From Pontibacter sp. E15-1 (lineage in GTDB: Bacteria; Bacteroidota; Bacteroidia; Cytophagales; Hymenobacteraceae), in the NCBI RefSeq assembly GCF_022601975.1, contig NZ_JAKVIR010000006.1, positions 124,001 through 188,000 on the forward strand: DNA of 64,000 nucleotides, written 5' to 3'. The notes below the pieces were generated by a model. The model had not been told where the DNA came from and ran no database searches. It worked only from the letters and a program-made list of their open reading frames with translations. Every line of letters starts with the position of its first letter. Position 1 is the first letter of the stretch. Below, one piece after another: positions 1 through 64,000 of the stretch. A program made the translations under genes and the position numbers.

Positions 1-569
1 CGGAGGTGACGGCCGAACTGTCCACAAGCTGCTACGCCGGGGCCCTCATGCTGCAGGCGATGGGGCTGGGTGGCTGGATGTACGATGGGATCGACCTGTT
101 CAGCGTGCTGGGCGCGAGCGGCGTGCCCGGTATAGACGGCCTCGGCTTCCGGTATGACACCGACGCGCGGTGGCCATACCCCAACCCCACAGGGCTGGCG
201 GGCGTGATGGAAGGGTTCTGCCCACCGCATTACCCCGACATGCGCGCGGCTGTAGAGGCCGTCTGCAACAGAAAATTCGGTGAAGGCGGCCCGTTTAACG
301 CTAGCACCCCGGGGCCCTGGAAAGACGCTGCCAAGGTGCGGGGAGCGGCCGAGGTGCACAGCGAGGAGTTCAGGGAGTGTGTGGCCCTGCAGGCACAGTA
401 TGTGTACGACACGTTCGGCAAGTTTCCGGGCACGGTTCCGTCCATGTTCCTGCTCACCTACCTGCAGGCCCACCACCTCGACCTGGATTTCTATGACAAA
501 TTTTACAAGCCTGGTGCCTACCTCAGCACCCACGCCAACCACATGAAACGCTGGCACCCAGAGGTATAA
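1..569 (+). CDS. C-terminal part of an unrecognised protein (runs off left edge)
   Basis: The reading frame is open to the left edge (the codon before the first GTG is GAG), so this is probably the 3' part of a longer gene. About 187 residues are visible. They are rich in Gly, Pro, Trp and His, with a segment reading GLGGWMYDGI near the start and a histidine-rich C-terminus (AHHLDLDFYDKFY, then THANHMKRWHP). There is no signal peptide or membrane segment in the visible part. I do not recognise the family with confidence. The Gly-rich start faintly recalls nitroreductase-like folds, but that is only an impression. It converges with the cytochrome gene on the other strand. Confidence 0.6.
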   Translation, partial: EVTAELSTSCYAGALMLQAMGLGGWMYDGIDLFSVLGASGVPGIDGLGFRYDTDARWPYPNPTGLAGVMEGFCPPHYPDMRAAVEAVCNRKFGEGGPFNASTPGPWKDAAKVRGAAEVHSEEFRECVALQAQYVYDTFGKFPGTVPSMFLLTYLQAHHLDLDFYDKFYKPGAYLSTHANHMKRWHPEV

Positions 570-686
570 GCAATTAGCGGCACATGCCAGGGTATAGAAT
601 GCTTTTATATGAGAAGTAGCTGAAAGCGCGTTTTGGTCAAGTGAAACTACCTTGGAAGGCAGACGCTGCATGTAACATGGTATACC

Positions 687-1775
687 TTACTTCTTCATCT
701 CTTTAGCCGCCAAAATCTCCTGGTAAGGGCCGAATTTATGCTGCTTTTCTGAGAAGGAATCGGCGTAAGGGCCAAAGGGATGGTCCATTGGTTTCTTCGA
801 GATGTCCGGCCAGTCTTTGGTGTTGCCTTTGGGCTTGACGGGGCGGGGCAGAGAGTTTACATACGCCCCCAGGTCCCAGGACTCTTCGTCCGTGAGTTGC
901 GGACGGTCGTAGGTGGCACCCAGCGGCATGTTGGCTTTCACGTACTTGGCGAAGTTGGATACACGGTATAAACCGGCCCCATTGTTATAGCTGTGCTCGC
1001 CCCAAAGCGGCGGGTACTGGTACTCTTTGCCATCTGCCATCAGTTGGCCCTCGCCATTCGCGCCGTGGCATACCTGGCATTTCTGGGTATACACCAGCTT
1101 TCCTTTCTCGGGGCTGGCGGCACGGTCCAGCAGCTCAATGTCAATCAGGCCGGAGCCTTTTACTTCCTCCTCTTTCTGCACATCCTTCCCCACCCACTTG
1201 ATATAGGCCACCATCGCTTTCATTTCCTTTGATTCGGGCTTCAGGGCCTCGCCGTTCAGGCTGCGCTCAAAGCAGTCGTTGATGCGTTTCTCTACGCCCT
1301 CTTTGGTGCCCGATCTGGACCTGAACTTTGGATAGGTGGAAGCCACCAGCGAGTAGTTGTTGCCATAAGGTTTGGTGCCGCCGTCGAGATGGCAGTTCTG
1401 GCAATTCATACCGTTGGAGATCTGCAGCACGCTGCCCTTCGGGCCCAGATACTGGGCTGTGTGGGCCACCAACTCACGTCCGTAGCGTATCTCGTCGCCC
1501 TCCGGCGTGGCCGGCAGCGAGGCCAGGTCCGGCGCATGCCACATGTCATCGGCAGGGACATTGTTTGTGAGAGCATCGGTACTGGCTATTGCAGGTGCTG
1601 CATCTGCGGCGGCGGGCTCACTGGTGGCCAGCTGTATTTTCGGAACGGCGGCGGGGTTTACCACCAGCAGAATAACCAACCCGAGTAAGAGAATGACAGC
1701 GAAGGAGGTCAGCGCTAAAATACGGCTGATCTTGACTAAAAAGCCTCCCATGTTATGTTCCTGATTCGATTTCAT
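687..1775 (-). CDS. TsdA-like diheme cytochrome c (probable thiosulfate dehydrogenase)
   Basis: This 362-residue protein starts with a signal anchor (hydrophobic stretch at about residues 18-40) and a low-complexity linker, so it should sit on the periplasmic side of the inner membrane. It has two haem c motifs: CQNCH at 125-129 and CQVCH at 233-237. Cys168, in NDCFERSLNG between the haems, matches the unusual Cys axial ligand of the catalytic haem in TsdA enzymes, and Met283 is a candidate ligand for the second haem. TsdA oxidises two thiosulfates to tetrathionate; some members run mainly in reverse. The gene is read alone, leftward, from a promoter with a Crp/Fnr-type palindrome at 1838-1853. 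A SoxA-type or general diheme cytochrome is the alternative. The direction of the reaction cannot be told from the sequence. Confidence 0.75.
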   Translation of the reverse strand: MKSNQEHNMGGFLVKISRILALTSFAVILLLGLVILLVVNPAAVPKIQLATSEPAAADAAPAIASTDALTNNVPADDMWHAPDLASLPATPEGDEIRYGRELVAHTAQYLGPKGSVLQISNGMNCQNCHLDGGTKPYGNNYSLVASTYPKFRSRSGTKEGVEKRINDCFERSLNGEALKPESKEMKAMVAYIKWVGKDVQKEEEVKGSGLIDIELLDRAASPEKGKLVYTQKCQVCHGANGEGQLMADGKEYQYPPLWGEHSYNNGAGLYRVSNFAKYVKANMPLGATYDRPQLTDEESWDLGAYVNSLPRPVKPKGNTKDWPDISKKPMDHPFGPYADSFSEKQHKFGPYQEILAAKEMKK

Positions 1776-1808
1776 ATGGTACGTTTTAAAATCGTGCGAA
1801 ATGTAGAA

Positions 1809-1853
1809 ACAAGTTACGCAAGTGTGCTATGCCGTTACGTGACTTTGATCACA
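1809..1853 (-). promoter_or_regulatory. Crp/Fnr-type operator and promoter of the TsdA-like cytochrome (site 1)
   Basis: The palindrome CGTGACTTTGATCACA lies at 1838-1853, 63-78 bp before the cytochrome start. On the leftward strand a weak -10-like element, TAACTTG, lies at 1810-1816, about where the other four sites of this island have theirs. The porin gene is divergent, so the site could serve both sides, but no good -10 is visible at the matching rightward position. Confidence 0.6.
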
Positions 1854-1985
1854 AAGCCTCTCATAAAATAAGAGCAACTTACAGCCATATATGGCGCTTC
1901 GGGCAAACCAATGGCTGCCAGTGCCAATGCGCTACAACTGAAAATGCCGTATGGCGATGAACAGAGAATTACTTTTTATACCTTC

Positions 1986-3494
1986 ATGACACGTTTTAGC
2001 AGACACCCCGCTGCCAAGCGAAGGGAAACCCGCAGGCTGTTGCTTACAGCAGCTGTACTAGTGCTGCAGTTGGGAGTGGCTTTTGGCCAACCTGTCCCCG
2101 TTGATTCGGCTTTAAAAACGGAGCTGCTTATCAGCAAAGGAGATACCGCAAGGCTACCGACTTCTACTATGCCCGCACCGGACACCACACTGCCCCAAAA
2201 CCTAACGTCCTTTTTAAAACAGGGGAAGTTCAGTGGGCAGGTGCGCAACTTATTTATGTTCACAGATAATGAGGCTGACTTACCAGACTATCATTCGCTG
2301 GCATTAGGTGCAGGGCTGGGCTATGAGTCTGCGAAGTTTCATGGCTTTCAGGTGGGGGTGAGCGGTTTCTTTATCTTCAATGTGTGGTCCAGCAACCTGG
2401 GCACAGACCCCGCAACAGGTTTTAGGAGCCGCTACGAAATAGGAAACTTCGACCTGCTTGACCCCGATGACCGCTATGATCTGGGGCGAATGGAGAATTT
2501 ATACCTGCGCTATACCTATAAAAAGTCAGCGGTAACGCTTGGCAGGCAAAAGATCAACACGCCTTTTATCAACCCACAAGACGGACGTATGCGCCCTACC
2601 TTGATAAACGGGCTTTGGCTGGAGTATAAAGAACTGGGAAAGCTCAGTTTTAACGGTGGTTTGATCTATGGTTTTGGTCCGCGGAGTACAGCTGATTGGT
2701 TTAGCGTGGAAGAAAGCATCGGCTCTATAGCTGCGGCCAGGAATGTCTACGGCACACCCTCGCAATATATAGGAAATATCAGCAGCAAGGGGATAGCTGT
2801 CGGGAGCATAACCTACCAGCCTGCCAAAACTATAAAATCAAGCCTGTGGCACTATTATGTGGAGAACCTGTTTACCCTTTCCTTTTCTCAAACCGACGTA
2901 TCGATACCAGTTTCTCAAGATAAAAAGCAAAGCGTTGTGCTGGGTTTTCAGGCGGGCTACCAACGGACCTCTGGCGATGGGGGCAATGCAGACACGCTGA
3001 AAGCCTATATGCCAAAGGGCGCCAACACCTGGCTGTTTAGCGGAAGGCTGGGGTATAAAACCGATAAAGTAGAAACGACCCTGAACTATACCCGGATTGC
3101 AGACAGGGACAGGTTCCTGTTTCCGCGGGAGTGGGGGATCGAGCCTTTTTACACCTTTCTGTCTAGAGAGCGCTTCGAGGGCGGGGCTGCCAGTATGGCC
3201 ATTGCCCTAAAAACAGAGGTCAGACTAAACCCCCAATGGAAAGCGAGTGTAGGGTATGGGCTTTACGATACACCTGACGTTAAAAACGCGCGCCAAAGCA
3301 AGTATGCCATGCCCTCTTACAGCCAACTTAACCTGCTGACAAACTACGCTTTGAAAGGCTACCTGGATGGGCTGGTTTTGCAGGCGCTCTACGTGTATAA
3401 AGGCGCGCGTGGCGAGACCTACGGAGACCCTCGGTTTATCGTGAACAAGGTAGACATGTCGCACTATACCTTCGTGATGAATTACCAGTTTTAA
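1986..3494 (+). CDS. OprD-like outer membrane porin
   Basis: I chose the ATG at 1986 because it gives a normal signal peptide: basic KRRETRR, then a hydrophobic LLLTAAVLVLQLGVAFG core, cleaved before Gln. An in-frame ATG at 1911 would add 25 non-signal residues. The mature part, about 470 residues, is a run of amphipathic beta-strand-like segments rich in Tyr, Gly and aromatic residues. It ends in YTFVMNYQF, with the terminal Phe typical of outer membrane barrels. The motif TLGRQKINTPFINPQDGRM is like OprD-family porins of Bacteroidota. Its place between the thiosulfate-type cytochrome and a metallophosphatase remnant suggests uptake of a small substrate for the sulfur pathway, which is inference. 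Confidence 0.7.
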   Translation: MTRFSRHPAAKRRETRRLLLTAAVLVLQLGVAFGQPVPVDSALKTELLISKGDTARLPTSTMPAPDTTLPQNLTSFLKQGKFSGQVRNLFMFTDNEADLPDYHSLALGAGLGYESAKFHGFQVGVSGFFIFNVWSSNLGTDPATGFRSRYEIGNFDLLDPDDRYDLGRMENLYLRYTYKKSAVTLGRQKINTPFINPQDGRMRPTLINGLWLEYKELGKLSFNGGLIYGFGPRSTADWFSVEESIGSIAAARNVYGTPSQYIGNISSKGIAVGSITYQPAKTIKSSLWHYYVENLFTLSFSQTDVSIPVSQDKKQSVVLGFQAGYQRTSGDGGNADTLKAYMPKGANTWLFSGRLGYKTDKVETTLNYTRIADRDRFLFPREWGIEPFYTFLSRERFEGGAASMAIALKTEVRLNPQWKASVGYGLYDTPDVKNARQSKYAMPSYSQLNLLTNYALKGYLDGLVLQALYVYKGARGETYGDPRFIVNKVDMSHYTFVMNYQF

Positions 3495-3539
3495 GAGGCC
3501 ATATTACCCTTGTTTATTGAGCCAACACACCACTATACT

Positions 3540-3788
3540 ATGAAAAAACTAACCATAATACAGCTAAATGATAGCCATGCTTACCTGGAGCCACACCAGG
3601 AAATGTTTTGGGAGGGAGGCAAGAAAGTATACCGAAAAACGGGTGGCTTTGCCCGCATGGCATTGGCTAAAAACCTGAAGCCAGACGATAAGCTAAACGC
3701 TGTGGGCGGCCTGATCTGGATAAAACCGAGCATATTAATTTACCCACCCCTGCCCCTCCGAGGAGGGGCAGGGGTGGGTTCTCCCTAG
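3540..3788 (+). pseudogene. 5' remnant of a SoxB/5'-nucleotidase-type metallophosphatase
   Basis: The ATG at 3540 opens a reading frame starting MKKLTIIQLNDSHAYLEP, the first metal-binding motif (the Asp and His of NDSH) of the SoxB/5'-nucleotidase family. About 58 residues, to around position 3713, look like that family. The rest of the usual 450-600 residues is missing: the frame runs into unrelated codons and then through a perfect GC-rich hairpin. With no second metal site or C-terminal domain it cannot be an enzyme. SoxB releases sulfate from a sulfur carrier, and the surrounding genes are sulfur genes, so an old SoxB-like function is possible. An ordinary 5'-nucleotidase is equally possible. 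It lies 45 bp after the porin gene. Confidence 0.65.
3742..3779. repeat. Perfect GC-rich inverted repeat with 18-bp arms
   Basis: The arms at 3742-3759 and 3762-3779 are perfectly complementary around a 2-base loop, with a run of CCCACCCCTGCCCCTCC on one side. No T-run follows, so it is not a typical terminator. It sits at the broken end of the metallophosphatase remnant, and looks like a small dispersed intergenic repeat. Confidence 0.8.
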
Positions 3789-3805
3789 CAAATAGTCTTA
3801 ATTAT

Positions 3806-3841
3806 AAAGAGAGAGCAGCCATACCTGGCTGCTCTCTCTTT
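3806..3841. terminator. Bidirectional hairpin terminator
   Basis: A 16-bp perfect stem (3806-3821 with 3826-3841) closes a 4-base loop. It overlaps the stop codon of the leftward sterol desaturase gene, so it ends that operon and may also stop transcripts coming from the porin side. Confidence 0.75.
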
Positions 3842-4760
3842 ATGCTGTTTCCCGTTTTTGATTGTTCACAGCGTCGGGTTTAGGTTTGGCTTCCATGTTC
3901 TCCCGAAAGGGGTATAACTGCTGCTCCATAAACGACTTCGGGTAATGTTCCACCTCGTCGAAGCCCAGTTCAATATCACGGCCATCTTCAGGCTCGTAAG
4001 CTGTTCCGAAAAGGTAATCCCAAACGCTTAGCGTGATGCCATAGTTGGCCCCGAAGCGCCGTGGCATGTGCTTGGCGTGGTGCCAGATGTGCATCTGCGG
4101 ATTGTTGAACAGAAAGCGGAACGGGCCTAGCGGCACCTTAAAGTTTGAGTGGTTAAAATGGCCTACTGCTGTGGCGAAAATGTGCACCAGGAAAAAGTCC
4201 TGAATGCCAAAGCCGATCATGGCCAGCGGAATATACTCTAAGGTACGGTATACCACCGTTTCGCCCCAATGGAAACGCAGGTGAGCGGCAAAACCCATCT
4301 GCTGAACCGAGTGGTGTACCTTATGGAAATTCCACAGAAACTCAAAGCGGTGTAGCAGGCGGTGCACGTTCCATTGTATAAAATCGCGCACCACAAATAG
4401 CGTAAGCAACTGCGCCCATACCGGCCACGACTGCACCTCAAAAGCCACGAGGTTGGTTATCCCAAACAGGCTTAGGAAATCGTTAAACGCCTCGACGCCG
4501 ATATTGGAGACCGCATTGAAACCAACCAGTGAGAACAGGAAAAAATTGAAGAACATGTAAAAGCCATCGAGCCAGAAATCCATACGGATCTTGGCCTGAT
4601 GCTGTCGCCAGGGGGCAATAACCTCCAGCAGCCAGAAGAACAGCGACAAGCCGATCAGCCAATAGAAGTAATTGCCCCAACTCGGGTTCAGGACCTCACG
4701 CCAGAGGTAACCCCCATAGTCAGCGAAAGAGTTGATGAATATGTTTCCGTATTTTTCCAT
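3840..4760 (-). CDS. Sterol desaturase / fatty acid hydroxylase family membrane protein
   Basis: This 306-residue integral membrane protein carries the histidine clusters of the fatty acid hydroxylase superfamily: HRLLH, then FHKVHHS, then HFNHS and MHIWHHAKH. These bind a di-iron centre that hydroxylates or desaturates lipid substrates in the membrane. Several hydrophobic segments fill the first half. It is the last gene of a leftward set with the DsrE, rhodanese and TlpA genes (gaps of about 25-75 bp), an unexpected partner for sulfur genes. The substrate cannot be told. Sulfonolipid, sterol-like and carotenoid-type substrates are all open. Confidence 0.8.
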   Translation of the reverse strand: MEKYGNIFINSFADYGGYLWREVLNPSWGNYFYWLIGLSLFFWLLEVIAPWRQHQAKIRMDFWLDGFYMFFNFFLFSLVGFNAVSNIGVEAFNDFLSLFGITNLVAFEVQSWPVWAQLLTLFVVRDFIQWNVHRLLHRFEFLWNFHKVHHSVQQMGFAAHLRFHWGETVVYRTLEYIPLAMIGFGIQDFFLVHIFATAVGHFNHSNFKVPLGPFRFLFNNPQMHIWHHAKHMPRRFGANYGITLSVWDYLFGTAYEPEDGRDIELGFDEVEHYPKSFMEQQLYPFRENMEAKPKPDAVNNQKRETA

Positions 4761-4785
4761 GTAATGGATAAAAGTTTAAAGGCTT

Positions 4786-5241
4786 TTACAGCTTGATGTA
4801 GCTATAGCCCTCTTCTTGTTTTTCGATAATCTCTACAACGCCCATCGGCACCGTGATCACACCGGGCAGCAACTGCTCTTTTTGCACATTGTGGGCACGC
4901 ATCGCATTCTCGCAGGCTGCAAAAACCACGCCTTTCGCCTGCAATGCCTTCAACTCTTCGGCATTGGCGGCTTTGTTTTTCATCAGCATCTCCAAGCCGT
5001 TGCCGTGCACCACTACCTCCAGCCTGGCCTCGGGCCAGTGGTCCATCATTCTGTCCAGGTGCTGCATAATCTTGCCTTGCCGTGCGCTGTCCGCCGATAC
5101 CACATCATACACCACGCGGTGCTGCTTGGCGGCTGGTGCTGTTTGGCTGCCAGCAAGCTTTGCCTTTGTTTTTGTCTGGGCAATAGTAGCCTGCGCTGCC
5201 AAAAGAAAAAGGGCTGCAAAAAAGATCAGTTTAAGTTTCAT
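4786..5241 (-). CDS. Periplasmic DsrE-family protein
   Basis: This 151-residue protein has an N-terminal signal peptide (about 1-21) and a DsrE/DsrF-like domain: VVYDVVSAD near residue 43, VVVHGNGL near 76, and the conserved Cys110 in VVFAACENAMRAH. Members of this fold carry sulfur as a persulfide on that cysteine in sulfur-relay systems. Here the protein should act in the periplasm. It is 30 bp after the rhodanese lipoprotein and 25 bp before the hydroxylase gene, in one leftward operon. Its exact donor and acceptor are unknown. The neighbouring rhodanese is the obvious candidate donor. Confidence 0.75.
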   Translation of the reverse strand: MKLKLIFFAALFLLAAQATIAQTKTKAKLAGSQTAPAAKQHRVVYDVVSADSARQGKIMQHLDRMMDHWPEARLEVVVHGNGLEMLMKNKAANAEELKALQAKGVVFAACENAMRAHNVQKEQLLPGVITVPMGVVEIIEKQEEGYSYIKL

Positions 5242-5271
5242 GGGTTTTTAGGTTAGGTGAGATTTATACAG

Positions 5272-5715
5272 TTATTCGACAGGAACACCGGCGTTTTTCA
5301 AATTCGAGAAGCCTTCGGTGGCATCGTATACCTGCTTAAAGCCGAGCTGTTGCATTTGCTGGGCTGCCTGGTGGCTCCTGCCTCCAACGGCGCAGTATAC
5401 CAGGTAGGATTTCGACTTATCCAAGGCCTGCAGCCGCTGCGAGAAATCGGCGGCGCTGATGTCAACCAGCGTGGCGTTCTGCAGGTGGCCGGCGGCAAAC
5501 TCCGCGGGCGTGCGCACATCCAGCACAACGATGCCCGGCTCTTGCGCCAGCAAAGCCTTCGCCTCCTGGCTGTCTACTTTTTTCGCTTTTGCCGTTTCTG
5601 CAGCCGTTTGGGTTTGTGCCGCGACTGCTACCGTAGTATCGCCGGATGAGGCGGACTCGGCACTGCAGGAGGCCAGAAGCGCGCCTGCTACCAGAACTAA
5701 GGATAATTTTTTCAT
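5272..5715 (-). CDS. Rhodanese-domain lipoprotein
   Basis: The start MKKLSLVLVAGALLASC is a lipoprotein signal with Cys17, so the protein is anchored in a membrane facing the periplasm. After a linker rich in Ala and Thr, one rhodanese domain covers about residues 45-147. It has VVLDVRTPAEFAAGHL and the active-site loop CAVGGRS with Cys108. Rhodaneses move sulfane sulfur between thiosulfate, persulfides and acceptor thiols. It lies between the TlpA thioredoxin and DsrE genes, which would make a sensible periplasmic relay, though this is inferred from order alone. Confidence 0.85.
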   Translation of the reverse strand: MKKLSLVLVAGALLASCSAESASSGDTTVAVAAQTQTAAETAKAKKVDSQEAKALLAQEPGIVVLDVRTPAEFAAGHLQNATLVDISAADFSQRLQALDKSKSYLVYCAVGGRSHQAAQQMQQLGFKQVYDATEGFSNLKNAGVPVE

Positions 5716-5790
5716 ATGGTTTTTTTAAAGAGGGTGTTTTAAAGTATGCTGACCGCCGACAGGCAGCAGCCAGCATACCCTTTGTTTCTA

Positions 5791-6423
5791 TTATTTTGCC
5801 ATTCCCTGCAGGAAATCCCGCACTTCCTGGGTGTCGTATTCGGCCATACCCTCCTGCTTGGCCACAATCTTGCCTTCCGGCGAGATGATGAACGTGGTGG
5901 GGATGGCGTTGCTGTAAAACTCCTGCGGCAACTGGCCGGCCGGCATGTATACCGGAAACGTGAAGCCTTTCTTGTCGATAAACTTCTTCACTTTCTCCGG
6001 GCCGCCCTCATCCACCGACAGCATCACAAAGGCGATTTTGTCGGAGCCTACCTTTTCGTAAAGCTTCTGGATGTTCGGCATCTCTGCCACGCAGGGCGGG
6101 CACCAGGTGGCCCACATATTCATGAACACCACTTTCCCTTTCAGGCTTTCGAAGTTCACGGTCTTGCCATCCAGGGTCTGCATTTTAAAACCGGCTCCAG
6201 CCATAGGCGAGGCGCTCATTTCTGACGTCTTAGCAACGTCTCCGGCAGTTTTTGCAGGCAGATTATCGGGCATGTCAGCGTTTTTTATACCTGTTGCCAG
6301 CAGCAGGCGCTGCACCTGCCCGATGGCCTCGGTATGGAGGCCGGTGAGGTATAGCATCCCAAAAATGGCCAGCGTAATAGCCCAGCCCGGTATGTCTTTG
6401 AATGAAAATCTCTTCTTATCCAT
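5791..6423 (-). CDS. TlpA/ResA-family membrane-anchored thioredoxin
   Basis: This 210-residue protein has one N-terminal membrane helix (about 13-29), then a spacer and a thioredoxin-like domain (about 80-210) with the active site WCPPC (Cys108 and Cys111) in MWATWCPPCVAEMP. The cis-Pro region is AIPTTF. Such proteins reduce disulfides or persulfides in the periplasm. It is the first gene of the leftward set TlpA, rhodanese, DsrE, hydroxylase, and could regenerate their thiols. No Crp/Fnr palindrome was seen in front of it, unlike most other units of this island. Confidence 0.85.
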   Translation of the reverse strand: MDKKRFSFKDIPGWAITLAIFGMLYLTGLHTEAIGQVQRLLLATGIKNADMPDNLPAKTAGDVAKTSEMSASPMAGAGFKMQTLDGKTVNFESLKGKVVFMNMWATWCPPCVAEMPNIQKLYEKVGSDKIAFVMLSVDEGGPEKVKKFIDKKGFTFPVYMPAGQLPQEFYSNAIPTTFIISPEGKIVAKQEGMAEYDTQEVRDFLQGMAK

Positions 6424-6578
6424 CTTATAATATTTGTGCGTTTACTACTTGTTTAACTGAGGCATAGCTATACCATACCCGTGTTCCTGATGATACAGGA
6501 TGCACACAGCACCAGTTGAGCAACAAGCATATGTTTGCCCATGCTACTCAGTGCGCGTACTGATTTATCGGAAATAGT

Positions 6579-6947
6579 TTAAGAAAACCGGGGTGGGTCA
6601 GGGTCTGTCGCCAGATCGGGGGGGAGATGGATGCGGACATCCTTCAGGAAGCGTGTTCGCTCCACCTGAATTGTGTATGAAGCGTTGTGATCCGATGCCG
6701 ACAAAACAGCATATACCTGCTGCCCGCAATCAGTGGCAAAGCTGGCCGCGCCCTGCTGCTCGGAGTGGGTCTGGTGCTTGATGCACTTTTTGCGGCATGT
6801 GCGCTTTAAGGCAACTTTGCTTTTGCTGCAAGAACTGTTCAGTTCGCTCTGCCCGTTACCTCCATTGCCCCGCAAGCCACTGTTGTTTTTCGGCAACGCG
6901 AAAAGCAGCAGGAGGGTGCTCAGGAATAATAACAGGTATGGCTTCAT
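6579..6947 (-). CDS. Small secreted cysteine-containing protein of unknown function
   Basis: The 122-residue product begins with a signal peptide (MKPYLLLFLSTLLLLFALP) and has a basic, cysteine-bearing middle (SSCSKSKVALKRTCRKKCIKH, then ATDCGQQVYAV). The four cysteines and several histidines could bind a metal or form disulfides. The C-terminal third looks like a small beta-strand domain. I know similar proteins only as hypothetical proteins of Cytophagales. It stands alone between the TlpA operon and the MFS gene. Confidence 0.6.
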   Translation of the reverse strand: MKPYLLLFLSTLLLLFALPKNNSGLRGNGGNGQSELNSSCSKSKVALKRTCRKKCIKHQTHSEQQGAASFATDCGQQVYAVLSASDHNASYTIQVERTRFLKDVRIHLPPDLATDPDPPRFS

Positions 6948-7075
6948 AGGCAGATTAGGGCAATATTATTTGCAGTTTTATACTTGATCTTAGTTTGAAC
7001 AACAACCCAAGGGGTATAAATCGTTTCAGCGGATTGGTTTACAGGTATAAATGTAGGCATTTTGGGGTTCTAATA

Positions 7076-8323
7076 CTACCCGATACCGCATTCGCGGCTA
7101 TGCCAGAGCAGCTTTTTGGTGCAGCACATTCGCACCTCCGAAAGCACACCCGCACCGATGGTCAGCAAGGCCGTACCCAGCAATACCGCCTGCAGGCCAA
7201 ACAGGTCGCTGAACACACCGGCTATCACGGCACCGGCCACGTAGCCGAAATCACGCCAAAATCGGAAAATGCCCAGGCTCTGCGGCCGTTGGGCTGGGTG
7301 CGTGTTCTCGGCCACCACCGACAGGAAGTTAGGGTATACCAACGCAGTGCCCGCGCCCAGTATCACCAGCGCCGAAACCAGGATAGGGTAGGAGCCGGAA
7401 AAGTACAGGAGCCCGATCGCCGCGCCCTGTATCATCATGCCCAAACTCAACAGTTGTTTTTTGCATACCATATCCCCGAGCTTTCCCGTCACCAGTTGGC
7501 CCAGGCCCCATACCACCGGGTAGATACCTGCCAGGAAACCAGTCTCCGTCAGGCTATACCCCTTCGACAGCAGCAGCACAGGCAACAGGCCCCACAAGAT
7601 GCCATCGTTCAGGTTATTCACAAAGCCGTTGAGCGTAACAGAGCCCAGGTTGCGGTGGCGCCAGGTCGTGTCCTTCCAAATGTTGCGCAACAGCGGGATG
7701 CTGGTTTTGGCCGCTTCGGTTTTCACGTGCGCGTGCGTATCCCGGATAAAGAAGACCGTGAGCAGCAAGCCGATGATGGAGAAGGCGATGCCCGGTGTGA
7801 AGGCATAAGACACAACGCCCGTTGTAGAGGCGATGTATCCCGCCAGGAACGACATCAGACCCACCGCCAGGTAACCGGCAAACTCGTTGATGCCCATGGC
7901 CAGGCCACGGTTCTTTTCGCCAACCAGGTCAATCTTCATCACCACAGTGGCAGACCAGGCGAGCCCTTGGTTAAGGCCCAGCAGAAGGTTGGCGGCAATT
8001 ACCCACCACCAGTTACCGGCATACAGCAACAGCCACGGCACTGGCAGGGCAAAGAGCCAGCCCAGGGTTAACAACTGCTTTCGGGTATACCTGGTAGTCA
8101 GGCGGCCCATCATCAGGTTGGCAAACGATTTCGCCAGCCCAAAGGCCACGATAAACGACAGCAGCGCGGTATGGCCGCTGATGCCGAAAACAGTCTCGGC
8201 AAACTCCGGTATAACCGAGCGTTCCAGCCCAACCATCGCGCCCACAAACCCGTTGATCAGCACCAACAGCCAGAACTGTGTGGCGTTTTCCCTTAATCCA
8301 AGTTGTGTGTCCGTTGAACTCAT
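7076..8323 (-). CDS. Major facilitator superfamily transporter
   Basis: This 415-residue protein has about twelve hydrophobic segments. A loop between helices 2 and 3 reads GRLTTRYTRKQLL, close to the MFS signature, and the second half repeats it as GKLGDMVCKKQLL. The helix LGLNQGLAWSATVV is also MFS-like. The substrate is not evident. It follows the two YeeE/YedE genes on the same strand after a gap of about 156 bp, so it may belong to their unit and export or import a sulfur compound, but it could also be independent. Confidence 0.8.
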   Translation of the reverse strand: MSSTDTQLGLRENATQFWLLVLINGFVGAMVGLERSVIPEFAETVFGISGHTALLSFIVAFGLAKSFANLMMGRLTTRYTRKQLLTLGWLFALPVPWLLLYAGNWWWVIAANLLLGLNQGLAWSATVVMKIDLVGEKNRGLAMGINEFAGYLAVGLMSFLAGYIASTTGVVSYAFTPGIAFSIIGLLLTVFFIRDTHAHVKTEAAKTSIPLLRNIWKDTTWRHRNLGSVTLNGFVNNLNDGILWGLLPVLLLSKGYSLTETGFLAGIYPVVWGLGQLVTGKLGDMVCKKQLLSLGMMIQGAAIGLLYFSGSYPILVSALVILGAGTALVYPNFLSVVAENTHPAQRPQSLGIFRFWRDFGYVAGAVIAGVFSDLFGLQAVLLGTALLTIGAGVLSEVRMCCTKKLLWHSRECGIG

Positions 8324-8479
8324 CTTTCTGTTTCTGTCGTCAGTAATATGTACGTGCTGCCGGATAGGGTATGGCTTGGGCCAAATTGAAGCACCAAGTT
8401 ATACCTACGCAACCGCCTATAAGCACAGAACCGATGGACTTTGCAGGGCCATCGGTTCCGGGTTTGTTTTCATTATTGC

Positions 8480-8893
8480 TTAATGCGGGAGCCTGTCGCG
8501 CAGCAGGCCATACAGGTATGTGCCTATCAAGGCGCCGCCAATGGCGATCAGAATGGCCCAGTAGCCATACCCCAGGTTCACGAACATCGGGCCCGGGCAA
8601 GCGCCTGTCAGTGCCCACCCCAATCCGAAGATGGTGCCGCCAATCAGGTAGCGCGGAACTGATTTCTCCTTCGGCGTGAAGATGATCGGGTTGCCCTGAT
8701 AATCCTTCATGTTATACTTCTTGATCAGGTAAGTGGCAATGGCTCCCAGCACAACGGCTGTTCCGATGATGCCATACATGTGGAAGGCCTGGAAACGGAA
8801 CATCTCCTGAATTCTGTACCACGAGATCGCCTCTGACTTACTCATCACGATGCCGAACAAAATGCCGGCTACTATAAATTTTAATCCTTTCAC
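8480..8893 (-). CDS. YeeE/YedE-family transporter, second half
   Basis: This 137-residue protein has four hydrophobic segments and the motif LTGACPGP with Cys99. In the YeeE/YedE family, conserved cysteines line the path for thiosulfate or related sulfur compounds. Full-length members contain two such halves in one chain. Here the halves are separate genes 48 bp apart, an arrangement known in many sulfur-oxidising and sulfide-tolerant bacteria. It is probably co-transcribed with the rhodanese at 9593-9919 from the promoter at 9960-10004. Confidence 0.85.
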   Translation of the reverse strand: MKGLKFIVAGILFGIVMSKSEAISWYRIQEMFRFQAFHMYGIIGTAVVLGAIATYLIKKYNMKDYQGNPIIFTPKEKSVPRYLIGGTIFGLGWALTGACPGPMFVNLGYGYWAILIAIGGALIGTYLYGLLRDRLPH

Positions 8894-8941
8894 GGTATAA
8901 ACTCTTAGTTGATGGATGTATGATTTAGCGCGCTGCTGTGC

Positions 8942-9499
8942 TTACAGTATGAACGGCAGCAGTAGGTGTGTCATGATCAGGCCACCGATGAAGAAACCGA
9001 TAACCGCGATCAGCGACGGCAGCTGCAGGTTAGACAAACCGCTGATGGCGTGGCCCGATGTACAGCCACCTGCGTAGCGTGATCCGAAACCGATCATCAA
9101 GCCACCGATCAACATGATCAGGAAACCGTTTGCCGTGAAGAGGGCCTCCAGACTGAAGATCTCATCCGGCTGCATGCCATCCGGGGCTGCCACCCCCAGG
9201 GCGTTCAGGTCCTGGATGGTAGCCTGCGAGATCTGTACAACGTCGCCGTTAGACAGGAACTCAGAAGAGATCCATCCGCCCAGTACAGCGCCCACTACAA
9301 ACAGCAGGTTCCAGGTTTGCGCGCGCCAGTCAAAATCGAAAAAATTGACTTTCTTGCCCGCGCCGCAGGCTGCGCAGATTACGCGCAGGTTAGATGAAAA
9401 GCCAAACGACTTCCCGAAAAACAGGAGGATCACCATCACAAATGCGATCAAAATTCCTGATGTGTACCAAGGCCAAGGCTGGCTAAGTAATTCTAACAT
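8942..9499 (-). CDS. YeeE/YedE-family transporter, first half
   Basis: This 185-residue membrane protein has the family signature GSRYAGGCTSGHAISG with Cys146 and the matching His150. Cys42 and Cys45 (VICAACGAG) are two further cysteines in a loop after the first helix. It likely pairs with the product of the next gene to move thiosulfate or another sulfane sulfur compound across the inner membrane. The upstream rhodanese gene is 93 bp away, with a hairpin in between (9540-9573). Confidence 0.85.
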   Translation of the reverse strand: MLELLSQPWPWYTSGILIAFVMVILLFFGKSFGFSSNLRVICAACGAGKKVNFFDFDWRAQTWNLLFVVGAVLGGWISSEFLSNGDVVQISQATIQDLNALGVAAPDGMQPDEIFSLEALFTANGFLIMLIGGLMIGFGSRYAGGCTSGHAISGLSNLQLPSLIAVIGFFIGGLIMTHLLLPFIL

Positions 9500-9539
9500 T
9501 TTCCTTATTCTAAATTATTGGGAGTGTACGGTTGAAGTA

Positions 9540-9573
9540 GGTATGAACAGGCCACTTGCTGTTCTGTTCATAC
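9540..9573. terminator. Intergenic hairpin between rhodanese and YeeE/YedE
   Basis: An 11-bp perfect stem, GGTATGAACAG at 9540-9550 with its complement at 9563-9573, lies between two genes of one likely operon. There is no T-run on the leftward strand, so it may be an attenuator or a mark for mRNA processing rather than a full stop. Confidence 0.45.
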
Positions 9574-9592
9574 CCAGGCTTTATTTCGAAAA

Positions 9593-9919
9593 CTATCTTG
9601 GCCAGGAGCCTACGCCGCCAACCAGGTTATGGGCTTTAAAGCCTTGGTCTGCGAGCAGCTTGCAGGCAGAGCTGCTGCGGTTGCCGCTGCGGCAAAACAC
9701 GTAATACTCCTTGTCCTTGTCGAGCTTCCTGGTGGCAACCTGAAACTGGCCAGACAGGAAGTCGAGGTTTTTGGATCCGGGGATAGTGCCAGATGCAAAC
9801 TCACTTGCGGTGCGCACATCCAGCAGCTCGGCCTTTGGGGACTTATCGAACTCAGCCTTGAATGTCTTCCCGTCCAGGTCAGCATAATTCTTTGGAGTTG
9901 ATTTGAATATATTTAGCAT
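9593..9919 (-). CDS. Cytoplasmic single-domain rhodanese
   Basis: The 108-residue protein is one rhodanese domain without a signal peptide: LLDVRTASEFASGTIPGS, then the active-site loop CRSGNRS with Cys76. It would take sulfane sulfur from thiosulfate or a persulfide in the cytoplasm. It is the first gene after the promoter with palindrome site 2 (9989-10004), followed by the two YeeE/YedE genes. Imported sulfur could therefore be handed to it directly, which is inference from gene order. Confidence 0.9.
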   Translation of the reverse strand: MLNIFKSTPKNYADLDGKTFKAEFDKSPKAELLDVRTASEFASGTIPGSKNLDFLSGQFQVATRKLDKDKEYYVFCRSGNRSSSACKLLADQGFKAHNLVGGVGSWPR

Positions 9920-9959
9920 GGCTATATTTCTTTAGATGGTTCCTTTACAACTTACTATA

Positions 9960-10004
9960 CAAAGGTCCGGGTTTTCCAGCCCCAGTTCAGTGACTTAGGT
10001 CACG
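9960..10004 (-). promoter_or_regulatory. Crp/Fnr-type operator and promoter of the rhodanese-YeeE/YedE unit (site 2)
   Basis: The palindrome AGTGACTTAGGTCACG is at 9989-10004. On the leftward strand GACCTTTG (9960-9967) matches the Bacteroidota -10 TAnnTTTG in all but its first base. The centres are 33 bp apart, placing the palindrome near -43 as in class II activation. Confidence 0.7.
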
Positions 10005-10057
10005 TAGTGGGGAATTTTGAAATTTGTAAATCTTTGATGCAATCCGTGTTTGAAAAA

Positions 10058-10225
10058 TCATCCCCCTGCCCCCTTCTTTGTCGAGGGCCCCTACTCCCAA
10101 GGGGGACTTTTTTCTGCTATATCAGTTTCCATACATTAAGCTTTGTAGGGACGATGAATTACACATAAATCTTAGTGTGTTCTACTCGTGCAGAACGTCC
10201 CCCTTTGAAGGGGGCAGGGGGATGA
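10058..10225. repeat. Small element with 18-bp inverted ends
   Basis: The ends TCATCCCCCTGCCCCCTT (10058-10075) and its exact complement (10208-10225) enclose about 130 bp with no plausible gene. The shape resembles a miniature inverted-repeat element or another dispersed intergenic repeat. The inside contains GAGGGCCCCTACTCCC at 10083-10098, a motif also found in the larger repeats near 42.0 and 62.9 kb. Confidence 0.6.
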
Positions 10226-10246
10226 ATTACATTCCCAACATAGCTC

Positions 10247-11659
10247 TTACTTCAGCGTAGAAGGGCAAACGAAAGCCGTTTTCGGAATGGCTGTTTCGCT
10301 GATGGACTTAAAGCCACCTTCCACATTTACAACGTTGTCAAAACCTCTTGCCTTCAGGATAGAGGCGGCGATCATGGAGCGGTAGCCACCAGCGCAATGC
10401 AGGTACATATCCTCCGTCTTTGGCAACTCAGCCAGGAAGTCGTTCAGGAAGTCTAGGGGCGCATTTTCCGCTGTCTCCACGTGCTCCGACTGGAACTCGC
10501 TAGGCTTGCGCACATCCACCACCTTGATGCTGTTGTTCTGGGTATAGCGGTCCGCAAACTCTGTAGCGGCGATAGAGCTGATCGTGTCTACTTCCTTGCC
10601 TGCGTTTGCCCAGCTTTTAAAACCACCTTTCAGGTAACCGATCGCGTGGTCGTATCCCACACGGGCCAGTCGGGTTACTACTTCCTCCTCGCGGCCTTCC
10701 TCCGCCACAAACAGGATCGTCTGCTTGATGTCCGGGATCAGGGCGCCTACCCATGGGGCAAAGTTACCGTCGATACCGATGTTGATGGCGTTCGGGATAA
10801 AGCCTTTGGCAAAGTCCTCCGGCTTACGGGTGTCCAGTACCAGGGCTCCGGTCTCGTTCACGGCTGCCTCAAACGCGTCCGGCGCTAAGGCCTGCAAGCC
10901 CTGCTCCATCACGTCGTCGATGTTGGCGTAGCCTTCTTTGTTCATCTTCACGTTCAGTGGGAAGTAGCTTGGCGGCGGTGCCAAACCGGCTGTCACTTCT
11001 TTCACGAACTCCTCTGCCGTCATGTCTGCGCGCAGGGCATAGTTGGTGGCCTTCTGGTTGCCGAGTGTGTCAGACGTCTCCTTGCTCATGTTCTTGCCAC
11101 AAGCCGAGCCCGCGCCGTGCGCCGGGTATACGATCACGTCATCCGCCAACGGCATGATCTTGTTGCGAAGCGAGTTGTACAAATGCGTTGCAAGCTGCTC
11201 CTGCGTCAGCTCCGATTTTGCGGCCAGGTCCGGGCGGCCCACATCCCCGATAAACAGGGTGTCGCCGGTGAAGATGGCATAGTCCTTTCCTTGCTCGTCT
11301 TTCAGCAGGTAGGTAGTCGATTCCATGGTATGGCCCGGCGTGTGCAGCACAGTGATTGTGACATCCCCGACTTTCAGCACCTCGCCGTCTTTGGCGATGT
11401 AGGAGTCAAAACTGGTCTGGGCGTTCGGCCCGTAAACGATCTGCGCATTGGCGGCTTTCGCCAGGTCGATGTGGCCTGAAACGAAGTCGGCGTGGAAGTG
11501 CGTTTCGAGCACATACTTGATCTTCACGCCGTTCTGCTCCGCTTTCTCCAGGTATGATCTGATCTCGCGAAGTGGATCAATGATGGCGGCCTCGCTGTTG
11601 CTTTCGATGTAATATGCGCCCTGTGCCAGGCAACCGGTATATAGCTGTTCTACTTTCAT
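10247..11659 (-). CDS. Metallo-beta-lactamase / double rhodanese fusion (persulfide dioxygenase-like, CstB type)
   Basis: Residues 1-250 form a metallo-beta-lactamase domain with the iron-binding set of persulfide dioxygenases: HFHAD at 54-58, His63, His110, Asp133 and His181. Two rhodanese domains follow. The middle one (about 260-355) has lost its catalytic cysteine: the loop reads LFVAEEGREEE. The last one (about 365-460) keeps Cys422 in HCAGGYRS. Such fusions oxidise persulfides to sulfite and/or thiosulfate and protect against sulfide. The length of 470 fits the family. It has its own promoter with site 3 (11741-11756) and a paralogue at 14202-15539. Confidence 0.88.
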   Translation of the reverse strand: MKVEQLYTGCLAQGAYYIESNSEAAIIDPLREIRSYLEKAEQNGVKIKYVLETHFHADFVSGHIDLAKAANAQIVYGPNAQTSFDSYIAKDGEVLKVGDVTITVLHTPGHTMESTTYLLKDEQGKDYAIFTGDTLFIGDVGRPDLAAKSELTQEQLATHLYNSLRNKIMPLADDVIVYPAHGAGSACGKNMSKETSDTLGNQKATNYALRADMTAEEFVKEVTAGLAPPPSYFPLNVKMNKEGYANIDDVMEQGLQALAPDAFEAAVNETGALVLDTRKPEDFAKGFIPNAINIGIDGNFAPWVGALIPDIKQTILFVAEEGREEEVVTRLARVGYDHAIGYLKGGFKSWANAGKEVDTISSIAATEFADRYTQNNSIKVVDVRKPSEFQSEHVETAENAPLDFLNDFLAELPKTEDMYLHCAGGYRSMIAASILKARGFDNVVNVEGGFKSISETAIPKTAFVCPSTLK

Positions 11660-11711
11660 GGTATGTAGTGTTTTATGGTGTGAGTGCCATCGCTAATCCT
11701 TGATGACAGTA

Positions 11712-11756
11712 CAAATATCGTAAGATAATAAGCCCGGGTCAGTGACATTGGTCACG
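11712..11756 (-). promoter_or_regulatory. Crp/Fnr-type operator and promoter of the first MBL-rhodanese gene (site 3)
   Basis: The palindrome AGTGACATTGGTCACG is at 11741-11756. The leftward -10 candidate GATATTTG (11712-11719) differs from TAnnTTTG in one of its fixed bases. The centre-to-centre distance is 33 bp, the same as at sites 2, 4 and 5. Confidence 0.65.
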
Positions 11757-11762
11757 CGGGGG

Positions 11763-12617
11763 TTAGGCGAAGAATATTTCCTTGGCAATGATGTAGACAC
11801 CCATCGCCAGCACAAACCAGCCGAAGGAAGTCTTCAGTTTATCCGCGTGGATTTTGGTGGACAGGAAGGAGCCCAGAAAGATGCCGACCACAGAGAAGGC
11901 GGAGAAGATAGCCAGGAACATCCAGTCGATCTCGTAGTTGTAGATGTCGCCGACAAAGCCGAACAGCGATTTGGCCGCAATGATGAGCAGGGAAGTGCCT
12001 ACCGCCATTTTCATGTCCAGCTTACTGAACAGTACCAGCGCCGGGATGATCAGGAAACCGCCCCCGGCCCCCACAAGTCCCGTCAGGGTACCTACCACTA
12101 GGCCTTCGGCCAATATCCCGATGTAGTTGAACTTAGGCTTTGGGTGCGGTGCCGTGGCGCTCTCGTACTCCACATCAATCGCCGTGTCGATATTATCGTC
12201 CACGCTGCCGTTTGCCTCCTTTTTCTGACGGATCATGCTGATAGACGCGAACACCATGAGCGCGGCAAAAAGCAGCATCAGCATCACGCCTTTGGTAACG
12301 GCAAAATCGCCCACGTGAAAGAGGTTTTCGGGGATGGCAGGCACCAGGTAACGGCGCGTGGTATACACCGCAATGATAGACGGTATGCCAAACACAACCG
12401 CTGTTTTGAGGCTTACGAGGCCCTTCCTGTAAAACCGGTAGCTGCCAAAAAGGCTTGTAAGCCCTACGATGAACAGGGAGTAAGCCGTGGCGATCACCGG
12501 ACTCAGGCCCAGCAGGTAAACAAGCACCGGAACAGTAAGGATAGAGCCGCCACCACCAATCAAGCCCAGGGAAAGCCCGATGATGAGGGCCGCAATGTAA
12601 CCGAGTATAACAATCAT
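11763..12617 (-). CDS. TauE/SafE-family sulfite (or sulfur compound) exporter
   Basis: This 284-residue membrane protein has two repeats of the TauE/SafE fold. Each begins with a Gly-rich helix: GLSLGLIGGGGSILTVPVL near residue 14 and GLVGAGGGFLIIPALVLF near residue 179. The loop between the halves is acidic and hydrophilic. Members export sulfite, sulfoacetate or similar anions. Beside two persulfide dioxygenase-type genes, export of sulfite made by them is a reasonable guess. It is read leftward from the promoter with site 4, whose -10 is a perfect match, and is divergent from the DUF302 gene. Confidence 0.85.
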   Translation of the reverse strand: MIVILGYIAALIIGLSLGLIGGGGSILTVPVLVYLLGLSPVIATAYSLFIVGLTSLFGSYRFYRKGLVSLKTAVVFGIPSIIAVYTTRRYLVPAIPENLFHVGDFAVTKGVMLMLLFAALMVFASISMIRQKKEANGSVDDNIDTAIDVEYESATAPHPKPKFNYIGILAEGLVVGTLTGLVGAGGGFLIIPALVLFSKLDMKMAVGTSLLIIAAKSLFGFVGDIYNYEIDWMFLAIFSAFSVVGIFLGSFLSTKIHADKLKTSFGWFVLAMGVYIIAKEIFFA

Positions 12618-12644
12618 ATGCTTTTAGTTTAATTTTCAACACTA

Positions 12645-12689
12645 CAAAGGTACGGCAGGCGAACCCCGATCACTGTGACAATGGTCACA
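12645..12689 (-). promoter_or_regulatory. Crp/Fnr-type operator and promoter of the TauE/SafE gene (site 4, divergent)
   Basis: TGTGACAATGGTCACA at 12674-12689 is the best palindrome of the set. Leftward, TACCTTTG (12645-12652) is a full match to TAnnTTTG, 33 bp from the palindrome centre. Rightward, TATATTTT at 12708-12715 is a near match 30 bp away, so the same site may also drive the DUF302 gene. Confidence 0.75.
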
Positions 12690-12830
12690 TAGATAGGAAA
12701 CACAGAATATATTTTCGGCCCGCATTTAGGATTAATTGTGGCATGTGCTGCGTCTATGCCGCGATTGGTTAACGGTTCAACCACACGCCGTGCTGCGCGT
12801 ATGCTAAAAGGCACAACTTAAGCGATAACT

Positions 12831-13217
12831 ATGAATTACAACTTCACGAAAAAAGTAGACTATACCTTTCAGGAGGCACTGGAAAAGACAAAAGAGGCAC
12901 TCAAAGCCGAGGGCTTCGGCGTAATCAGCGAGATCGACCTGAAAGAGAAATTCAAGGAGAAACTGGATCTTGATTTCAGGGAATACATGATACTGGGCGC
13001 CTGCAACCCGGCCCTCGCGCACAAGGCCATTGAGCAGGAAGACAAGATCGGGACCATGCTGCCCTGCAACGTGCTGGTGCAGGAGCACGCTGGCGGAAAC
13101 GTGGAGGTCACTGCCATCAACCCGATGGAGTCGATGTCGTCGGTCGGGAACGATAACCTAACGGAGGTCGCCAAAGAGGTAAGCGAGAAGCTGAAAACAG
13201 CACTCGACAAGCTGTAA
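12831..13217 (+). CDS. DUF302-family protein
   Basis: The 128-residue soluble protein matches the DUF302 pattern: FQEALEKTKEALKAEGFGV, then GACNPALAHKAI and LPCNVLVQE. It has two cysteines, Cys63 and Cys79 by my count, in the conserved places of the family. DUF302 proteins are frequent next to sulfur-oxidation and sulfide-detoxification genes. Their chemistry is not established. It is the only rightward gene of this part of the island and is divergent from the TauE/SafE gene across operator site 4. A strong terminator follows at 13242-13277. Confidence 0.85.
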   Translation: MNYNFTKKVDYTFQEALEKTKEALKAEGFGVISEIDLKEKFKEKLDLDFREYMILGACNPALAHKAIEQEDKIGTMLPCNVLVQEHAGGNVEVTAINPMESMSSVGNDNLTEVAKEVSEKLKTALDKL

Positions 13218-13241
13218 ACCGGCATCCATACCCATACATAC

Positions 13242-13277
13242 AAAAAGCCCTGGCATTTGAATTTGCCAGGGCTTTTT
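13242..13277. terminator. Bidirectional terminator between DUF302 and Crp/Fnr genes
   Basis: A 14-bp perfect stem (AAAAAGCCCTGGCA at 13242-13255 with its complement at 13264-13277) with A and T runs on the two sides works for both converging genes. Confidence 0.9.
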
Positions 13278-13281
13278 GCTT

Positions 13282-13929
13282 TTAGATATTGTCCAGGTCG
13301 TGTACCTCCAGGTAGCTGCGGTGCAGGGTAATGGCCCCGGTCTGCTCCAGCTTTTTGAGCAGCCTCGAGATCACTTCGCGGGAACTGTTGAGCTCGTAGG
13401 CGATCTGCTGGTGCGAAAGGCGTATCTCGTTGCCGCTCACTTTTACATGGCGCTTCAGGTAAAAGAGCAAACGCTCGTCAAGGGCCTTAAAAGCAATGCT
13501 ATCGAGTGTTTGCAGCAGTTCATCAAAGCGCTGGCGGTAGGAGGCGATCACGAAGTTGTGCCACGTTTTATACTTGGCCAGCCAGGCCTCCGAGAAGTGG
13601 GACGGGATGAGGATAATTTCTGACGCGGCCACCGCCTGGGCCTTTATCTGGCTTTTCTCGTTCTTAGCGGTACACATCATCGAGAGGGCACAGGCGTTGC
13701 CGGGCTCCAGGTAATACATCAGGAACTCGTTGCCCTCTTCATCCTCGCGGTATACCTTCAGCAGGCCGCTCAGCAGCAGTATCGTGGATTTGATGTATTG
13801 GCCCGTGCGCATGGCTTCTTCGCCTTCCTCAAGTTCTTTCAGCGTGCTCTCACTCATGATCTCTTCCAGCAGGGGTTGCTCCAGTTGCGGGAAGATTTTG
13901 TGCAGAATGTGTTCGGGAATCGTTTCCAT
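13282..13929 (-). CDS. Crp/Fnr-family transcription regulator
   Basis: This 215-residue protein has an N-terminal cyclic nucleotide-binding-like domain (about 20-120), a dimer helix (about 125-150) and a C-terminal winged helix with recognition region LSHQQIAYELNSSREVISR at 171-189. It has only two cysteines, Cys80 and Cys86 (NACALSMMCTAK), so it lacks the iron-sulfur cysteine set of classical FNR. The position of the pair in the sensory domain would suit a thiol or persulfide switch, which is a guess. The gene sits in the middle of the island whose promoters carry five Crp/Fnr-type palindromes, so it is the natural candidate to bind them. No such palindrome is visible before its own start. 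Confidence 0.9.
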   Translation of the reverse strand: METIPEHILHKIFPQLEQPLLEEIMSESTLKELEEGEEAMRTGQYIKSTILLLSGLLKVYREDEEGNEFLMYYLEPGNACALSMMCTAKNEKSQIKAQAVAASEIILIPSHFSEAWLAKYKTWHNFVIASYRQRFDELLQTLDSIAFKALDERLLFYLKRHVKVSGNEIRLSHQQIAYELNSSREVISRLLKKLEQTGAITLHRSYLEVHDLDNI

Positions 13930-13986
13930 GGACGAGGGTATAGGTATGGTAAAATGTGTGTTTAAATATACGAGGTTAAAAAAATA

Positions 13987-14022
13987 AAACCAGTATGGGC
14001 AAATGTATGCCCATACTGGTTT
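13987..14022 (-). terminator. Terminator of the second MBL-rhodanese gene
   Basis: A 15-bp perfect stem (13987-14001 with 14008-14022) is followed on the leftward strand by TTTTATTTTTTT. It ends the transcript of the gene at 14202-15539 before the Crp/Fnr gene. Confidence 0.85.
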
Positions 14023-14060
14023 GTGTATCAGGGGTATAAAGTAATCTGTTTTTTATTTGA

Positions 14061-14185
14061 ATGCTTGCCCTCGCTCGCCTCTGGCGAGTGTGAGATTTTC
14101 AGAGGCGTCCCGCCACGTGTGTTTTTTGCAGCGGCCAGAGGCCGAACAATGACGCACACTCGCCAGAGGCGAGCGAGAGCATGCA
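14061..14185. repeat. REP-like imperfect inverted repeat
   Basis: The arms at 14061-14092 and 14154-14185 are nearly complementary over about 32 bp. Each arm contains a small palindrome of its own, CTCGCCTCTGGCGAG. The centre has a related GCGGCCAGAGGCCG at about 14131-14144. The layout is that of paired repetitive extragenic palindromes. It lies just after the stop of the second MBL-rhodanese gene. Confidence 0.75.
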
Positions 14186-14201
14186 TAGGCTAACCCGTTT
14201 C

Positions 14202-15539
14202 TTATTTGAAGTCGTTCACGGCTTCGCTTAGGTCCAGCACTTTGGTTTTAGGCAAGGCGGATTCCACGATGCTGCTACCAGCCGCAGAACGGTAGCCGCC
14301 AGCGCAATGCACCACCACAGGCTTGTCGTTCGGTATCTCGTTGGCGCGCTCACGCAACTCCGGCAGCGGAATGTTGATGGAGTCTTTAAAGAACTTCTGG
14401 CTCTTTACCTCCGATGCGTTGCGGATGTCCACGATGGTATACTTATCCTGATTTTCCTTGAAGTCAGCAAGGTCAATCTTTGGAGAGTCAACCGCCGCCT
14501 CGGCATCCAGCACAAAGGCTCCTTTTATCAGCGCCTCATACCCGATCTTGGCTGATTTCGCGATCACGGTTACCAGTTGCTCCTCATCGGCAGCCACTAA
14601 ATAGAACTGCTCCTCAGGGCCTGCGATGCTTCCCAGCCAGGTCTCAAATTTGGCTCCCTCCTGTATGTTGATTGCGCCTTCCTGGTGGCTCTTTTTGAAC
14701 GTCTGCTGGTCGCGGGTATCCACGATGATCGCGCCTGCTTCCGGTGTGAAGTTCTTCTCCAGCCGCTTCACTTTTTCGATGCTTTGCCGGTAAGCCGGAG
14801 CGCCTTTCTTGTTCAGGGCCACATCATACCCAAAGTATTTCGGCACGAACGGCTGTTCTTCGGTAATGAGCTTCACAAAAGCCTCCTCCGTCATTTGCTG
14901 CAGGGCATAGTTGCCCATTTTCTCAGCGCCGATGGTGCTGCTGTTGGCTTCGCTCAGGGCTTTTCCGCAAAGCGTTCCGGCTCCGTGCGCAGGGTATACC
15001 AACACATCGTCTGCCAGCTTCATCAGCTTGTCGCGGGTGCTGTGGTACATGTCGCGGGCCAGTTCCTCTCTTTTGGCGGTCACGTTACCGGCGCTCTCGC
15101 GCAGGTCGGGGCGGCCCACATCGCCAATAAACAGGGTGTCGCCAGTAAACACGGCCTTGTCCTTTCCGTCGTGCTCCAGCACAATGCTGATGCCGTCGGG
15201 CGAGTGGCCGGGCGTGTGCAGCGATTTCAGCTTGATCTTTCCGATCTCCAGCTCCGCGCCTTCGTCAAAAGCCTCGAACGGGTAATCTGCGCCTACCAGG
15301 CTGTGGGCGTATATCGTGGCCCCTGTCTTCTGGTGGATCTCTAAATGCGCGCTCACAAAGTCGGCATGGGGGTGCGTTTCGATCACGCCCACAATCCGGG
15401 CATTGTTTGCCTCGGCGTAAGCATAGTATGGCTGCGGGTCGCGGGCCGGGTCTATCAAAACAAGCTCGCCTGCGCACTCACTCAGAATGGCATACGAGTA
15501 ATGCGCCAGGCCTTTATCTTCAAACTGTTTAATCTTCAT
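14202..15539 (-). CDS. Second metallo-beta-lactamase / double rhodanese fusion (persulfide dioxygenase-like)
   Basis: The layout is the same as in the gene at 10247-11659, but the sequence is clearly diverged, so this is an old duplication or separate acquisition. The metal ligands are HPHAD at 56-60, His65, His112, Asp134 and His185. The middle rhodanese (about 265-345) again lacks a cysteine (loop LVAADEEQ). The last rhodanese (about 355-440) has Cys412 in HCAGGYRS. It likely oxidises persulfides in the cytoplasm. It has its own promoter with operator site 5 and its own terminator. Confidence 0.88.
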   Translation of the reverse strand: MKIKQFEDKGLAHYSYAILSECAGELVLIDPARDPQPYYAYAEANNARIVGVIETHPHADFVSAHLEIHQKTGATIYAHSLVGADYPFEAFDEGAELEIGKIKLKSLHTPGHSPDGISIVLEHDGKDKAVFTGDTLFIGDVGRPDLRESAGNVTAKREELARDMYHSTRDKLMKLADDVLVYPAHGAGTLCGKALSEANSSTIGAEKMGNYALQQMTEEAFVKLITEEQPFVPKYFGYDVALNKKGAPAYRQSIEKVKRLEKNFTPEAGAIIVDTRDQQTFKKSHQEGAINIQEGAKFETWLGSIAGPEEQFYLVAADEEQLVTVIAKSAKIGYEALIKGAFVLDAEAAVDSPKIDLADFKENQDKYTIVDIRNASEVKSQKFFKDSINIPLPELRERANEIPNDKPVVVHCAGGYRSAAGSSIVESALPKTKVLDLSEAVNDFK

Positions 15540-15633
15540 AAATAATCAGTTTTGGTTTGTTGTCCAGTTTATAGGGCCGGATGTTGTGCCTGCCCTTGGG
15601 TGAAGCCGCGAATGTGCAGCTGCTTTATACTTA

Positions 15634-15678
15634 CAAAAGTACGATGCTTTCGCCCCCGGTACTGTGACGTTTGTCACA
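15634..15678 (-). promoter_or_regulatory. Crp/Fnr-type operator and promoter of the second MBL-rhodanese gene (site 5)
   Basis: The palindrome TGTGACGTTTGTCACA is at 15663-15678. The leftward -10 TACTTTTG (15634-15641) is a full match to TAnnTTTG, 33 bp centre to centre. Confidence 0.75.
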
Positions 15679-16283
15679 CAGCGGCGGCGGGGCTGATTTT
15701 ATACCTTTTTTTTCGGCGGCACTACCTGCACCCAAAACGGCATCCGCCTGAAATTCCTGCCCCTTCGTCCAAAAGAGTCTCGCGCGCGCTTGGCGTAAAG
15801 CTATTCTCAGGCCGCCAAATTCCTGTTAAAGCAAATCGGGGGTATAGCGCATATAAGGCAAAAAAGAAGCAGCGTCGGAGGTATACCTCCCAAACATTTG
15901 GAATTGCTGCCATTAGTTTGATTTTTTATGTAGAAATTACGCTGTAAAGTCTACCCATTGAACTACCGGCTCCTGCGGCATTGGTTACACAAGGTCTTTG
16001 GGAAAAGGAAAGGGGCGGGAAGAAAAGCGCTCTGATCGGGGTTAGTGGCTGGAGGCACGAATCAGTTGCCTGCTAGCGAAGTTGTCGCGCAGCACCAATT
16101 CCAAAAGCTTCCTTCTCCCTTGCTGCGTGCCTTCAACAGCAGGCCAACAGCGGTTGTTAAAGTTAGCAGATTATTTTGGTCCGAGATTTAAGTTGCCGAT
16201 GCTAACCGGGCTTTACAAAAGGTGTGATAATAGTAGGACGGTATAAAAGGGGTTGTGGGGAGAGCGTAAAAAAAGCGATTATA
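15679..16283. other. Gene-free stretch between the sulfur island and the efflux operon
   Basis: About 600 bp without a convincing gene. The open frames here have no coding character or recognisable product. TTATTTTG near 16170 is a weak -10 candidate for the efflux operon. Confidence 0.5.
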
Positions 16284-17603
16284 ATGCGACAGAGAACAAT
16301 AGCTTCAGTCTTACTCAGCGCCCTCCTCTTCAGCGGCTGCGTTCGCACGTCCTCTTTCGATAGGACGTATGTCGGGCAGAAAATTGCCGCGCAGCGCCAC
16401 GGTGCGGTGGGGGAACAGGCCGAACCTGGCCTCCTCTTGCTCCCAGAGGGTGTGAACCTGCAGGACGGACTCACGCAGCAGGAAGCCGTGTCCATCGCGC
16501 TTTTCAACAACGCGCAGTTCCAGGCCGACCTGCTGAGCATCTCCATCGCGCAGGCCGATTTGATTGAAGCCGGGCAACTGCCCAACCCTCTCCTGAACGT
16601 CATCTTCCCCACCGGCACCGACGTGCTGAAGGGTACCCTGAATTTCTCGCTCGACGTGCTCTGGCAGCGCCCCCTCCGGGTGAAGGCCAGCCGCCTCGAG
16701 ACCGAGCGCACGGCCGAGAACCTCGTGGCGCTGGGGCTGCGCCTGATCCGGGATGTGAAGCTGGCGTACGTGGCGTATACCTACGCCCAGCAACGTGCCG
16801 GGGTAGGGGCTGAGAGCAGCCGGCTTCGCAGCGAGATGGCCAGCATCACGCGCAAGCGCTACAACGCCGGTGACCTCAGCCAGATGGAAGCCTCCATCGC
16901 CACCGCCGACTCGTTGCGCGCGCTCGATGACCAGCTGCAGTTCGTGATGGAGGAAAGCCTGCAAGGGGCCAGGCTCTACAACCTGATGGGTATAGACAGT
17001 GCCGGGAATGCGCTGAAGCTGGCTCCCATACCGCCTCCCGCCCCGCTGATCCCGCAATTGGACACGCTCATGCCCCTGGCGCTGGCCTCCCGGCCCGAGC
17101 TGCGGGTGGCCGCCCTGGCCATAGAGGCAAAGGCGAAACTGATCGGCTGGGAGAAGGCAAAGGTGCTGAATTTCGTAGGTATTCTGAACGCGCGCCGGGA
17201 GCACGAGGGCGGACTCGCGCTCGGTCCGGGGTTTCAGCTCCCCGTGCCCGTCTTTAACCTGAACCGGGGCCGCATCATGCGGGCAAGGGCCGAGATGGAG
17301 CAAGCCGCCTACAGCTATGTGGTGGCCAAACAGCAAGTACAGCTGGAGGTGCAGGAAGCGCTGGCCCGCTACCAGGCGGCAAGGCAAACTGCAGCCCTCT
17401 GGCAACAGAACCAGGCACCTGTTCTGGCTACCGCCGGGCAGGCGCGCAAAGCCTTTGAGGCCGGGGAGGTGTCGTACTTTTTTTACCTGCAGACCGTGCT
17501 GCAAGTCACGGACGTGCAGCTGCGCATCGTCGATGCCACGGCCGCCCTCAACCGGGCAGCCGTGCAGCTGAACTATGCTATCGGACAACAAGTGATATAC
17601 TAG
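16284..17603 (+). CDS. TolC-family outer membrane efflux lipoprotein (CusC-like)
   Basis: I take the ATG at 16284 because it gives a lipoprotein signal, SVLLSALLFSGC, with Cys19. An upstream in-frame start would add 20 residues and spoil it. The 440-residue product has the two outer membrane efflux repeats typical of TolC proteins: long helices rich in Ala, Gln and Glu around residues 60-220 and 255-430, each beginning with a Pro-Asn-Pro or Arg-Pro-Glu type motif (QLPNPLLN, SRPELRVA). It would form the outer membrane channel of the tripartite pump encoded by the next two genes. The gap to the adaptor gene is only 5 bp. Confidence 0.88.
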   Translation: MRQRTIASVLLSALLFSGCVRTSSFDRTYVGQKIAAQRHGAVGEQAEPGLLLLPEGVNLQDGLTQQEAVSIALFNNAQFQADLLSISIAQADLIEAGQLPNPLLNVIFPTGTDVLKGTLNFSLDVLWQRPLRVKASRLETERTAENLVALGLRLIRDVKLAYVAYTYAQQRAGVGAESSRLRSEMASITRKRYNAGDLSQMEASIATADSLRALDDQLQFVMEESLQGARLYNLMGIDSAGNALKLAPIPPPAPLIPQLDTLMPLALASRPELRVAALAIEAKAKLIGWEKAKVLNFVGILNARREHEGGLALGPGFQLPVPVFNLNRGRIMRARAEMEQAAYSYVVAKQQVQLEVQEALARYQAARQTAALWQQNQAPVLATAGQARKAFEAGEVSYFFYLQTVLQVTDVQLRIVDATAALNRAAVQLNYAIGQQVIY

Positions 17604-17608
17604 AGCGC

Positions 17609-18784
17609 ATGAAAGACAACGTGTTCCTATTCCTGGCGCTGGCGCTGCTGACCGCCGCCTGCAAAGACCAGCCGGAGGCCGAGAAGACAGCACCTGCTGA
17701 GGTAACCTCTCCCGTGAAAGAAGCAGCCCTGACCTCTGTTACCCTTACCCCGGAAGCAGTGAGAAACCTGGGCATCAAAACAGTGACGGTGGGCAGCGAG
17801 GCCGTGTCGGGTATGCTGGAGGTGGGCGGGAGTGTGCAGGCCGAGCCAGGGCAGGCGGCTACCATCTCGGCCCCCATGAAGGGAACGCTCGCCCTGCAAA
17901 AGGGGGCAGCCATACCCCAGACAGGAAAAGCCGTGAAGCAGGGGCAGGTGCTCTACCGCCTGACCATACTCCCCGCCGAGGGCGACCTTGCCAACAATAC
18001 GCAGGAACTGGAAATGCGCCGGGTGCAGCTGGAAACAGCCCAGGCCAAGGCCGCCCGCATGGCACAGCTCCTGAAAGACGGGGCCGTGAGCGAGCGCTCG
18101 AAGCAGGAGGCAGACGCCGAGCTGGCCGTGGCCCGGAAAGCCTATCAGGATGCGTCTGGCAAGCGGGAGCTCCTGCAGGGCGGCACAGGGCCATCCGTCA
18201 ACCAGTCCGTGTTTATCATCAAAGCCCCCATCAGCGGCGTGATCCAACAGGTGTACGCCAGCGCCACGCAAACCGTGGCCGCTGGCACTCCCTTGCTCGA
18301 CATCGCTGGCCTCTCCCCGGTGTGGGTGCGGGTGCCGGTATACATGGGCGACCTGGAAAAAGTAGACCAGCGGCAGCCCGCGCAGGTCAGGAGCCTGGCG
18401 GGGGCGGACAAGGCGGTACGAGAGGCCATACCTGTCTCCACGCCCGTGGCCAGCGGCGGCGCAGCAGCCCTCACCGACCTGTTCTATACCTTCCCCAACA
18501 CCGACAAGGCCTTTTACCCCGGCGAGAAGGTGATGGTGGCCTTGCCCACCACGGAAAGCGCGGAGGGTCTGGTGGTGCCGTACGCTGCCCTGGTGTATGA
18601 TATCAACGGTGGCGAGTGGGTGTATGTGCAGACAGCGCCGCAGGTATACCAACGCCAGCGGGTGGAGGTGAGCGCCATACGTGGCCAGCAGGCAGTGCTC
18701 TCCAAAGGGGTGGAGGCAGGTATGAACGTGGTGACGGACGGCGCGGCGGAGCTGTTCGGGACCGAGTTTGGAGGTGGTAAATGA
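17609..18784 (+). CDS. RND efflux periplasmic adaptor (CusB/CzcB-like lipoprotein)
   Basis: A lipoprotein signal ([10 protein letters not shown], Cys18) is followed by a membrane fusion protein layout: beta-barrel and lipoyl halves with [18 protein letters not shown] near residue 71 and [14 protein letters not shown] near 206, and an alpha-hairpin between them rich in Gln, Ala and Arg (about 125-190). Length is 391. It connects the outer membrane channel to the inner membrane pump. The stop overlaps the start of the permease gene by 4 bp (ATGA), so the two are translationally coupled. Confidence 0.9.
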
Positions 18785-21700
18785 TGCGCTGGCTGGTTTC
18801 CTCGTCCCTGCAGCTCCGCGTGATTGTGGTGGCGCTGATGTTTGTGCTGCTGTACGTGGGCTTCGATAGGCTCAGCAACACCCCCATGGACGTGTTCCCG
18901 GAGTTTGCCCCGCCCTACGTGGAAGTGCAGACCGAGGCTCCCGGCCTGTCCACGCCCGAGGTGGAGGCCCTGATCACCATCCCGCTGGAGAATGCGCTGA
19001 ACGGCACGCCGCAAATGCAGAAGCTGCGTTCCAAGTCGGTGCTGGGGCTCTCGTCGGTGGTGTTGTATTTTGAGAAGGGGATTGACGTGATGGAGGCGCG
19101 GCAGCACGTGCAGGAGCGCCTCTCCCGGGTGGCGGGCACCCTGCCCTCGGTGGCTCGCCCGCCTGTTATGCTGTCGCCGCTCTCGTCCACCAGCCGCATC
19201 CTGAAAGTGGGCGTTTCATCGGATTCGCTCTCGCAGATGGACATGACCACCATCATCCGCTGGAATGTGCGGCCGCGCCTGATGGCCATACCCGGCGTGG
19301 CCAACGTCGCCATCTGGGGCCAGCGCGACAAGCAGTACCAGATCCTGATCAGACCTGAGCGGCTCCGGCTCCACAACATCACCATGGCCGAGGTGCAACA
19401 AGCCGCCAGCGGTGCCCTGCAGTTGGCCGGAGGCGGGTTTATGGATACCCCCAACCAGCGGCTGGCCATCGCCAGCACGCAAGGCATCGGAGGCGTTTCG
19501 GCGCTGGCCCAGGTGCCGGTCTCCACCCGAAACGGAAACATCATCCGGCTGGGCGATGTGGCCAACATCACCATCGGCACGCCCCCGCCCATCGGCGATG
19601 CCGTCATTAACGACGGCCCCGGCCTCCTGCTGATCGTGGAGAAGCAGCCCGGGGCCAACACCCTGGAAGTAACGCACAACGTAGAGGCCGCCCTCGCCGC
19701 ACTGAAGCCCGGCCTGCCGGGCATGGAGCTGGATTCCACCATTTTCCGTCCGGCCAGTTTCATCGAGATGTCGCTGGAGCACCTGAATACCGCGCTGCTG
19801 CTGGGCTGTCTGCTGGTGGTGCTGGTGCTGGCGTTCTTCCTCTACGACTGGCGCACCGCGCTCATCAGCGTCACGGCGCTGCCCTGCTCGTTGGTGGGGG
19901 CGGCGCTGGTGCTGCACTATACCGGCAAAACCCTGGACACCATGGTGCTGGCGGGCCTCATCATTGCGCTGGGCGAGGTGGTGGACGATGCCATCATCGA
20001 TGTGGAGAACATTGCCCGCAGGCTGCGCCTCAACCGGATGGCAGAAACCCCGGAACCTGCCTTTAAAGTAGTGCTGGAGGCCTCGATGGAAGTGCGCAGC
20101 GCCGTGATTTACGGCAGTATGATTGTGGCCCTGGTGCTGCTGCCGGTGTTTATGCTGCCCGGCCTGGCCGGTTCCTTTTTCCAGCCGCTGGCGCTCTCCT
20201 ACATCACGGCCATCCTGGTGTCGCTGCTGATCGCGCTTACCCTCACGCCGGCACTCTCCCTGCTGCTTTTGCCCACTGCCCCGCTCCGCGAGAAAGAGCC
20301 GCCTGCGGCATCGTGGCTGAAGACGCGGTACAGGAGGTTGCTGCCGGCGCTGCTCGCCCGCCCGAAACGGGTGGTGGCCACGCTTGCGGTTACCTTGGCG
20401 GCTTCGGCCCTGGTGGTGCCCTTTTTGGGAGAGGAGTTCCTGCCGCACTTCAAGGAGTATGATTTCCTGATGCACTGGGTAGAGAAGCCGGGCACCTCGC
20501 TGGAAGCCATGAAGCGCGTCACGGTGGCGGTGAGCAAAGACCTGCGCGGCATAAAGGGCGTGCGCAACTTCGGGGCGCACATCGGCCGGGCCGAGGTGGC
20601 CGACGAGGTGGTGGGGCCCAACTTTACGGAGCTCTGGATCAGCGTGGACCCCGACGTGCCGGACTACGACGCCACGGTGGCTGAGATCCAGCAGACCATC
20701 GATGGCTACCCCGGCCTCTTCCGCGACGTGCTGACCTATCTCCGTGAGCGCATCAAAGAGGTGCTGACGGGCACGAGCGCCTCCATCGTCGTGCGCCTCT
20801 ACGGCCCGGACCTGGACACGCTCTATGCGAAAGCCACCGAAATGGGTGCCCGTATACAAAACGTGGAGGGCGTAACGGACCTGAAAGTGCAGCAGCAGAC
20901 GCTGGTGCCGCAGATACAGGTCAGGTTCCGGCCTGCCGCCGCGCTGCAGTTCGGCGTCTCGCCCGGCGATGTGACGCGGGCCGTGTCTACGCTGATGCGG
21001 GGCACCAAGGTGGGGGAGGTATACCAGGAGCAGAAGGTGTTTGACGTGGTAGTATGGGGCGAGCCGGCTATCCGGAACGATATCAACGCTTTCCGCAACC
21101 TGCTGGTGGACGTGCCGAACGGGGCGAAAGTGCCGCTGCGCGACCTGGCCGACATCCGGATCGTGCCCGCGCCCAACGAGATCACCCGCGAGAACTCCTC
21201 CCGCAAGATTGACGTGACCTGTAACGTGAAAGGCCGTGACCTGGGCAGCGTGGCCCGGGACATTGAGGCCAGCGTGGCCGCCATGGACTTTGAGGCGGGC
21301 TATCATCCCGAACTGTTGGGGGAGTATGCCGAGCAGCGGCGGTCGGCCAACACGCTCCTGAGCATCTCCCTGATCTCGCTGGTAGGCGTTTTTCTGGTGC
21401 TGTATGCCGATTTTAAGTCCTTCCGGCTGGCAGGGCTCGTGATGGGCAGCCTGCTGTTTGCCCTGACGGGCTGTGTGGTCGCCACCTTGCTGAGCGGCGG
21501 CGTGTTGTCGTTGGGCTCCATCGTCGGATTTGTGACGGTGCTGGGGATCGCGGCCCGCAACACCATCATGCTCATCAGCCACTACCGCTTCCTGGAGTTC
21601 AACGAGCAGGTGCCATTTGGCAAGGCGCTCATCATGCAGGGCGCCGAGGAGCGCATCATGCCCATCATCATGACCGCCCTTACCTCGGTGCTGGCGCTGC

Positions 21701-21855
21701 TCCCGATCATCCTTACCGGCAACCGCTCGGGGCAGGAGATCGAGTACCCGATGGCGGTGGTGATCGTGGGGGGCATCCTGACGTCTACACTACTGAACTT
21801 GCTGTTTATGCCTACGCTGTATTACCGCTGGGGCGGCAGAACCGTTAAAAGGTAA
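18781..21855 (+). CDS. RND efflux permease, heavy-metal type (CusA/CzcA-like)
   Basis: This 1024-residue protein has the full RND plan: a first membrane helix (about 12-30), a large periplasmic loop, helices at about 335-500, a second loop, and helices at about 855-1020. The helix 4 motif [18 protein letters not shown] carries the acidic residues that relay protons. The stretch is nearest to the heavy-metal branch, and the subunit order TolC, adaptor, permease matches cus/czc operons. The transported ion cannot be told, and no metal chaperone or metal sensor gene is next to it. A 788-codon open frame on the opposite strand is only a shadow of its G+C-rich third positions. Confidence 0.9.
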
Positions 21856-21865
21856 GGTTCGTTGG

Positions 21866-21966
21866 CGCATGTATACATTCGTTTTTTAGAAGCGGAATCT
21901 ATACATGCGCTTCAGATTCCTTGAGGGATATTTTGCAGCCCAAGGAATGAATTTTATACATGCACG
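21866..21966. repeat. Dispersed repeat, copy A (about 100 bp with inverted ends)
   Basis: The element begins GCGCATGTATACATTC and ends in GAATTTTATACATGC, with an extra internal TATACATGCGC. It shares a core, TTCCTTGA followed by TTTTG-AGCCCAA and TGAATTTT, with the copy at 33067-33164. It lies between the RND permease gene and the EamA gene and would be wrongly read as coding if the EamA start were taken at 21905. Confidence 0.7.
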
Positions 21967-21994
21967 CTCGTCCCAACCGAAAAACCCTAAACCT

Positions 21995-22408
21995 ATGTGG
22001 AAATACTATGCCCTGCTCTCTGCCTTCTTCGCGGCGCTCACAGCCATCCTGGCCAAAGTGGGGGTAAAAGGCATCAATGGAGACATCGCCACCGCCATCC
22101 GGACAGTGGTCGTGCTGGTGGTGGCCTGGGGCATTGTGGCCGTCACCGGCGACATGCGGGAGCTCAGGGCCATCAGTCGCGCCAACCTGCTGTTTCTGGT
22201 GCTGTCGGGCATCGCCACCGGCCTGTCCTGGATCTTCTACTTCAAGGCGCTCGAGACAGGGCCCGTGTCCAAAGTCGCCCCTGTCGACAAACTGAGCGTT
22301 GCCATCGCCATCGGGCTGGCTTTCCTGTTTCTGAACGAACCGGTGGAGCCCAAAGTGCTGCTGGGTGCGGCCCTGATTACGGCAGGCACGATTGTCATTA
22401 TCCTGTGA
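21995..22408 (+). CDS. Small EamA-family (drug/metabolite transporter type) membrane protein
   Basis: The 137-residue product starting at the ATG at 21995 (MWKYYALLSAFFAALTAIL) has four or five hydrophobic helices, as in the half-length EamA proteins. AILAKVGVKGINGDIATAIR and WIFYFKALETGPVSKVAP are typical. I reject the upstream in-frame start at 21905 because it lies inside a repeat element. Such small proteins work as dimers. The substrate is unknown. It is probably independent of the efflux operon. Confidence 0.85.
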   Translation: MWKYYALLSAFFAALTAILAKVGVKGINGDIATAIRTVVVLVVAWGIVAVTGDMRELRAISRANLLFLVLSGIATGLSWIFYFKALETGPVSKVAPVDKLSVAIAIGLAFLFLNEPVEPKVLLGAALITAGTIVIIL

Positions 22409-22736
22409 GGGAGGGTATGGCTTGCCGCGTGCCGCATGCGGCCCAATGTATACCCTTTGGCTCCTCTGTCGCCGTTATGTTTTTCGAGGATAGGCGGCCC
22501 CAACTGCCGCTCAGGCGTGTAGTACGCTGATGTGCCCTTTCCCCGGCCGTTCTGCTTTCTGCTCCCGGCACCTGCCGTGCGGCTGGAGGCGCGCCGCATG
22601 CCATTGTACCCCAGGCGGTAAGAAGTAGGATGCAGGCAAGATGATTTACATATTTGCCTGTTGCGTTTTCACCGTAACGTCCGCTTTATTACCTTTAAGG
22701 TTCATTCACTGCCTGAATCCTTCCACTGGTTTCTAT
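22409..22736. other. Gene-free stretch
   Basis: About 330 bp with no supported gene. A short palindrome, GCCGCATGCGGC near 22432, is followed by G+C-rich sequence and then A+T-rich sequence just before the next gene, where its promoter probably lies. No clear -10 is seen. Confidence 0.4.
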
Positions 22737-24323
22737 ATGAAAAACATCCTCCTTCTCGTACCCTTTTTAGCACTGCTTTGCACAGGGGCTTTCGCCCAGG
22801 ACACAGCGGCACCCGACACCCTGGCCAAGGTGCCGCCGCTGCATCTTGTCTTTCCTGCCAAAGCCGGATGGAACGTGCTGCAGGAAGGCGAGCCGCTGGA
22901 GTTTACGGTGAAGTCGGCAGGGGGCTCCGGCACGCGGCCCACCTATACCCTAAGCCAGGGAAGGGTGGAGGGCATCGCCTTCGACTCGCTGGGCCATTTC
23001 TCCTGGACACCCAGCTACAGCTTTGTGGACCGCCTGGGCGGCAGCCGGAAGGTGCAGCTGCTATTTGAGGTGCGCAACGAGAAAAACGAGAGCGTGAGCC
23101 AGGTAGTGGAGCTGGAGGTGAAGCACGTGAACCGCCCGCCGGTGGTGGGGGAGCTCAAGCCGCTGTACGTGCTCTACAACACGCAGAACACCTATACCAT
23201 CGAGTCGTCGGTGGTGAAGGACGATGACGGCGACCCGGTGGCCTTTGTGGCGATCGGGGAGGGGATGCCCGAGGGAGCCAGGCTCTCGACGCAGGGCGAG
23301 TTTACCTGGAAGCCCTCGTATACCCAGTTCCGGAAGCTGCAGAACAAGCCCATCCTGCTGGAGTTTTACGTGGAAGACCAGCCGCACAAAGCCCGCACCA
23401 AAGGCGCTTTCCGGATTGAGCCGACGCAGCAGGACCTGCCCCCCAGCATCCAGATGATCCCCTCGCAGAAGCGGTTTGTGTATGAGGAGGGCGCCACGAT
23501 CAACATCAAGTTCCAGCTTTACGACCCGAACGGCGAGAGCGACATCACCTCCTTCAGCTTCCTGTCCGAAAACCCGGATGTGCCGGCCAGCGCCCTGGTG
23601 CGCAACACGCCCTCACAGTATGAGTTTATCTGGAAGCCCGGCTACGACTTTGTGAAAGACCCGCTGGACTCCCTGGCTTTTGCCATCAACTTCGTGGTGA
23701 TGGACAAATCCAACAAGCGCGAGGAACGGAAGGTGACCTTCTCGATACGAGACGCCGTGAACGAGGCCGAGCGCGACAAAAAGCTCTACCAGGAGTACCG
23801 CGCCCCGCTGGTGAAAGCCTGGGACCTGATTGAGCAGCTGAAGGAAGTGGAGAAAGACCTGAAGAAGAAATACAACCGGGCCCGGAAAGGCAAAAAGGGC
23901 CGCTCCCTCACTAACGCCTCCCTGGGCGCGGTCACGGGCATTTCGCCGGTGATGGTGGAGGAGCCGGCCACCTCCAAGAAAATCACCGCCATTGGCGGGA
24001 CCATGGTGATGACCATCGGCACGCTGGAGGCCACGGAGGTGATCGGCCGTTCCACCAAAGACCTGATCGAGCGCCTGAACTACATCATCGAGAAACGAAA
24101 CGAGCTGCAGACCAAAGGCGATATCTTTGCCCGGAAGTATGCCCTGAAATCGTCGCGCCGCAAGCCCGAGTTTCTGAAAGACGCCGATGAGCTGGTGGCC
24201 GCCATGAACCTGAAGGGGCTGGTGGTGCTGGAGCTGGACGCGGGCTGGCAGAACAAGCACAAGCCGACAGACGAGAACGTGGCCCGCACCTTCAAGGACT
24301 TCAGCCCCGAGAACAGACCGTAG
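22737..24323 (+). CDS. Secreted Ig-like/cadherin-like repeat protein with coiled-coil C-terminus, function unknown
   Basis: The ATG at 22737 gives a clean signal peptide (MKNILLLVPFLALLCTGAFAQ). An upstream frame would add 32 residues before it. The next 320 residues form about three beta-sandwich repeats of the putative-Ig type, with recurring phrases such as FSWTPSY, FTWKPSY and FIWKPGY, and calcium-cadherin-like Asp-Asp-Gly-Asp-Pro. From about residue 340 the chain becomes helical and very basic and acidic (EVEKDLKKKYNRARKGKKG), then ends in a second helical domain. It may be a cell-surface or periplasmic scaffold. I cannot assign a partner. Confidence 0.75.
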   Translation: MKNILLLVPFLALLCTGAFAQDTAAPDTLAKVPPLHLVFPAKAGWNVLQEGEPLEFTVKSAGGSGTRPTYTLSQGRVEGIAFDSLGHFSWTPSYSFVDRLGGSRKVQLLFEVRNEKNESVSQVVELEVKHVNRPPVVGELKPLYVLYNTQNTYTIESSVVKDDDGDPVAFVAIGEGMPEGARLSTQGEFTWKPSYTQFRKLQNKPILLEFYVEDQPHKARTKGAFRIEPTQQDLPPSIQMIPSQKRFVYEEGATINIKFQLYDPNGESDITSFSFLSENPDVPASALVRNTPSQYEFIWKPGYDFVKDPLDSLAFAINFVVMDKSNKREERKVTFSIRDAVNEAERDKKLYQEYRAPLVKAWDLIEQLKEVEKDLKKKYNRARKGKKGRSLTNASLGAVTGISPVMVEEPATSKKITAIGGTMVMTIGTLEATEVIGRSTKDLIERLNYIIEKRNELQTKGDIFARKYALKSSRRKPEFLKDADELVAAMNLKGLVVLELDAGWQNKHKPTDENVARTFKDFSPENRP

Positions 24324-24435
24324 CCAACCGCCGGGAGCGAAAGCCCGAAAATGCTGCTGAAGGCGGCGGCGCTTTTCGGGAGGGCGCGTATAGGGTATGG
24401 CGGAAAAGCAAACTGATCGCCGCCATACCTCAGCT

Positions 24436-25230
24436 ATGTCGAAAAAATTTGGAGTACTGACGATCCATGGGATGGGCAACCAGAAGCCCGATTATGCCAA
24501 CGACCTGCAGCATAACCTCTACCAGCAGCTCCCCGACGCCGTGATCAAAGACCTGTCGTTCAGGTCGATCTGGTATCACGGCGACTTCCAGCAGCATCAG
24601 GATACCGTGTGGGCCAACATGCGGGAGAGCGGCAACCCGATGCACCAGCGCTGGCTGCGGAAATTCTTCCTCAACTTCCTCAGCGACGCGGCCACCTCCG
24701 AGTTCAGGCCCGGAGACGAGGAGAGCCCGTACAGGCGTATCCAGCGCACCATCCTGCGGAACATCAATGCCCTGCGGGCAGAGCTGGGGGATGCGGACCG
24801 GCCTGTTGTCGTGCTCGCCCACTCGCTGGGGTGCCAGATCATCTCGAACTACATCTGGGATGCGCAACAGGGCATCGGGATCTGGCAGGGCCAGCGTCCC
24901 TCGGCCTTTCAGCAGCTGCAAACCACCCAACTGATGGTCACGTCGGGGTGCAACATCCCGCTCTTCGTGTCGGGCCTGGAAAAGGTAGAGGCGATCCGGA
25001 AGCCAAACGACCAGTTTGCATGGTATAACTTCTACGACCGCGACGACATCCTGGGGTGGCCGCTGAAGCCCCTGAGCAAGGGCTTCCCGAACGCCTATGC
25101 GGAAACCGTGACGGAAGACATCGAGATAAACACTGGCCTGACGCCTCTGAGCCACTCCGCTTACTGGGAAGACGATGATTTTGTTAAGCCAGTCGCCGGG
25201 CATATCCGCCAACTCCATACCCGGCTCTGA
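24436..25230 (+). CDS. Alpha/beta hydrolase-like protein
   Basis: The start at 24436 (MSKKFGVLTIHGMGNQKPDY) puts the first beta strand and the oxyanion-type HGMG loop at the N-terminus, as expected for this fold. The likely nucleophile is Ser130 in VLAHSLGCQ, with His and Asp partners in the C-terminal half (a His near residue 255 is a candidate). There is no signal peptide and the length is 264, so it is a cytoplasmic esterase or lipase-like enzyme of unknown substrate. It is 112 bp after the Ig-like protein gene and before the carboxypeptidase gene, without clear functional ties. Confidence 0.75.
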   Translation: MSKKFGVLTIHGMGNQKPDYANDLQHNLYQQLPDAVIKDLSFRSIWYHGDFQQHQDTVWANMRESGNPMHQRWLRKFFLNFLSDAATSEFRPGDEESPYRRIQRTILRNINALRAELGDADRPVVVLAHSLGCQIISNYIWDAQQGIGIWQGQRPSAFQQLQTTQLMVTSGCNIPLFVSGLEKVEAIRKPNDQFAWYNFYDRDDILGWPLKPLSKGFPNAYAETVTEDIEINTGLTPLSHSAYWEDDDFVKPVAGHIRQLHTRL

Positions 25231-25327
25231 CAGGCCATACCCCACTCCGGCCGGCAGATGAACGGCTGCCGGTTTTATACCGATGAACACACATCCGCCC
25301 GATCACGGCGCGAACTATTTTTGCCGC

Positions 25328-26734
25328 ATGAAGTCCCAGACACTCCCAACCCTGAAAGCGCTGCTCCTACTGCTTTGTACCCTGTGCGGGACAGAACTCA
25401 TTGCGCAAACCATACCCCAAAAACTCGCATCGGCCTTCGAGGCCTTTGCAAAAGACCCGCAGCTGCGAAACGGCATTGCCTCCCTGTATGTGGTGGACGC
25501 GAAAACCGGTGAGGTGGTGTTCGGGAAGAACGAGCTGCTCGGGCTTGTGCCCGCCTCCACCCAAAAGGTGATCACGAGCGCCAGTGCCTACGAACTCCTG
25601 GGCCGGGACTTCCGGTATAAAACCCGCTTTGCCTACCGCAGGGAGGGCGCGTCGGCGGCGCTCTTGGTGCTGCCCGGCGGCGACCCCACGCTTGGCAGCT
25701 GGCGCTGGCCCTCCACCAAAGAAGCCGCGGTGCTGGCTGGGCTGGCCCGCGCCACCGCAAAGCTAGGGATAAAGGCATTCGGCACGGTGCGCCTCGACAA
25801 CAGCGGATGGCAGACAGAAGCCATACCCGATGGCTGGATATGGCAGGACATCGGCAACTATTACGGGGCAGGGGCAGCCAAGCTGAACTGGCGTGAGAAC
25901 CAGTTCGACGTGACCCTGAAATCTGGCAGCAGCATTGGCGACCCGGTGGCCATCACGGCCGTGGTGCCCCCGGTCAGCGGCTACCGGCTCACGTCTGCCC
26001 TTACCTCGGCCGCGGCTGGCTCCGGCGACAAAGCCTACATCTACTTCCCAATCCAATCCGCTACCGGCACCATCCGGGGCACCATCCCCGTCAACCAAAG
26101 CAGGTATACCATATCGGGAGCCATGCCGGACCCGTCGGGGCAGTTTGTGAGCGCCTGGCAGGAGGCGCTGGCCGGGAGCGGCGTGCAGCTTCCGCGCAAA
26201 ATCACGGAAGAGGGCGATCTGGCAGCGGAAGCCGGGAAGTATACCGTGTTTCATACCATCACCTCCCCGCCCCTCGACAGCATCGTGTACTTTTTCAACC
26301 GCGAGAGCATCAACCTGTATGGCGAAGCCCTGCTGAAAACCATGGCCCATGCACAAGCGGGCGCAGGCGCAACCGCCAAAGGGGCGGAGCTGGTCCGGGA
26401 GTTTTGGAAGCAGCGCGGAATCCCGGACACGGAGCTGTGTCTGATGGACGGCTCCGGCCTCTCCCCCCTGAACCGCGTGACGGCGCATGCCCAGGTAAGC
26501 GTGCTGCAGCATGCCCGCAAACAGCCCTGGTTCGAGGGTTTTTATACCTCCCTGCCCGTGTACAATGGTATGAGGATGAAGAGCGGCACCCTGCAGGGCG
26601 TGAAAGGGTATTGCGGCTACCACCGGGGCAAAGACGGGAGGGAGTATGCCTTTTCGTTTCTGGTAAACAACTACAACGGGCCGTCGGGCACGCTGGTGCG
26701 CAAGATGTATGGTGTGCTGGATGTGCTGAAATAA
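25328..26734 (+). CDS. dacB: D-alanyl-D-alanine carboxypeptidase/endopeptidase, PBP4 type
   Basis: From the ATG at 25328 a signal peptide (KALLLLLCTLCGTELIAQ) leads into a class C penicillin-binding protein of 468 residues. The catalytic SxxK is S77-T-Q-K80 in VPASTQKVITS. A second conserved block is DGSGLSPLN at 374-382, and the KTG-like motif is K418-S-G-T in MRMKSGTLQG. PBP4 enzymes trim peptidoglycan side chains or cross-links in the periplasm. The large insert between SxxK and the second block (about 130-300) is characteristic. The gene ends just before a strong hairpin. Confidence 0.9.
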   Translation: MKSQTLPTLKALLLLLCTLCGTELIAQTIPQKLASAFEAFAKDPQLRNGIASLYVVDAKTGEVVFGKNELLGLVPASTQKVITSASAYELLGRDFRYKTRFAYRREGASAALLVLPGGDPTLGSWRWPSTKEAAVLAGLARATAKLGIKAFGTVRLDNSGWQTEAIPDGWIWQDIGNYYGAGAAKLNWRENQFDVTLKSGSSIGDPVAITAVVPPVSGYRLTSALTSAAAGSGDKAYIYFPIQSATGTIRGTIPVNQSRYTISGAMPDPSGQFVSAWQEALAGSGVQLPRKITEEGDLAAEAGKYTVFHTITSPPLDSIVYFFNRESINLYGEALLKTMAHAQAGAGATAKGAELVREFWKQRGIPDTELCLMDGSGLSPLNRVTAHAQVSVLQHARKQPWFEGFYTSLPVYNGMRMKSGTLQGVKGYCGYHRGKDGREYAFSFLVNNYNGPSGTLVRKMYGVLDVLK

Positions 26735-26750
26735 GCCCCTCGCCATACCT

Positions 26751-26803
26751 GCAAGGGGCTCCACACCCTGTGGTGAAATGCCCCAGGTTGTGGAGCCCCT
26801 TGC
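26751..26803 (+). terminator. Hairpin after the PBP4 gene
   Basis: A 15-bp perfect stem (26751-26765 with 26789-26803) begins 17 bp after the stop. The poly-T tail is weak, but there is no other gene on this strand for 140 bp. Confidence 0.65.
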
Positions 26804-26942
26804 CCATTCTCAGCACCCTAGCTGATCACCGCCAGGAAGTTTATTAAGACCATAAATTCATGTATGTCAGTGCCTTATGATATATATAGGGTTTTTGGCA
26901 TGGTTCTGCGAGTAGACAGGGCATCACATACCTATTACATCT

Positions 26943-27266
26943 ATGAAACGATTTGCATTTTTTGTGGCAGCCGTTGCCGTATGGGGTTTTTCCACTCCAG
27001 AAGCCATGGCGCAGGCCGGGCAAACGCCGGTACAGCAGGGCCAGAAAGAGAAAGTGACGCAGGAGCAGCTACCGGAGCCGGTGCAGCATACCCTGAAAAG
27101 CGACACGTACCAGGCATGGACGATTGGCGACATCTACAAGGTTTCCGCAGCCGACGAGGCCGGCAAGGCTGTGTATGAGGTAACCATGACCAACGCGCAG
27201 GGCCAGACCGGCGTGGTAAGACTGAACGAGAAAGGCGCTGACGCAAGTGAAAGAACAGAAAAGTAG
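26943..27266 (+). CDS. Small secreted protein of unknown function
   Basis: The 107-residue product has a signal peptide (MKRFAFFVAAVAVWGFSTPEAMA) and one small alpha/beta domain with the phrases LPEPVQHTLKSDTYQAW and VYEVTMTNAQGQTGVVRLNEKG. The pattern of a helix followed by two or three strands recalls PepSY-like secreted proteins of Bacteroidota, but I would not assign the family firmly. A GC-rich hairpin with a run of seven T at 27290-27316 follows as terminator. Confidence 0.65.
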   Translation: MKRFAFFVAAVAVWGFSTPEAMAQAGQTPVQQGQKEKVTQEQLPEPVQHTLKSDTYQAWTIGDIYKVSAADEAGKAVYEVTMTNAQGQTGVVRLNEKGADASERTEK

Positions 27267-27459
27267 CACACAACTTTTAGCCAGGACAAAAGCCTCCGTA
27301 CTGCGGGGGTTTTTTTGTTTGTAGCTCCCTGAAACTGATCAGGGGAGTAGAGCCCGGCAGACAGACGCCTATATATGGAAAGGCGTGCCGGTAAACTGGC
27401 TTTTTCTTTCGGGCACGAGCCCATGCGCAATTATTTTTCATCTGTAAACATCCGGAATT

Positions 27460-27867
27460 ATGCCTTACACAACAGCGTACGAATCAGAATTTTATAGGAT
27501 TGAGGTAGACCTGGAGGCAAACATACTCCGGTCTGCGTGGCTCAGGCAAATAGATGAGGTGGAGATGAAGTTCGGCGGGAGGAAACTATACGAGGTGCTG
27601 CGCGACACAGGCGTGGAGCGGGCCCTGAGCTGCGGGCAGAGCATTGGGGTGCTAAGCGCGGCGTCTAAAGACTGGCTTGCTACCGATTTTTACAAGATGC
27701 TTTCCCATACATTCCTGAAAAAGCTTGCCCGGGTGCTGCCAACCACCGTCTTCCACCGGATCGCGCTGGAGTCGGTGGTGACCAGGGCAGAGGCGCTGGG
27801 CCTCACCAATTTTATGGTGAAGAACTTTACGAACTACGAGGAAGCCCTGGCCTGGCTCAGGGCATAG
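27460..27867 (+). CDS. Small soluble protein, possibly STAS-like
   Basis: The 135-residue product has no signal peptide or membrane segment. It starts with strands (FYRIEVDLEANILRSAWLR), then a long helix and the conserved-looking stretch DWLATDFYKMLS, and ends FTNYEEALAWL, the way SpoIIAA/STAS-like domain proteins of Cytophagales end. Those proteins are mostly uncharacterised. No binding or catalytic residues can be pointed out. Two hairpins at 27883-27907 and 27913-27954 terminate it. Confidence 0.6.
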   Translation: MPYTTAYESEFYRIEVDLEANILRSAWLRQIDEVEMKFGGRKLYEVLRDTGVERALSCGQSIGVLSAASKDWLATDFYKMLSHTFLKKLARVLPTTVFHRIALESVVTRAEALGLTNFMVKNFTNYEEALAWLRA

Positions 27868-27882
27868 CGTAAACCAGCGGGA

Positions 27883-27954
27883 TAGTGTATGCCGGCGGCA
27901 TACACTACAGGTAAGCCATACCTGGCAGGAGTCATGCTCAGCCGGGTATGGCTT
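27883..27954. terminator. Two consecutive hairpins between converging genes
   Basis: The first stem is 12 bp (TAGTGTATGCCG with its complement, 27883-27907). The second pairs 27913-27926 with 27941-27954, with one wobble pair, and overlaps the end of the leftward FUSC gene. Together they likely stop both converging transcripts. Confidence 0.65.
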
Positions 27955-30067
27955 CTGTCGTTTTGCAGATATCCTGACTCACTTTCTGTACAAACGCCAG
28001 CTGGTCCCGCAGCAGGCTGCCCTCCTCGTTCAGCGTGGTGGGTGTGTCTGGCGTGGGCGAGGCCGGGGCGAGTGCATCTGTTTCCATACCCTGGCCCGAG
28101 AGCCGCCGTACGCTTTGCCGCAGGGCCGCCTCCGCCTGCCCAATGGGCAGCAGCAGCTCGGGTAGGTATGGGCGGGGCTCCCCGGCCAGCAGCGCTGACG
28201 TGAGCGAGGCGATGTTAGAGGACAGGATGTGGTTGAGCACCAGGAAGGATTGGATCTTGTCTACGTTGCGTTGTTTCTGCTTCGGCTCCGACACCATGCG
28301 CTGAAAGGCGGCAGAGAGGTTGGCGGCGCTCACGTATACCTCTTTCCGGGCAAGCTTGTACTCGGTCATCCGCACCGCCTCGCCAGCCACGCAGGCGGCA
28401 AGCTGCTGCAGGTAGCTCCTGTTGGCTTGCAGCACCCGCAGCATCAGTCCGCTCAGCTTCTCCGACTCCCAGTTGGGGAACAGCAGGTAACTCGCCGTGA
28501 AGGCGATGGCCGAGCCCAGCAGCGTGTCGACGATGCGCTCCCGGGCGATGGTGAGGTTGGCTCCCCCTAGGAAGCCGAAGATAATCAGGATGAAGGGCGT
28601 CATGAACACCACGCTCAGGAAGTAGCTGATGCGCTGCAGGCTAAACGTGGCAACCATGAAGAGCACCACCAGCCCGAACTGGATCACCTGGTCCTGCACC
28701 ACAGCCAGAATCAGGACGCCGAGACCGCCGCCTATCACCGTGCCCACCAGGCGCTGGTAATTGCGCTGCTTGGTCAGGCTGAAGGCGGGCTTCAGGATCA
28801 CGATGATGGTGAGCAAAACCCAGTAGCTGTGGAGGCCCAGGGGCAGCGCCTTGGTGAGCAGGTAGCCGAACAGACAGACCAGCGCCACCCGCAGCGAGTG
28901 CCGGAAAATAGACGAGGAAGGGGTGAGGTTGTCGCGGAAAATCTTGAGGTCATACCCTTGCCTGGACACAAAGCGGGCATACTCCAGCACCTCCTTCCGG
29001 TCAGCGAGCACAACGGGCTGCTCCGGGGTGAAATAGCGCTGCAACCCCTCGATGCACCGGGCCATATACTGCATGTTGGCCAGTATCTTCTTCAGGACGA
29101 GGCTGGCGTTTCCGGCAGTGGGCTGTAGTTGGGCGGTGAGCTGCTCCAGCTCGCGGGTGGGGGTAAAGCGGTGCCTGAAGCGCGTGTCGGACTGTATGGC
29201 CCAGCCGATTTCGTTCAGCTCGTCGGCCAGCAGCCGCACCATCCGGCCAATGTGCTCCAGCGTGCCGGTATGCGCGAACTCATGCCGCATGGCGGAGTAG
29301 TCGTACTGTATGGCCGCGATCTGCTCGTACAGGTCCACTACGTCCACAAACGTCAGCACCAGCACATTGTCGCGGGGCGTGGCCTCTTTCGAGAGCATGC
29401 GGCCCCGCAGCAGCAGCTCCCGCACGGCATCCTGCTTTTCGCTGACCACCGTCTGCTGCATGATCACTTTCCTGTAATCGTCGTCCAGGTTGGTGGAGAG
29501 GCTGTAGAACTCGGCCTTCAGTTTGAGGAAGCGGGCCGTCTCGCGGATACACTCCCCGAGGGCGTGCTGCGCGGGGCGGTAGGGCAGGATGCGGGAGAAG
29601 GCCATGCTCAGGAGCAGGTACCAGAGGCCGCCCGCCGCCAGCATGCCCCCAAACACCAAGACGTTCTCCGGGGCCAGGCCCATCACCAGCACCAGCACCA
29701 GCAAGCCGGCGGTGCCCACCAGCGCGGCCCGGTTGCCATACACCGAGAACATGGACAGGACAAAGCACAAAACCAGGATCGCGGCGCCCATCGCCACCAT
29801 GCTTGCGTGGGCATACCCGATGAGCACCGCCACCGAGAACACCACCAGGGTATAGATGAGCAGGCCGTTGCGCTTGTGCGGCACGGGCCCCGGCACATCG
29901 GTCAGGCTGCCGGCCAGGGCACCTATGGCCATGGGCAAGCCCAGCTGCAGGTGCCCCAGCTGCACGAACACCAGCGCCGGCGTGAGCACCCCCAGGGTGG
30001 TGCGCACTCCCTCCGCAAAGTACTCGCTAAAGAAAAAGCGTTTCGCCGTCCATGTTTCGCTATTCAT
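27938..30067 (-). CDS. FUSC-family (YccS/YhfK-like) inner membrane protein
   Basis: I use the start at 30067 (MNSETWTAKRFFFSEYF). An in-frame upstream Met would add 31 residues of no recognisable character. The 709-residue product has two groups of about five membrane helices: one at about 20-170, with LTPALVFVQLGHLQLGLPMA, and one at about 370-500, with HSYWVLLTIIVILKPAFSLT followed by RLVGTVIGGGLGVL, a hallmark of fusaric acid resistance-like transporters. Long soluble helical regions follow each group. Members are putative aromatic-acid or drug efflux proteins or of unknown function. No partner genes are next to it. Confidence 0.85.
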   Translation of the reverse strand: MNSETWTAKRFFFSEYFAEGVRTTLGVLTPALVFVQLGHLQLGLPMAIGALAGSLTDVPGPVPHKRNGLLIYTLVVFSVAVLIGYAHASMVAMGAAILVLCFVLSMFSVYGNRAALVGTAGLLVLVLVMGLAPENVLVFGGMLAAGGLWYLLLSMAFSRILPYRPAQHALGECIRETARFLKLKAEFYSLSTNLDDDYRKVIMQQTVVSEKQDAVRELLLRGRMLSKEATPRDNVLVLTFVDVVDLYEQIAAIQYDYSAMRHEFAHTGTLEHIGRMVRLLADELNEIGWAIQSDTRFRHRFTPTRELEQLTAQLQPTAGNASLVLKKILANMQYMARCIEGLQRYFTPEQPVVLADRKEVLEYARFVSRQGYDLKIFRDNLTPSSSIFRHSLRVALVCLFGYLLTKALPLGLHSYWVLLTIIVILKPAFSLTKQRNYQRLVGTVIGGGLGVLILAVVQDQVIQFGLVVLFMVATFSLQRISYFLSVVFMTPFILIIFGFLGGANLTIARERIVDTLLGSAIAFTASYLLFPNWESEKLSGLMLRVLQANRSYLQQLAACVAGEAVRMTEYKLARKEVYVSAANLSAAFQRMVSEPKQKQRNVDKIQSFLVLNHILSSNIASLTSALLAGEPRPYLPELLLPIGQAEAALRQSVRRLSGQGMETDALAPASPTPDTPTTLNEEGSLLRDQLAFVQKVSQDICKTTEAIPG

Positions 30068-30228
30068 GCATGCTTGTTTCTGAGGGGGGCAGGCTATACC
30101 TGTTCTCGGGCATGGTATAGGGCCCAAAACCTGACCTGGCGCGAAGTTAAAGAAATTCACCTGCTTTGGCCGTCTAAATTATACCTGCCGGGAGTGTGGC
30201 GGGACCGGTGGCGCAAGGCGCTGCCTGC

Positions 30229-31377
30229 TCAGAGCAGCAGCGTGTCGATGCGGTGGGCGGACACCACCTCCTGCGCCGCAGACCATGAAAATACCGTGAA
30301 GCGGCCGTCCTGCGAGGCGACCAGCGCCAGGGCATCGTGCTGGTCGTGGGCGAACTGCGCCGCCGACAGGTGCCGCGTGCCGCCCAGCTGTGCCGGGTGC
30401 ACCACGGCGGCCGCATCACCTACGATCGGCTCGGAGATGAGGATCTGCGCGACGGGCACATTCCCCTCGGGCCGGCCGATTTTGGCCCCAAAGGCCAGCA
30501 ACTCATACCGGTCGCTTATGATGGTGGCCCCGTCTACTGCCGTCAGCCCGGAAATCGCGTCTACGGTGCGCTGGACTCTGCTCTGCCACTGCGTGCTGCC
30601 AATCTCCTGCGTGCTTTGGTTCAAGAGGTCGGCCAGGCCGTTAAAGGCGGGGGCCACGGCATAGGGGATGGGGTGGATAATGGAGTGCTGCCACGCCGTA
30701 GAGCCCGCCGGCACGATGAGCAGCGACCCCCCGCGCCCGTGGTTGCGCATCGACACGGCCAGCTGGATGAGGACGTTGGCGGCATGGTCGCGGGAAGAGG
30801 GGGCGGGCGTCGTGAAGCCGAGCATCGAGGTCAGCAGGTCGGAGCTGTCGGTGGTGCTGTTGCTGTTGCCGTCCACCACTTTCACCTGCTCTCCCTTCAG
30901 CACGGCCACGTTGGCGAACTTGCCATACCTGGCGATGCGGCGGTGCTTGATCACGAGCAGGCCCGGCTCCACCACCTCCAGCACAAAGCAGATGCTGGGA
31001 ATCTTGCGCGTGGTGCCCCATATATACAGGGTGCCGTCCTCGCTCCATACCCCCAGGTGGATGCCGGGGCGCTCCACGGCGGGGGCAAGCTTGGTCAGGA
31101 TGTCGGGGGTGAGGGGCAGGCGCTGCTCAAAAAGCATGGGCTGCTCTGCCTGCCGGGGCGGCAGGTAGGCCAGCGATATTTTGGGCGATATCCCTTCTTC
31201 GCGCAGCAGGCTCGCCCAAAAGGCCGCGTCAACAATCGCCTCGATGGCCTGTGCCTGCGGGTGGGGTGCCAGCGCCGTCTCGCCACGCAGCTGGGCCGCG
31301 GCCAGATGGCGTGCAAAATGGTCTTCTATGGTTGCCGCCACAGCACGGGCCGCCTGGTAGGTGATTTTCTGATTCAT
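30229..31377 (-). CDS. DACNV sensor-domain protein (diadenylate-cyclase-like fold)
   Basis: The 382-residue product, taken from the Met at 31377, has a C-terminal half like the DisA_N/diadenylate cyclase fold, with DGATIISDRYELLAFGAKIG from residue 282 and GGTRHLSAAQF at 332-342. These resemble the DGA and RHxxA motifs of real cyclases. The N-terminal 250 residues are of the kind called DACNV, proposed from comparative genomics as a nucleotide-sensing domain. I cannot tell whether it makes or only binds a nucleotide. It is divergent from the LacI regulator, and a very long perfect hairpin lies between the two. Confidence 0.75.
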   Translation of the reverse strand: MNQKITYQAARAVAATIEDHFARHLAAAQLRGETALAPHPQAQAIEAIVDAAFWASLLREEGISPKISLAYLPPRQAEQPMLFEQRLPLTPDILTKLAPAVERPGIHLGVWSEDGTLYIWGTTRKIPSICFVLEVVEPGLLVIKHRRIARYGKFANVAVLKGEQVKVVDGNSNSTTDSSDLLTSMLGFTTPAPSSRDHAANVLIQLAVSMRNHGRGGSLLIVPAGSTAWQHSIIHPIPYAVAPAFNGLADLLNQSTQEIGSTQWQSRVQRTVDAISGLTAVDGATIISDRYELLAFGAKIGRPEGNVPVAQILISEPIVGDAAAVVHPAQLGGTRHLSAAQFAHDQHDALALVASQDGRFTVFSWSAAQEVVSAHRIDTLLL

Positions 31378-31418
31378 GCTCCTGTTTACGGTTGTTTGCG
31401 CCAAACTGTACACTGCTG

Positions 31419-31478
31419 CTGCCCCCGGCTCCATACCCTTCCGCCAATAGCAGCGGAAGGGTATGGAGCCGGGGGCAG
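31419..31478. repeat. Perfect 26-bp inverted repeat upstream of the DACNV gene
   Basis: The arms at 31419-31444 and 31453-31478 are exact complements with an 8-base loop. They include CCATACCC and GGGTATGG. The hairpin lies 42 bp before the DACNV start, in its likely leader region, with no T-run, so it is not an ordinary terminator. Confidence 0.8.
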
Positions 31479-31653
31479 TGCTTCTGGAGCGCCATGCTGG
31501 AACAACCGGGCGGCTGGCTGAAAGTTTAAGGGGGGCGTGTTTCCTAAAAATGCCTTACCTTGGGAGTGGTATGGCGTGTCTCGGCCTCGCACCGCGCTGC
31601 GGCCTGCCCCAACGCGTACCCGTTAACCTATTGTGTCCCCTGCTTTTGCACCC

Positions 31654-32688
31654 ATGAAAAAGAAACTCCTCATCAGCGACATTGCCAAGCAGCTGAACAT
31701 TTCCATCACCACCGTGTCTTTTATCCTGAACGGGAAGGCGAAAGAGAAGCGCATCAGCGACAGCCTGACGGCCAGGGTGCTGAAGCTGGTGGAGGAAGTG
31801 AACTACAAGCCCAACCAACTGGCCCAGAGCCTGCGCACCGGCAAAACCAAGACCATCGGCCTGATGGTGGAGGACATCTCCAACACGTTTTTTGCCAACA
31901 TTGCCCGCCTGATTGAGGAGAAAGCCTACAAGGCGGGGTACAAGATCATCTACTGCAGCACCGAGGACGACACCGCGAAAACCCGCGACCTGATCAGCAT
32001 GTTCCGCGACAAGCACGTGGACGGCTACATCATCACGCCCCCGCCTGGGGTGGAGGAGGATATAAAAGAGCTGATCGCCGAAGGCTTGCCCGTCGTGCTG
32101 CTGGACCGCACCCTCCCCGGCCTCCCGACGAACTTCGTGGGCGTGGACAACCGCATGGGGTCTTACAGCGCGACCGAGCACCTGATCGGGCAAGGGTATA
32201 AAAAGATCGCGCTGGTGACCACTGAGTCCGGGCAGAGCCAGATGCTGCAGCGCCTGGAGGGGTATGAGCAGGCCATGGCGCATCATCAGTTAGCGCCTAA
32301 GCTCCTGAAGATCCCCTTTCGGGTGACGACTGAAGACATGATCCCGAAGATTATGGCCTTTCTGGACGACCTGCGCCAACGCGATGACCTGGACGCCGTG
32401 CTGTTCGCGACAAACTACCTAGCCCTGCGCGGGCTGGAGGCGATTGACAAACTGGAGCTGAGGGTGCCTGCAGACGTGGGGGTAGTGGGTTTCGACGACC
32501 ACGATATTTTCAGGCTTTACAAACCATCGGTCACGGCTGTGGCGCAACCCACCGAGGCAATCGCAGACCAGGTCATCAACATGATGCTGGACCAGTTGGA
32601 CACAGACGACAGGAAGCAGGCGACGACCACCCAAACGGCAGTGCTTCCCACCAGCCTGATTGTCCGCAACTCCACCACACGCAGATAA
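31654..32688 (+). CDS. LacI-family transcription regulator
   Basis: The start at 31654 (MKKKLLISDIAKQLNISITTVSF) places the helix-turn-helix of LacI proteins at residues 6-25, followed by the hinge helix region near 50-58 (NYKPNQLAQSLR). Residues 60-340 are a periplasmic-binding-protein-like sugar-sensing domain (KTIGLMVEDISNTFFANIA; NFVGVDNRMGSYSATEHLI; VVGFDDHDIFRLYKPSVTAV). It stands directly before the mannoside-utilisation genes. Two palindromes with LacI-type shape, at 33228-33241 and 44417-44430, are good candidate targets, so I infer that it represses those operons until a sugar or sugar phosphate binds. Confidence 0.9.
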   Translation: MKKKLLISDIAKQLNISITTVSFILNGKAKEKRISDSLTARVLKLVEEVNYKPNQLAQSLRTGKTKTIGLMVEDISNTFFANIARLIEEKAYKAGYKIIYCSTEDDTAKTRDLISMFRDKHVDGYIITPPPGVEEDIKELIAEGLPVVLLDRTLPGLPTNFVGVDNRMGSYSATEHLIGQGYKKIALVTTESGQSQMLQRLEGYEQAMAHHQLAPKLLKIPFRVTTEDMIPKIMAFLDDLRQRDDLDAVLFATNYLALRGLEAIDKLELRVPADVGVVGFDDHDIFRLYKPSVTAVAQPTEAIADQVINMMLDQLDTDDRKQATTTQTAVLPTSLIVRNSTTRR

Positions 32689-32844
32689 AGCGCCTTGCCC
32701 CTCGGTAAATCAGCCCAACTGTGGCCGGAGTGGTATGGCCATGTGCCCGCGGCAGCCCTGGTTTGCTCCTTCGGGTACGGGGCGCAGCCCGGGCTTTTCA
32801 CTGCAGGTATGAAATTTTTGTAAGGAAAATATTTTACTTTTCGA

Positions 32845-32878
32845 TATTACTGTTAAATTTGGATAACTAAATGATAAA
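32845..32878 (+). promoter_or_regulatory. Promoter-like block shared with the first susC operon (copy 1)
   Basis: Of 34 bases, 23-24 are identical, without gaps, to 44166-44199. The block contains TAAATTTG, a full match to the Bacteroidota -10, followed by a conserved AATGATAAA. It is about 540 bp before the ROK start, so the leader would be long. Confidence 0.5.
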
Positions 32879-33066
32879 TTAAGATCATAGTGGCGGCAGT
32901 AGGCAGATAGTATCACGTTGATATTCGCCCTGCATGCAGCAATAAAATGCGGTCTTTTTTTAGCTGTCTCTGGGGTATAAGATGCAGAATTTTCCGCTGC
33001 ACGTTGCTATTAAATGCCAGTGAGGCACAGCGCCAAAAATGAAAACTGTCCCGGATCTCCCGGGTA

Positions 33067-33164
33067 AGAGCATGTTTAAATTTCATTTTTGGAAGCGAAA
33101 AAGGTGAAGTCAGGTTCCTTGATGAACGTTTTGTAGCCCAAAAGATGAATTTTAAACATGCTCT
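33067..33164. repeat. Dispersed repeat, copy B (about 98 bp with inverted ends)
   Basis: The ends AGAGCATGTTTAAA and TTTAAACATGCTCT are exact complements. The core, GGTTCCTTGATGAACGTTTT then GTAGCCCAA and GATGAATTTT, matches copy A at 21866-21966. The length and inverted ends fit a miniature transposable element. Confidence 0.75.
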
Positions 33165-33221
33165 AAGATTACATAGCGTCATCAAAGCAATACATCTACT
33201 CTCATTGCTTTTTTTTTAATC

Positions 33222-33247
33222 GGTATGCTAAAATGATTTAGCATACC
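33222..33247 (+). promoter_or_regulatory. Candidate LacI operator before the ROK/GH92 operon
   Basis: GGTATGCTAAA at 33222-33232 and its exact complement at 33237-33247 form a 26-bp palindrome. Its centre, CTAAAATGATTTAG, differs in only two bases from CTAAAACGTTTTAG before the first susC. Confidence 0.6.
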
Positions 33248-33416
33248 TGAAATTAGGAAGCTTTATATGAGTGATTCATCGCGCTCAGGTATAAAAAAGC
33301 TAGAAAAACAGAGAAGCATGAATGCCTTGCCAACCGCCTGTGCGCGAGGCGAGGGGTATAAAAAAGGGCGGAAGAAGCTTCGCCAGGTTTATCATGAGAA
33401 AAAGAAAAAAAGGGAA

Positions 33417-34310
33417 ATGTCTCACGAAACAATTGTAGGGGTAGACATAGGAGGCTCGCATATCACATCCGCGCTGGTAGCGCTACAAACCTCCTCCATT
33501 GTGCCCGGCACCCGGGCGCGGGCGCTGGTAAACGCGGCCGGGACAGTGCAGGAAGTGCTGGACAGTTGGTGCAGCGTCATCAAAGAGACCCTGGGCACGC
33601 TGCCGCTCGCGTCCACAAAGCTAGGTGTCTCCATGCCGGGACCCTTCGAGTATGAGGAAGGCATCTGCCTGTTCCAGAACCAGAGCAAGTACGATTGCCT
33701 GTATGGGTTGAACGTGAAATCCTTGTTGGCTGAGCAGCTGGGCATGGATCGGCAGCACATAAAACTCCAGAACGATGCAGGCTGCTTTCTGAGGGGGGAA
33801 GTGGCTGGAGGCGCTGCCAGGGCTGTTTCCTCAGCTATGGGCTTCACGCTCGGAACAGGCCTGGGCTCGGCGATGCTTGCCGACGGGGTGGCCGCCGACG
33901 CGGACCTTTGGCGTGCCCCTTTCAAGGACAGCATCGCGGAAGAGTACCTCTCCACCCGCGCGTTTGTGCAGGCGTATCAGCGGCTCTCGGGCAAGACGGT
34001 GCCCGACGTGAAGGCGCTGGCCGCGCGCTGTCCGCACGATGCCGATGCCCGTCAGGTGTTTCAGGGGTTTGCCGAGGATCTGGCCCTTTTCCTGGAGCCC
34101 TACCTGCGCCAGCATACGCCTGAGGCAGTGATCATTGGGGGGAACATCGCCAACGCGTGGGAGCTGTTTATGCCCATAACCAAACGCGCGCTGGCAGCCC
34201 GGGGACTCACGGTGCCGATATACCATGCCACGTTAGCCGAAGACGCGGCGCTGATCGGCGCAGCCAGCTCGTGGCGCGCGGCACCGGCGGCGCTGAAGCC
34301 CAGGCTCTGA
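33417..34310 (+). CDS. ROK-family sugar kinase
   Basis: The start at 33417 (MSHETIVGVDIGGSHIT) puts the ATP-binding phosphate loop DIGGS at residue 10, as usual. The 297-residue product shows the ROK pattern LGVSMPGPFEYEEG, LQNDAGCFLRGEVAGGA and MGFTLGTGLGSA, but has no Cys-rich zinc site (CxCGxxGC), so it is of the zinc-less branch. It probably phosphorylates a hexose such as mannose, glucose or an N-acetylhexosamine made by the mannosidases. It starts the operon ROK, GH92, DUF1080-PA14, propeller-cytochrome; the gap to GH92 is 43 bp. Confidence 0.85.
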   Translation: MSHETIVGVDIGGSHITSALVALQTSSIVPGTRARALVNAAGTVQEVLDSWCSVIKETLGTLPLASTKLGVSMPGPFEYEEGICLFQNQSKYDCLYGLNVKSLLAEQLGMDRQHIKLQNDAGCFLRGEVAGGAARAVSSAMGFTLGTGLGSAMLADGVAADADLWRAPFKDSIAEEYLSTRAFVQAYQRLSGKTVPDVKALAARCPHDADARQVFQGFAEDLALFLEPYLRQHTPEAVIIGGNIANAWELFMPITKRALAARGLTVPIYHATLAEDAALIGAASSWRAAPAALKPRL

Positions 34311-34353
34311 CGGCCCCCGCGGGAGCCAACTTCTAAAAGCGATTTTTTACTTT

Positions 34354-36672
34354 ATGAGTATCAGCATGAAAAGACGCATACAGCACGTTGCCATTGCCCT
34401 GCTGGGGAGTTTGATGTATACCTTCGCCGCCGCCCAAACCGTGTTGGTGGACAAGGTGACAGACCCTGTGGAGTGGGTGAACCCGTTGATAGGCACCGAC
34501 TCCAAGCACAGCCTCTCGAACGGCAACACCTACCCGGCCATTGCCCTGCCCTGGGGTATGAATTTCTGGATGCCGCAGACCGGCAAGATGGGCGACGGCT
34601 GGGGCTATATGTACAGCGCCGACAAAATCCGGGGATTTAAGCAGACCCACCAGCCCTCGCCCTGGATGAACGACTACGGCCAGTTCGCCATCATGCCCGT
34701 AACGGGTAAACGGAGGTTTGACCAAGAGAGCCGCGCCAGCTGGTTTTCGCACAAGTCCGAGACCGTGAAGCCCCACTACTACAGCGTATACTTGGCCGAC
34801 CATGACGTGACCACTGAGATCACGCCCACCACGCGCGCCGCCGTTTTTCGCTTCACGTTCCCGCAAACCGACAGCGCTTATGTGGTGTTGGATGCCTTCG
34901 ACAAAGGCTCCTATGTGAAGGTGATCCCTGATGAGAACAGAATCGTGGGGTATACCACCAAAAACAGCGGCGGAGTGCCCGACAACTTCAAAAACTACTT
35001 TATCATCCAGTTCGACAAACCTTTCAGCAGCGCGGCTACCTGGAGCGGCGACAAACTGGAACCCGGTAAACTGGAGTTGCAGGCCGACCATGCCGGGGCC
35101 GTCATCGGGTTCAAAACCACAAAAGGTGAGCAGGTGAGCGCGCGCGTCGCCTCGTCATTCATCAGCCCGGAGCAGGCGGAGCTGAACCTTCGGGAGGTAG
35201 GTATGGATGACTTTGAAGCCGTGAGGCAAAAGGCAAAGCAGGCCTGGAACGAGCAGCTCAGCCGCATCGACGTGGAGGGAGGCACCCCGGACCAGATGCA
35301 GACTTTTTACTCCAGCCTATACCGCAGCCTGCTCTTCCCCCGGAAATTCTATGAACTGGACGCAGCCGGAAAAGTGATGCACTACAGCCCTTACAACGGC
35401 AAAGTGCTGCCCGGCTACATGTATACCGACACGGGCTTCTGGGACACGTTCCGGGCGCTGTTCCCTTTCCTGAACCTGATGTACCCAACCGAGAATGCGC
35501 AGATACAGGAAGGACTGGCCAACACGTATAAAGAGGGCGGCTGGCTGCCGGAGTGGGCCAGCCCCGGTTACCGCAACGTGATGGTGGGCAACAACTCCGC
35601 CTCCGTGGTGGCCGACGCCTACCTGAAAGGCGGGCGGGGGTATGACATCAAGGCCCTGTACGAGGCGATGGTGAAAGGCGCCAACAACGAGGGCCCGCTC
35701 ACCGCGGTGGGCCGTGCCGGTGCCGCCTATTATGCCAAGCTGGGCTATGTGCCTTACGACGTGAAAATCAACGAGAACGCGGCCCGCACGCTGGAGTATG
35801 CCTACGATGACTTTGCCATTTACCAGCTGGCCAAGGCGCTCAAACGCCCGAAAAAGGAAATCAACCGCTACGCCAAACGTGCCCTCAACTACCGCCACCT
35901 CTACGATTCTTCCACGGGCCTGATGCGGGGCAAGAACCAGGACGGCACCTTCCAGAAACCGTTCAACCCCTTTAAGTGGGGCGATGCGTTTACCGAGGGC
36001 AATAGCTGGCACTATAGCTGGTCGGTGTTCCATGATGTGCAGGGCCTGATTGACCTGATGGGCGGCAAGGCGAACTTCACGGCCAAGCTGGACTCGGTGT
36101 TCACGCTGCCGCCGGTGTATGACGAGAGCTATTACGGCAGCGTGATCCATGAGATACGCGAGATGCAGATCGCCAACATGGGGCAGTATGCGCACGGCAA
36201 CCAGCCCATCCAGCATATGATTTACCTCTACAATTACGCTGGAGAACCCTGGAAGACGCAGCACTGGGTGCGCGAAACCATGAACCGCATGTATACCGCT
36301 GCCCCGGACGGCTACTGCGGCGACGAGGACAACGGCCAGACTTCCGCCTGGTATGTGTTCTCGGCCCTCGGGTTTTACCCCGTAACCCCCGCCACCGACC
36401 AGTATGTGCTGGGTGCGCCGCTGTTCAAAAAGGCAACGCTGCACCTGGAAAATGGCAAACAGGTAGTGATCCAGGCGCCGGAGAACAGCGCAGAGAACAG
36501 GTACATAAACGCAGCTCAGATGAATGGAAAAACATACGAGAAGAACTGGCTGAGCCACAGCGAGCTGATGAAGGGGGCAACCCTGGACTTCGAGATGGCA
36601 GCGGAGCCGAACCGGCAGCGCGGCACCCGGGCAGAGGCCTTCCCATACTCCCTCTCTAAGGAGCAGCGGTAG
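34354..36672 (+). CDS. GH92 alpha-mannosidase
   Basis: This 772-residue protein has a signal peptide (cleavage near AAAQ at about residue 29) and the signatures of glycoside hydrolase family 92: VNPLIGTDSKHSLSNGNTYP near 45, YPAIALPWGMNFWMPQTG, and DTFRALFPFLNLMYP near 365. The C-terminal DEDNGQTSAWYVFSALG near 658 is the block that holds the catalytic acid/base region. GH92 enzymes are calcium-dependent exo-acting alpha-mannosidases, often cutting alpha-1,2 links of N-glycans or yeast mannan. Secretion means it acts in the periplasm or outside. Linkage specificity cannot be told. Confidence 0.92.
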   Translation: MSISMKRRIQHVAIALLGSLMYTFAAAQTVLVDKVTDPVEWVNPLIGTDSKHSLSNGNTYPAIALPWGMNFWMPQTGKMGDGWGYMYSADKIRGFKQTHQPSPWMNDYGQFAIMPVTGKRRFDQESRASWFSHKSETVKPHYYSVYLADHDVTTEITPTTRAAVFRFTFPQTDSAYVVLDAFDKGSYVKVIPDENRIVGYTTKNSGGVPDNFKNYFIIQFDKPFSSAATWSGDKLEPGKLELQADHAGAVIGFKTTKGEQVSARVASSFISPEQAELNLREVGMDDFEAVRQKAKQAWNEQLSRIDVEGGTPDQMQTFYSSLYRSLLFPRKFYELDAAGKVMHYSPYNGKVLPGYMYTDTGFWDTFRALFPFLNLMYPTENAQIQEGLANTYKEGGWLPEWASPGYRNVMVGNNSASVVADAYLKGGRGYDIKALYEAMVKGANNEGPLTAVGRAGAAYYAKLGYVPYDVKINENAARTLEYAYDDFAIYQLAKALKRPKKEINRYAKRALNYRHLYDSSTGLMRGKNQDGTFQKPFNPFKWGDAFTEGNSWHYSWSVFHDVQGLIDLMGGKANFTAKLDSVFTLPPVYDESYYGSVIHEIREMQIANMGQYAHGNQPIQHMIYLYNYAGEPWKTQHWVRETMNRMYTAAPDGYCGDEDNGQTSAWYVFSALGFYPVTPATDQYVLGAPLFKKATLHLENGKQVVIQAPENSAENRYINAAQMNGKTYEKNWLSHSELMKGATLDFEMAAEPNRQRGTRAEAFPYSLSKEQR

Positions 36673-36720
36673 CAGAACTTACAAGAACAGACGATGTATA
36701 TACTTTCAAAAAAACGATAT

Positions 36721-38592
36721 ATGACTAAACGCAGAATAACACCTATCCGCAGCGTGTTGCTGGCGGGTATGGCCCTGCTGTGCAGTTCGGGGGCAGCCTG
36801 GGCACAGCAAGGGGCGAACCAGCCCGAGGAGATATCCCTGAGCAGTCTGTCGGCTTTCCGGAACCCGGGCAAGAGCTGGCACCTGGCCAGCGACGTGACG
36901 GCGAAACTCGACAAGGAGAACGAGCTGGACACCAAAGACGGCACCGGCGTGCTGGTGAATGAGCCCAGCCGCAGGAACAAGGGCGCTGACCTGCTCACCA
37001 ACCTCGAGCATGGCGACATCGACCTTGAGCTGGACTACATGATGGCGAAGGGGGCCAACTCGGGGATATACCTGCAAGGCCGGTATGAACTTCAGCTGGA
37101 AGACAGCTGGGGCCTGAAAAAACCGACTTCGGCCAACAACGGGGCCGTGTATGAGCGCTGGGACGAAAGCCGCCCGAACGGGCAGAAGGGGTATGAGGGG
37201 TATGCGCCCCGCCAGAACGTGAGCAAAGCGCCCGGCCTGTGGCAGCACCTGAAAGTCTCCTTCCAGGCCCCCCGCTTCGATACAAGCGGCAAGAAGGTGG
37301 AGAATGCCAGGATCTTGCGCGCCGAGCTGAACGGCGTGACCATACATGAGAACGTGGAGCTCTTTGGCCCGACACGCGGCGCGATGGGAGGCAACGAGGT
37401 GGCCATTGGGCCGCTGCGCCTGCAGGGCGACCACGGCGCTGTCGCTTTCCGGAACATCAAAATCATGAACTATGGCAAGCCGCGCCCGGAACTGGTGAAC
37501 CTGCAGTATAAAGTGTACAAAGGCAAGTTCGAGGCGGAGCCCAACTACGACAGCCTGCCGCCGGAGGCCGAAGGAACCTCGGTGGTGTTGACCTCCGACA
37601 TCAGCCCTTTTCCAAGCGATTTCCTGATCCGCTATACCGGCACCCTGAAAGTGGCTGAGCCCGGAGAATACACCTTTAACCTGAACGCAGGCGGCGGCGG
37701 GGGTATGATGCGGCTCAACGGCAAAGAGGTGATACCGGTTGGCGGCAGAAACCAGAGCGGCACCGTGACCCTGCCCGCAGGCGACATGCCGTTTGAGTTG
37801 ATTTATGTGAAGCCGGTGGAGTGGGGCAGACCCGCGCTGGGCCTGGCCGTGGTGGGCCCCGGCATCCGGGAGTACCTGATCGGCGACCCGGTTGCCGGTG
37901 GCAACAACGCAGCGGGCCCCATCCTGGTGGCCGCCCCCGTGAACACGATCCTGCGCAGCTTCATGGACCTGCCGGTGAAAGGCAAAGACGGCAAGTCCGG
38001 TGTCCGGGTGGTGCATGCCGTGAACGTGGGCAGCGCCGACCAGGTGCACTATACCTACGACATGGACAAAGGCAACATGGTGCAGGTATGGCGGGGCGAT
38101 TTCCTGGATGCCACCCCGATGTGGTATAGCCGTGGCGACGGCTCCTCGCGCCCGGTCGGCACGGTGCAGCACTTCGGGCAGCCGGCCCTGGCGCTGGCAA
38201 AGCTTGCCTCGCCGCAGGCCGCCTGGGCAGCAGACACCGCCGGCACCGGCTTCCGGACCGAGGGGTATGAGGTAGACAAAACAGACCAGCCAACTTTCAT
38301 CTACCAACTTTACGGCACCACCGTGCGGGATGCCATTCGGGTGCTGGAAGGGGGCAAGGGGCTTCGCCGTGAGCTGACCGTGCAAAACCCGACCGATAAC
38401 CTGTACGCCCGCCTGGCGGAAGGCAGCTCTATCGAGGCGGTTTCCAAAGACATGTACCTGGTGGACGGCAAGGCCTACTACATCCGGGTGGACGAGACCG
38501 GTGGCGCGAAACCGGTGGTGCGCGACGCCAACGGGCAGAAAGAACTGCTGGTGCCGGTGAGCGGCAAGCTAAGCTATTCCATCATTTTTTAA
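36721..38592 (+). CDS. Secreted DUF1080 (3-keto-glycoside hydrolase-like) protein with PA14-like domain
   Basis: From the ATG at 36721 (MTKRRITPIRSVLLAGMALL) the product is 623 residues with a signal peptide ending at AWAQ. An ATG at 36694 would add 9 residues. About residues 30-260 are a DUF1080 domain: DIDLELDYMMAKGANSGIYL, YELQLEDSWG, then GPLRLQGDHGAVAFRNIKIM. Residues about 275-390 look like a PA14 sugar-binding domain (RYTGTLKVAEPGEYTFNLNA). The last 230 residues I cannot name. DUF1080 proteins include enzymes that cleave glycosides already oxidised at C3. It follows GH92 by 48 bp and precedes the cytochrome-propeller gene by 19 bp, clearly one operon. Confidence 0.82.
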   Translation: MTKRRITPIRSVLLAGMALLCSSGAAWAQQGANQPEEISLSSLSAFRNPGKSWHLASDVTAKLDKENELDTKDGTGVLVNEPSRRNKGADLLTNLEHGDIDLELDYMMAKGANSGIYLQGRYELQLEDSWGLKKPTSANNGAVYERWDESRPNGQKGYEGYAPRQNVSKAPGLWQHLKVSFQAPRFDTSGKKVENARILRAELNGVTIHENVELFGPTRGAMGGNEVAIGPLRLQGDHGAVAFRNIKIMNYGKPRPELVNLQYKVYKGKFEAEPNYDSLPPEAEGTSVVLTSDISPFPSDFLIRYTGTLKVAEPGEYTFNLNAGGGGGMMRLNGKEVIPVGGRNQSGTVTLPAGDMPFELIYVKPVEWGRPALGLAVVGPGIREYLIGDPVAGGNNAAGPILVAAPVNTILRSFMDLPVKGKDGKSGVRVVHAVNVGSADQVHYTYDMDKGNMVQVWRGDFLDATPMWYSRGDGSSRPVGTVQHFGQPALALAKLASPQAAWAADTAGTGFRTEGYEVDKTDQPTFIYQLYGTTVRDAIRVLEGGKGLRRELTVQNPTDNLYARLAEGSSIEAVSKDMYLVDGKAYYIRVDETGGAKPVVRDANGQKELLVPVSGKLSYSIIF

Positions 38593-38611
38593 CCTCACAC
38601 GATTCAAACGC

Positions 38612-40627
38612 ATGAAACATACAGATCGAAAATCATTCCGACAGGCCACCCTGAGCTTCCTGCTTACTGCGGCCAGCATCACGGGCATCTGTGCCGCGGC
38701 TGTGGCGCAGGAGTCGCCCATGGAAGAGGATTTCTTCCGGATTGCCGGTGTCCGATCGCCTGAAGGGGCCTTGCTCGAAGTGGGCGGCCTCACGGTGCTT
38801 CCGTCCGGCGACCTGGGCATCTCCACGCGCCGCGGCGACGTGTACATCGTGGAGAACCCCACCACCCAGCGGCCCTACTTTCGGAAGTACGCCTCCGGCC
38901 TCCACGAGATCCTGGGGCTGGCTTACAAAGACGGCTCCCTGTACGCTGCCCAGCGCGGCGAACTGACCAAACTGATCGACGTGGACGGCGACGGCCGCGC
39001 AGACAAGTATAAAACCATTTATTCCTGGCCAATTTCCGGGCACTACCACGAGTATAGCTTCGGCCCCAAAATAGCGCCGGACGGCGACTTCTTCGTGACG
39101 GGCAACGTGGCCTTTGGCGACGAGGAGTGGTGGCGCGGCGAAAGCCGGGTGCCGTGGCGCGGCTGGACGATGAAGATCAGCGAAGACGGCAAGATGGAGC
39201 CCTGGGCCACCGGTATGCGTTCTCCGGCAGGTCCGGGCATCATCGACGGCGAGCTTTTTTATACCGATAACCAGGGCGAGTGGATGGGCTCCGGCGGCCT
39301 GTGGCACGTGCCGAAAGGTGCCTTTACCGGCCACCCGGCTGGCCTGCGCTGGACCAGCATGCCCAACTCACCCGTGAAGATGACAGAGGAGCAGATGTAC
39401 GCCAAACTCGACCCGCGCAAAGTGCGCGATGCAAACGGCCGCTACATCAAACCAGAGAATGTGGTGGACGAAGACTACGTGGCCATGTATGAGATGAAGG
39501 AGGCGTTCCCGGAGTTGCGCACGCCGGCGGTATGGTTGCCGCACGGCATCCTGGGCATCTCCAACTCAGAGCCCATCAAGATACCGGAGGAGAACTTCGG
39601 ACCGTTTGGCGGGCAGGTGCTCGTTGGCGACCAGGGGATGAGCCTGATCTCCCGCGTGTTTCTGGAGAAAGTGAACGGCGAGTACCAGGGCGCGGCCTTC
39701 CTGTTCCGGACCGGTTTTCAGTCGGGGGTGCTGCGCATGGCCTGGGCCAAAGACGGCTCGCTGTTCGTGGGGGAGACCAACCGCGGCTGGGGCTCAGCCG
39801 GCGAGGCCAACCAGGGCCTGCAGCGCCTGGTATGGAACAACAAGGTGCCGTTTGAGATGCGCGCCGTGCGGGCCATGCCCGACGGTTTCGAGATCGAGTT
39901 TACCAAGCCCGTGGACAGGAAATCGGCCGAGGACATCGCCTCTTACAGTGTGTCGAGCTTTATCTACAAATACCACCCGGTATACGGCAGTCCGCCTGTG
40001 AACACTGAGGAGAATCCGGTGAAGGGCGTGAAGGTGTCGGACGATGGCATGAAGGCCCGCATTGTGGTGGATAACCTGCGCCGCTACTACATCCACAACA
40101 TCACGCTGGGCGGCGTGCGGGCAAAAGATAATTCGTACACGCTGGTGCACCCAACGGCCTATTACACGCTCAACAACATCCCGGAAGGGCAGAAACTGTC
40201 GGTGAGCGAGCTGAGTACCAGGAACGCTGCCGCTGCACCGAAGACAAAGACCGCCGCGGCTCCCAAAAAAGCAACGGCAAACGCGCCTGCTGCGGCAAAG
40301 CCGGCAGTCAAAAAAGCGCCGGTTAAGGCAGCAGCCAGCCAAAGCGCGCCCGCTTACGAGGAGGTGAAGGGCCTGCTGGCCAAGTATACCTGCCTGGCCT
40401 GCCACAACACCGACAAAAGGCAGGTCGGCCCGGCTTACGTGGACGTGGCCAAGCGGGGGTATACCCCCGAAAAGATCGTGCAGCTGATCCATAACCCGGA
40501 GCCGAAGAACTGGCCGGACTACGCCACCGAGATGCCGCCGATGCCGCAGGTTCCGAAAGAGGACGCCCTCAAGATCGCGAAGTGGATCAACTCGCTGGCA
40601 CCAAACGGCAAGGCTTCATCCAAATAG
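38612..40627 (+). CDS. Beta-propeller (sorbosone dehydrogenase-like) protein fused to cytochrome c
   Basis: A 671-residue secreted protein. After the signal peptide, residues 40-420 form repeated beta blades like soluble sugar dehydrogenase/L-sorbosone dehydrogenase propellers: GVRSPEGALLEVGGLTVLPS, LAYKDGSLYAAQRGELTKL and GGQVLVGDQGM. An Ala-Lys-Pro-rich linker at about 535-575 joins it to a c-type cytochrome with CLACH at 594-598 and candidate Met ligands at 641 or 644. The fusion looks made to pass electrons from substrate oxidation to a periplasmic acceptor. The cofactor of the propeller, if any, is unknown. It is 19 bp after the DUF1080-PA14 gene. Confidence 0.8.
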   Translation: MKHTDRKSFRQATLSFLLTAASITGICAAAVAQESPMEEDFFRIAGVRSPEGALLEVGGLTVLPSGDLGISTRRGDVYIVENPTTQRPYFRKYASGLHEILGLAYKDGSLYAAQRGELTKLIDVDGDGRADKYKTIYSWPISGHYHEYSFGPKIAPDGDFFVTGNVAFGDEEWWRGESRVPWRGWTMKISEDGKMEPWATGMRSPAGPGIIDGELFYTDNQGEWMGSGGLWHVPKGAFTGHPAGLRWTSMPNSPVKMTEEQMYAKLDPRKVRDANGRYIKPENVVDEDYVAMYEMKEAFPELRTPAVWLPHGILGISNSEPIKIPEENFGPFGGQVLVGDQGMSLISRVFLEKVNGEYQGAAFLFRTGFQSGVLRMAWAKDGSLFVGETNRGWGSAGEANQGLQRLVWNNKVPFEMRAVRAMPDGFEIEFTKPVDRKSAEDIASYSVSSFIYKYHPVYGSPPVNTEENPVKGVKVSDDGMKARIVVDNLRRYYIHNITLGGVRAKDNSYTLVHPTAYYTLNNIPEGQKLSVSELSTRNAAAAPKTKTAAAPKKATANAPAAAKPAVKKAPVKAAASQSAPAYEEVKGLLAKYTCLACHNTDKRQVGPAYVDVAKRGYTPEKIVQLIHNPEPKNWPDYATEMPPMPQVPKEDALKIAKWINSLAPNGKASSK

Positions 40628-40660
40628 CGGCTGGCCATTCAGCGGCAATTGATTTTTCAT

Positions 40661-40694
40661 CTCCCATACCCTGCTTTCCTGCCGGGTATGGGAG
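40661..40694 (+). terminator. Hairpin after the propeller-cytochrome gene
   Basis: CTCCCATACCC (40661-40671) pairs exactly with GGGTATGGGAG (40684-40694). It separates the ROK-GH92 operon from the GH43-like gene. There is no strong T-run. Confidence 0.55.
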
Positions 40695-40733
40695 GTATGT
40701 ATCGGGAGTAGCCATTTTTCAAACAAACTGCCC

Positions 40734-41831
40734 ATGAAAAGTGAACACAAACTGCTGGCACGAACGGGCATTGGCAGTCTATACCTCAAATCCCGGCCAT
40801 TTCACGCGTTCGGTAGCCAAAAGCTGCTACCCGTTTGTCTCGGGCTTTTCATTGGGTTGCAGGCATGCACTACGAACAAAACGCCGGGGCAAGCGACTGC
40901 GCCTCAAAAGCCGCAACGCCACGAAATATCCGGCAACCCCGTCTTCCCTGGTTGGTATGCCGATCCGGAAGGGGTGATCTTTGGGGAGACCTACTGGGTA
41001 TACCCCACCTATTCAGCACCCTATGCTGAGCAGGTGTTTATGGACGCCTTCTCTTCCCCCGATCTGGTTCACTGGACGAAGCATAGCCGCATCATAGACA
41101 CTACCCGCGTTGCATGGGCCAAAAAAGCGATGTGGGCACCCGCGATTATGGAAAAGGACGGGAAATACTACCTGTTCTTTGGGGCAAACGATATCCAGAG
41201 CGACAGCGAGCGCGGAGGCATCGGCGTGGCTGTGGCAGACAGTCCGGCCGGGCCGTTCGAGGATCATCTGGGCAAGCCGCTTGTCAGCGCGTTTCACAAC
41301 GGGGCGCAGCCCATCGATCAGTTTGTGTTTCAGGATGCGGATGGGCAGTATTACCTGATCTATGGCGGATGGGGGCACTGCAACATCGCCCGACTCAATC
41401 AGGATTTTACAGGCTTTATACCCTTCGCAGACGGCACCACCTTCAGGGAAGTGACGCCGGAGGGGTATGTGGAAGGCCCTTTTATGTTCAAGAAGGGAGA
41501 AAAGTATTATTTCATGTGGTCGGAGGGCGGCTGGACGGGCCCGAATTACAGCGTCGCATATGCCATCAGCGACTCCCCGCTCGGGCCTTTCAAGCGCGTG
41601 GGCACCATCCTGCGGCAGGACCCCGAGGTGGCTACCGGCGCGGGCCACCATTCGGTTATACACAATGCCGCCCAGGACCAATGGTATATCGTCTATCACC
41701 GAAGACCCCTGCAGGAAACAGACCCGAACCACAGAGTCACCTGCATCGATCGCATGACCTTTGATGCGCAAGGGTATATAAACCCGGTTAAAATCACCAG
41801 AGAAGGGGTGGCCGGACTTCGCATAAAATAA
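40734..41831 (+). CDS. GH43-like five-bladed propeller glycosidase (lipoprotein)
   Basis: The product of 365 residues has a late lipoprotein-type signal (LPVCLGLFIGLQAC, Cys45). It then shows the family 43 pattern: Asp77 in FPGWYADPEG as base, Asp195 in QPIDQFVFQDADGQ as the pKa-tuning residue, and Glu247 in VEGPFMFKKG as acid, with the repeats WAPAIMEKDGKYYLFF and YYLIYGGWG. These enzymes cleave arabinosides, xylosides or related sugars. In this cluster it may remove side chains from a mannose-containing glycan. The start could also be a few codons later, and the substrate is uncertain. Confidence 0.8.
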   Translation: MKSEHKLLARTGIGSLYLKSRPFHAFGSQKLLPVCLGLFIGLQACTTNKTPGQATAPQKPQRHEISGNPVFPGWYADPEGVIFGETYWVYPTYSAPYAEQVFMDAFSSPDLVHWTKHSRIIDTTRVAWAKKAMWAPAIMEKDGKYYLFFGANDIQSDSERGGIGVAVADSPAGPFEDHLGKPLVSAFHNGAQPIDQFVFQDADGQYYLIYGGWGHCNIARLNQDFTGFIPFADGTTFREVTPEGYVEGPFMFKKGEKYYFMWSEGGWTGPNYSVAYAISDSPLGPFKRVGTILRQDPEVATGAGHHSVIHNAAQDQWYIVYHRRPLQETDPNHRVTCIDRMTFDAQGYINPVKITREGVAGLRIK

Positions 41832-41865
41832 GGTGTACTCGGTAATATCGCGGTGGTATCAAGAT

Positions 41866-42103
41866 TTGAAACTCCTTCTTTTCATAGTTTGCTTTGCGCT
41901 CCACGCCAGGGGTAGGGGCCCTTCTTAAGCTGGGGCGCGTTTTCCCGCTCGGCACTGTGTACATTTCCTGCTTAACGGCTGCCACTGACGTGGCACCGGA
42001 AATCTACAAATAGAGGGCCCCTACCCCCGGTACCTCCCGGAAAAACTGGGAATCATTTTGCCCTGATCTAGCTAAACCATACTTCCCCAAAGCAGAAAAA
42101 CTT
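41866..42103 (-). repeat. Repeat element, left copy (about 240 bp), inverted relative to 62853-63070
   Basis: Read on the minus strand it matches the element at 62853-63070 nearly base for base, except for about 22 bp (around 41908-41930) missing in the right copy. It has an internal inverted pair, GGGGTAGGGGCCC at 41909-41921 and GGGCCCCTACCCCC at 42015-42028. Both copies share a short open frame reading QEMYTVPSGKTRPS, probably without coding meaning. It lies in a gene-free gap of 444 bp between the GH43-like and GH125 genes; nothing else was seen in that gap. Confidence 0.85.
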
Positions 42104-42275
42104 ATTCAAAAGCAGGTGAACGTAGAGCTATTCCCTAGGTCACGTTAAAATAAGGCGCTTTTGCCCTTCCCCTGCCTGCGCTTATACTAAAGCAGGCAAT
42201 TGTTCTTTGAGGTTTTGATGATAAAAGCGGATGCAAGCAGCCGGTACTCGGGCTGCCGACACCCGCTTTCCAGGG

Positions 42276-43688
42276 CTATGCCAAAAGCGATGGCTGTTGC
42301 TCATACGTCTTCCAGAGCAGCTCCCCAAACAATGTGTTCGCCCAGGCAAACCAGGCGCGGGTGAACTTCGTCGGGTCGTCTTTGTGGAAAGACTCGTGCA
42401 TGAAGCCAGTGCCCCCGTGGGTTTTCTTTAGCATGTCGATGCAGCTCCGGATCTCCTGTTTGTCTGTGCTCGTAAGGGCCTGCATCGTGATGCTCATGGG
42501 CCAGATCATGTCCAGGCCCACGTGCGGCCCGCCAATGCCTGCCGCAGCCTTGCCTTTAAAGAAGAATGGGTTGTTCTCGGACAATAGCATTTTCCGGGTG
42601 TTGAGGTAAATCGGGTCCGTGGCTTCCATGGCGCCCAGGTATGGCAACGAGAGCAGACTAGGCACGTTGGCGTCGTCCATCAGGTTATAGCTGCCAAAGC
42701 CGTTTACCTCGTAGGCATACACTTTCCCAAACTGCGGGTGATCCACGACGGCATGTTCCTGCAGGGCTTTCTCCACCTCGTTGGCCAGCGCCGTGAGCTC
42801 GCCGGCTGTTTGCGCGTCTTTGGCGATGGCCTGCATCATGGTGGCGGCCTGCCGGAGGCTCACCACGGCAAAAAAGTTAGACGGGAGCAGAAAAGGGTAG
42901 ATCGTGGCGTCGTCGCTGGGCCGGAACATCGAGCAGATCAGCCCGACAGGTTTTACCGGGTAGCCATACCCACTCATCGGCACACCGTCCGTAGCCCAGG
43001 CCGTCTCCCGCTGAAACTTGTAGGGGCCCAGCCCGTCTTTGCGCTGCTGCTCCCGAAAAGTCTTCAGCGTGGCCTGTATCGCCTGCTGCCATTTCGCGTC
43101 GAAAGGCTGGGTGTCGCCGGTGATGCTCCAGTAGGCGTGCGCCAACCGGATCGGGTAGCACAGCGAGTCTATTTCCCACTTGCGCTCATGGATGCCCGGT
43201 TTCATGTCGGTCAGGTCCGAGCTCCATTCGCCCACCTTCGTGTCGTCGTTGTAAAAAGCGTTGGCGTAGGGGTCGCGCAGGATGCTATACGTCTGGCGGT
43301 TAATCACGCCAGCGATGAGCTGCCGCAGCGGGGCGTCTTTTTTGATGAACTTCAGGTAGGGCCATACCTGCGCCGAGCTGTCGCGCAGCCACATGGCGTC
43401 AATGTCGCCCGTGATCACATAAGTGTCCGGCCTGCCGTCTTTGAGCTGGTAGGTAACCGTCGTGTCGAGGGTGTTGGGGAAACTGTTTTCAAAGAGCCAG
43501 GCCAGTTCTCTGTCCTTCACATTTTTGCGGAACTCCGTGATGGCCTTCTCCACAGACTTGCTCTGAAAGTTGCGTTGGGCAACGGGTGTGCGCACAGTAG
43601 CGAAATCTGCCGCTACCGCTGTAAGCGGGTTAAGGTACACGCCAGCGCCCAACAGGGCCGTGTTTTGTAAGAAAGTTCTCCTTTTCAT
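42276..43688 (-). CDS. GH125 exo-alpha-1,6-mannosidase
   Basis: This 470-residue protein begins MKRRTFLQNTALLGAGVYL, a twin-arginine-like signal with a hydrophobic core, so it is exported. The rest matches glycoside hydrolase family 125: DTYVITGDIDAMWLRDSSAQ near residue 90, DGVPMSGYGYPVKPVGL near 245, SDDATIYPFLLPSNFFAV near 270, and GGPHVGLDMIWPMS near 395. GH125 enzymes release single mannose units from alpha-1,6-linked mannosides and often sit in the same clusters as GH92. It is read opposite to the rest, divergent from the first susC across a 776-bp gap. Confidence 0.92.
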   Translation of the reverse strand: MKRRTFLQNTALLGAGVYLNPLTAVAADFATVRTPVAQRNFQSKSVEKAITEFRKNVKDRELAWLFENSFPNTLDTTVTYQLKDGRPDTYVITGDIDAMWLRDSSAQVWPYLKFIKKDAPLRQLIAGVINRQTYSILRDPYANAFYNDDTKVGEWSSDLTDMKPGIHERKWEIDSLCYPIRLAHAYWSITGDTQPFDAKWQQAIQATLKTFREQQRKDGLGPYKFQRETAWATDGVPMSGYGYPVKPVGLICSMFRPSDDATIYPFLLPSNFFAVVSLRQAATMMQAIAKDAQTAGELTALANEVEKALQEHAVVDHPQFGKVYAYEVNGFGSYNLMDDANVPSLLSLPYLGAMEATDPIYLNTRKMLLSENNPFFFKGKAAAGIGGPHVGLDMIWPMSITMQALTSTDKQEIRSCIDMLKKTHGGTGFMHESFHKDDPTKFTRAWFAWANTLFGELLWKTYEQQPSLLA

Positions 43689-44165
43689 GTGTATTTTGTA
43701 TTTGTTAGGGGTATGGTGGATTTTGATTGACAGGTGCGGGGGCTATGTCCTGAAGATAAGAAAGCTCTGGCAAAAGCAGGGTAGTGCTTCGCCAAATTAG
43801 AAATTAGGAATTAGAAATGAGGCATAAAAGCCGTTTCTATTGCTATAAAAACAAACGCTAATTCTGGTAATTACATTGGTCGAGTAATAGGCGCAGTAGT
43901 TTTTTCTCATGTCCACGCGGTGCGTGAGCTGATCCAACACACCCGGGCGAAAGACATGCCTTCTGGTCGACCTGTAATAACGCAGTCTGGCAGGCACTCC
44001 TTTAGAAGTTTAGCGCTTCGGCGGTCATTTTTTCTGTCCAGCCCGCTACTACAATTTGCCTCTAAAAAGCCTCCTGCGGCGGTTTTTACGGGGTATTGAG
44101 ACTAGGATGATTGACTGCTTACTTTTTAAGGTTAAAAATAACATTTAAAACTTTGACTTCTTGAG

Positions 44166-44199
44166 TATCATTGTTTAATTTGAGCTAAAGAATGATAAA
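44166..44199 (+). promoter_or_regulatory. Promoter-like block shared with the ROK/GH92 operon (copy 2)
   Basis: This is the partner of 32845-32878, with 23-24 of 34 bases identical and no gaps. The -10-like part reads TTTAATTTG, near to TAnnTTTG, and AATGATAAA follows at the same distance. It is about 265 bp before the susC start. Confidence 0.5.
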
Positions 44200-44416
44200 A
44201 ACATATTACCTCTACTAAGGTCGTCTGACCTCCTGAACTACTGATAGGTTCATAAATTAAATAATTTTTTTTCACGGGATAAACATACCCTGCACTGACA
44301 ATGAAATAGAACAGTAGCCATACACAATGTAAAGTGCGCTATTGATATATCATATTGGATTTTCAGGATACGGAAAAACAAATAATACCGAACAAAATTA
44401 ACATTTTTTATGCTTG

Positions 44417-44430
44417 CTAAAACGTTTTAG
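44417..44430 (+). promoter_or_regulatory. Candidate LacI operator before the first susC
   Basis: CTAAAACGTTTTAG is a perfect 14-bp palindrome with a central CG, the usual form of LacI/GalR-family operators. It lies 35 bp before the susC start. Confidence 0.65.
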
Positions 44431-44464
44431 TAAAATTATTTTTCATTTAAATCATCATAGAACT

Positions 44465-47400
44465 ATGAAACACCGATTTACAAAATTGTTCAAGGGCAAT
44501 TGCGTAAAAGACGGAAGGCTCGCACTGTGTGCCGGTATTCTTTCTTTTGCCATGTGTGCGGAGGCGTCTGCTGCGCAAAGCCAGGAGGCCACCTCGCTTC
44601 CGCTGCAAATGTTCTCCTCGGCGCGGATGCCCGACGCAGGGCCTGCCACAAAACCCGCCGCGAAGTATGAGATACCGGTGCGGGGCACAGTGAAAGACGA
44701 CAAAGGCATGCCCCTCCCGGGCGTGACAGTTGTGGTGAAGGGTACAACCATTGGGGCCGCAACAGACATAGAGGGCAATTACAGCCTCAGCGTGCCCGAC
44801 GCGCAAAGCAGCGGCACCCTGGTGTTTTCTTTTATTGGCTATGCTACACAGGAGGTCTCTATAAATGGGCGGTCGTCCATAAACATTACCATGCAGCCTG
44901 ACATTAAGGCTTTAGAAGAAGTGGTGGTAGTGGGGTATGGCACGCAGAAAAAATCTGATGTGACGGGTTCAGTAGGAGTGGTTAGCTCAGAAGACCTGCT
45001 AAGAGCCCCGGTCACTAATGCGCTGCAAGGGCTTCAGGGAAGAGTAGCAGGGGTAAACGTGAAACTGAACTCAGGGTCGCCAACCAGTAGCCCGCGTGTC
45101 ATTATCAGGGGAGTAGGTACCATTAACGCGTCGTCAGGGCCGCTCTATGTGGTAGACGGCGTGGTGATGGAGAACATACAGTTCCTCAACCCAAATGACT
45201 TTCAGAGTATGGAGGTGCTGAAAGACGCATCTTCCACGGCTATATATGGCGCACGTGGCGCCAACGGGGTGATCCTGATCACCACCAAAAGAGGAGCGGC
45301 TCAGGAAGGTGTGACGGTAGGGTATGATGGCTGGGTGAGCATTGGGGAGATCCGGAAGAAAATGGACTTGCTGAATGCGGATGAATGGCTGCAGGTGGTA
45401 GAGACGGGTATGGCAAACACGCCTAAGTATAGACCTGACGCCAGCCCGGTTTTCACAAGAAACGACCCACGGCTCTTTGATGCGAACGGCAACCCGCTGT
45501 ACGACACCGATTGGCAGGATGAATCCACACGGACTGCAGTGTCGCACAACCATCAGGTTTCCCTTCAGTCAAGATCAGAGAAATCTTCCTTTGGCACGTT
45601 CCTGAACTACGCGAAGCTGGAAGGCATTATGCTGAACAGCTGGCTGGAAAGAGTAAGCGGCAAGATTGCCTACGATGCGACTCCTAAAAAATGGCTGTCG
45701 GTGGGCACAAACCTTTTGGTGAACTACACGAACGAAAATGAAGCGGAAGAAGGCGGCGGACATCAGATGCCGCGCCGCACGATGATTGAAATGCCACCGA
45801 TTTTCCCTGTTAAGTTTCCGGATGGCACCTGGAGTAACAGCAGCATGGTGAGCGATGCATATAACCTGGAAGGTATGGCCAACCCGGTGCACGTGCTGGA
45901 AACCCAGGAACGCCTGAGGGAGCGTACGCAATTGTTTGGGAACACCTATGTTACGTTCCATATTCTGCCTGAGCTGGACCTGAGAACACAGTTCGGCTTC
46001 GACAGGCATAATAGAAGCTTCAAGGAATATTACCCAACAGACCTGCTGAATATCTCCTCTCCGTTGGGACGGGCTTACCTAGAAGACCAAAAGGTGAATT
46101 ATTGGCAAGAGGAAACGTATTTGTCTTACAACAAAGAGTTTGGCAAGCACAGCCTCAACTCGGTGCTCGGGCTTAGCTGGCAGGAGCGAACCTATGAGGC
46201 CAATTGGGTGGAGGCCAGAGGCTTTGCCGATGACTTCTTTAAATACAACCGCATCCAGGCCGCCAGCCAGCCTGGCGCCCCGGAGTCCGCTTACGACAAG
46301 TGGTCGATGAACTCCTACTTCCTTCGCAGCGGCTATGCCTACAACGACAAATACCTGGTTACGCTGACCGGGCGGGTAGACGGCTCTTCCCGTTTCGGCG
46401 AGAAGAACAAGTATGGTTTCTTCCCCTCCGTTGGACTTGGATGGGTGGTATCGAACGAACCGTTTTTGCAGAATGTTGACCAGCTCAACCAGTTTAAGCT
46501 GCGGGCAAGTTTCGGCATCACCGGCAACACAGAAATCCCTACCTATCAGTCTCTGGCCACCGTTTCATCAGGCACGGTGCTCATTGGCGGCAACCGCGCC
46601 TCAGAGAGCTACCTGAACAGACTGCCAAACCCCGACCTGAAGTGGGAGAGGACCAAGCAATTCGATGCTGGCTTTAATGCCAGGATGTTCAATCACAGAG
46701 TTGAGCTGGAGTTTGATTACTACTACAGGCTCACCACCGACCTGCTGCTCGACAGGCCAGTGCCACACTCCACAGGCTACTCCGCAGTGCGGGACAACAT
46801 CGGTTCGGTGTCTAACAGAGGTATAGAAATGCTCGTGACCTCCACCAACATGGAAACCAGTGACTTTAGCTGGCAGACCACCCTCAACCTGAACTACAAT
46901 AAGAACGAGATTGAGAAGCTCGGGGAGAACAACGAAGACATAGAGCCGGGCCCATGGTGGGTGTCAGGAAGCCAGACCATACTGCGGGTAGGCGAGTCGC
47001 TGAGCTCGTTCTGGGGCTATGAGCGCCTTGGCACCTGGGGGACAGATGAGGCCGATGCCGCTGCCAAAGTCGGTGCCGTTCCTGGTGAGGCAAAGCGCTC
47101 CACCGAGAAATCCATATTGGGGAAAGGGCTGCCTGATTGGACAGGTAGCTTTATCAATACCTTCAAGTATAAGCAATTTGATTTTACCGCCGACCTGCAG
47201 TTCGTGTACGGGGTAGATATTCTGCAGCAGTTTTACCACTCTACCGAAGACAGGTCGGGGATTGCAAATGGCCTGCGCACAATTCTAACAGAGGGCTGGA
47301 CTCCACAGAACCAGAACACACCTGTTCAGGAGATCAGAAACCAGGCATATGCAGGGCAAAACAGTGAGATTGACAGCCACTGGGTGGTGGACGGCTCCTA

Positions 47401-47638
47401 TCTGCGTGGCAACCTGTTTTCGGTGGGCTACAATTTTGACAGTTCCTTCCTTCCGGGCCTGAAAGGGCTGAGGGTATACGGCAGCATTCAGAATGCATTT
47501 GTGGTCAACTCGGATGAGTTCCAGGGGTATGACCCTGAGGCTACATCGTGGGGGGGCAACCAGTGGGGGCAGAATATTTTCTTCTTCCAATACCCGAAGC
47601 CCCGCACCTACACGATGGGATTCAATCTTAAATTTTAA
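44465..47638 (+). CDS. SusC-type TonB-dependent outer membrane transporter (first pair)
   Basis: The start at 44465 (MKHRFTKLFKGN) is preferred because the longer frame from 44414 would overlap the operator palindrome. The 1057-residue product has a signal region, a CarboxypepD_reg-like domain (VRGTVKDDKGMPLPGVTVVV, about 70-150), a plug domain with VVVGYGTQKKSDVTGSV and RGVGTINASSGPLYVVDGV, and then a 22-strand-type barrel ending in YTMGFNLKF. SusC proteins import oligosaccharides bound by their SusD partner, using TonB energy. The susD gene follows after 20 bp. Substrate by context: mannose-rich glycan fragments. Confidence 0.95.
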   Translation: MKHRFTKLFKGNCVKDGRLALCAGILSFAMCAEASAAQSQEATSLPLQMFSSARMPDAGPATKPAAKYEIPVRGTVKDDKGMPLPGVTVVVKGTTIGAATDIEGNYSLSVPDAQSSGTLVFSFIGYATQEVSINGRSSINITMQPDIKALEEVVVVGYGTQKKSDVTGSVGVVSSEDLLRAPVTNALQGLQGRVAGVNVKLNSGSPTSSPRVIIRGVGTINASSGPLYVVDGVVMENIQFLNPNDFQSMEVLKDASSTAIYGARGANGVILITTKRGAAQEGVTVGYDGWVSIGEIRKKMDLLNADEWLQVVETGMANTPKYRPDASPVFTRNDPRLFDANGNPLYDTDWQDESTRTAVSHNHQVSLQSRSEKSSFGTFLNYAKLEGIMLNSWLERVSGKIAYDATPKKWLSVGTNLLVNYTNENEAEEGGGHQMPRRTMIEMPPIFPVKFPDGTWSNSSMVSDAYNLEGMANPVHVLETQERLRERTQLFGNTYVTFHILPELDLRTQFGFDRHNRSFKEYYPTDLLNISSPLGRAYLEDQKVNYWQEETYLSYNKEFGKHSLNSVLGLSWQERTYEANWVEARGFADDFFKYNRIQAASQPGAPESAYDKWSMNSYFLRSGYAYNDKYLVTLTGRVDGSSRFGEKNKYGFFPSVGLGWVVSNEPFLQNVDQLNQFKLRASFGITGNTEIPTYQSLATVSSGTVLIGGNRASESYLNRLPNPDLKWERTKQFDAGFNARMFNHRVELEFDYYYRLTTDLLLDRPVPHSTGYSAVRDNIGSVSNRGIEMLVTSTNMETSDFSWQTTLNLNYNKNEIEKLGENNEDIEPGPWWVSGSQTILRVGESLSSFWGYERLGTWGTDEADAAAKVGAVPGEAKRSTEKSILGKGLPDWTGSFINTFKYKQFDFTADLQFVYGVDILQQFYHSTEDRSGIANGLRTILTEGWTPQNQNTPVQEIRNQAYAGQNSEIDSHWVVDGSYLRGNLFSVGYNFDSSFLPGLKGLRVYGSIQNAFVVNSDEFQGYDPEATSWGGNQWGQNIFFFQYPKPRTYTMGFNLKF

Positions 47639-47658
47639 TCAACGAGAAAGATATAGCC

Positions 47659-49245
47659 ATGAAAAAGATACATGCACTTATATTTATCGCGGGGATGCTT
47701 TGCTTTTCCTGCGAGGACTTTCTGGATGAAGTTCCAAAAGATGAGCTAGCCGCCAACCAGAATTTTACGCAACCCGCGCATGCTTACAGCGCCGTGAACT
47801 CGCTATACAGAACGGGTGCCACCCAGCTGTACGACGGAGGGGTGTATAACGGGGCACAGGCCATGCTGGGCAATTATATGTCAGGCTTCTTCGATAATGA
47901 GTACAAGGGCCAGGAGGTCCATGTGCAGCATGCCCAGCAGTTGACGCTCAACGGGAATAACCTGAACGGCTACATAGGAGGTATATGGGACAACATGTAC
48001 AGGGGTATATCCAGGGCCAACAACGCCATAAAGTATGTGCCTACTACACCGGGCCTGACAGACGCCGAACGGAAAAAGCTTGAGGCAGAGGCGAAGTTTT
48101 TCAGGGCATACGCCTACTTCAATCTGGTTAAGATGTTTGGGCAGGTGCCTGTGGTTACAGAGCCATACGAGTCGCTGGATAACCTCTATCTGGAAAGAAG
48201 CTCCATAAAAGAAGTCTACAACCTGATCGAAAGCGACCTGAAATTTGCCGTAAACGAAGGAGGGCTTTCGGAGAGCTCCATGGCAAACAACGGCGGACGT
48301 GTGACGCAGGGGGCTGCGGCTACTTTGCTGGCGGATGTTTACCTGACCATGAGCGGGTACCCGCTACAGGAAGACCGATATGCCGAGGCAGCCGCCCTCG
48401 CAAAAAGTGTGATCCAAAGCGGGAACTATAGCTTGACGCAGCATGATAAGGATGCGAACGGGAATGTGATACCAGAAAACAGCGCATACAACAAATTGCG
48501 CATGGGAGACGCATCAGAAAATGAGTATGTCTTCTACCACGAATTCGCCGTGAATATCTCAGGCAGCAACTATCCGCAGTGGGCATACCCGGTCTCGATG
48601 GCGCAACATGTGGCCTATGCCATCACCAACAATGCCTATGCACCCGTGAATGATTTCCTCTGGGGATACGATGCCTCCAACGACCTGAGGGCGCAGGAAA
48701 AACAATACTTCCATTCTAGCCTGACACTGAGCGATGGCGAAGTGAAAACGTTTGACACGGCCCCCTATATGTGGCACGACGACCAGGCGCTTTTTGAGAC
48801 GGCCAGCTCCGGCAAAGACGCCGTCATATACAGCTATGCAGATGTGCTTTTGATTGCCGCTGAGGCGATTGCGCGCTCCCAGGGCGTAACTGCGGAGGCA
48901 GCCGACTATGTAGCCCAGGTCAAGGGACGGGCCTATTGGAAGAAAGGTGCCGATCAAATCAGCGCTGAGTTACGCGCGTTGCCGGTAGAGGAATTTGTGG
49001 AAGCGGTTTGGGGGGAGAAGTTCAGAGAGCTTGTCTTTGAATTCCGGCTCTGGTCAGATATCGTCAGGACCCACAAATTTCCGGTGACCTCCGCTAGCAG
49101 GCCAGGAGAGATAGATTTTGTGGATGTAATCGGCCACACCAACCACTGGGGCAAAGTTTTCGCCGAAAAACATCTGCTGTTTCCGCTTCCTGAATCGGAA
49201 AGGCAAAGAAACCCAAGTCTAGGGGCACAGAATCCTGGATATTAA
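47659..49245 (+). CDS. SusD/RagB-family glycan-binding lipoprotein (first pair)
   Basis: The start MKKIHALIFIAGMLCFSC is a lipoprotein signal with Cys18, followed by EDFLDEVPKDELAANQNF, the usual SusD opening. The 528-residue protein has the tetratricopeptide-like helices of the family (AEAKFFRAYAYFNLVKMFGQ near 140) and the end QRNPSLGAQNPGY. It binds glycans at the cell surface as a lid for the SusC barrel. A strong terminator follows at 49261-49308. Confidence 0.95.
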   Translation: MKKIHALIFIAGMLCFSCEDFLDEVPKDELAANQNFTQPAHAYSAVNSLYRTGATQLYDGGVYNGAQAMLGNYMSGFFDNEYKGQEVHVQHAQQLTLNGNNLNGYIGGIWDNMYRGISRANNAIKYVPTTPGLTDAERKKLEAEAKFFRAYAYFNLVKMFGQVPVVTEPYESLDNLYLERSSIKEVYNLIESDLKFAVNEGGLSESSMANNGGRVTQGAAATLLADVYLTMSGYPLQEDRYAEAAALAKSVIQSGNYSLTQHDKDANGNVIPENSAYNKLRMGDASENEYVFYHEFAVNISGSNYPQWAYPVSMAQHVAYAITNNAYAPVNDFLWGYDASNDLRAQEKQYFHSSLTLSDGEVKTFDTAPYMWHDDQALFETASSGKDAVIYSYADVLLIAAEAIARSQGVTAEAADYVAQVKGRAYWKKGADQISAELRALPVEEFVEAVWGEKFRELVFEFRLWSDIVRTHKFPVTSASRPGEIDFVDVIGHTNHWGKVFAEKHLLFPLPESERQRNPSLGAQNPGY

Positions 49246-49260
49246 TCCTTATCCTTAATT

Positions 49261-49308
49261 AAAAGCGAAGCACAAGCAGAGAAATCTCCAAATGTGCTTC
49301 GCTTTTTT
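49261..49308 (+). terminator. Terminator of the first susCD operon
   Basis: AAAAGCGAAGCACA (49261-49274) pairs with its complement from 49293, ending in a run of seven T. The gap to the next gene is otherwise featureless. Confidence 0.88.
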
Positions 49309-49449
49309 TATATTAGACATTGAAAAGGGTTTTTCTTAAGATTGGATAGTTTACAAACCCGGCAAAACCCAGTATGACCAAACAACCGAGTGGCGCTCAC
49401 CCCGGAATTTCGTAATGCCAAGTTTGCTTACGTACCATGATACTTATAT

Positions 49450-50319
49450 ATGAAGGACCAGAAAGTTGTCGGAATAGATATTGGAGGCACCAAGGTGCAC
49501 ATCGGCGTGGTGCAGCGCGGGCAGGTTATAGCGGAGCTGCGGATCCCGACGGCGGCGAAGAGTTCGAAAGAGGCTATTCTGCGTGACATCTCCGACGGCA
49601 TCAGGCAGGTGATCGACCCGGAAGTGGTCGGGATTGGGATTGGGGTGCCGGGGCTGGTGGATGAGAAAAAGGGCATTGTCTTCGATGTGCAGAACATCCC
49701 CTCCTGGACCGAAGTGCGCCTGAAGCAGCACCTGGAGCGTGCATTTGAACTCCCCGTCTACATAACGAACGACGCCAACACCTATGCCCTGGGAGAGAAG
49801 GTATACGGGCCCGGAAAGCCATACCAAAACATGATCGGCGTGACGCTGGGTACCGGCATCGGAACCGGCATCATTGCCAACAACAACCTGTATTCGGGGG
49901 CCTTCTCCTGCGCCGGGGAGTTTGGCGGCATGCCATACCTGGATAAAACCCTGGAGGACTATTGCAGCGGGAAATTCTTCCTGCAAGCCTACGGCACACC
50001 GGGCGACGAGATGCAGGCGCTTGCCAACACCGGAGACGCCCGGGCCATTGAGGCCTTTCAGCAGTTCGGCCACCACCTCGGCAACGCCATCAAGATCATG
50101 CTGTATGCGCTTTCGCCGGAGGCCATTTTCCTGGGAGGGTCTGTCAGCCACTGCTATCCCTTTTTCAAAGAGGCCATGCACAAAAGCGTTGCTGATTTCC
50201 CTTACAGGGTCGTGACGGATAAACTGGTGATCGAGCAGTCGGAGATAAAGCATGTCGCGGTGCTGGGGGCCGCCGCGCTTTTCAGGATGCGGCACCAGCC
50301 TGTGCCGGATTATACCTGA
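49450..50319 (+). CDS. ROK-family glucokinase-like sugar kinase
   Basis: This 289-residue protein has the ATP-binding start VVGIDIGGTKVHIGVV (Asp10), GIGIGVPGLVDEKKG near 58, the catalytic-region ITNDANTYALGEKVYG near 103, and VTLGTGIGTGIIANNN. As in many Bacteroidota glucokinases, the zinc-binding CxCGxxGC is absent. EFGGMPYLDKTLEDYCSG stands in its place. It could phosphorylate glucose or mannose. It is the second ROK kinase in this region and is not close to the first in sequence. The broken fucosidase gene begins 48 bp later. Confidence 0.88.
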   Translation: MKDQKVVGIDIGGTKVHIGVVQRGQVIAELRIPTAAKSSKEAILRDISDGIRQVIDPEVVGIGIGVPGLVDEKKGIVFDVQNIPSWTEVRLKQHLERAFELPVYITNDANTYALGEKVYGPGKPYQNMIGVTLGTGIGTGIIANNNLYSGAFSCAGEFGGMPYLDKTLEDYCSGKFFLQAYGTPGDEMQALANTGDARAIEAFQQFGHHLGNAIKIMLYALSPEAIFLGGSVSHCYPFFKEAMHKSVADFPYRVVTDKLVIEQSEIKHVAVLGAAALFRMRHQPVPDYT

Positions 50320-50367
50320 AAAATCTGAAACGCAGCTTCTGTATCCGACCTGTTTATACCCAATCCT

Positions 50368-50794
50368 ATGATACGACTCCTTGGTTTAAGTTTGTTGGTG
50401 GCACTCGTGGCAGGCAATGCCAGCGCGCAGCAGTATGAACCCAACTGGGCTTCCTTGGACAAGCGCGAAACCCCAACCTGGTGGACGGACGCCAAATTCG
50501 GCATCTTCATCCATTGGGGGCCTTATGCCGTGCCAGCCTATGCGCCCGTGAATGAGGTGGAGGAGGTAGACGAGCACATGCTGCCGCAGTTCAAGGACCT
50601 CGTGACCCGCTTCAAACCGGAGCGGTATAGCCAAAGTCGGGAAAGTGCAGCTGCTGGGCACGAAGGTGGCGGTCCGGTCATTCATCTAGAACGGAAAACT
50701 CATGCTCATACCACCTGCCCTGAACCCGGGGAATATACCCTGCGACCATGCCTGGGTGTTTAAGCTGGAAAACGTTAGCTATCGAAACCTATGA
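50368..50794 (+). pseudogene. Broken GH29 alpha-L-fucosidase gene (large internal deletion)
   Basis: The first 90 codons are a good N-terminus of a secreted fucosidase: signal peptide, then WWTDAKFGIFIHWGPYAVPA and DLVTRFKPERY. Near 50635 the frame changes. In another frame, from about 50641, the C-terminal end of such a protein is readable: KVQLLGTKVAVRSF, a stop at 50689-50691, then NGKLMLIPPALNPGNIPCDH and AWVFKLENV, ending at 50794. The catalytic middle of about 300 residues is gone. The end overlaps the start of the intact fucosidase gene by 4 bp, so the remnant may still matter for coupling. Confidence 0.78.
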
Positions 50795-52152
50795 AAAAAC
50801 TGTACTTCCTCCCGCTGTGCCTTGCCCTGATCGCGTCCGTGCCTTCCTCGTTTGCGCAAGCCTTGCCCACCCCGACAACCCGCCAACTGGCGTGGCAACA
50901 GCTGGAGACCAACGCCTTTCTGCACTTCACCGTGAACACGTATACCGGCAAGGAGTGGGGCGACGGAACAGAAAGCCCAGCCATCTTTAACCCGGTTGAT
51001 TTCGATGCCCGCCAGCTGGTGAAAACGCTGAAAGAGGCGGGTTTCAAGATGGCGATTATCACAGCCAAGCACCACGACGGGTTCTGTCTCTGGCCATCGA
51101 AGTATACCGACCACAGCGTGGCGAGCAGCCCCTGGAAGAACGGAAAAGGGGACGTGGTGAAGGAAATCGCGGATGCCTGCCGGGAGCAGGGCATCAAGTT
51201 TGGCTTCTACCTCTCGCCCTGGGACCAGCATGAGCCGAGTTACGGCACTGCCTCCTACAATGCCTTCTACAAAAACCAACTGCGCGAACTCCTGACCAAC
51301 TACGGCGAGGTGGCTGAGGTATGGTTTGACGGCGCCAAAGGCGAAAACGCCAAAGACATGCACTATGACTTTGCAGGCTACTGGCAAATGGTGCGGGAGC
51401 TGCAGCCCCAGGCCGTCATGTTCTCGGATGCCGGCCCCGATGTGCGCTGGGTGGGCAACGAGTCGGGCAACGCCGGCGAAACCTGCTGGTCTACCATCGA
51501 CACCACGGGTATGGCCCCCGGAAAGGCTGACCCAGCTTACCTGAACACCGGCGACCCGGAAGGCAACCTCTGGATTCCGGCGGAGACGGACGTGTCCATC
51601 CGGCCGGGCTGGTTTTACCATCCCGAGGAAGACAGCAAAGTGAAGTCCGGGAAGCAACTGGTGGACCTGTACTACAAATCCGTAGGTCGAAACAGCCTGC
51701 TGCTGCTCAACATCCCGCCAAACCCCAAAGGCGTTTTCGCGGAGCAGGACGTGAACAGCCTGCACGCCTTCCGGAGCATCCTGAATGAAACCTTCAAGAC
51801 CAACCTGGCCGCTGGCAAGATCGACAAAAAGCTGACTGATAAGGCCCTCGGGACCTACATCACGCTAAACCAAAACAAGCCCCTTATACTGGATTTTAAA
51901 AAGGAAATCGCCTTCGACCGAGCCCTGTTGCAGGAGAACATTGCCGCGGGGCAGCGCAATGCCGAGGCGTTGCTTGAGTACTGGGACGGGAAAGGCTGGA
52001 AGAAGATCGAGCAGTTTACCACCATTGGGTATAAACGGCTGCTGCGCTTCCCGGAGGTGAAAACCACGAAAGTACGGGTAACCGTGCTGGAGGCCAAAGG
52101 ACCTGTGCAACTGGCAGCGTTTGGCCTCTACAAAGCCTCCGAAAAAGAATAA
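50791..52152 (+). CDS. GH29 alpha-L-fucosidase
   Basis: The 453-residue product has a signal peptide (cleavage near SSFAQ at residue 23). The fucosidase core is clear: NAFLHFTVNTYTGKEWGDGT near 41, AIITAKHHDGFCLWPSKYT near 88, GFYLSPWD near 138, and VAEVWFDGAKG with Asp180 as the likely nucleophile. A small beta domain follows from about 340. It resembles the branch acting on alpha-1,3/1,4-linked fucose (type B) more than type A, judged by eye. Removal of core or antenna fucose would fit N-glycan use together with the mannosidases. The Gfo/Idh gene starts 44 bp later. Confidence 0.9.
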   Translation: MKKLYFLPLCLALIASVPSSFAQALPTPTTRQLAWQQLETNAFLHFTVNTYTGKEWGDGTESPAIFNPVDFDARQLVKTLKEAGFKMAIITAKHHDGFCLWPSKYTDHSVASSPWKNGKGDVVKEIADACREQGIKFGFYLSPWDQHEPSYGTASYNAFYKNQLRELLTNYGEVAEVWFDGAKGENAKDMHYDFAGYWQMVRELQPQAVMFSDAGPDVRWVGNESGNAGETCWSTIDTTGMAPGKADPAYLNTGDPEGNLWIPAETDVSIRPGWFYHPEEDSKVKSGKQLVDLYYKSVGRNSLLLLNIPPNPKGVFAEQDVNSLHAFRSILNETFKTNLAAGKIDKKLTDKALGTYITLNQNKPLILDFKKEIAFDRALLQENIAAGQRNAEALLEYWDGKGWKKIEQFTTIGYKRLLRFPEVKTTKVRVTVLEAKGPVQLAAFGLYKASEKE

Positions 52153-52196
52153 CTGTGCTTAAAAATTTGTCATCCACCATATAAAATTCTCTTTTC

Positions 52197-53456
52197 ATGA
52201 GTTCAAGGCGAAGTTTTCTTAAAAAGTCAGCGGCCACCCTGGCCGCTTTCACCATCGTGCCCCGGTTTGTGCTGGGCGGAAAAGGCTATGTGGCACCCAG
52301 CGACCAGCTGACCAAAGGCGTGATCGGGGTTGGCTCGATGGGGCGCAACCACTTCCCGTACGGCGACACCCGCGTGGTGGCGGTATGCGACGTAGACCAA
52401 GGTCATCTGAAAAAAGCCGTTGACATGGTGGGGAAGGGGGTGAAGACCTTCACAGACTACCGGGAACTCATCAAGCTGCCGGAAGTGGATATTGTGCACA
52501 TCGCCACCCCACCCCACTGGCACGGCATTATGGCCACCGACGCGGCCCGGGCCGGCAAGGACATCTGGTGCGAGAAACCCATGACGCGCACGATCGGCGA
52601 GGGCAAGCGCGTGGTAGAGGCGGTGCAGCAGCACGGGCGCATTTTCCGGCTCAACACCTGGTTCCGGTTCGAGGATATTTTCTACGGGATGGGAACGCCG
52701 GTGAAGCCGATCAAGAAACTCGTGGACAGCGGCCTGCTGGGCTGGCCCCTGAAAGTGACGGTGGGCCGCCAGACGGGCTACGACTGGAAGTTTTACTGGG
52801 TGGGCAAAACGGACCTCGCTCCGATGCCTGTGCCGCAGGAACTGGACTATAACATGTGGCTGGGCCCCGCGCCTTACAAACCCTACAACCCGCACCGCGT
52901 GCACGGCACCTTCCGCGGGTACTGGGACTATGACGGCGGCGGCCTCGGCGATATGGGGCAGCATTACATGGACCCGATCCAGTACTTCCTCGGCAAAGAC
53001 GACACCAGCCCGGTTTCTGTGGAGATAGACGCCCCGCAGCAGCACACCGATGCCGTAGGCACCTGGCGACGTATTGTGTATACCTACGCCGACGGCTGCC
53101 AGATCATTCTCGACGGCGAGGGATCGGATGAAAAAGTGCCTTACATCGAAGGGCCGAAAGGCAAACTATACCCCGGTTTCCGCTCCGACATACCGGACCT
53201 GCAGCGCAAGCTGGCCGCCTTCCCGGACCCGGCACCGCAGGTAACTGACTTTGTGCAGGCCGTGAAAAACCGCCAGAAATTCGCCCTGAATGAGGAAAAC
53301 GGCCACCGCTCGTGCACGCTCGTGAACATGGGCCTGGCCGCGCTGCGCCTGGGCCGCTCCCTGAAATTTGACCCCGCGACACAGGAATTCGTGGACGATG
53401 AGGGGGCCAACCGCTTGGTATACCAACCCATGCGCTCCAGCTGGACGATCGGGTAG
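52197..53456 (+). CDS. Gfo/Idh/MocA-family oxidoreductase with twin-arginine-like signal
   Basis: This 419-residue protein starts MSSRRSFLKKSAATLAAF, a Tat-type signal, so the folded, cofactor-loaded enzyme is likely exported to the periplasm. The Rossmann motif is GVIGVGSMGRNH at 41-52, and the conserved EKP is at 126-128 (CEKPMTRT). The C-terminal part has DYDGGGLGDMGQHYMDPIQY, usual for the family. Such enzymes oxidise or reduce sugars with NAD(P). Exported relatives in sugar clusters can act on C3 of glycosides. It lies between the fucosidase and the DUF1080 gene (64 bp gap). Confidence 0.9.
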   Translation: MSSRRSFLKKSAATLAAFTIVPRFVLGGKGYVAPSDQLTKGVIGVGSMGRNHFPYGDTRVVAVCDVDQGHLKKAVDMVGKGVKTFTDYRELIKLPEVDIVHIATPPHWHGIMATDAARAGKDIWCEKPMTRTIGEGKRVVEAVQQHGRIFRLNTWFRFEDIFYGMGTPVKPIKKLVDSGLLGWPLKVTVGRQTGYDWKFYWVGKTDLAPMPVPQELDYNMWLGPAPYKPYNPHRVHGTFRGYWDYDGGGLGDMGQHYMDPIQYFLGKDDTSPVSVEIDAPQQHTDAVGTWRRIVYTYADGCQIILDGEGSDEKVPYIEGPKGKLYPGFRSDIPDLQRKLAAFPDPAPQVTDFVQAVKNRQKFALNEENGHRSCTLVNMGLAALRLGRSLKFDPATQEFVDDEGANRLVYQPMRSSWTIG

Positions 53457-53519
53457 TGTTGCGCTAAAAATCATGTACAGGAAATTTCATCAGAAACAGA
53501 ATTCTTTGAGTCGAACGAT

Positions 53520-56500
53520 ATGAAAAAATCGATACTATTACTTGTTGCCCTGCTCACGGCTGGCACAATGGCCCTGGGGCAGCGCGCCAACGACCAGCGT
53601 ACCCTTGCCACCCGCATTGCCGACCTGCTGGCCGAGATGCCCGCCAAAGACAAAACCCAGTTGCAGACGAGTATGGGGGAGGTGGCCTCCCTCGGAAAAG
53701 AAGGCCTCGTGGAGATGGCAACCATGCTCACCGCCCCCGGGAAGGGAGACAACGCCAGGCTGGAGTATGCGTTGGGCGGTTTCTCTTATTACGTGATGCA
53801 GCAAGAGCGGGAGGACTGGCGCAGCATGAGCGTAGCCGCCTACTGCGAGTCGCTTGGCCGGGAGACAAACCCCGAGAGCCAGGCGTTCCTTATCCGGCAG
53901 TTGCAGGTAGTGGGCAAAGCCGATGCGGTTCCGTGCCTGCAGCGCTACCTCACCGACGAGCGGCTATGCGCCCCGGCTGCCAACGCCCTCACCAGCATCA
54001 ATTCGCCAAACGGCAACGAGGCCCTGTTGCAGGCGCTCTCGGATGCGTCAGGCGATTGCCGTTTGTCTTTAGTGGAGGCCCTGGGAGACACCCGCTACGA
54101 GCAGGCCGTTGCAGCCATTTCGCCATTTGCCACCAGCCCGGATGAGAAGCTGAGAAAGCTGGCCCTATATGCCCTGGCCAACATCGGTGCGCCAGCGTCG
54201 GAGGCGGTGCTGGCGAAAGCGGCAGAGGAAGACAGCTATACCTATGACAACGACAATGCGGTGGCCGCCTACCTGCTATATGCCGAACGCCTGAAGGAAA
54301 AGGGCCAGACGGAGCAGGCGGAGAAAATCGCGAAGGCGCTGCTGCAGCGTACCAGCCAGAAAACCCAGGCGCACACGCGCACTGCCGCGCTAAAACTGCT
54401 CACCGAGCTACAGGGCGAGCAAAGCACAGCGCTGCTCCTGCGCGCGGCCACGGACCAGGACCCTGCCTTCCGTGCCGCTGCCTTAAAGTTCGCCTCTCCC
54501 TACATCACCCCCGCCACCACCGACATGTGGGTGAAGACGCAAAAGAAAGCTAACCCCGAGGCGCGCGCCGCCATCCTGACCATGCTGGGCGACAACAAGG
54601 CCACCACCGCGTTGCCAGCTCTGGAGAAAGCGCTGAAAAGCAAGGACGAGGCGGTGCGACTGGCTGCCATAGGGGCTGCCGGGAAAGTGGGGCAGGAGCA
54701 GGTGCTCCCGCAGCTGTTTAAGGTAATGCGCAAGGGAGGTAAGGCCGAAACCCAGGCCGTGAAGAACGCCCTCCTGATCATGCCCGGCAACAACCTGACC
54801 AATGAGGTGGCGAATGCGCTGCCTAAAATGCCGACAGATGGCCAGGTAGCCCTGCTGGAGGTTTTGGGTGCCCGTGCCGCCCGCGATAAAATCAACCAGG
54901 TGTTCGTGTACGTCGAGCACCGCGACCCGGCCGTGCGCCTGGCTGCCCTGACCGCGCTGGAGCAAATGGTGACACAAGAGAATTTGTCGCAGCTTTATAC
55001 CTTACTCAATACAACCACGCAGCCCGACGAGGTGCAGGCCGTGCAGCAGGCCGTGATCGCCGCTGTGCGCAGGTATGGCACGCAGCCGGAGCAAGAAAAA
55101 ATCGTGCTGCAGCAACTGGAGAAAGCTCCGGCCGAAAAGAGACCGGGGTATTTCAATGTGCTGGCGGCCATTGGCGGGCAGCAGGCCCTGCATGCCGTCT
55201 CAGGGGCTTTCCAGACCGGAGATGCGGCCACCAAAGAGGCGGCGGTCCGTGCCTTGTCGCAGTGGGCTGACGCGAGTGCAGCCAAAGAACTCCTCCGCAT
55301 CAGCCAGAACAAGGCCAACACGGCCTACCTGGACCAGGCGCTGACCGGGTATATACGGAGCGTGAGTGCATCAAAATACCCCGCCGAGCAGAAACTGCTG
55401 CTGTTGCGCGAGGGTATGGAAGTTGCCAAAACCACTGAGCAGAAGCAAGCCATCCTGAGGGAGGTAGCCAAAAACAGGACATTTCCGGCGCTGGTGTTTG
55501 CCGGCAAGTACCTCGACGATCCTGCTCTGCAGCAGGAGGCGGCCCTTGCCGTGATGAATACCGCCCTGTCGGACAAGGCGTTTCAGGGCGATGTGGTGCG
55601 CGGACACCTCAACAAGGCCATCCAGGTTTTGAAAGGCCCTGACAGCGAGTACCAGAAAGAGGCCATGCGCAAGTTCCTGGCCGAGATGCCGGAGGGGCAG
55701 GGGTTGGTGGCGCTGTTCAACGGCAAGGACCTGACCGGCTGGAAAGGCCTGGTGGCCAACCCCATAGAGCGGGCGAAGATGGATGCAAAGACCCTGACCA
55801 CACAGCAGCAGGCTGCCGACGAGGAGATGCGCCGCGACTGGAAAGTGGAGAATGGCGAGATCGTGTTTGTGGGCCAGGGGTATAACAACCTCACCACAGC
55901 GAAGAAATACGGTGACTTCGAGCTGTTCGTGGACTGGAAGATTTTCGACGACGGCAAGAAGAACGGTGACGCGGGCATTTACCTGCGGGGCACGCCACAG
56001 GTGCAGATGTGGGACACCTCGCGCGTGGCCGACGGCGCGCAGGTAGGCTCCGGCGGCCTGTACAACAACAAAGTGAATGAGAGCAAGCCCCTGAAAGTAG
56101 CCGACAACCCGCTTGGCGAGTGGAACAATTTCCGCATCCGGATGCAGGGCGACCGCGTGACGGTATACCTGAACGGGGAATTGGTGACGGACAACGTGAT
56201 GCTGGAGAATTACTGGGACAGAACCCAGCCTATCTTCCCGGAAGAGCAGCTGGAACTGCAGGCCCACGGCTCGCGGGTAGCGTATCGGGACATTTACATC
56301 CGTGTGATTCCGCGCCCGGAGCCATTTAAACTGAGCGCCGCTGAGAAAAAAGAGGGGTATAAGGTGCTGTTCGACGGCACCAACATGCACCACTGGCAAG
56401 GCAACACCGCCGACTACGTGATCGAGAACGGGGAGTTGGTGGTGCGTGAGCCCAAGTTCGGCAGCGGCGGCAACCTCTATACCAAAGAAGAGTACGGTGA

Positions 56501-56939
56501 TTTCGTGTTCCGCTTCGAGTTTAAGCTAACACCCGGCGCCAACAACGGCCTCGGTATCCGGACCCCGCTGGAGGGCGACGCGGCCTACGTCGGGATGGAA
56601 CTGCAGATACTGGACAACGACGCTGCCATTTATAAGAACCTGGAGGACTACCAGTACCACGGCTCCGTGTACGGCGTGATCCCGGCCAAGCGCGGCTACC
56701 TGAAACCGACCGGCGAGTGGAACTACGAAGAGGTGATTGTGAAAGGCAACAAGGTGAAAGTGATCCTGAACGGCACCACGATCGTGGACGGAGACATCGC
56801 GGAAGCCAGCAAAAACGGCACCATAGACCACAAGGAGCACCCGGGCCTGAAGCGCACCAAAGGGTACATCGGCTTTCTGGGCCACGGCTCTACCGTGTGG
56901 TTCCGGAACATCCGGGTGAAGGACCTGGGCAAAAAGTAA
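53520..56939 (+). CDS. Large secreted HEAT-repeat protein with two DUF1080 domains
   Basis: The 1139-residue product has a signal peptide (KKSILLLVALLTAGTMALGQ). About residues 60-700 are helical HEAT-like repeats, shown by recurring phrases such as AALKFASPYI, AVRLAAIGAAGKVG and AVRLAALTALEQM. Two DUF1080 domains follow: one from about 728 (LVALFNGKDLTGWKGL) to 935 and one from about 944 (YKVLFDGTNMHHWQGN) to the end. The first may be catalytic. I cannot identify the residues without an alignment. DUF1080 is linked to cleavage of 3-keto-glycosides. A strong terminator follows at about 56965-57007. Confidence 0.85.
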   Translation: MKKSILLLVALLTAGTMALGQRANDQRTLATRIADLLAEMPAKDKTQLQTSMGEVASLGKEGLVEMATMLTAPGKGDNARLEYALGGFSYYVMQQEREDWRSMSVAAYCESLGRETNPESQAFLIRQLQVVGKADAVPCLQRYLTDERLCAPAANALTSINSPNGNEALLQALSDASGDCRLSLVEALGDTRYEQAVAAISPFATSPDEKLRKLALYALANIGAPASEAVLAKAAEEDSYTYDNDNAVAAYLLYAERLKEKGQTEQAEKIAKALLQRTSQKTQAHTRTAALKLLTELQGEQSTALLLRAATDQDPAFRAAALKFASPYITPATTDMWVKTQKKANPEARAAILTMLGDNKATTALPALEKALKSKDEAVRLAAIGAAGKVGQEQVLPQLFKVMRKGGKAETQAVKNALLIMPGNNLTNEVANALPKMPTDGQVALLEVLGARAARDKINQVFVYVEHRDPAVRLAALTALEQMVTQENLSQLYTLLNTTTQPDEVQAVQQAVIAAVRRYGTQPEQEKIVLQQLEKAPAEKRPGYFNVLAAIGGQQALHAVSGAFQTGDAATKEAAVRALSQWADASAAKELLRISQNKANTAYLDQALTGYIRSVSASKYPAEQKLLLLREGMEVAKTTEQKQAILREVAKNRTFPALVFAGKYLDDPALQQEAALAVMNTALSDKAFQGDVVRGHLNKAIQVLKGPDSEYQKEAMRKFLAEMPEGQGLVALFNGKDLTGWKGLVANPIERAKMDAKTLTTQQQAADEEMRRDWKVENGEIVFVGQGYNNLTTAKKYGDFELFVDWKIFDDGKKNGDAGIYLRGTPQVQMWDTSRVADGAQVGSGGLYNNKVNESKPLKVADNPLGEWNNFRIRMQGDRVTVYLNGELVTDNVMLENYWDRTQPIFPEEQLELQAHGSRVAYRDIYIRVIPRPEPFKLSAAEKKEGYKVLFDGTNMHHWQGNTADYVIENGELVVREPKFGSGGNLYTKEEYGDFVFRFEFKLTPGANNGLGIRTPLEGDAAYVGMELQILDNDAAIYKNLEDYQYHGSVYGVIPAKRGYLKPTGEWNYEEVIVKGNKVKVILNGTTIVDGDIAEASKNGTIDHKEHPGLKRTKGYIGFLGHGSTVWFRNIRVKDLGKK

Positions 56940-56964
56940 GATTTATACATACGCTACCTCAAAA

Positions 56965-57007
56965 TCCCCCTGTAGGCAAAGTACTTGCCTACAGGGGGAT
57001 TTTCTTT
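56965..57007 (+). terminator. Terminator of the fucosidase-oxidoreductase-DUF1080 unit
   Basis: AATCCCCCTGTAGGCAAG (approximately, 56965-56980) is the left arm of a long hairpin whose right arm, CTTGCCTACAGGGGGATT, is at 56985-57002, followed by TTCTTTTT. Confidence 0.88.
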
Positions 57008-57009
57008 TT

Positions 57010-57714
57010 AGCGCGGAGGTATACTACCATCAATTGATAAGCGCATACAGCCTTTCAAGTAGTGCAGTTCCCCTCGTGGGGGTAGGGATGGGTTATTCTG
57101 TACTGGCACTTACACATGCGCAGAATCTGTTTTCTAACGGTATAAAATGAGCCATGTCAATAATACTGCGCACATTTTTTATCTCCAGCACTTACCGGAA
57201 GGCATCACTTTTACAGTTTAAAACAGTATACAGCACCCGAAAATTTATGCATCCAGCGGGCCTTGCATATGTTTAAACATGATATTTATTTTCGTCTAAT
57301 TATATTGATTGATGTTGTTTATATAATTACATTGGTTTCATAATTAGTGGGTACTCACTTTTATAGAATGGTAAATCTTGTACCATGCCCTAAAACAGTG
57401 AGCCTAATGCCTGTACGCGTATCGAGAAGATCGACAAGTAATGAAAACCGGGTTCCAGCGAGCCGGGCTATTTTATCATTAAGTAGTATTTAAGAACGGG
57501 CTTTTGCCAGTTGCGGCGCCTGAAGGTGCCGCAGTGACATGCAGTGGGTGAAGGAGGTATGCAAAGGCTCAATATAAGACAAACGTTGCGGTGCATTTTC
57601 CATGGTAGAAGTAAGCGGCATTTCCCCCTTGCTTCCCTGGGACCTGCAAAGGAGAATATGCTTGGTAGTGCCAGTACCAATACCTTTTTTATTACTCACC
57701 TTAATTTGTTTGCA
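57010..57714. other. Long gap before the second susC
   Basis: About 700 bp without a supported gene. It contains a GC-rich motif near 57068 (CCCCTCGTGGGGG), a 12-bp perfect palindrome ATGTTTAAACAT at 57269-57280, and A+T-rich sequence. An in-frame extension of the susC frame back to 57544 is possible, but would put 57 non-signal residues before the signal peptide. Confidence 0.5.
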
Positions 57715-60700
57715 ATGAAAAAAGTCTTCTACCCATTTAAAAGGCTGTTGATCCCGTGTATGCTGTTATGTTCCGGCCAGATTAGCTTCGGCCAGGGCAC
57801 GCTGCAGGGAGGGAACAATGCCGATGATTATTCGCAACGATTCAGCAGCGCCGGCAGCTCCGGGCCTTCCCTGGCCTATTCCCCGAAAGGGGCGGCTCCG
57901 CCTGTTGCCGCATCTACCCGGACTGCTGTAAAAGAAAGGCAGTCGACACCTGTTACCGGGCGCGTGGTGGATGAAAAGGGCAGCGGCCTGCCCGGCGTGA
58001 CGGTGCTCGTGAAAGGGACCACCACGGGCGTATCCACAGACGGGTCTGGTAATTACACTATCGCTGCCCCGGCAGGTGCCACACTGGTGTTCTCCTTCAT
58101 CGGATACCAACCCAGGGAGGTAGCGGTGAATAACCGAAGCACAATCAACCTCTCGATGACACCTGACAGCAAGGCACTGCAGGAAGTGGTGGTGACGGGG
58201 TATAGCTCACAGGCCAAAAAGGACATCACCGGAGCGGTCGCCACCGTGTCAGCCGAAGAGTTGCTTTCCGTGCCGGCTACTAACGTGGCACAGGCCCTGC
58301 AGGGTAGGGCCGCCGGGGTAACCGTCGGCAACGACAACAGCCCGGGAGGCGGCGTGATGGTGCGTGTCAGGGGTTTTGGCACTATCAACGATAACTCGCC
58401 GCTGTACGTGATTGATGGCGTGCCGACCAAGGGGAACCTGAATACCCTCAATCCGAACGACATCGAGTCCATGCAAATCCTGAAGGACGCTTCTTCTGCC
58501 TCCATCTATGGCGCAAGGGCCGGAAACGGAGTCGTGATCATCACCACCAAAAAAGGGAAGAGCGGGGAGCCCCGGGTTACGTTCGACTCATACTATGGTG
58601 TGCAGCGGCACGGCAAGCTGCTCGATCTGCTCAACACAAACGAGCTGGCCCAACTGACCTGGGAGAGCGAACGGAACGCGGGGAAGTTGCTGAACGGCAA
58701 CCCCTCCAATCCCCAGTATGGCAATGGCGCCACACCGGTTATCCCGGATTATATCTTCCCGACAGGCGCTCAGGCTGGCGACCCGAGGGTGGATCCCGCC
58801 AACTACACCAACAACATCGACGACCCGGCATTCGGCAAGACAAAGTTCCAGATTACCCCGGCCAATAAGGAAGGCACCAACTGGTTAGAGGAGATTTTCC
58901 ACCCGGCTATTATTCAGAACTACCAGCTGGGTGCCAGCGGGGGAACTGATAAAGGCGTGTATGCCTTCTCGGCCAACTACTACGACCAGGAGGGTATCCT
59001 GAAAGACACCTACTACAAGCGCTATGCCGTGCGGGCCAACACCGAGTTTAGGGTGAAGAACCGGGCGCGGGTGGGAGAAAACCTGCAGGTATCGTTTGGG
59101 GAGCGCGTGGGCCAGGTGTCCGGCAACAACAGCGAGAGCAACCCGATTTCGATGGCATACCGGATGCAGCCGATTATACCGGTATATGACCTGATGGGGA
59201 ACTTTGCCGGAACAAAAGGCGGTGGCTTGGGCAATGCCCGGAACCCGGTGGCGCTGCAGGCCCGAAACAAAGACAATGTGGGGCAGGAAGTGCGTCTGTT
59301 CGGTAACATCTACGCCGAGCTAGACATCCTGAAAAACCTGGTGGCCCGCACCAGCTTTGGCCTCGACTACAACACGTATAACCTCCGCAGCTTCAGCATC
59401 CGGGACGTGGAATCGGCTGAGGCTGCTCAAACCAACAGCCTGAACACCTCTAACAGCTACGATCGCGACTGGACCTGGTCCAACACCCTGGCCTATGAGC
59501 TCAACCTGTCGGAAGTGCACCGGGTGAATGTCCTGCTGGGCACCGAGGCGATCAGCTCCTACGGGGAAAACTTCTTCGGAAGCCGGAGCGGTTTTTTTGT
59601 GGATGACCTGGATTTCCGCTACCTCAATGCGGGCTCCCTGGCTCCGGCCAACGGAGGCGGGGCGTATGACTGGCGCCTGTTCTCTACCTTCGGCAAGGTG
59701 AACTACTCCTTCAGGGATAAATACCTGCTGGAGGGCACGGTGCGGCGGGATGCGTCTTCCCGGTTTGCCCCGGCCAACCGGTACGCAACCTTTCCGGCGA
59801 TGAGCGCGGGGTGGCGCATCACACAGGAAGCGTTTATGCAGGGCATCACGTTTCTGGATGAATTGAAGCTGAGGGCAGGCTGGGGCCAGACCGGAAACCA
59901 GGAGATCGGTAACTATAACTTTGCCTCCACTTTCCAGTCGAACCCGGACCAATCCAACTACGACATAAACGGCACCAACACAACCGTGGTGATTGGGTAT
60001 GACCGCTCCCAATTCGGAAACCCGAACGCGAAGTGGGAGACGACCACCAGCACCAACCTAGGCTTCGACGCCGCCTTTTTGCAGGGGCGCATAGACCTGG
60101 TGTTTGACTGGTATACCCGTACCACCACCGATATGCTCTTCCCGGTTGAGCTCCCCTTTACACAGGGTGTGGCCACAAACCCCTTCGTGAACATCGGGGA
60201 GATGAACAACAAAGGGGTTGACGTGGGGCTGAACTACAACGGGGCAGCGCTGGCAAACGAGCTTACCTTCACGGTGGGCGCCAACTTCTCTACCTACCGC
60301 AACATGGTGGTGAAAACGAACGGCAACCCGAACACGATTTACCAGGGTTTCGGGCTGCGCACACCTCCCGTAACGGCTACGCAGCAGGGGCAGCCCCTGT
60401 CGTCCTTTTATGGCTACATCGTGGAGGGCATCTTCCAGACGGACGATGAGGCAAAGGCGCATGCTGTGCAGCGGGGCGGCACCGACAATATCGCTGGCCG
60501 CTTTAAGTATAAAGACGTGAACAACGACGGCGTCATCAACGGCAGCGACCAAACCTTCATTGGCAGCCCCCACCCGGATTTTACCTATGGCCTGAACCTG
60601 AACGCGGAGTTTAAGAACTTCACCTTCACGGCTTTTGCCCAAGGGGTACAGGGGGTTGAGATCTTCAACTATGTGCGTTACTGGACTGATTTTCAGACCT

Positions 60701-61083
60701 TCCAGGGAAACCGAAGCAAGCGGATGCTTTACGACTCCTGGCAGCCAGGCAAAACAGACGCCCTGCTGCCACAGCTGCGCTCAGGGGATGCGGCCAGCAG
60801 TGTGCCATCCACTTATTTCCTGGAAAACGGCTCTTACCTGCGGATCAAGAACATCCAGCTGGGGTATAACCTGCCGCTAAGCTGGATATCGAAAGCGGGT
60901 ATGGGGTCGGCTAATGTCTACATTCAGGGCCAGAACCTGTTTACGTTCACCAAATACACGGGCCTCGACCCGGAAATTAACCTGCGTGGGTATGGGGCCG
61001 GCAACGACCGCCAGTTGGGAGTGGACGAAGGGGCATATCCGGTGTCCAGAAATTTCTTGCTTGGGGTGAATGTTAGTTTTTAA
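57715..61083 (+). CDS. SusC-type TonB-dependent outer membrane transporter (second pair)
   Basis: The start at 57715 (MKKVFYPFKRLLIPCMLLC) gives a proper signal peptide. The 1122-residue product has a CarboxypepD_reg-like domain (VTGRVVDEKGSGLPGVTVLV, about 78-155), a plug with VVTGYSSQAKKDITGAVATV and RGFGTINDNSPLYVIDGVPT, and a barrel ending FLLGVNVSF. Compared with the first SusC it is 65 residues longer and clearly diverged, so it may take up a different glycan. The susD gene follows after 15 bp. Confidence 0.95.
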   Translation: MKKVFYPFKRLLIPCMLLCSGQISFGQGTLQGGNNADDYSQRFSSAGSSGPSLAYSPKGAAPPVAASTRTAVKERQSTPVTGRVVDEKGSGLPGVTVLVKGTTTGVSTDGSGNYTIAAPAGATLVFSFIGYQPREVAVNNRSTINLSMTPDSKALQEVVVTGYSSQAKKDITGAVATVSAEELLSVPATNVAQALQGRAAGVTVGNDNSPGGGVMVRVRGFGTINDNSPLYVIDGVPTKGNLNTLNPNDIESMQILKDASSASIYGARAGNGVVIITTKKGKSGEPRVTFDSYYGVQRHGKLLDLLNTNELAQLTWESERNAGKLLNGNPSNPQYGNGATPVIPDYIFPTGAQAGDPRVDPANYTNNIDDPAFGKTKFQITPANKEGTNWLEEIFHPAIIQNYQLGASGGTDKGVYAFSANYYDQEGILKDTYYKRYAVRANTEFRVKNRARVGENLQVSFGERVGQVSGNNSESNPISMAYRMQPIIPVYDLMGNFAGTKGGGLGNARNPVALQARNKDNVGQEVRLFGNIYAELDILKNLVARTSFGLDYNTYNLRSFSIRDVESAEAAQTNSLNTSNSYDRDWTWSNTLAYELNLSEVHRVNVLLGTEAISSYGENFFGSRSGFFVDDLDFRYLNAGSLAPANGGGAYDWRLFSTFGKVNYSFRDKYLLEGTVRRDASSRFAPANRYATFPAMSAGWRITQEAFMQGITFLDELKLRAGWGQTGNQEIGNYNFASTFQSNPDQSNYDINGTNTTVVIGYDRSQFGNPNAKWETTTSTNLGFDAAFLQGRIDLVFDWYTRTTTDMLFPVELPFTQGVATNPFVNIGEMNNKGVDVGLNYNGAALANELTFTVGANFSTYRNMVVKTNGNPNTIYQGFGLRTPPVTATQQGQPLSSFYGYIVEGIFQTDDEAKAHAVQRGGTDNIAGRFKYKDVNNDGVINGSDQTFIGSPHPDFTYGLNLNAEFKNFTFTAFAQGVQGVEIFNYVRYWTDFQTFQGNRSKRMLYDSWQPGKTDALLPQLRSGDAASSVPSTYFLENGSYLRIKNIQLGYNLPLSWISKAGMGSANVYIQGQNLFTFTKYTGLDPEINLRGYGAGNDRQLGVDEGAYPVSRNFLLGVNVSF

Positions 61084-61098
61084 GGAAAATTTAATCAC

Positions 61099-62805
61099 AT
61101 GGAAATGATGAACAAGAAGATATTTGGAATAGCGGCTTTCATTGTGGCTGGCTTACTCGGAGCCTGTGATGATGACTTTCTGACGACCGCCCCCAAAGGG
61201 GTGGTGGGGCAGCAATCCTTGGAGTCGAAGAAAGGGGTGGATGCCCTGCTAATCGGGGCTTACTCGCTACTGGACGGGGTTGGGTCGGGCAACACGGCCT
61301 GGCATAGCGCCGTGACTAACTGGGTGTATGGCGGTGTGGCATCCGATGATACCTACAAAGGCACCGATGCTGGAGACCAGCCGGAGATCACTTTTATTGA
61401 GACGTACAACTGGCTGCCAAGCAACAACCACTTCCGCGGGAAGTGGCGCAATGTGTACGACGGCATCGCGCGCAGCAACGATGTACTGCTGGTGATGGCC
61501 AATGCCAAGGACATGACCGATGCTGAAAAGGCGCAGGTTACTGCCGAGGCTCGCTTTCTGCGGGGCCATTACCACTTTGAGGCCAAGAAAATGTGGAACA
61601 AAGTGCCCTATATCGATGAGAAAACCTACGATCCGATGAACCCGGAGGGCGCGAAGGTTGCCAACAAAGAGGACATCTGGCCGAAGATAGAGGCTGACTT
61701 TAAGGCTGCCTACGATGTGTTGCCGGTAAACCAGGCACAGATTGGCCGGGCCACCAAGTATGCGGCGGCGGCTTATCTGGCCAAGGCTTATATGTTTCAG
61801 GGCAAGTATGCAGAGGCCAAACCGCTGTTGGATGAGATTATCGCCAGCGGCAGGTATAAACTGGAGCCGACGTACTACAGCAACTATAATGCCGCCACAA
61901 ATAACAATGCCGAGTCAATCTTCGAGGTACAGATGTCCGTGAACGACGGCTCTCCGGGCGGTGTGAACGGGAATAACGGCAACATCCTGAACTACCCCTA
62001 TACCGGGCCCTGGAACTGCTGTGGTTTCGAGCAGCCTTCTCAGAACCTGGTGAACGCGTTTAAAACCGAAGGGGGCTTGCCGCTGCTGGACACCTTTAAC
62101 CAGACAGACGTGAAGAACGATGAGGGATTGGATGCCACAGCCCCTTTTACGCCCTACGATGGCCCCCTGGATCCACGCCTGGACCATACAGTGGGTCGCA
62201 GGGGCATTCCATACCTTGATTTCGGGATACACACCGGGAAACCCTGGGTGCGGGATCAGGTATATGCCGGCCCATACTCTCCGAAGAAAATGATTCCGAT
62301 GAAAGGCTTCTACCATGCCACCAACCGGAACAACTCCAACAATTATCGGATGATCCGCCTGGCGCATGTCATCCTGTGGCGTGCTGAGGTGGCCGTGGCA
62401 GAGGGCGACCTGGAGAAAGCTCGGGAGCTGGTGAACCAGGTCAGGAGCAGGGCCGCTAATCCGGATGGGTTCGTGAAAATGTCCGACGGAAGCCCCGCCG
62501 CAAATTACGTGATCAATACCTATAACACGCCATTTGCAAGCAAAGAGGAGGCGCTGAAAGCTGTCCAGTTCGAGACAAGGCTGGAGTTCGGTATGGAAGG
62601 CCACCGCTTCTTCGACCTGGTGCGCTGGGGAATTGCAGACGAGGTGCTGAACACGTACGTGGCGAAAGAGCAGCAGAAGCGAATCTATCTGAAAGGGGCT
62701 ACGTTCACGAAAGGGAAAAATGACTATTTCCCGATTCCGCAGCAGGAGATTATCAACAGCACGGTGGCCGGAGAGAATACGCTTGCCCAGAACCCGGGAT
62801 ACTAA
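61099..62805 (+). CDS. SusD/RagB-family glycan-binding lipoprotein (second pair)
   Basis: The lipoprotein signal is IAAFIVAGLLGAC (Cys23), followed by DDDFLTTAPKG, the SusD-type opening. The 568-residue product has the family helices (AEARFLRGHYHFEAKKMWN near 155) and the end AGENTLAQNPGY, almost the same as in the first SusD. It partners with the SusC before it. The long insert near 285-330 with NDGSPGGVNGNNGN and NCCGFEQPSQNL is the usual glycan-contact side of the protein. Confidence 0.95.
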   Translation: MEMMNKKIFGIAAFIVAGLLGACDDDFLTTAPKGVVGQQSLESKKGVDALLIGAYSLLDGVGSGNTAWHSAVTNWVYGGVASDDTYKGTDAGDQPEITFIETYNWLPSNNHFRGKWRNVYDGIARSNDVLLVMANAKDMTDAEKAQVTAEARFLRGHYHFEAKKMWNKVPYIDEKTYDPMNPEGAKVANKEDIWPKIEADFKAAYDVLPVNQAQIGRATKYAAAAYLAKAYMFQGKYAEAKPLLDEIIASGRYKLEPTYYSNYNAATNNNAESIFEVQMSVNDGSPGGVNGNNGNILNYPYTGPWNCCGFEQPSQNLVNAFKTEGGLPLLDTFNQTDVKNDEGLDATAPFTPYDGPLDPRLDHTVGRRGIPYLDFGIHTGKPWVRDQVYAGPYSPKKMIPMKGFYHATNRNNSNNYRMIRLAHVILWRAEVAVAEGDLEKARELVNQVRSRAANPDGFVKMSDGSPAANYVINTYNTPFASKEEALKAVQFETRLEFGMEGHRFFDLVRWGIADEVLNTYVAKEQQKRIYLKGATFTKGKNDYFPIPQQEIINSTVAGENTLAQNPGY

Positions 62806-62852
62806 ACCGGCGTGAACTCGGGCATAGCTGTAGGTTAATTTGCTTTCAAATT

Positions 62853-63070
62853 AGTTTTTCTGCTTTGGGGAAGTGTGGTTTAGCTAGATCAGGGCAAAAT
62901 GATTCCCAGTTTTTCCGAGAGGCACCGGGGGTAGGGGCCCTCTATTTGTATATTTCCGGTGCCACGTTAGTGGCAGCCGTTAGGCAGGAAATGTACACAG
63001 TGCCGAGCGGGAAAACGCGCCCCAGCGGGCGTGGAGCGCAAAGCAGGCTATGAAACAGGGAGTTTCGAGT
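62853..63070 (+). repeat. Repeat element, right copy (about 218 bp)
   Basis: It is the inverted partner of the element at 41866-42103, shorter by an internal deletion that removes one arm of the GGGCCCCTACCCC pair. The remaining arm, GGGGGTAGGGGCCCTC, is at 62927-62942. Confidence 0.85.
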
Positions 63071-63144
63071 TTAAAAACCGCTTGAGTTACCAAGTTTACG
63101 TTAAACCGGAAACGCAGGGTCTGACATAGGCCACGCGCATAAAT

Positions 63145-63197
63145 AAGGCGGCCGCCAGGCGCAGAGGCATTTAGCTTCTGTGTCTGGCGGCCGCCTT
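63145..63197 (-). terminator. Terminator of the VOC gene
   Basis: AAGGCGGCCGCCAG at about 63145-63158 pairs with CTGGCGGCCGCCTT at 63184-63197. It lies directly after the stop of the leftward VOC gene. Confidence 0.75.
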
Positions 63198-63215
63198 GCT
63201 TTTAAAAAGACGATA

Positions 63216-63707
63216 TCAACCCAGTTCTTCCAAAAGGCTGTTTAGGTCGAGGGCGCGCGTGTACATCTCCAGCGACCCGTCAGGTTTTCGGGGCCATACC
63301 TCCTGTGGGCGGTCCCAGTACAGTTCCACGCCGTTGCGGTCGGGGTCTTCCAGGTAAAGCGCCTCCGACACGCCATGGTCTGCGGCCCCGGAGAGCGGAT
63401 ACCCCGCCTCCAGCAGGCGACGGTAAATAGCTGCCAGGTCTTTGCGCGTAGGGTATAAAATAGCGGTATGGAAAAGGCCAGTGCTGCCAGCCGGAGGCGG
63501 TGCCCCGTTTTTGCTCTGCCAGGTGTTCAGGCCGATGTGGTGGTGGTAGCCGCCAGCGGAAAGAAAAGCCGCATCAGCCCCATACGTAGTCGTGACGGCA
63601 AAGCCCAATAAATCGCGGTAGAACGCTAAGGCGCGCTCCAGATTCGCCACCTTCAGGTGCACATGCCCGATCCGGGTTTGCGGGGGAGTGGAGTAGTTGG
63701 TTTCCAT
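63216..63707 (-). CDS. VOC-superfamily (glyoxalase/extradiol dioxygenase-like) protein
   Basis: The 163-residue product has two half-domains of the vicinal oxygen chelate fold: IGHVHLKVANLERALAFYRD near 13 and FHTAILYPTRKDLAAIYRR near 79. Metal-type His15 is in HVHLKV. A His-rich YHHHIGLNTW near 53 and Glu127 in NGVELYWD are further possible ligands. Whether it is a dioxygenase, a lyase or a binding protein is not clear. It looks independent of the sugar cluster, being on the other strand beyond the right repeat. Confidence 0.85.
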   Translation of the reverse strand: METNYSTPPQTRIGHVHLKVANLERALAFYRDLLGFAVTTTYGADAAFLSAGGYHHHIGLNTWQSKNGAPPPAGSTGLFHTAILYPTRKDLAAIYRRLLEAGYPLSGAADHGVSEALYLEDPDRNGVELYWDRPQEVWPRKPDGSLEMYTRALDLNSLLEELG

Positions 63708-63854
63708 GACTATCTATTTAACGTGAACTTCGTGATTTGGCCCTCCCTGGAGCAGAAAATCGGGCAAACTGGAAATCAGGATGCTCGATCTGAATGGAAG
63801 TGCAGGTGGTTGGTTACTGAAAATCAGCACCTTTCTAGTAATTCCCGTGTGCAC

Positions 63855-64000
63855 TTAACAAATTCCGCTGGCTACGTCGCAGCTGCCGCCCTCGCCCACA
63901 ATTTCGTCCAGTATAGGGGCCACTTGCGAGAACACCTGATGGAACGCGTCGGCTGGCTGCGCACCACTGATCAGGTACTTATCGTTGATGATGAAGGCGG
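63855..64000 (-). CDS. C-terminal end of a DsbA/FrnE-family protein (runs off right edge)
   Basis: The leftward frame reads FIINDKYLISGAQPADAFHQ at its beginning and ends GSCDVASGIC before a TAA at 63855-63857. The phrase NDKYLISGAQP followed by a short helix is the typical C-terminal part of FrnE-type DsbA-family oxidoreductases. Two cysteines close to the end are unusual for that family. Only 48 codons are visible, so the active-site CxxC is not seen. Confidence 0.7.
   Translation of the reverse strand, partial: AFIINDKYLISGAQPADAFHQVFSQVAPILDEIVGEGGSCDVASGIC

Follow-up and report, generated by a model that had tools for sequence, protein, structure and literature searches.

Five Crp/Fnr-type palindromes before sulfur gene units of Pontibacter sp. 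E15-1 and their likely regulator

A sulfur gene island of Pontibacter sp. E15-1 carries five Crp/Fnr-type palindromes. Do they form a regulon, and which protein reads them? We addressed these questions in a window of 64,000 nucleotides (the whole stretch of contig NZ_JAKVIR010000006.1 that was analysed), in the whole genome and in relatives. We favour, with a probability of roughly 0.8, a reading in which all five palindromes are part of one conserved sulfur regulon and are bound by the island's own Crp/Fnr-type protein, which activates their targets.

Palindromes and promoter boxes in the island

The original prediction held that each of five palindromes lies upstream of a sulfur gene unit, that a promoter element follows at one fixed distance, with a weaker match at site 1, and that chance would hardly produce this arrangement. 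All five were found at the predicted places as 14-base cores (Table 1), and the units behind sites 1 to 5 are tsdA, rhodanese-YeeE-YeeE, a first persulfide dioxygenase-rhodanese gene (PDO1), TauE and a second (PDO2). The window holds seven matches to GTGA-N6-TCAC, compared with 0.56 expected (100 shuffles, none with seven). The remaining two, at 45269 and 52440, were dropped as regulatory sites because both fall within long open reading frames (44414-47638 and 52197-53456). At sites 2-5 the box NANNTTTG stands at an identical offset, with 22 bases between TCAC and the box, so that the distance from palindrome centre to box centre is 33.0 bp in each. Site 1 has the weaker match TAACTTGT at the same offset, facing tsdA.

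In the 5.59-Mb genome, a palindrome with TTTG at the fixed offset occurs four times, at sites 2-5 of the island, and the reversed-pattern control gives no match. The extended form GTGACN4GTCAC has five matches, four of them in the island (control, four). Bare GTGAN6TCAC has 89 matches against 41 for the control, so the palindrome by itself is not rare. The predicted local character of the regulon is borne out when only this genome's strict sites are considered and fails in relatives, where some sites lie distant from the regulator gene.

Towards the divergent oprD, site 1 offers only CAACTTAC. A good box is missing at the fixed spacing, and we dropped the idea that site 1 acts on this gene; membership of oprD in the regulon is uncertain. 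Action of site 4 on the DUF302 gene was also dropped, as no good box facing that gene was found at the fixed spacing.

Among the gene products, TsdA has SoxA/TsdA-type cytochrome c domains and matches the thiosulfate dehydrogenase of PDB 4wqc (E 1.6e-42 over residues 82-322), pointing to a TsdA-type enzyme. YeeE/YedE half A scores far under the cut-off of the thiosulfate transporter TsuA. PDO1 has a metallo-beta-lactamase (MBL) domain and two rhodanese stretches, and PDO2 an MBL domain and one scoring rhodanese stretch. With MBL followed by rhodanese in one chain, both are putative CstB-type proteins, and both match PDB 3tp9 and 3r2u, the latter presumably CstB, across most of the chain.

Table 1. 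Features of the island, with positions in the window
Feature	Position	Strand	Remark
TsdA-type thiosulfate dehydrogenase (cytochrome c)	687..1775	-	Pfam SoxA-TsdA_cyt-c
Site 1 variant -7 box TAACTTGT, tsdA promoter	1809..1816	-	at fixed spacing
Site 1 palindrome GTGATCAAAGTCAC (minus-strand reading)	1839..1852	-	upstream of tsdA
OprD-family porin (oprD)	1911..3494	+	divergent from site 1
YeeE/YedE half B	8480..8893	-	site 2 unit
YeeE/YedE half A (Sulf_transp)	8942..9499	-	site 2 unit
Single-domain rhodanese	9593..9919	-	site 2 unit
Site 2 promoter -7 box GACCTTTG	9960..9967	-	
Site 2 palindrome	9990..10003	-	promoter of rhodanese-YeeE-YeeE unit
PDO1, metallo-beta-lactamase (persulfide dioxygenase type) + rhodanese domains	10247..11659	-	
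Site 3 promoter -7 box GATATTTG	11712..11719	-	
Site 3 palindrome	11742..11755	-	PDO1 promoter
TauE/SafE family exporter	11763..12617	-	behind site 4
Site 4 promoter -7 box TACCTTTG	12645..12652	-	
Site 4 palindrome	12675..12688	-	TauE promoter
DUF302 protein	12831..13217	+	between TauE and regulator genes, opposite strand
Crp/Fnr-type regulator, 215 aa	13282..13929	-	C80, C86; recognition helix SREVISR
PDO2, second persulfide dioxygenase-rhodanese protein	14202..15539	-	directly upstream of regulator gene
Site 5 promoter -7 box TACTTTTG	15634..15641	-	
Site 5 palindrome	15664..15677	-	PDO2 promoter

Sites and regulator among relatives

We carried out the comparison of related genomes that had been proposed with the original prediction. 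The survey covered 150 genomes of the family, 68 with a homologue of the island regulator (in four of them only one of ~40% identity) and 82 without. Sites and regulator co-occur: at least two sites were present in 66 of the 68 genomes with a homologue, compared with 7 of the 82 without, and the totals were 300 and 30 sites, respectively.

A second survey took in 80 contigs around regulator homologues in named relatives. At a spacing of 26 we detected 186 sites in 66 of these contigs, against between 0 and 15 for any other spacing in the range 16-36. The smaller peak at 28 (15 matches) was rejected as a separate class, since 10 of the 15 are, by position, strict-site palindromes on the opposite strand. 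Homologues of TauE, PDO1, PDO2, rhodanese or YeeE lie behind 169 of the 186 sites; the same gene families follow the sites in many species. A perfect site lies 96-128 bp upstream in 24 of 30 PDO1 loci. The spacers carry a mean of 0.26-0.50 bits, compared with 1.15-1.62 bits for the three columns after TCAC, which were not selected for and have a conserved TG.

Site 1, upstream of tsdA, is kept in 22 of 23 regulator-bearing tsdA genomes and in none of the seven examined that have no regulator. We therefore reject the view that it is a chance palindrome. The tsdA promoter box has the form TAnnTTGY in 12 of the 22. There were exceptions to the co-occurrence. Genomes G060 and G037 have sites, and neither regulator type was found in them; in G075 the regulator adjoins tauE and the strict site is absent from the fetched stretch; in G023, which carries both regulator and tsdA, the site is missing; and a Botryobacter locus (L078) has the regulator with site and target genes absent nearby.

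In flavobacteria, the tauE palindrome keeps seven or all of its eight positions in 13 of 13 cases, and in 12 of these the complete box stands at the usual distance; the half-sites are altered and the spacing is unchanged. The remaining genes of these loci show a less regular pattern. A full box with a palindrome of at least 7/8 precedes 7 of 10 PDO1, 2 of 5 YeeE and 0 of 5 rhodanese homologues. The site-less rhodanese homologues may lie inside operons.

The regulator and its probable mode of action

A Crp/Fnr gene does lie inside the island, as predicted. Its product scores above the cut-off for PF00027 and PF13545, which places it in the Crp/Fnr superfamily, and its only Pfam domains are the Crp-type helix-turn-helix and the cNMP domain. 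The predicted fold matches CRP/FNR structures, and the fold search confirmed the Crp/Fnr fold only. CstR is a CsoR-family repressor, BigR and SqrR are of the ArsR class and FisR is a sigma-54-dependent activator; the Crp-type island protein has none of these domain classes. Where E. coli CRP has GE and R, residues that contact cAMP, the island protein has AL and K in the alignment, and it reaches 44.9 bits with the NCBIfam CRP equivalog (cut-off 266). FNR senses O2 through a [4Fe-4S] cluster bound by four cysteines. The island protein has two only, C80 and C86, and reaches 24.9 bits with NCBIfam Fnr (cut-off 228).

C80 is present in all 114 regulator homologues found in the loci, and C86 in 112 of them. 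Given that cAMP contacts are lacking and that both cysteines are nearly invariant, we tentatively propose that the pair may sense a reactive sulfur species, either persulfide or polysulfide, as the signal. The pair may also be no sulfur signature, since the helix that it flanks is poorly predicted (mean pLDDT 65 for residues 81-90) and aligned cysteines recur in the distant relative PDB 3dv8.

Activators of class II promoters bind with their centre near -41.5, on top of a weak -33/-35 element. The regulator had been placed near -43, as in class II activation. The class II placement holds on geometry; the centre would instead be -41.5 if the position of the -7 box TAnnTTTG in Flavobacterium psychrophilum, mapped at -12 to -5 (PMC9723704), applies here. 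We dropped the spacing as a mark of this regulon. In the same genome, related sites stand at this offset before cytochrome oxidase, NO reductase (NorB) and metal ATPase genes, and across the class 123 of 395 genomes have site matches at this spacing, compared with 7 having a control match; genes unrelated to sulfur are among those preceded by such sites. Crp/Fnr-type promoters of these bacteria share the spacing as a general feature.

From these sequence features we infer that the island protein likely binds the sites and, as a probable class II activator, governs a persulfide/thiosulfate regulon. A regulator dimer would occupy each palindrome, its R-E-x-x-x-R recognition helix reading the GTGA half-sites. 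Centred at -41.5, it would overlap a weak -33 region, touch RNA polymerase and activate, rather than repress, the genes for persulfide dioxygenase, rhodanese, YeeE, TauE and thiosulfate dehydrogenase.

The sites might be genuine Crp/Fnr sites of a general redox or respiratory regulon, under a different regulator of this genome, for example the response-regulator/Crp fusion or the third Crp protein. Two further Crp-type proteins are indeed encoded, cytochrome oxidase, metal ATPase and NorB genes have similar sites at the same spacing, and G060 and G037 keep sites with no island-type regulator detected. However, in the survey of 150 genomes the strict sites go together with the island regulator. 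Moreover, of the three genes above the Crp-HTH cut-off, only the island one encodes R-E-x3-R, the others having K-E-x3-R and R-Q, and the respiratory sites differ in their outer bases. We consider binding by another regulator unlikely.

It is also quite improbable that the island protein binds and represses, blocking RNA polymerase at -41.5 until persulfide frees the promoter. Persulfide-sensing repressors are known, among them BigR (PMC7315123) and the ArsR-type sulfane-sulfur/persulfide sensors sHdrR and SoxR (PMC12423496), but so is an activating persulfide sensor, FisR (PMC7315123). Class II activation calls for one exact box distance, as seen in the 186 sites at spacing 26, and for a weak -33 element, whereas a repressor would need no single exact spacing. 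It is hardly credible that promoter duplication within the cluster left the sites behind and that descent, not function, has kept them. The promoters are close neighbours and the genes include the paralogues PDO1 and PDO2, but the spacers are unrelated while half-sites and box do not vary, and the sites are retained in different genera and at scattered loci.

Relation to known systems

The Staphylococcus aureus cst operon comprises CstR, CstB and TauE, and the island resembles it in gene content (MBL-rhodanese persulfide dioxygenase and TauE). Class II promoters of E. coli CRP share with the island GTGA-N6-TCAC, the R-E-x-x-x-R helix (by alignment) and the inferred centre at -41.5; the island differs in the missing cAMP contacts, in having a dedicated sulfur regulon rather than a global one and in the Bacteroidota box TAnnTTTG. 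The best-scoring solved relative of the regulator in sequence and fold searches is PDB 3dv8, a Eubacterium rectale Crp/Fnr protein of 24% identity, from another phylum and with no known regulon. HcpR of Porphyromonas gingivalis (PDB 9day), tied to nitrosative stress, is likewise a Bacteroidota Crp/Fnr protein, with a TM score of 0.71 to the predicted model and 17% identity.

One study (PMC7315123) describes Acinetobacter baumannii FisR, an activator, and BigR, whose sensor is the dithiol pair C34 and C100, as controlling persulfide dioxygenase and YeeE/YedE genes, targets like those found here. It also describes a persulfidated Crp-like protein, 50% identical to E. coli CRP and, unlike the island regulator, not tied there to a sulfur regulon. 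Sulfide and persulfide sensors named in PMC7315123 and PMC12423496 are of classes other than Crp/Fnr. Our literature search, largely outside subscription journals and possibly blind to one spelling variant, found no persulfide or thiosulfate regulon under Crp/Fnr control in Bacteroidota and no sulfide or persulfide sensor for this phylum.

A wider reading, which we hold only tentatively, is a regulon of sulfide detoxification and thiosulfate oxidation across Bacteroidota, in which a Crp/Fnr protein, having a two-cysteine sensor instead of the cAMP pocket, would act as persulfide sensor and class II activator, with tsdA included through a variant -7 box for an alternative sigma factor. If the regulon is real, it would provide a testable Crp/Fnr activator with defined site, box and targets in Hymenobacteraceae, Chitinophagales and flavobacteria, and a ready matrix with which to annotate sulfur genes and activator-dependent promoters across the phylum.

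Palindromes, spacing and genes of the sulfur island

The original prediction described five palindromes, each ahead of a sulfur gene. All five are present in the window as described, and protein-family and structure matches placed a sulfur gene unit downstream of each (Table). The window contains seven GTGA-N6-TCAC cores, against 0.56 expected, a number reached by 0 of 100 shuffles; two lie inside long ORFs and the other five are sites 1-5. The fixed 33-bp geometry proposed for sites 2-5 is also borne out: exactly 22 bases separate TCAC from NANNTTTG, towards minus-strand genes, so that palindrome and box centres are 33.0 bp apart. The proposed regulator position, near -43, shifts slightly. 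A Flavobacterium psychrophilum study (PMC9723704) places the TAnnTTTG box at -12 to -5, which, applied to the island sites, gives a palindrome centre of -41.5. The Crp/Fnr gene does lie inside the island, between PDO2 and TauE, as does a DUF302 gene on the opposite strand. The interval between PDO2 and the regulator gene holds an inverted repeat, seen by eye and possibly a terminator or repeat element, and RND efflux genes (OEP, HlyD, AcrB-type) adjoin the island.

Coordinates of features, in the window unless a fetched stretch (L number) is named
Feature	Position	Strand	Description
Site 1 core	1839	minus-strand reading	before TsdA-type thiosulfate dehydrogenase
Site 2 core	9990	minus-strand reading	before rhodanese and two YeeE/YedE halves
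Site 3 core	11742	minus-strand reading	before metallo-beta-lactamase-rhodanese protein PDO1
Site 4 core	12675	minus-strand reading	before TauE/SafE exporter
Site 5 core	15664	minus-strand reading	before PDO2, second metallo-beta-lactamase-rhodanese protein
tsdA	687-1775	-	
tsdA box	1809-1816		TAACTTGT
PDO1	10247-11659		persulfide dioxygenase-rhodanese protein
Island regulator	13282-13929	-	Crp/Fnr-type, 215 aa
Inverted repeat	14060-14190		
PDO2	14202-15539		persulfide dioxygenase-rhodanese protein
RND efflux genes	16224-21855		
L057	8754-9743		thioredoxin reductase
L076	18087-19736		SoxB-like metallophosphatase
L290	2911-3561		second regulator type
L291	5253-5909		second regulator type
L292	8125-8865		second regulator type
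L295	835		site without ORF
L296	652		site without ORF

Scanning all 55 contigs of the genome (5.59 Mb) for the palindrome with TTTG at the fixed offset returned four matches, all in the island, and none in the reversed control. For GTGACN4GTCAC, four of the five genomic matches are in the island, with four in the reversed control. Allowing up to two mismatches to the fuller pattern gave 34 further matches genome-wide versus 15 in the control; site 1, in both orientations, is among the 34. Two-mismatch matches with the same spacing also precede genes for NorB, a metal-transport ATPase and subunit I of a cytochrome oxidase; at an outer position they carry T in place of the G or C of the sulfur sites. 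These TGAY-N4-RTCAT sites (stretches L145, L147 and L149, own genome) probably belong to a separate respiratory Crp/Fnr regulon. Crp/Fnr-type promoters of these bacteria thus share this geometry as a rule, and the sulfur set of the present genome is distinguished by its outer GTGA bases combined with its gene content, not by spacing alone. Across the class, the strict pattern occurs in 123 of 395 genomes and a control match in 7. In 30 fetched class-wide loci, a PDO1-type protein is directly behind the site in at least five, and Pfam analysis of 20 of the downstream ORFs identified rhodanese, OsmC, DoxX, DUF983, cytochrome bd, cytochrome c, Nramp, aldehyde dehydrogenase and others.

Co-occurrence of sites and regulator

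At a cut-off of E <= 1e-40, 68 of 150 family genomes encode a regulator homologue. Comparison of these related genomes agreed with the prediction: at least one loose site occurs in 68/68 and at least two in 66/68 (300 sites). In the 82 genomes lacking the homologue, any site occurs in 19 and at least two in 7; their 30 sites compare with 23 reversed-control matches, and at least nine are copies of a single recurring sequence, GTGAAxCC..TTCAC, that does not resemble the sulfur sites. Fisher's test for at least two sites versus regulator presence gives p of about 1e-31, which overstates the weight of the association because the genomes are related, not independent.

Only ~40% identity to the regulator is found in four of the 68 genomes (G013, G115, G131, G032), and such a protein also occurs in G097; in G013, G115 and G032 it has the same recognition helix, cysteine motif and sites. 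In L290, L291 and L292 this second regulator type, whose cysteine motif reads CAV(S/A)LTCC and whose recognition helix is identical, adjoins sites of this kind that precede PDO2, YeeE or TauE. Two genomes (G060, G037) have sites with neither regulator type found. Three (G057, G027, G045) have PDO1 but no detected regulator, and their fetched stretches lack a strict site. The fetched stretch of G075, in which the regulator adjoins tauE, also lacks one. In Botryobacter (L078) the regulator is present with neither site nor targets nearby.

Predicted targets and promoters across relatives

Within the best 80 contigs of 259 regulator relatives, the site occurs with TTTG at a spacing of 26 a total of 186 times, in 66 contigs, and each other spacing from 16 to 36 occurs 0-15 times. 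As predicted, sulfur genes follow: 169 of the 186 precede homologues of TauE (56), PDO2 (39), PDO1 (36), rhodanese (32) or YeeE (6), labels assigned by a script choosing the nearest homologue within 500 bp, of which a few may be off; another ORF follows 16 and none follows one. A perfect site lies 96-128 bp upstream in 24 of 30 PDO1 loci. In the four main promoter sets, spacer information is 0.26-0.50 bits per column, against 1.15-1.62 bits in the three that follow TCAC, which read mostly TG and played no part in the selection; these TG-rich columns may be a remnant of the -33 element.

In 22 contigs from more distant relatives, mostly flavobacteria, tauE has a 7/8 or 8/8 palindrome at the position in 13/13 cases, usually GTGAY..RTTAC or its mirror, and a full box in 12/13; other genes are less regular (PDO1 7/10, YeeE 2/5, rhodanese 0/5). 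Twenty further stretches were fetched for their sites, many away from the regulator. Nine have a site before TauE, PDO1, PDO2, YeeE or tsdA. In four others a site precedes just a 126-133-aa protein whose gene adjoins a rhodanese-like one. A thioredoxin-like ORF (WCGSC motif, by reading) follows the site in one stretch and other ORFs in three; the last three have no ORF in range. The 126-133-aa protein, of unassigned function, has an upstream site and a rhodanese-like neighbour in L300, L304, L305, L306 and L309. Close to the regulator, a thioredoxin reductase gene, called by family scan in L057 and by sequence likeness in L063, L073, L089 and L108, also has an upstream site and is probably an additional member of the regulon in some Pontibacter. 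In L076, a site precedes a SoxB-like metallophosphatase (286.9 bits, cut-off 550). Two genomes (L295, L296) share a site, GTGATTGATATCAC, and box, GACATTTG, with no ORF directly downstream, possibly the promoter of an RNA gene.

tsdA is present in 46 of the 150 genomes, 23 regulator-positive and 23 regulator-negative. All 23 regulator-positive genomes were examined, and in 22 of them a site lies some 70-135 bp upstream, perfect in 20 and matching 7 of 8 bases in two; G023 has none upstream of tsdA. No site was found near the gene in the seven of 23 regulator-negative genomes with a fetched locus, one of which has a 7/8 match at -532. The promoter box reads TAnnTTGY in 12/22 and TAnnTTG in 14/22, counts that hold with the L245 box read as TAATTTAG, and the window tsdA box fits the TAnnTTGY-type pattern. 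This box replaces TAnnTTTG, at equal distance from the Crp site, in many tsdA promoters (window; L225-L246). It resembles motif SM5 of F. psychrophilum (PMC9723704). Its sequence hints at a second sigma factor that might read it.

The regulator and its putative signal

The closest homologues of the island regulator include a Pontibacter sp. protein (94%), and their names suggest that the genome belongs to Pontibacter or a near relative. Three proteins of the genome pass the Crp-HTH cut-off, a fourth being a weak match, and only the island protein among the three has R-E-x-x-x-R, the residues through which Escherichia coli CRP reads GTGA. Residue alignment indicates that it lacks the cAMP contacts. 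Its only two cysteines, C80 and C86, are conserved in 114/114 and 112/114 homologues in the loci, and lie at a short, poorly predicted helix of the sensor domain in the predicted model (mean pLDDT 87.9). We hypothesize that the island regulator senses persulfide, for which PMC7315123 offers a precedent in a Crp-like protein of Acinetobacter baumannii. At the level of sequence there is good support for a Crp/Fnr-type regulon of persulfide and thiosulfate metabolism, in which binding by the regulator, activation of the genes and the signal are all putative.
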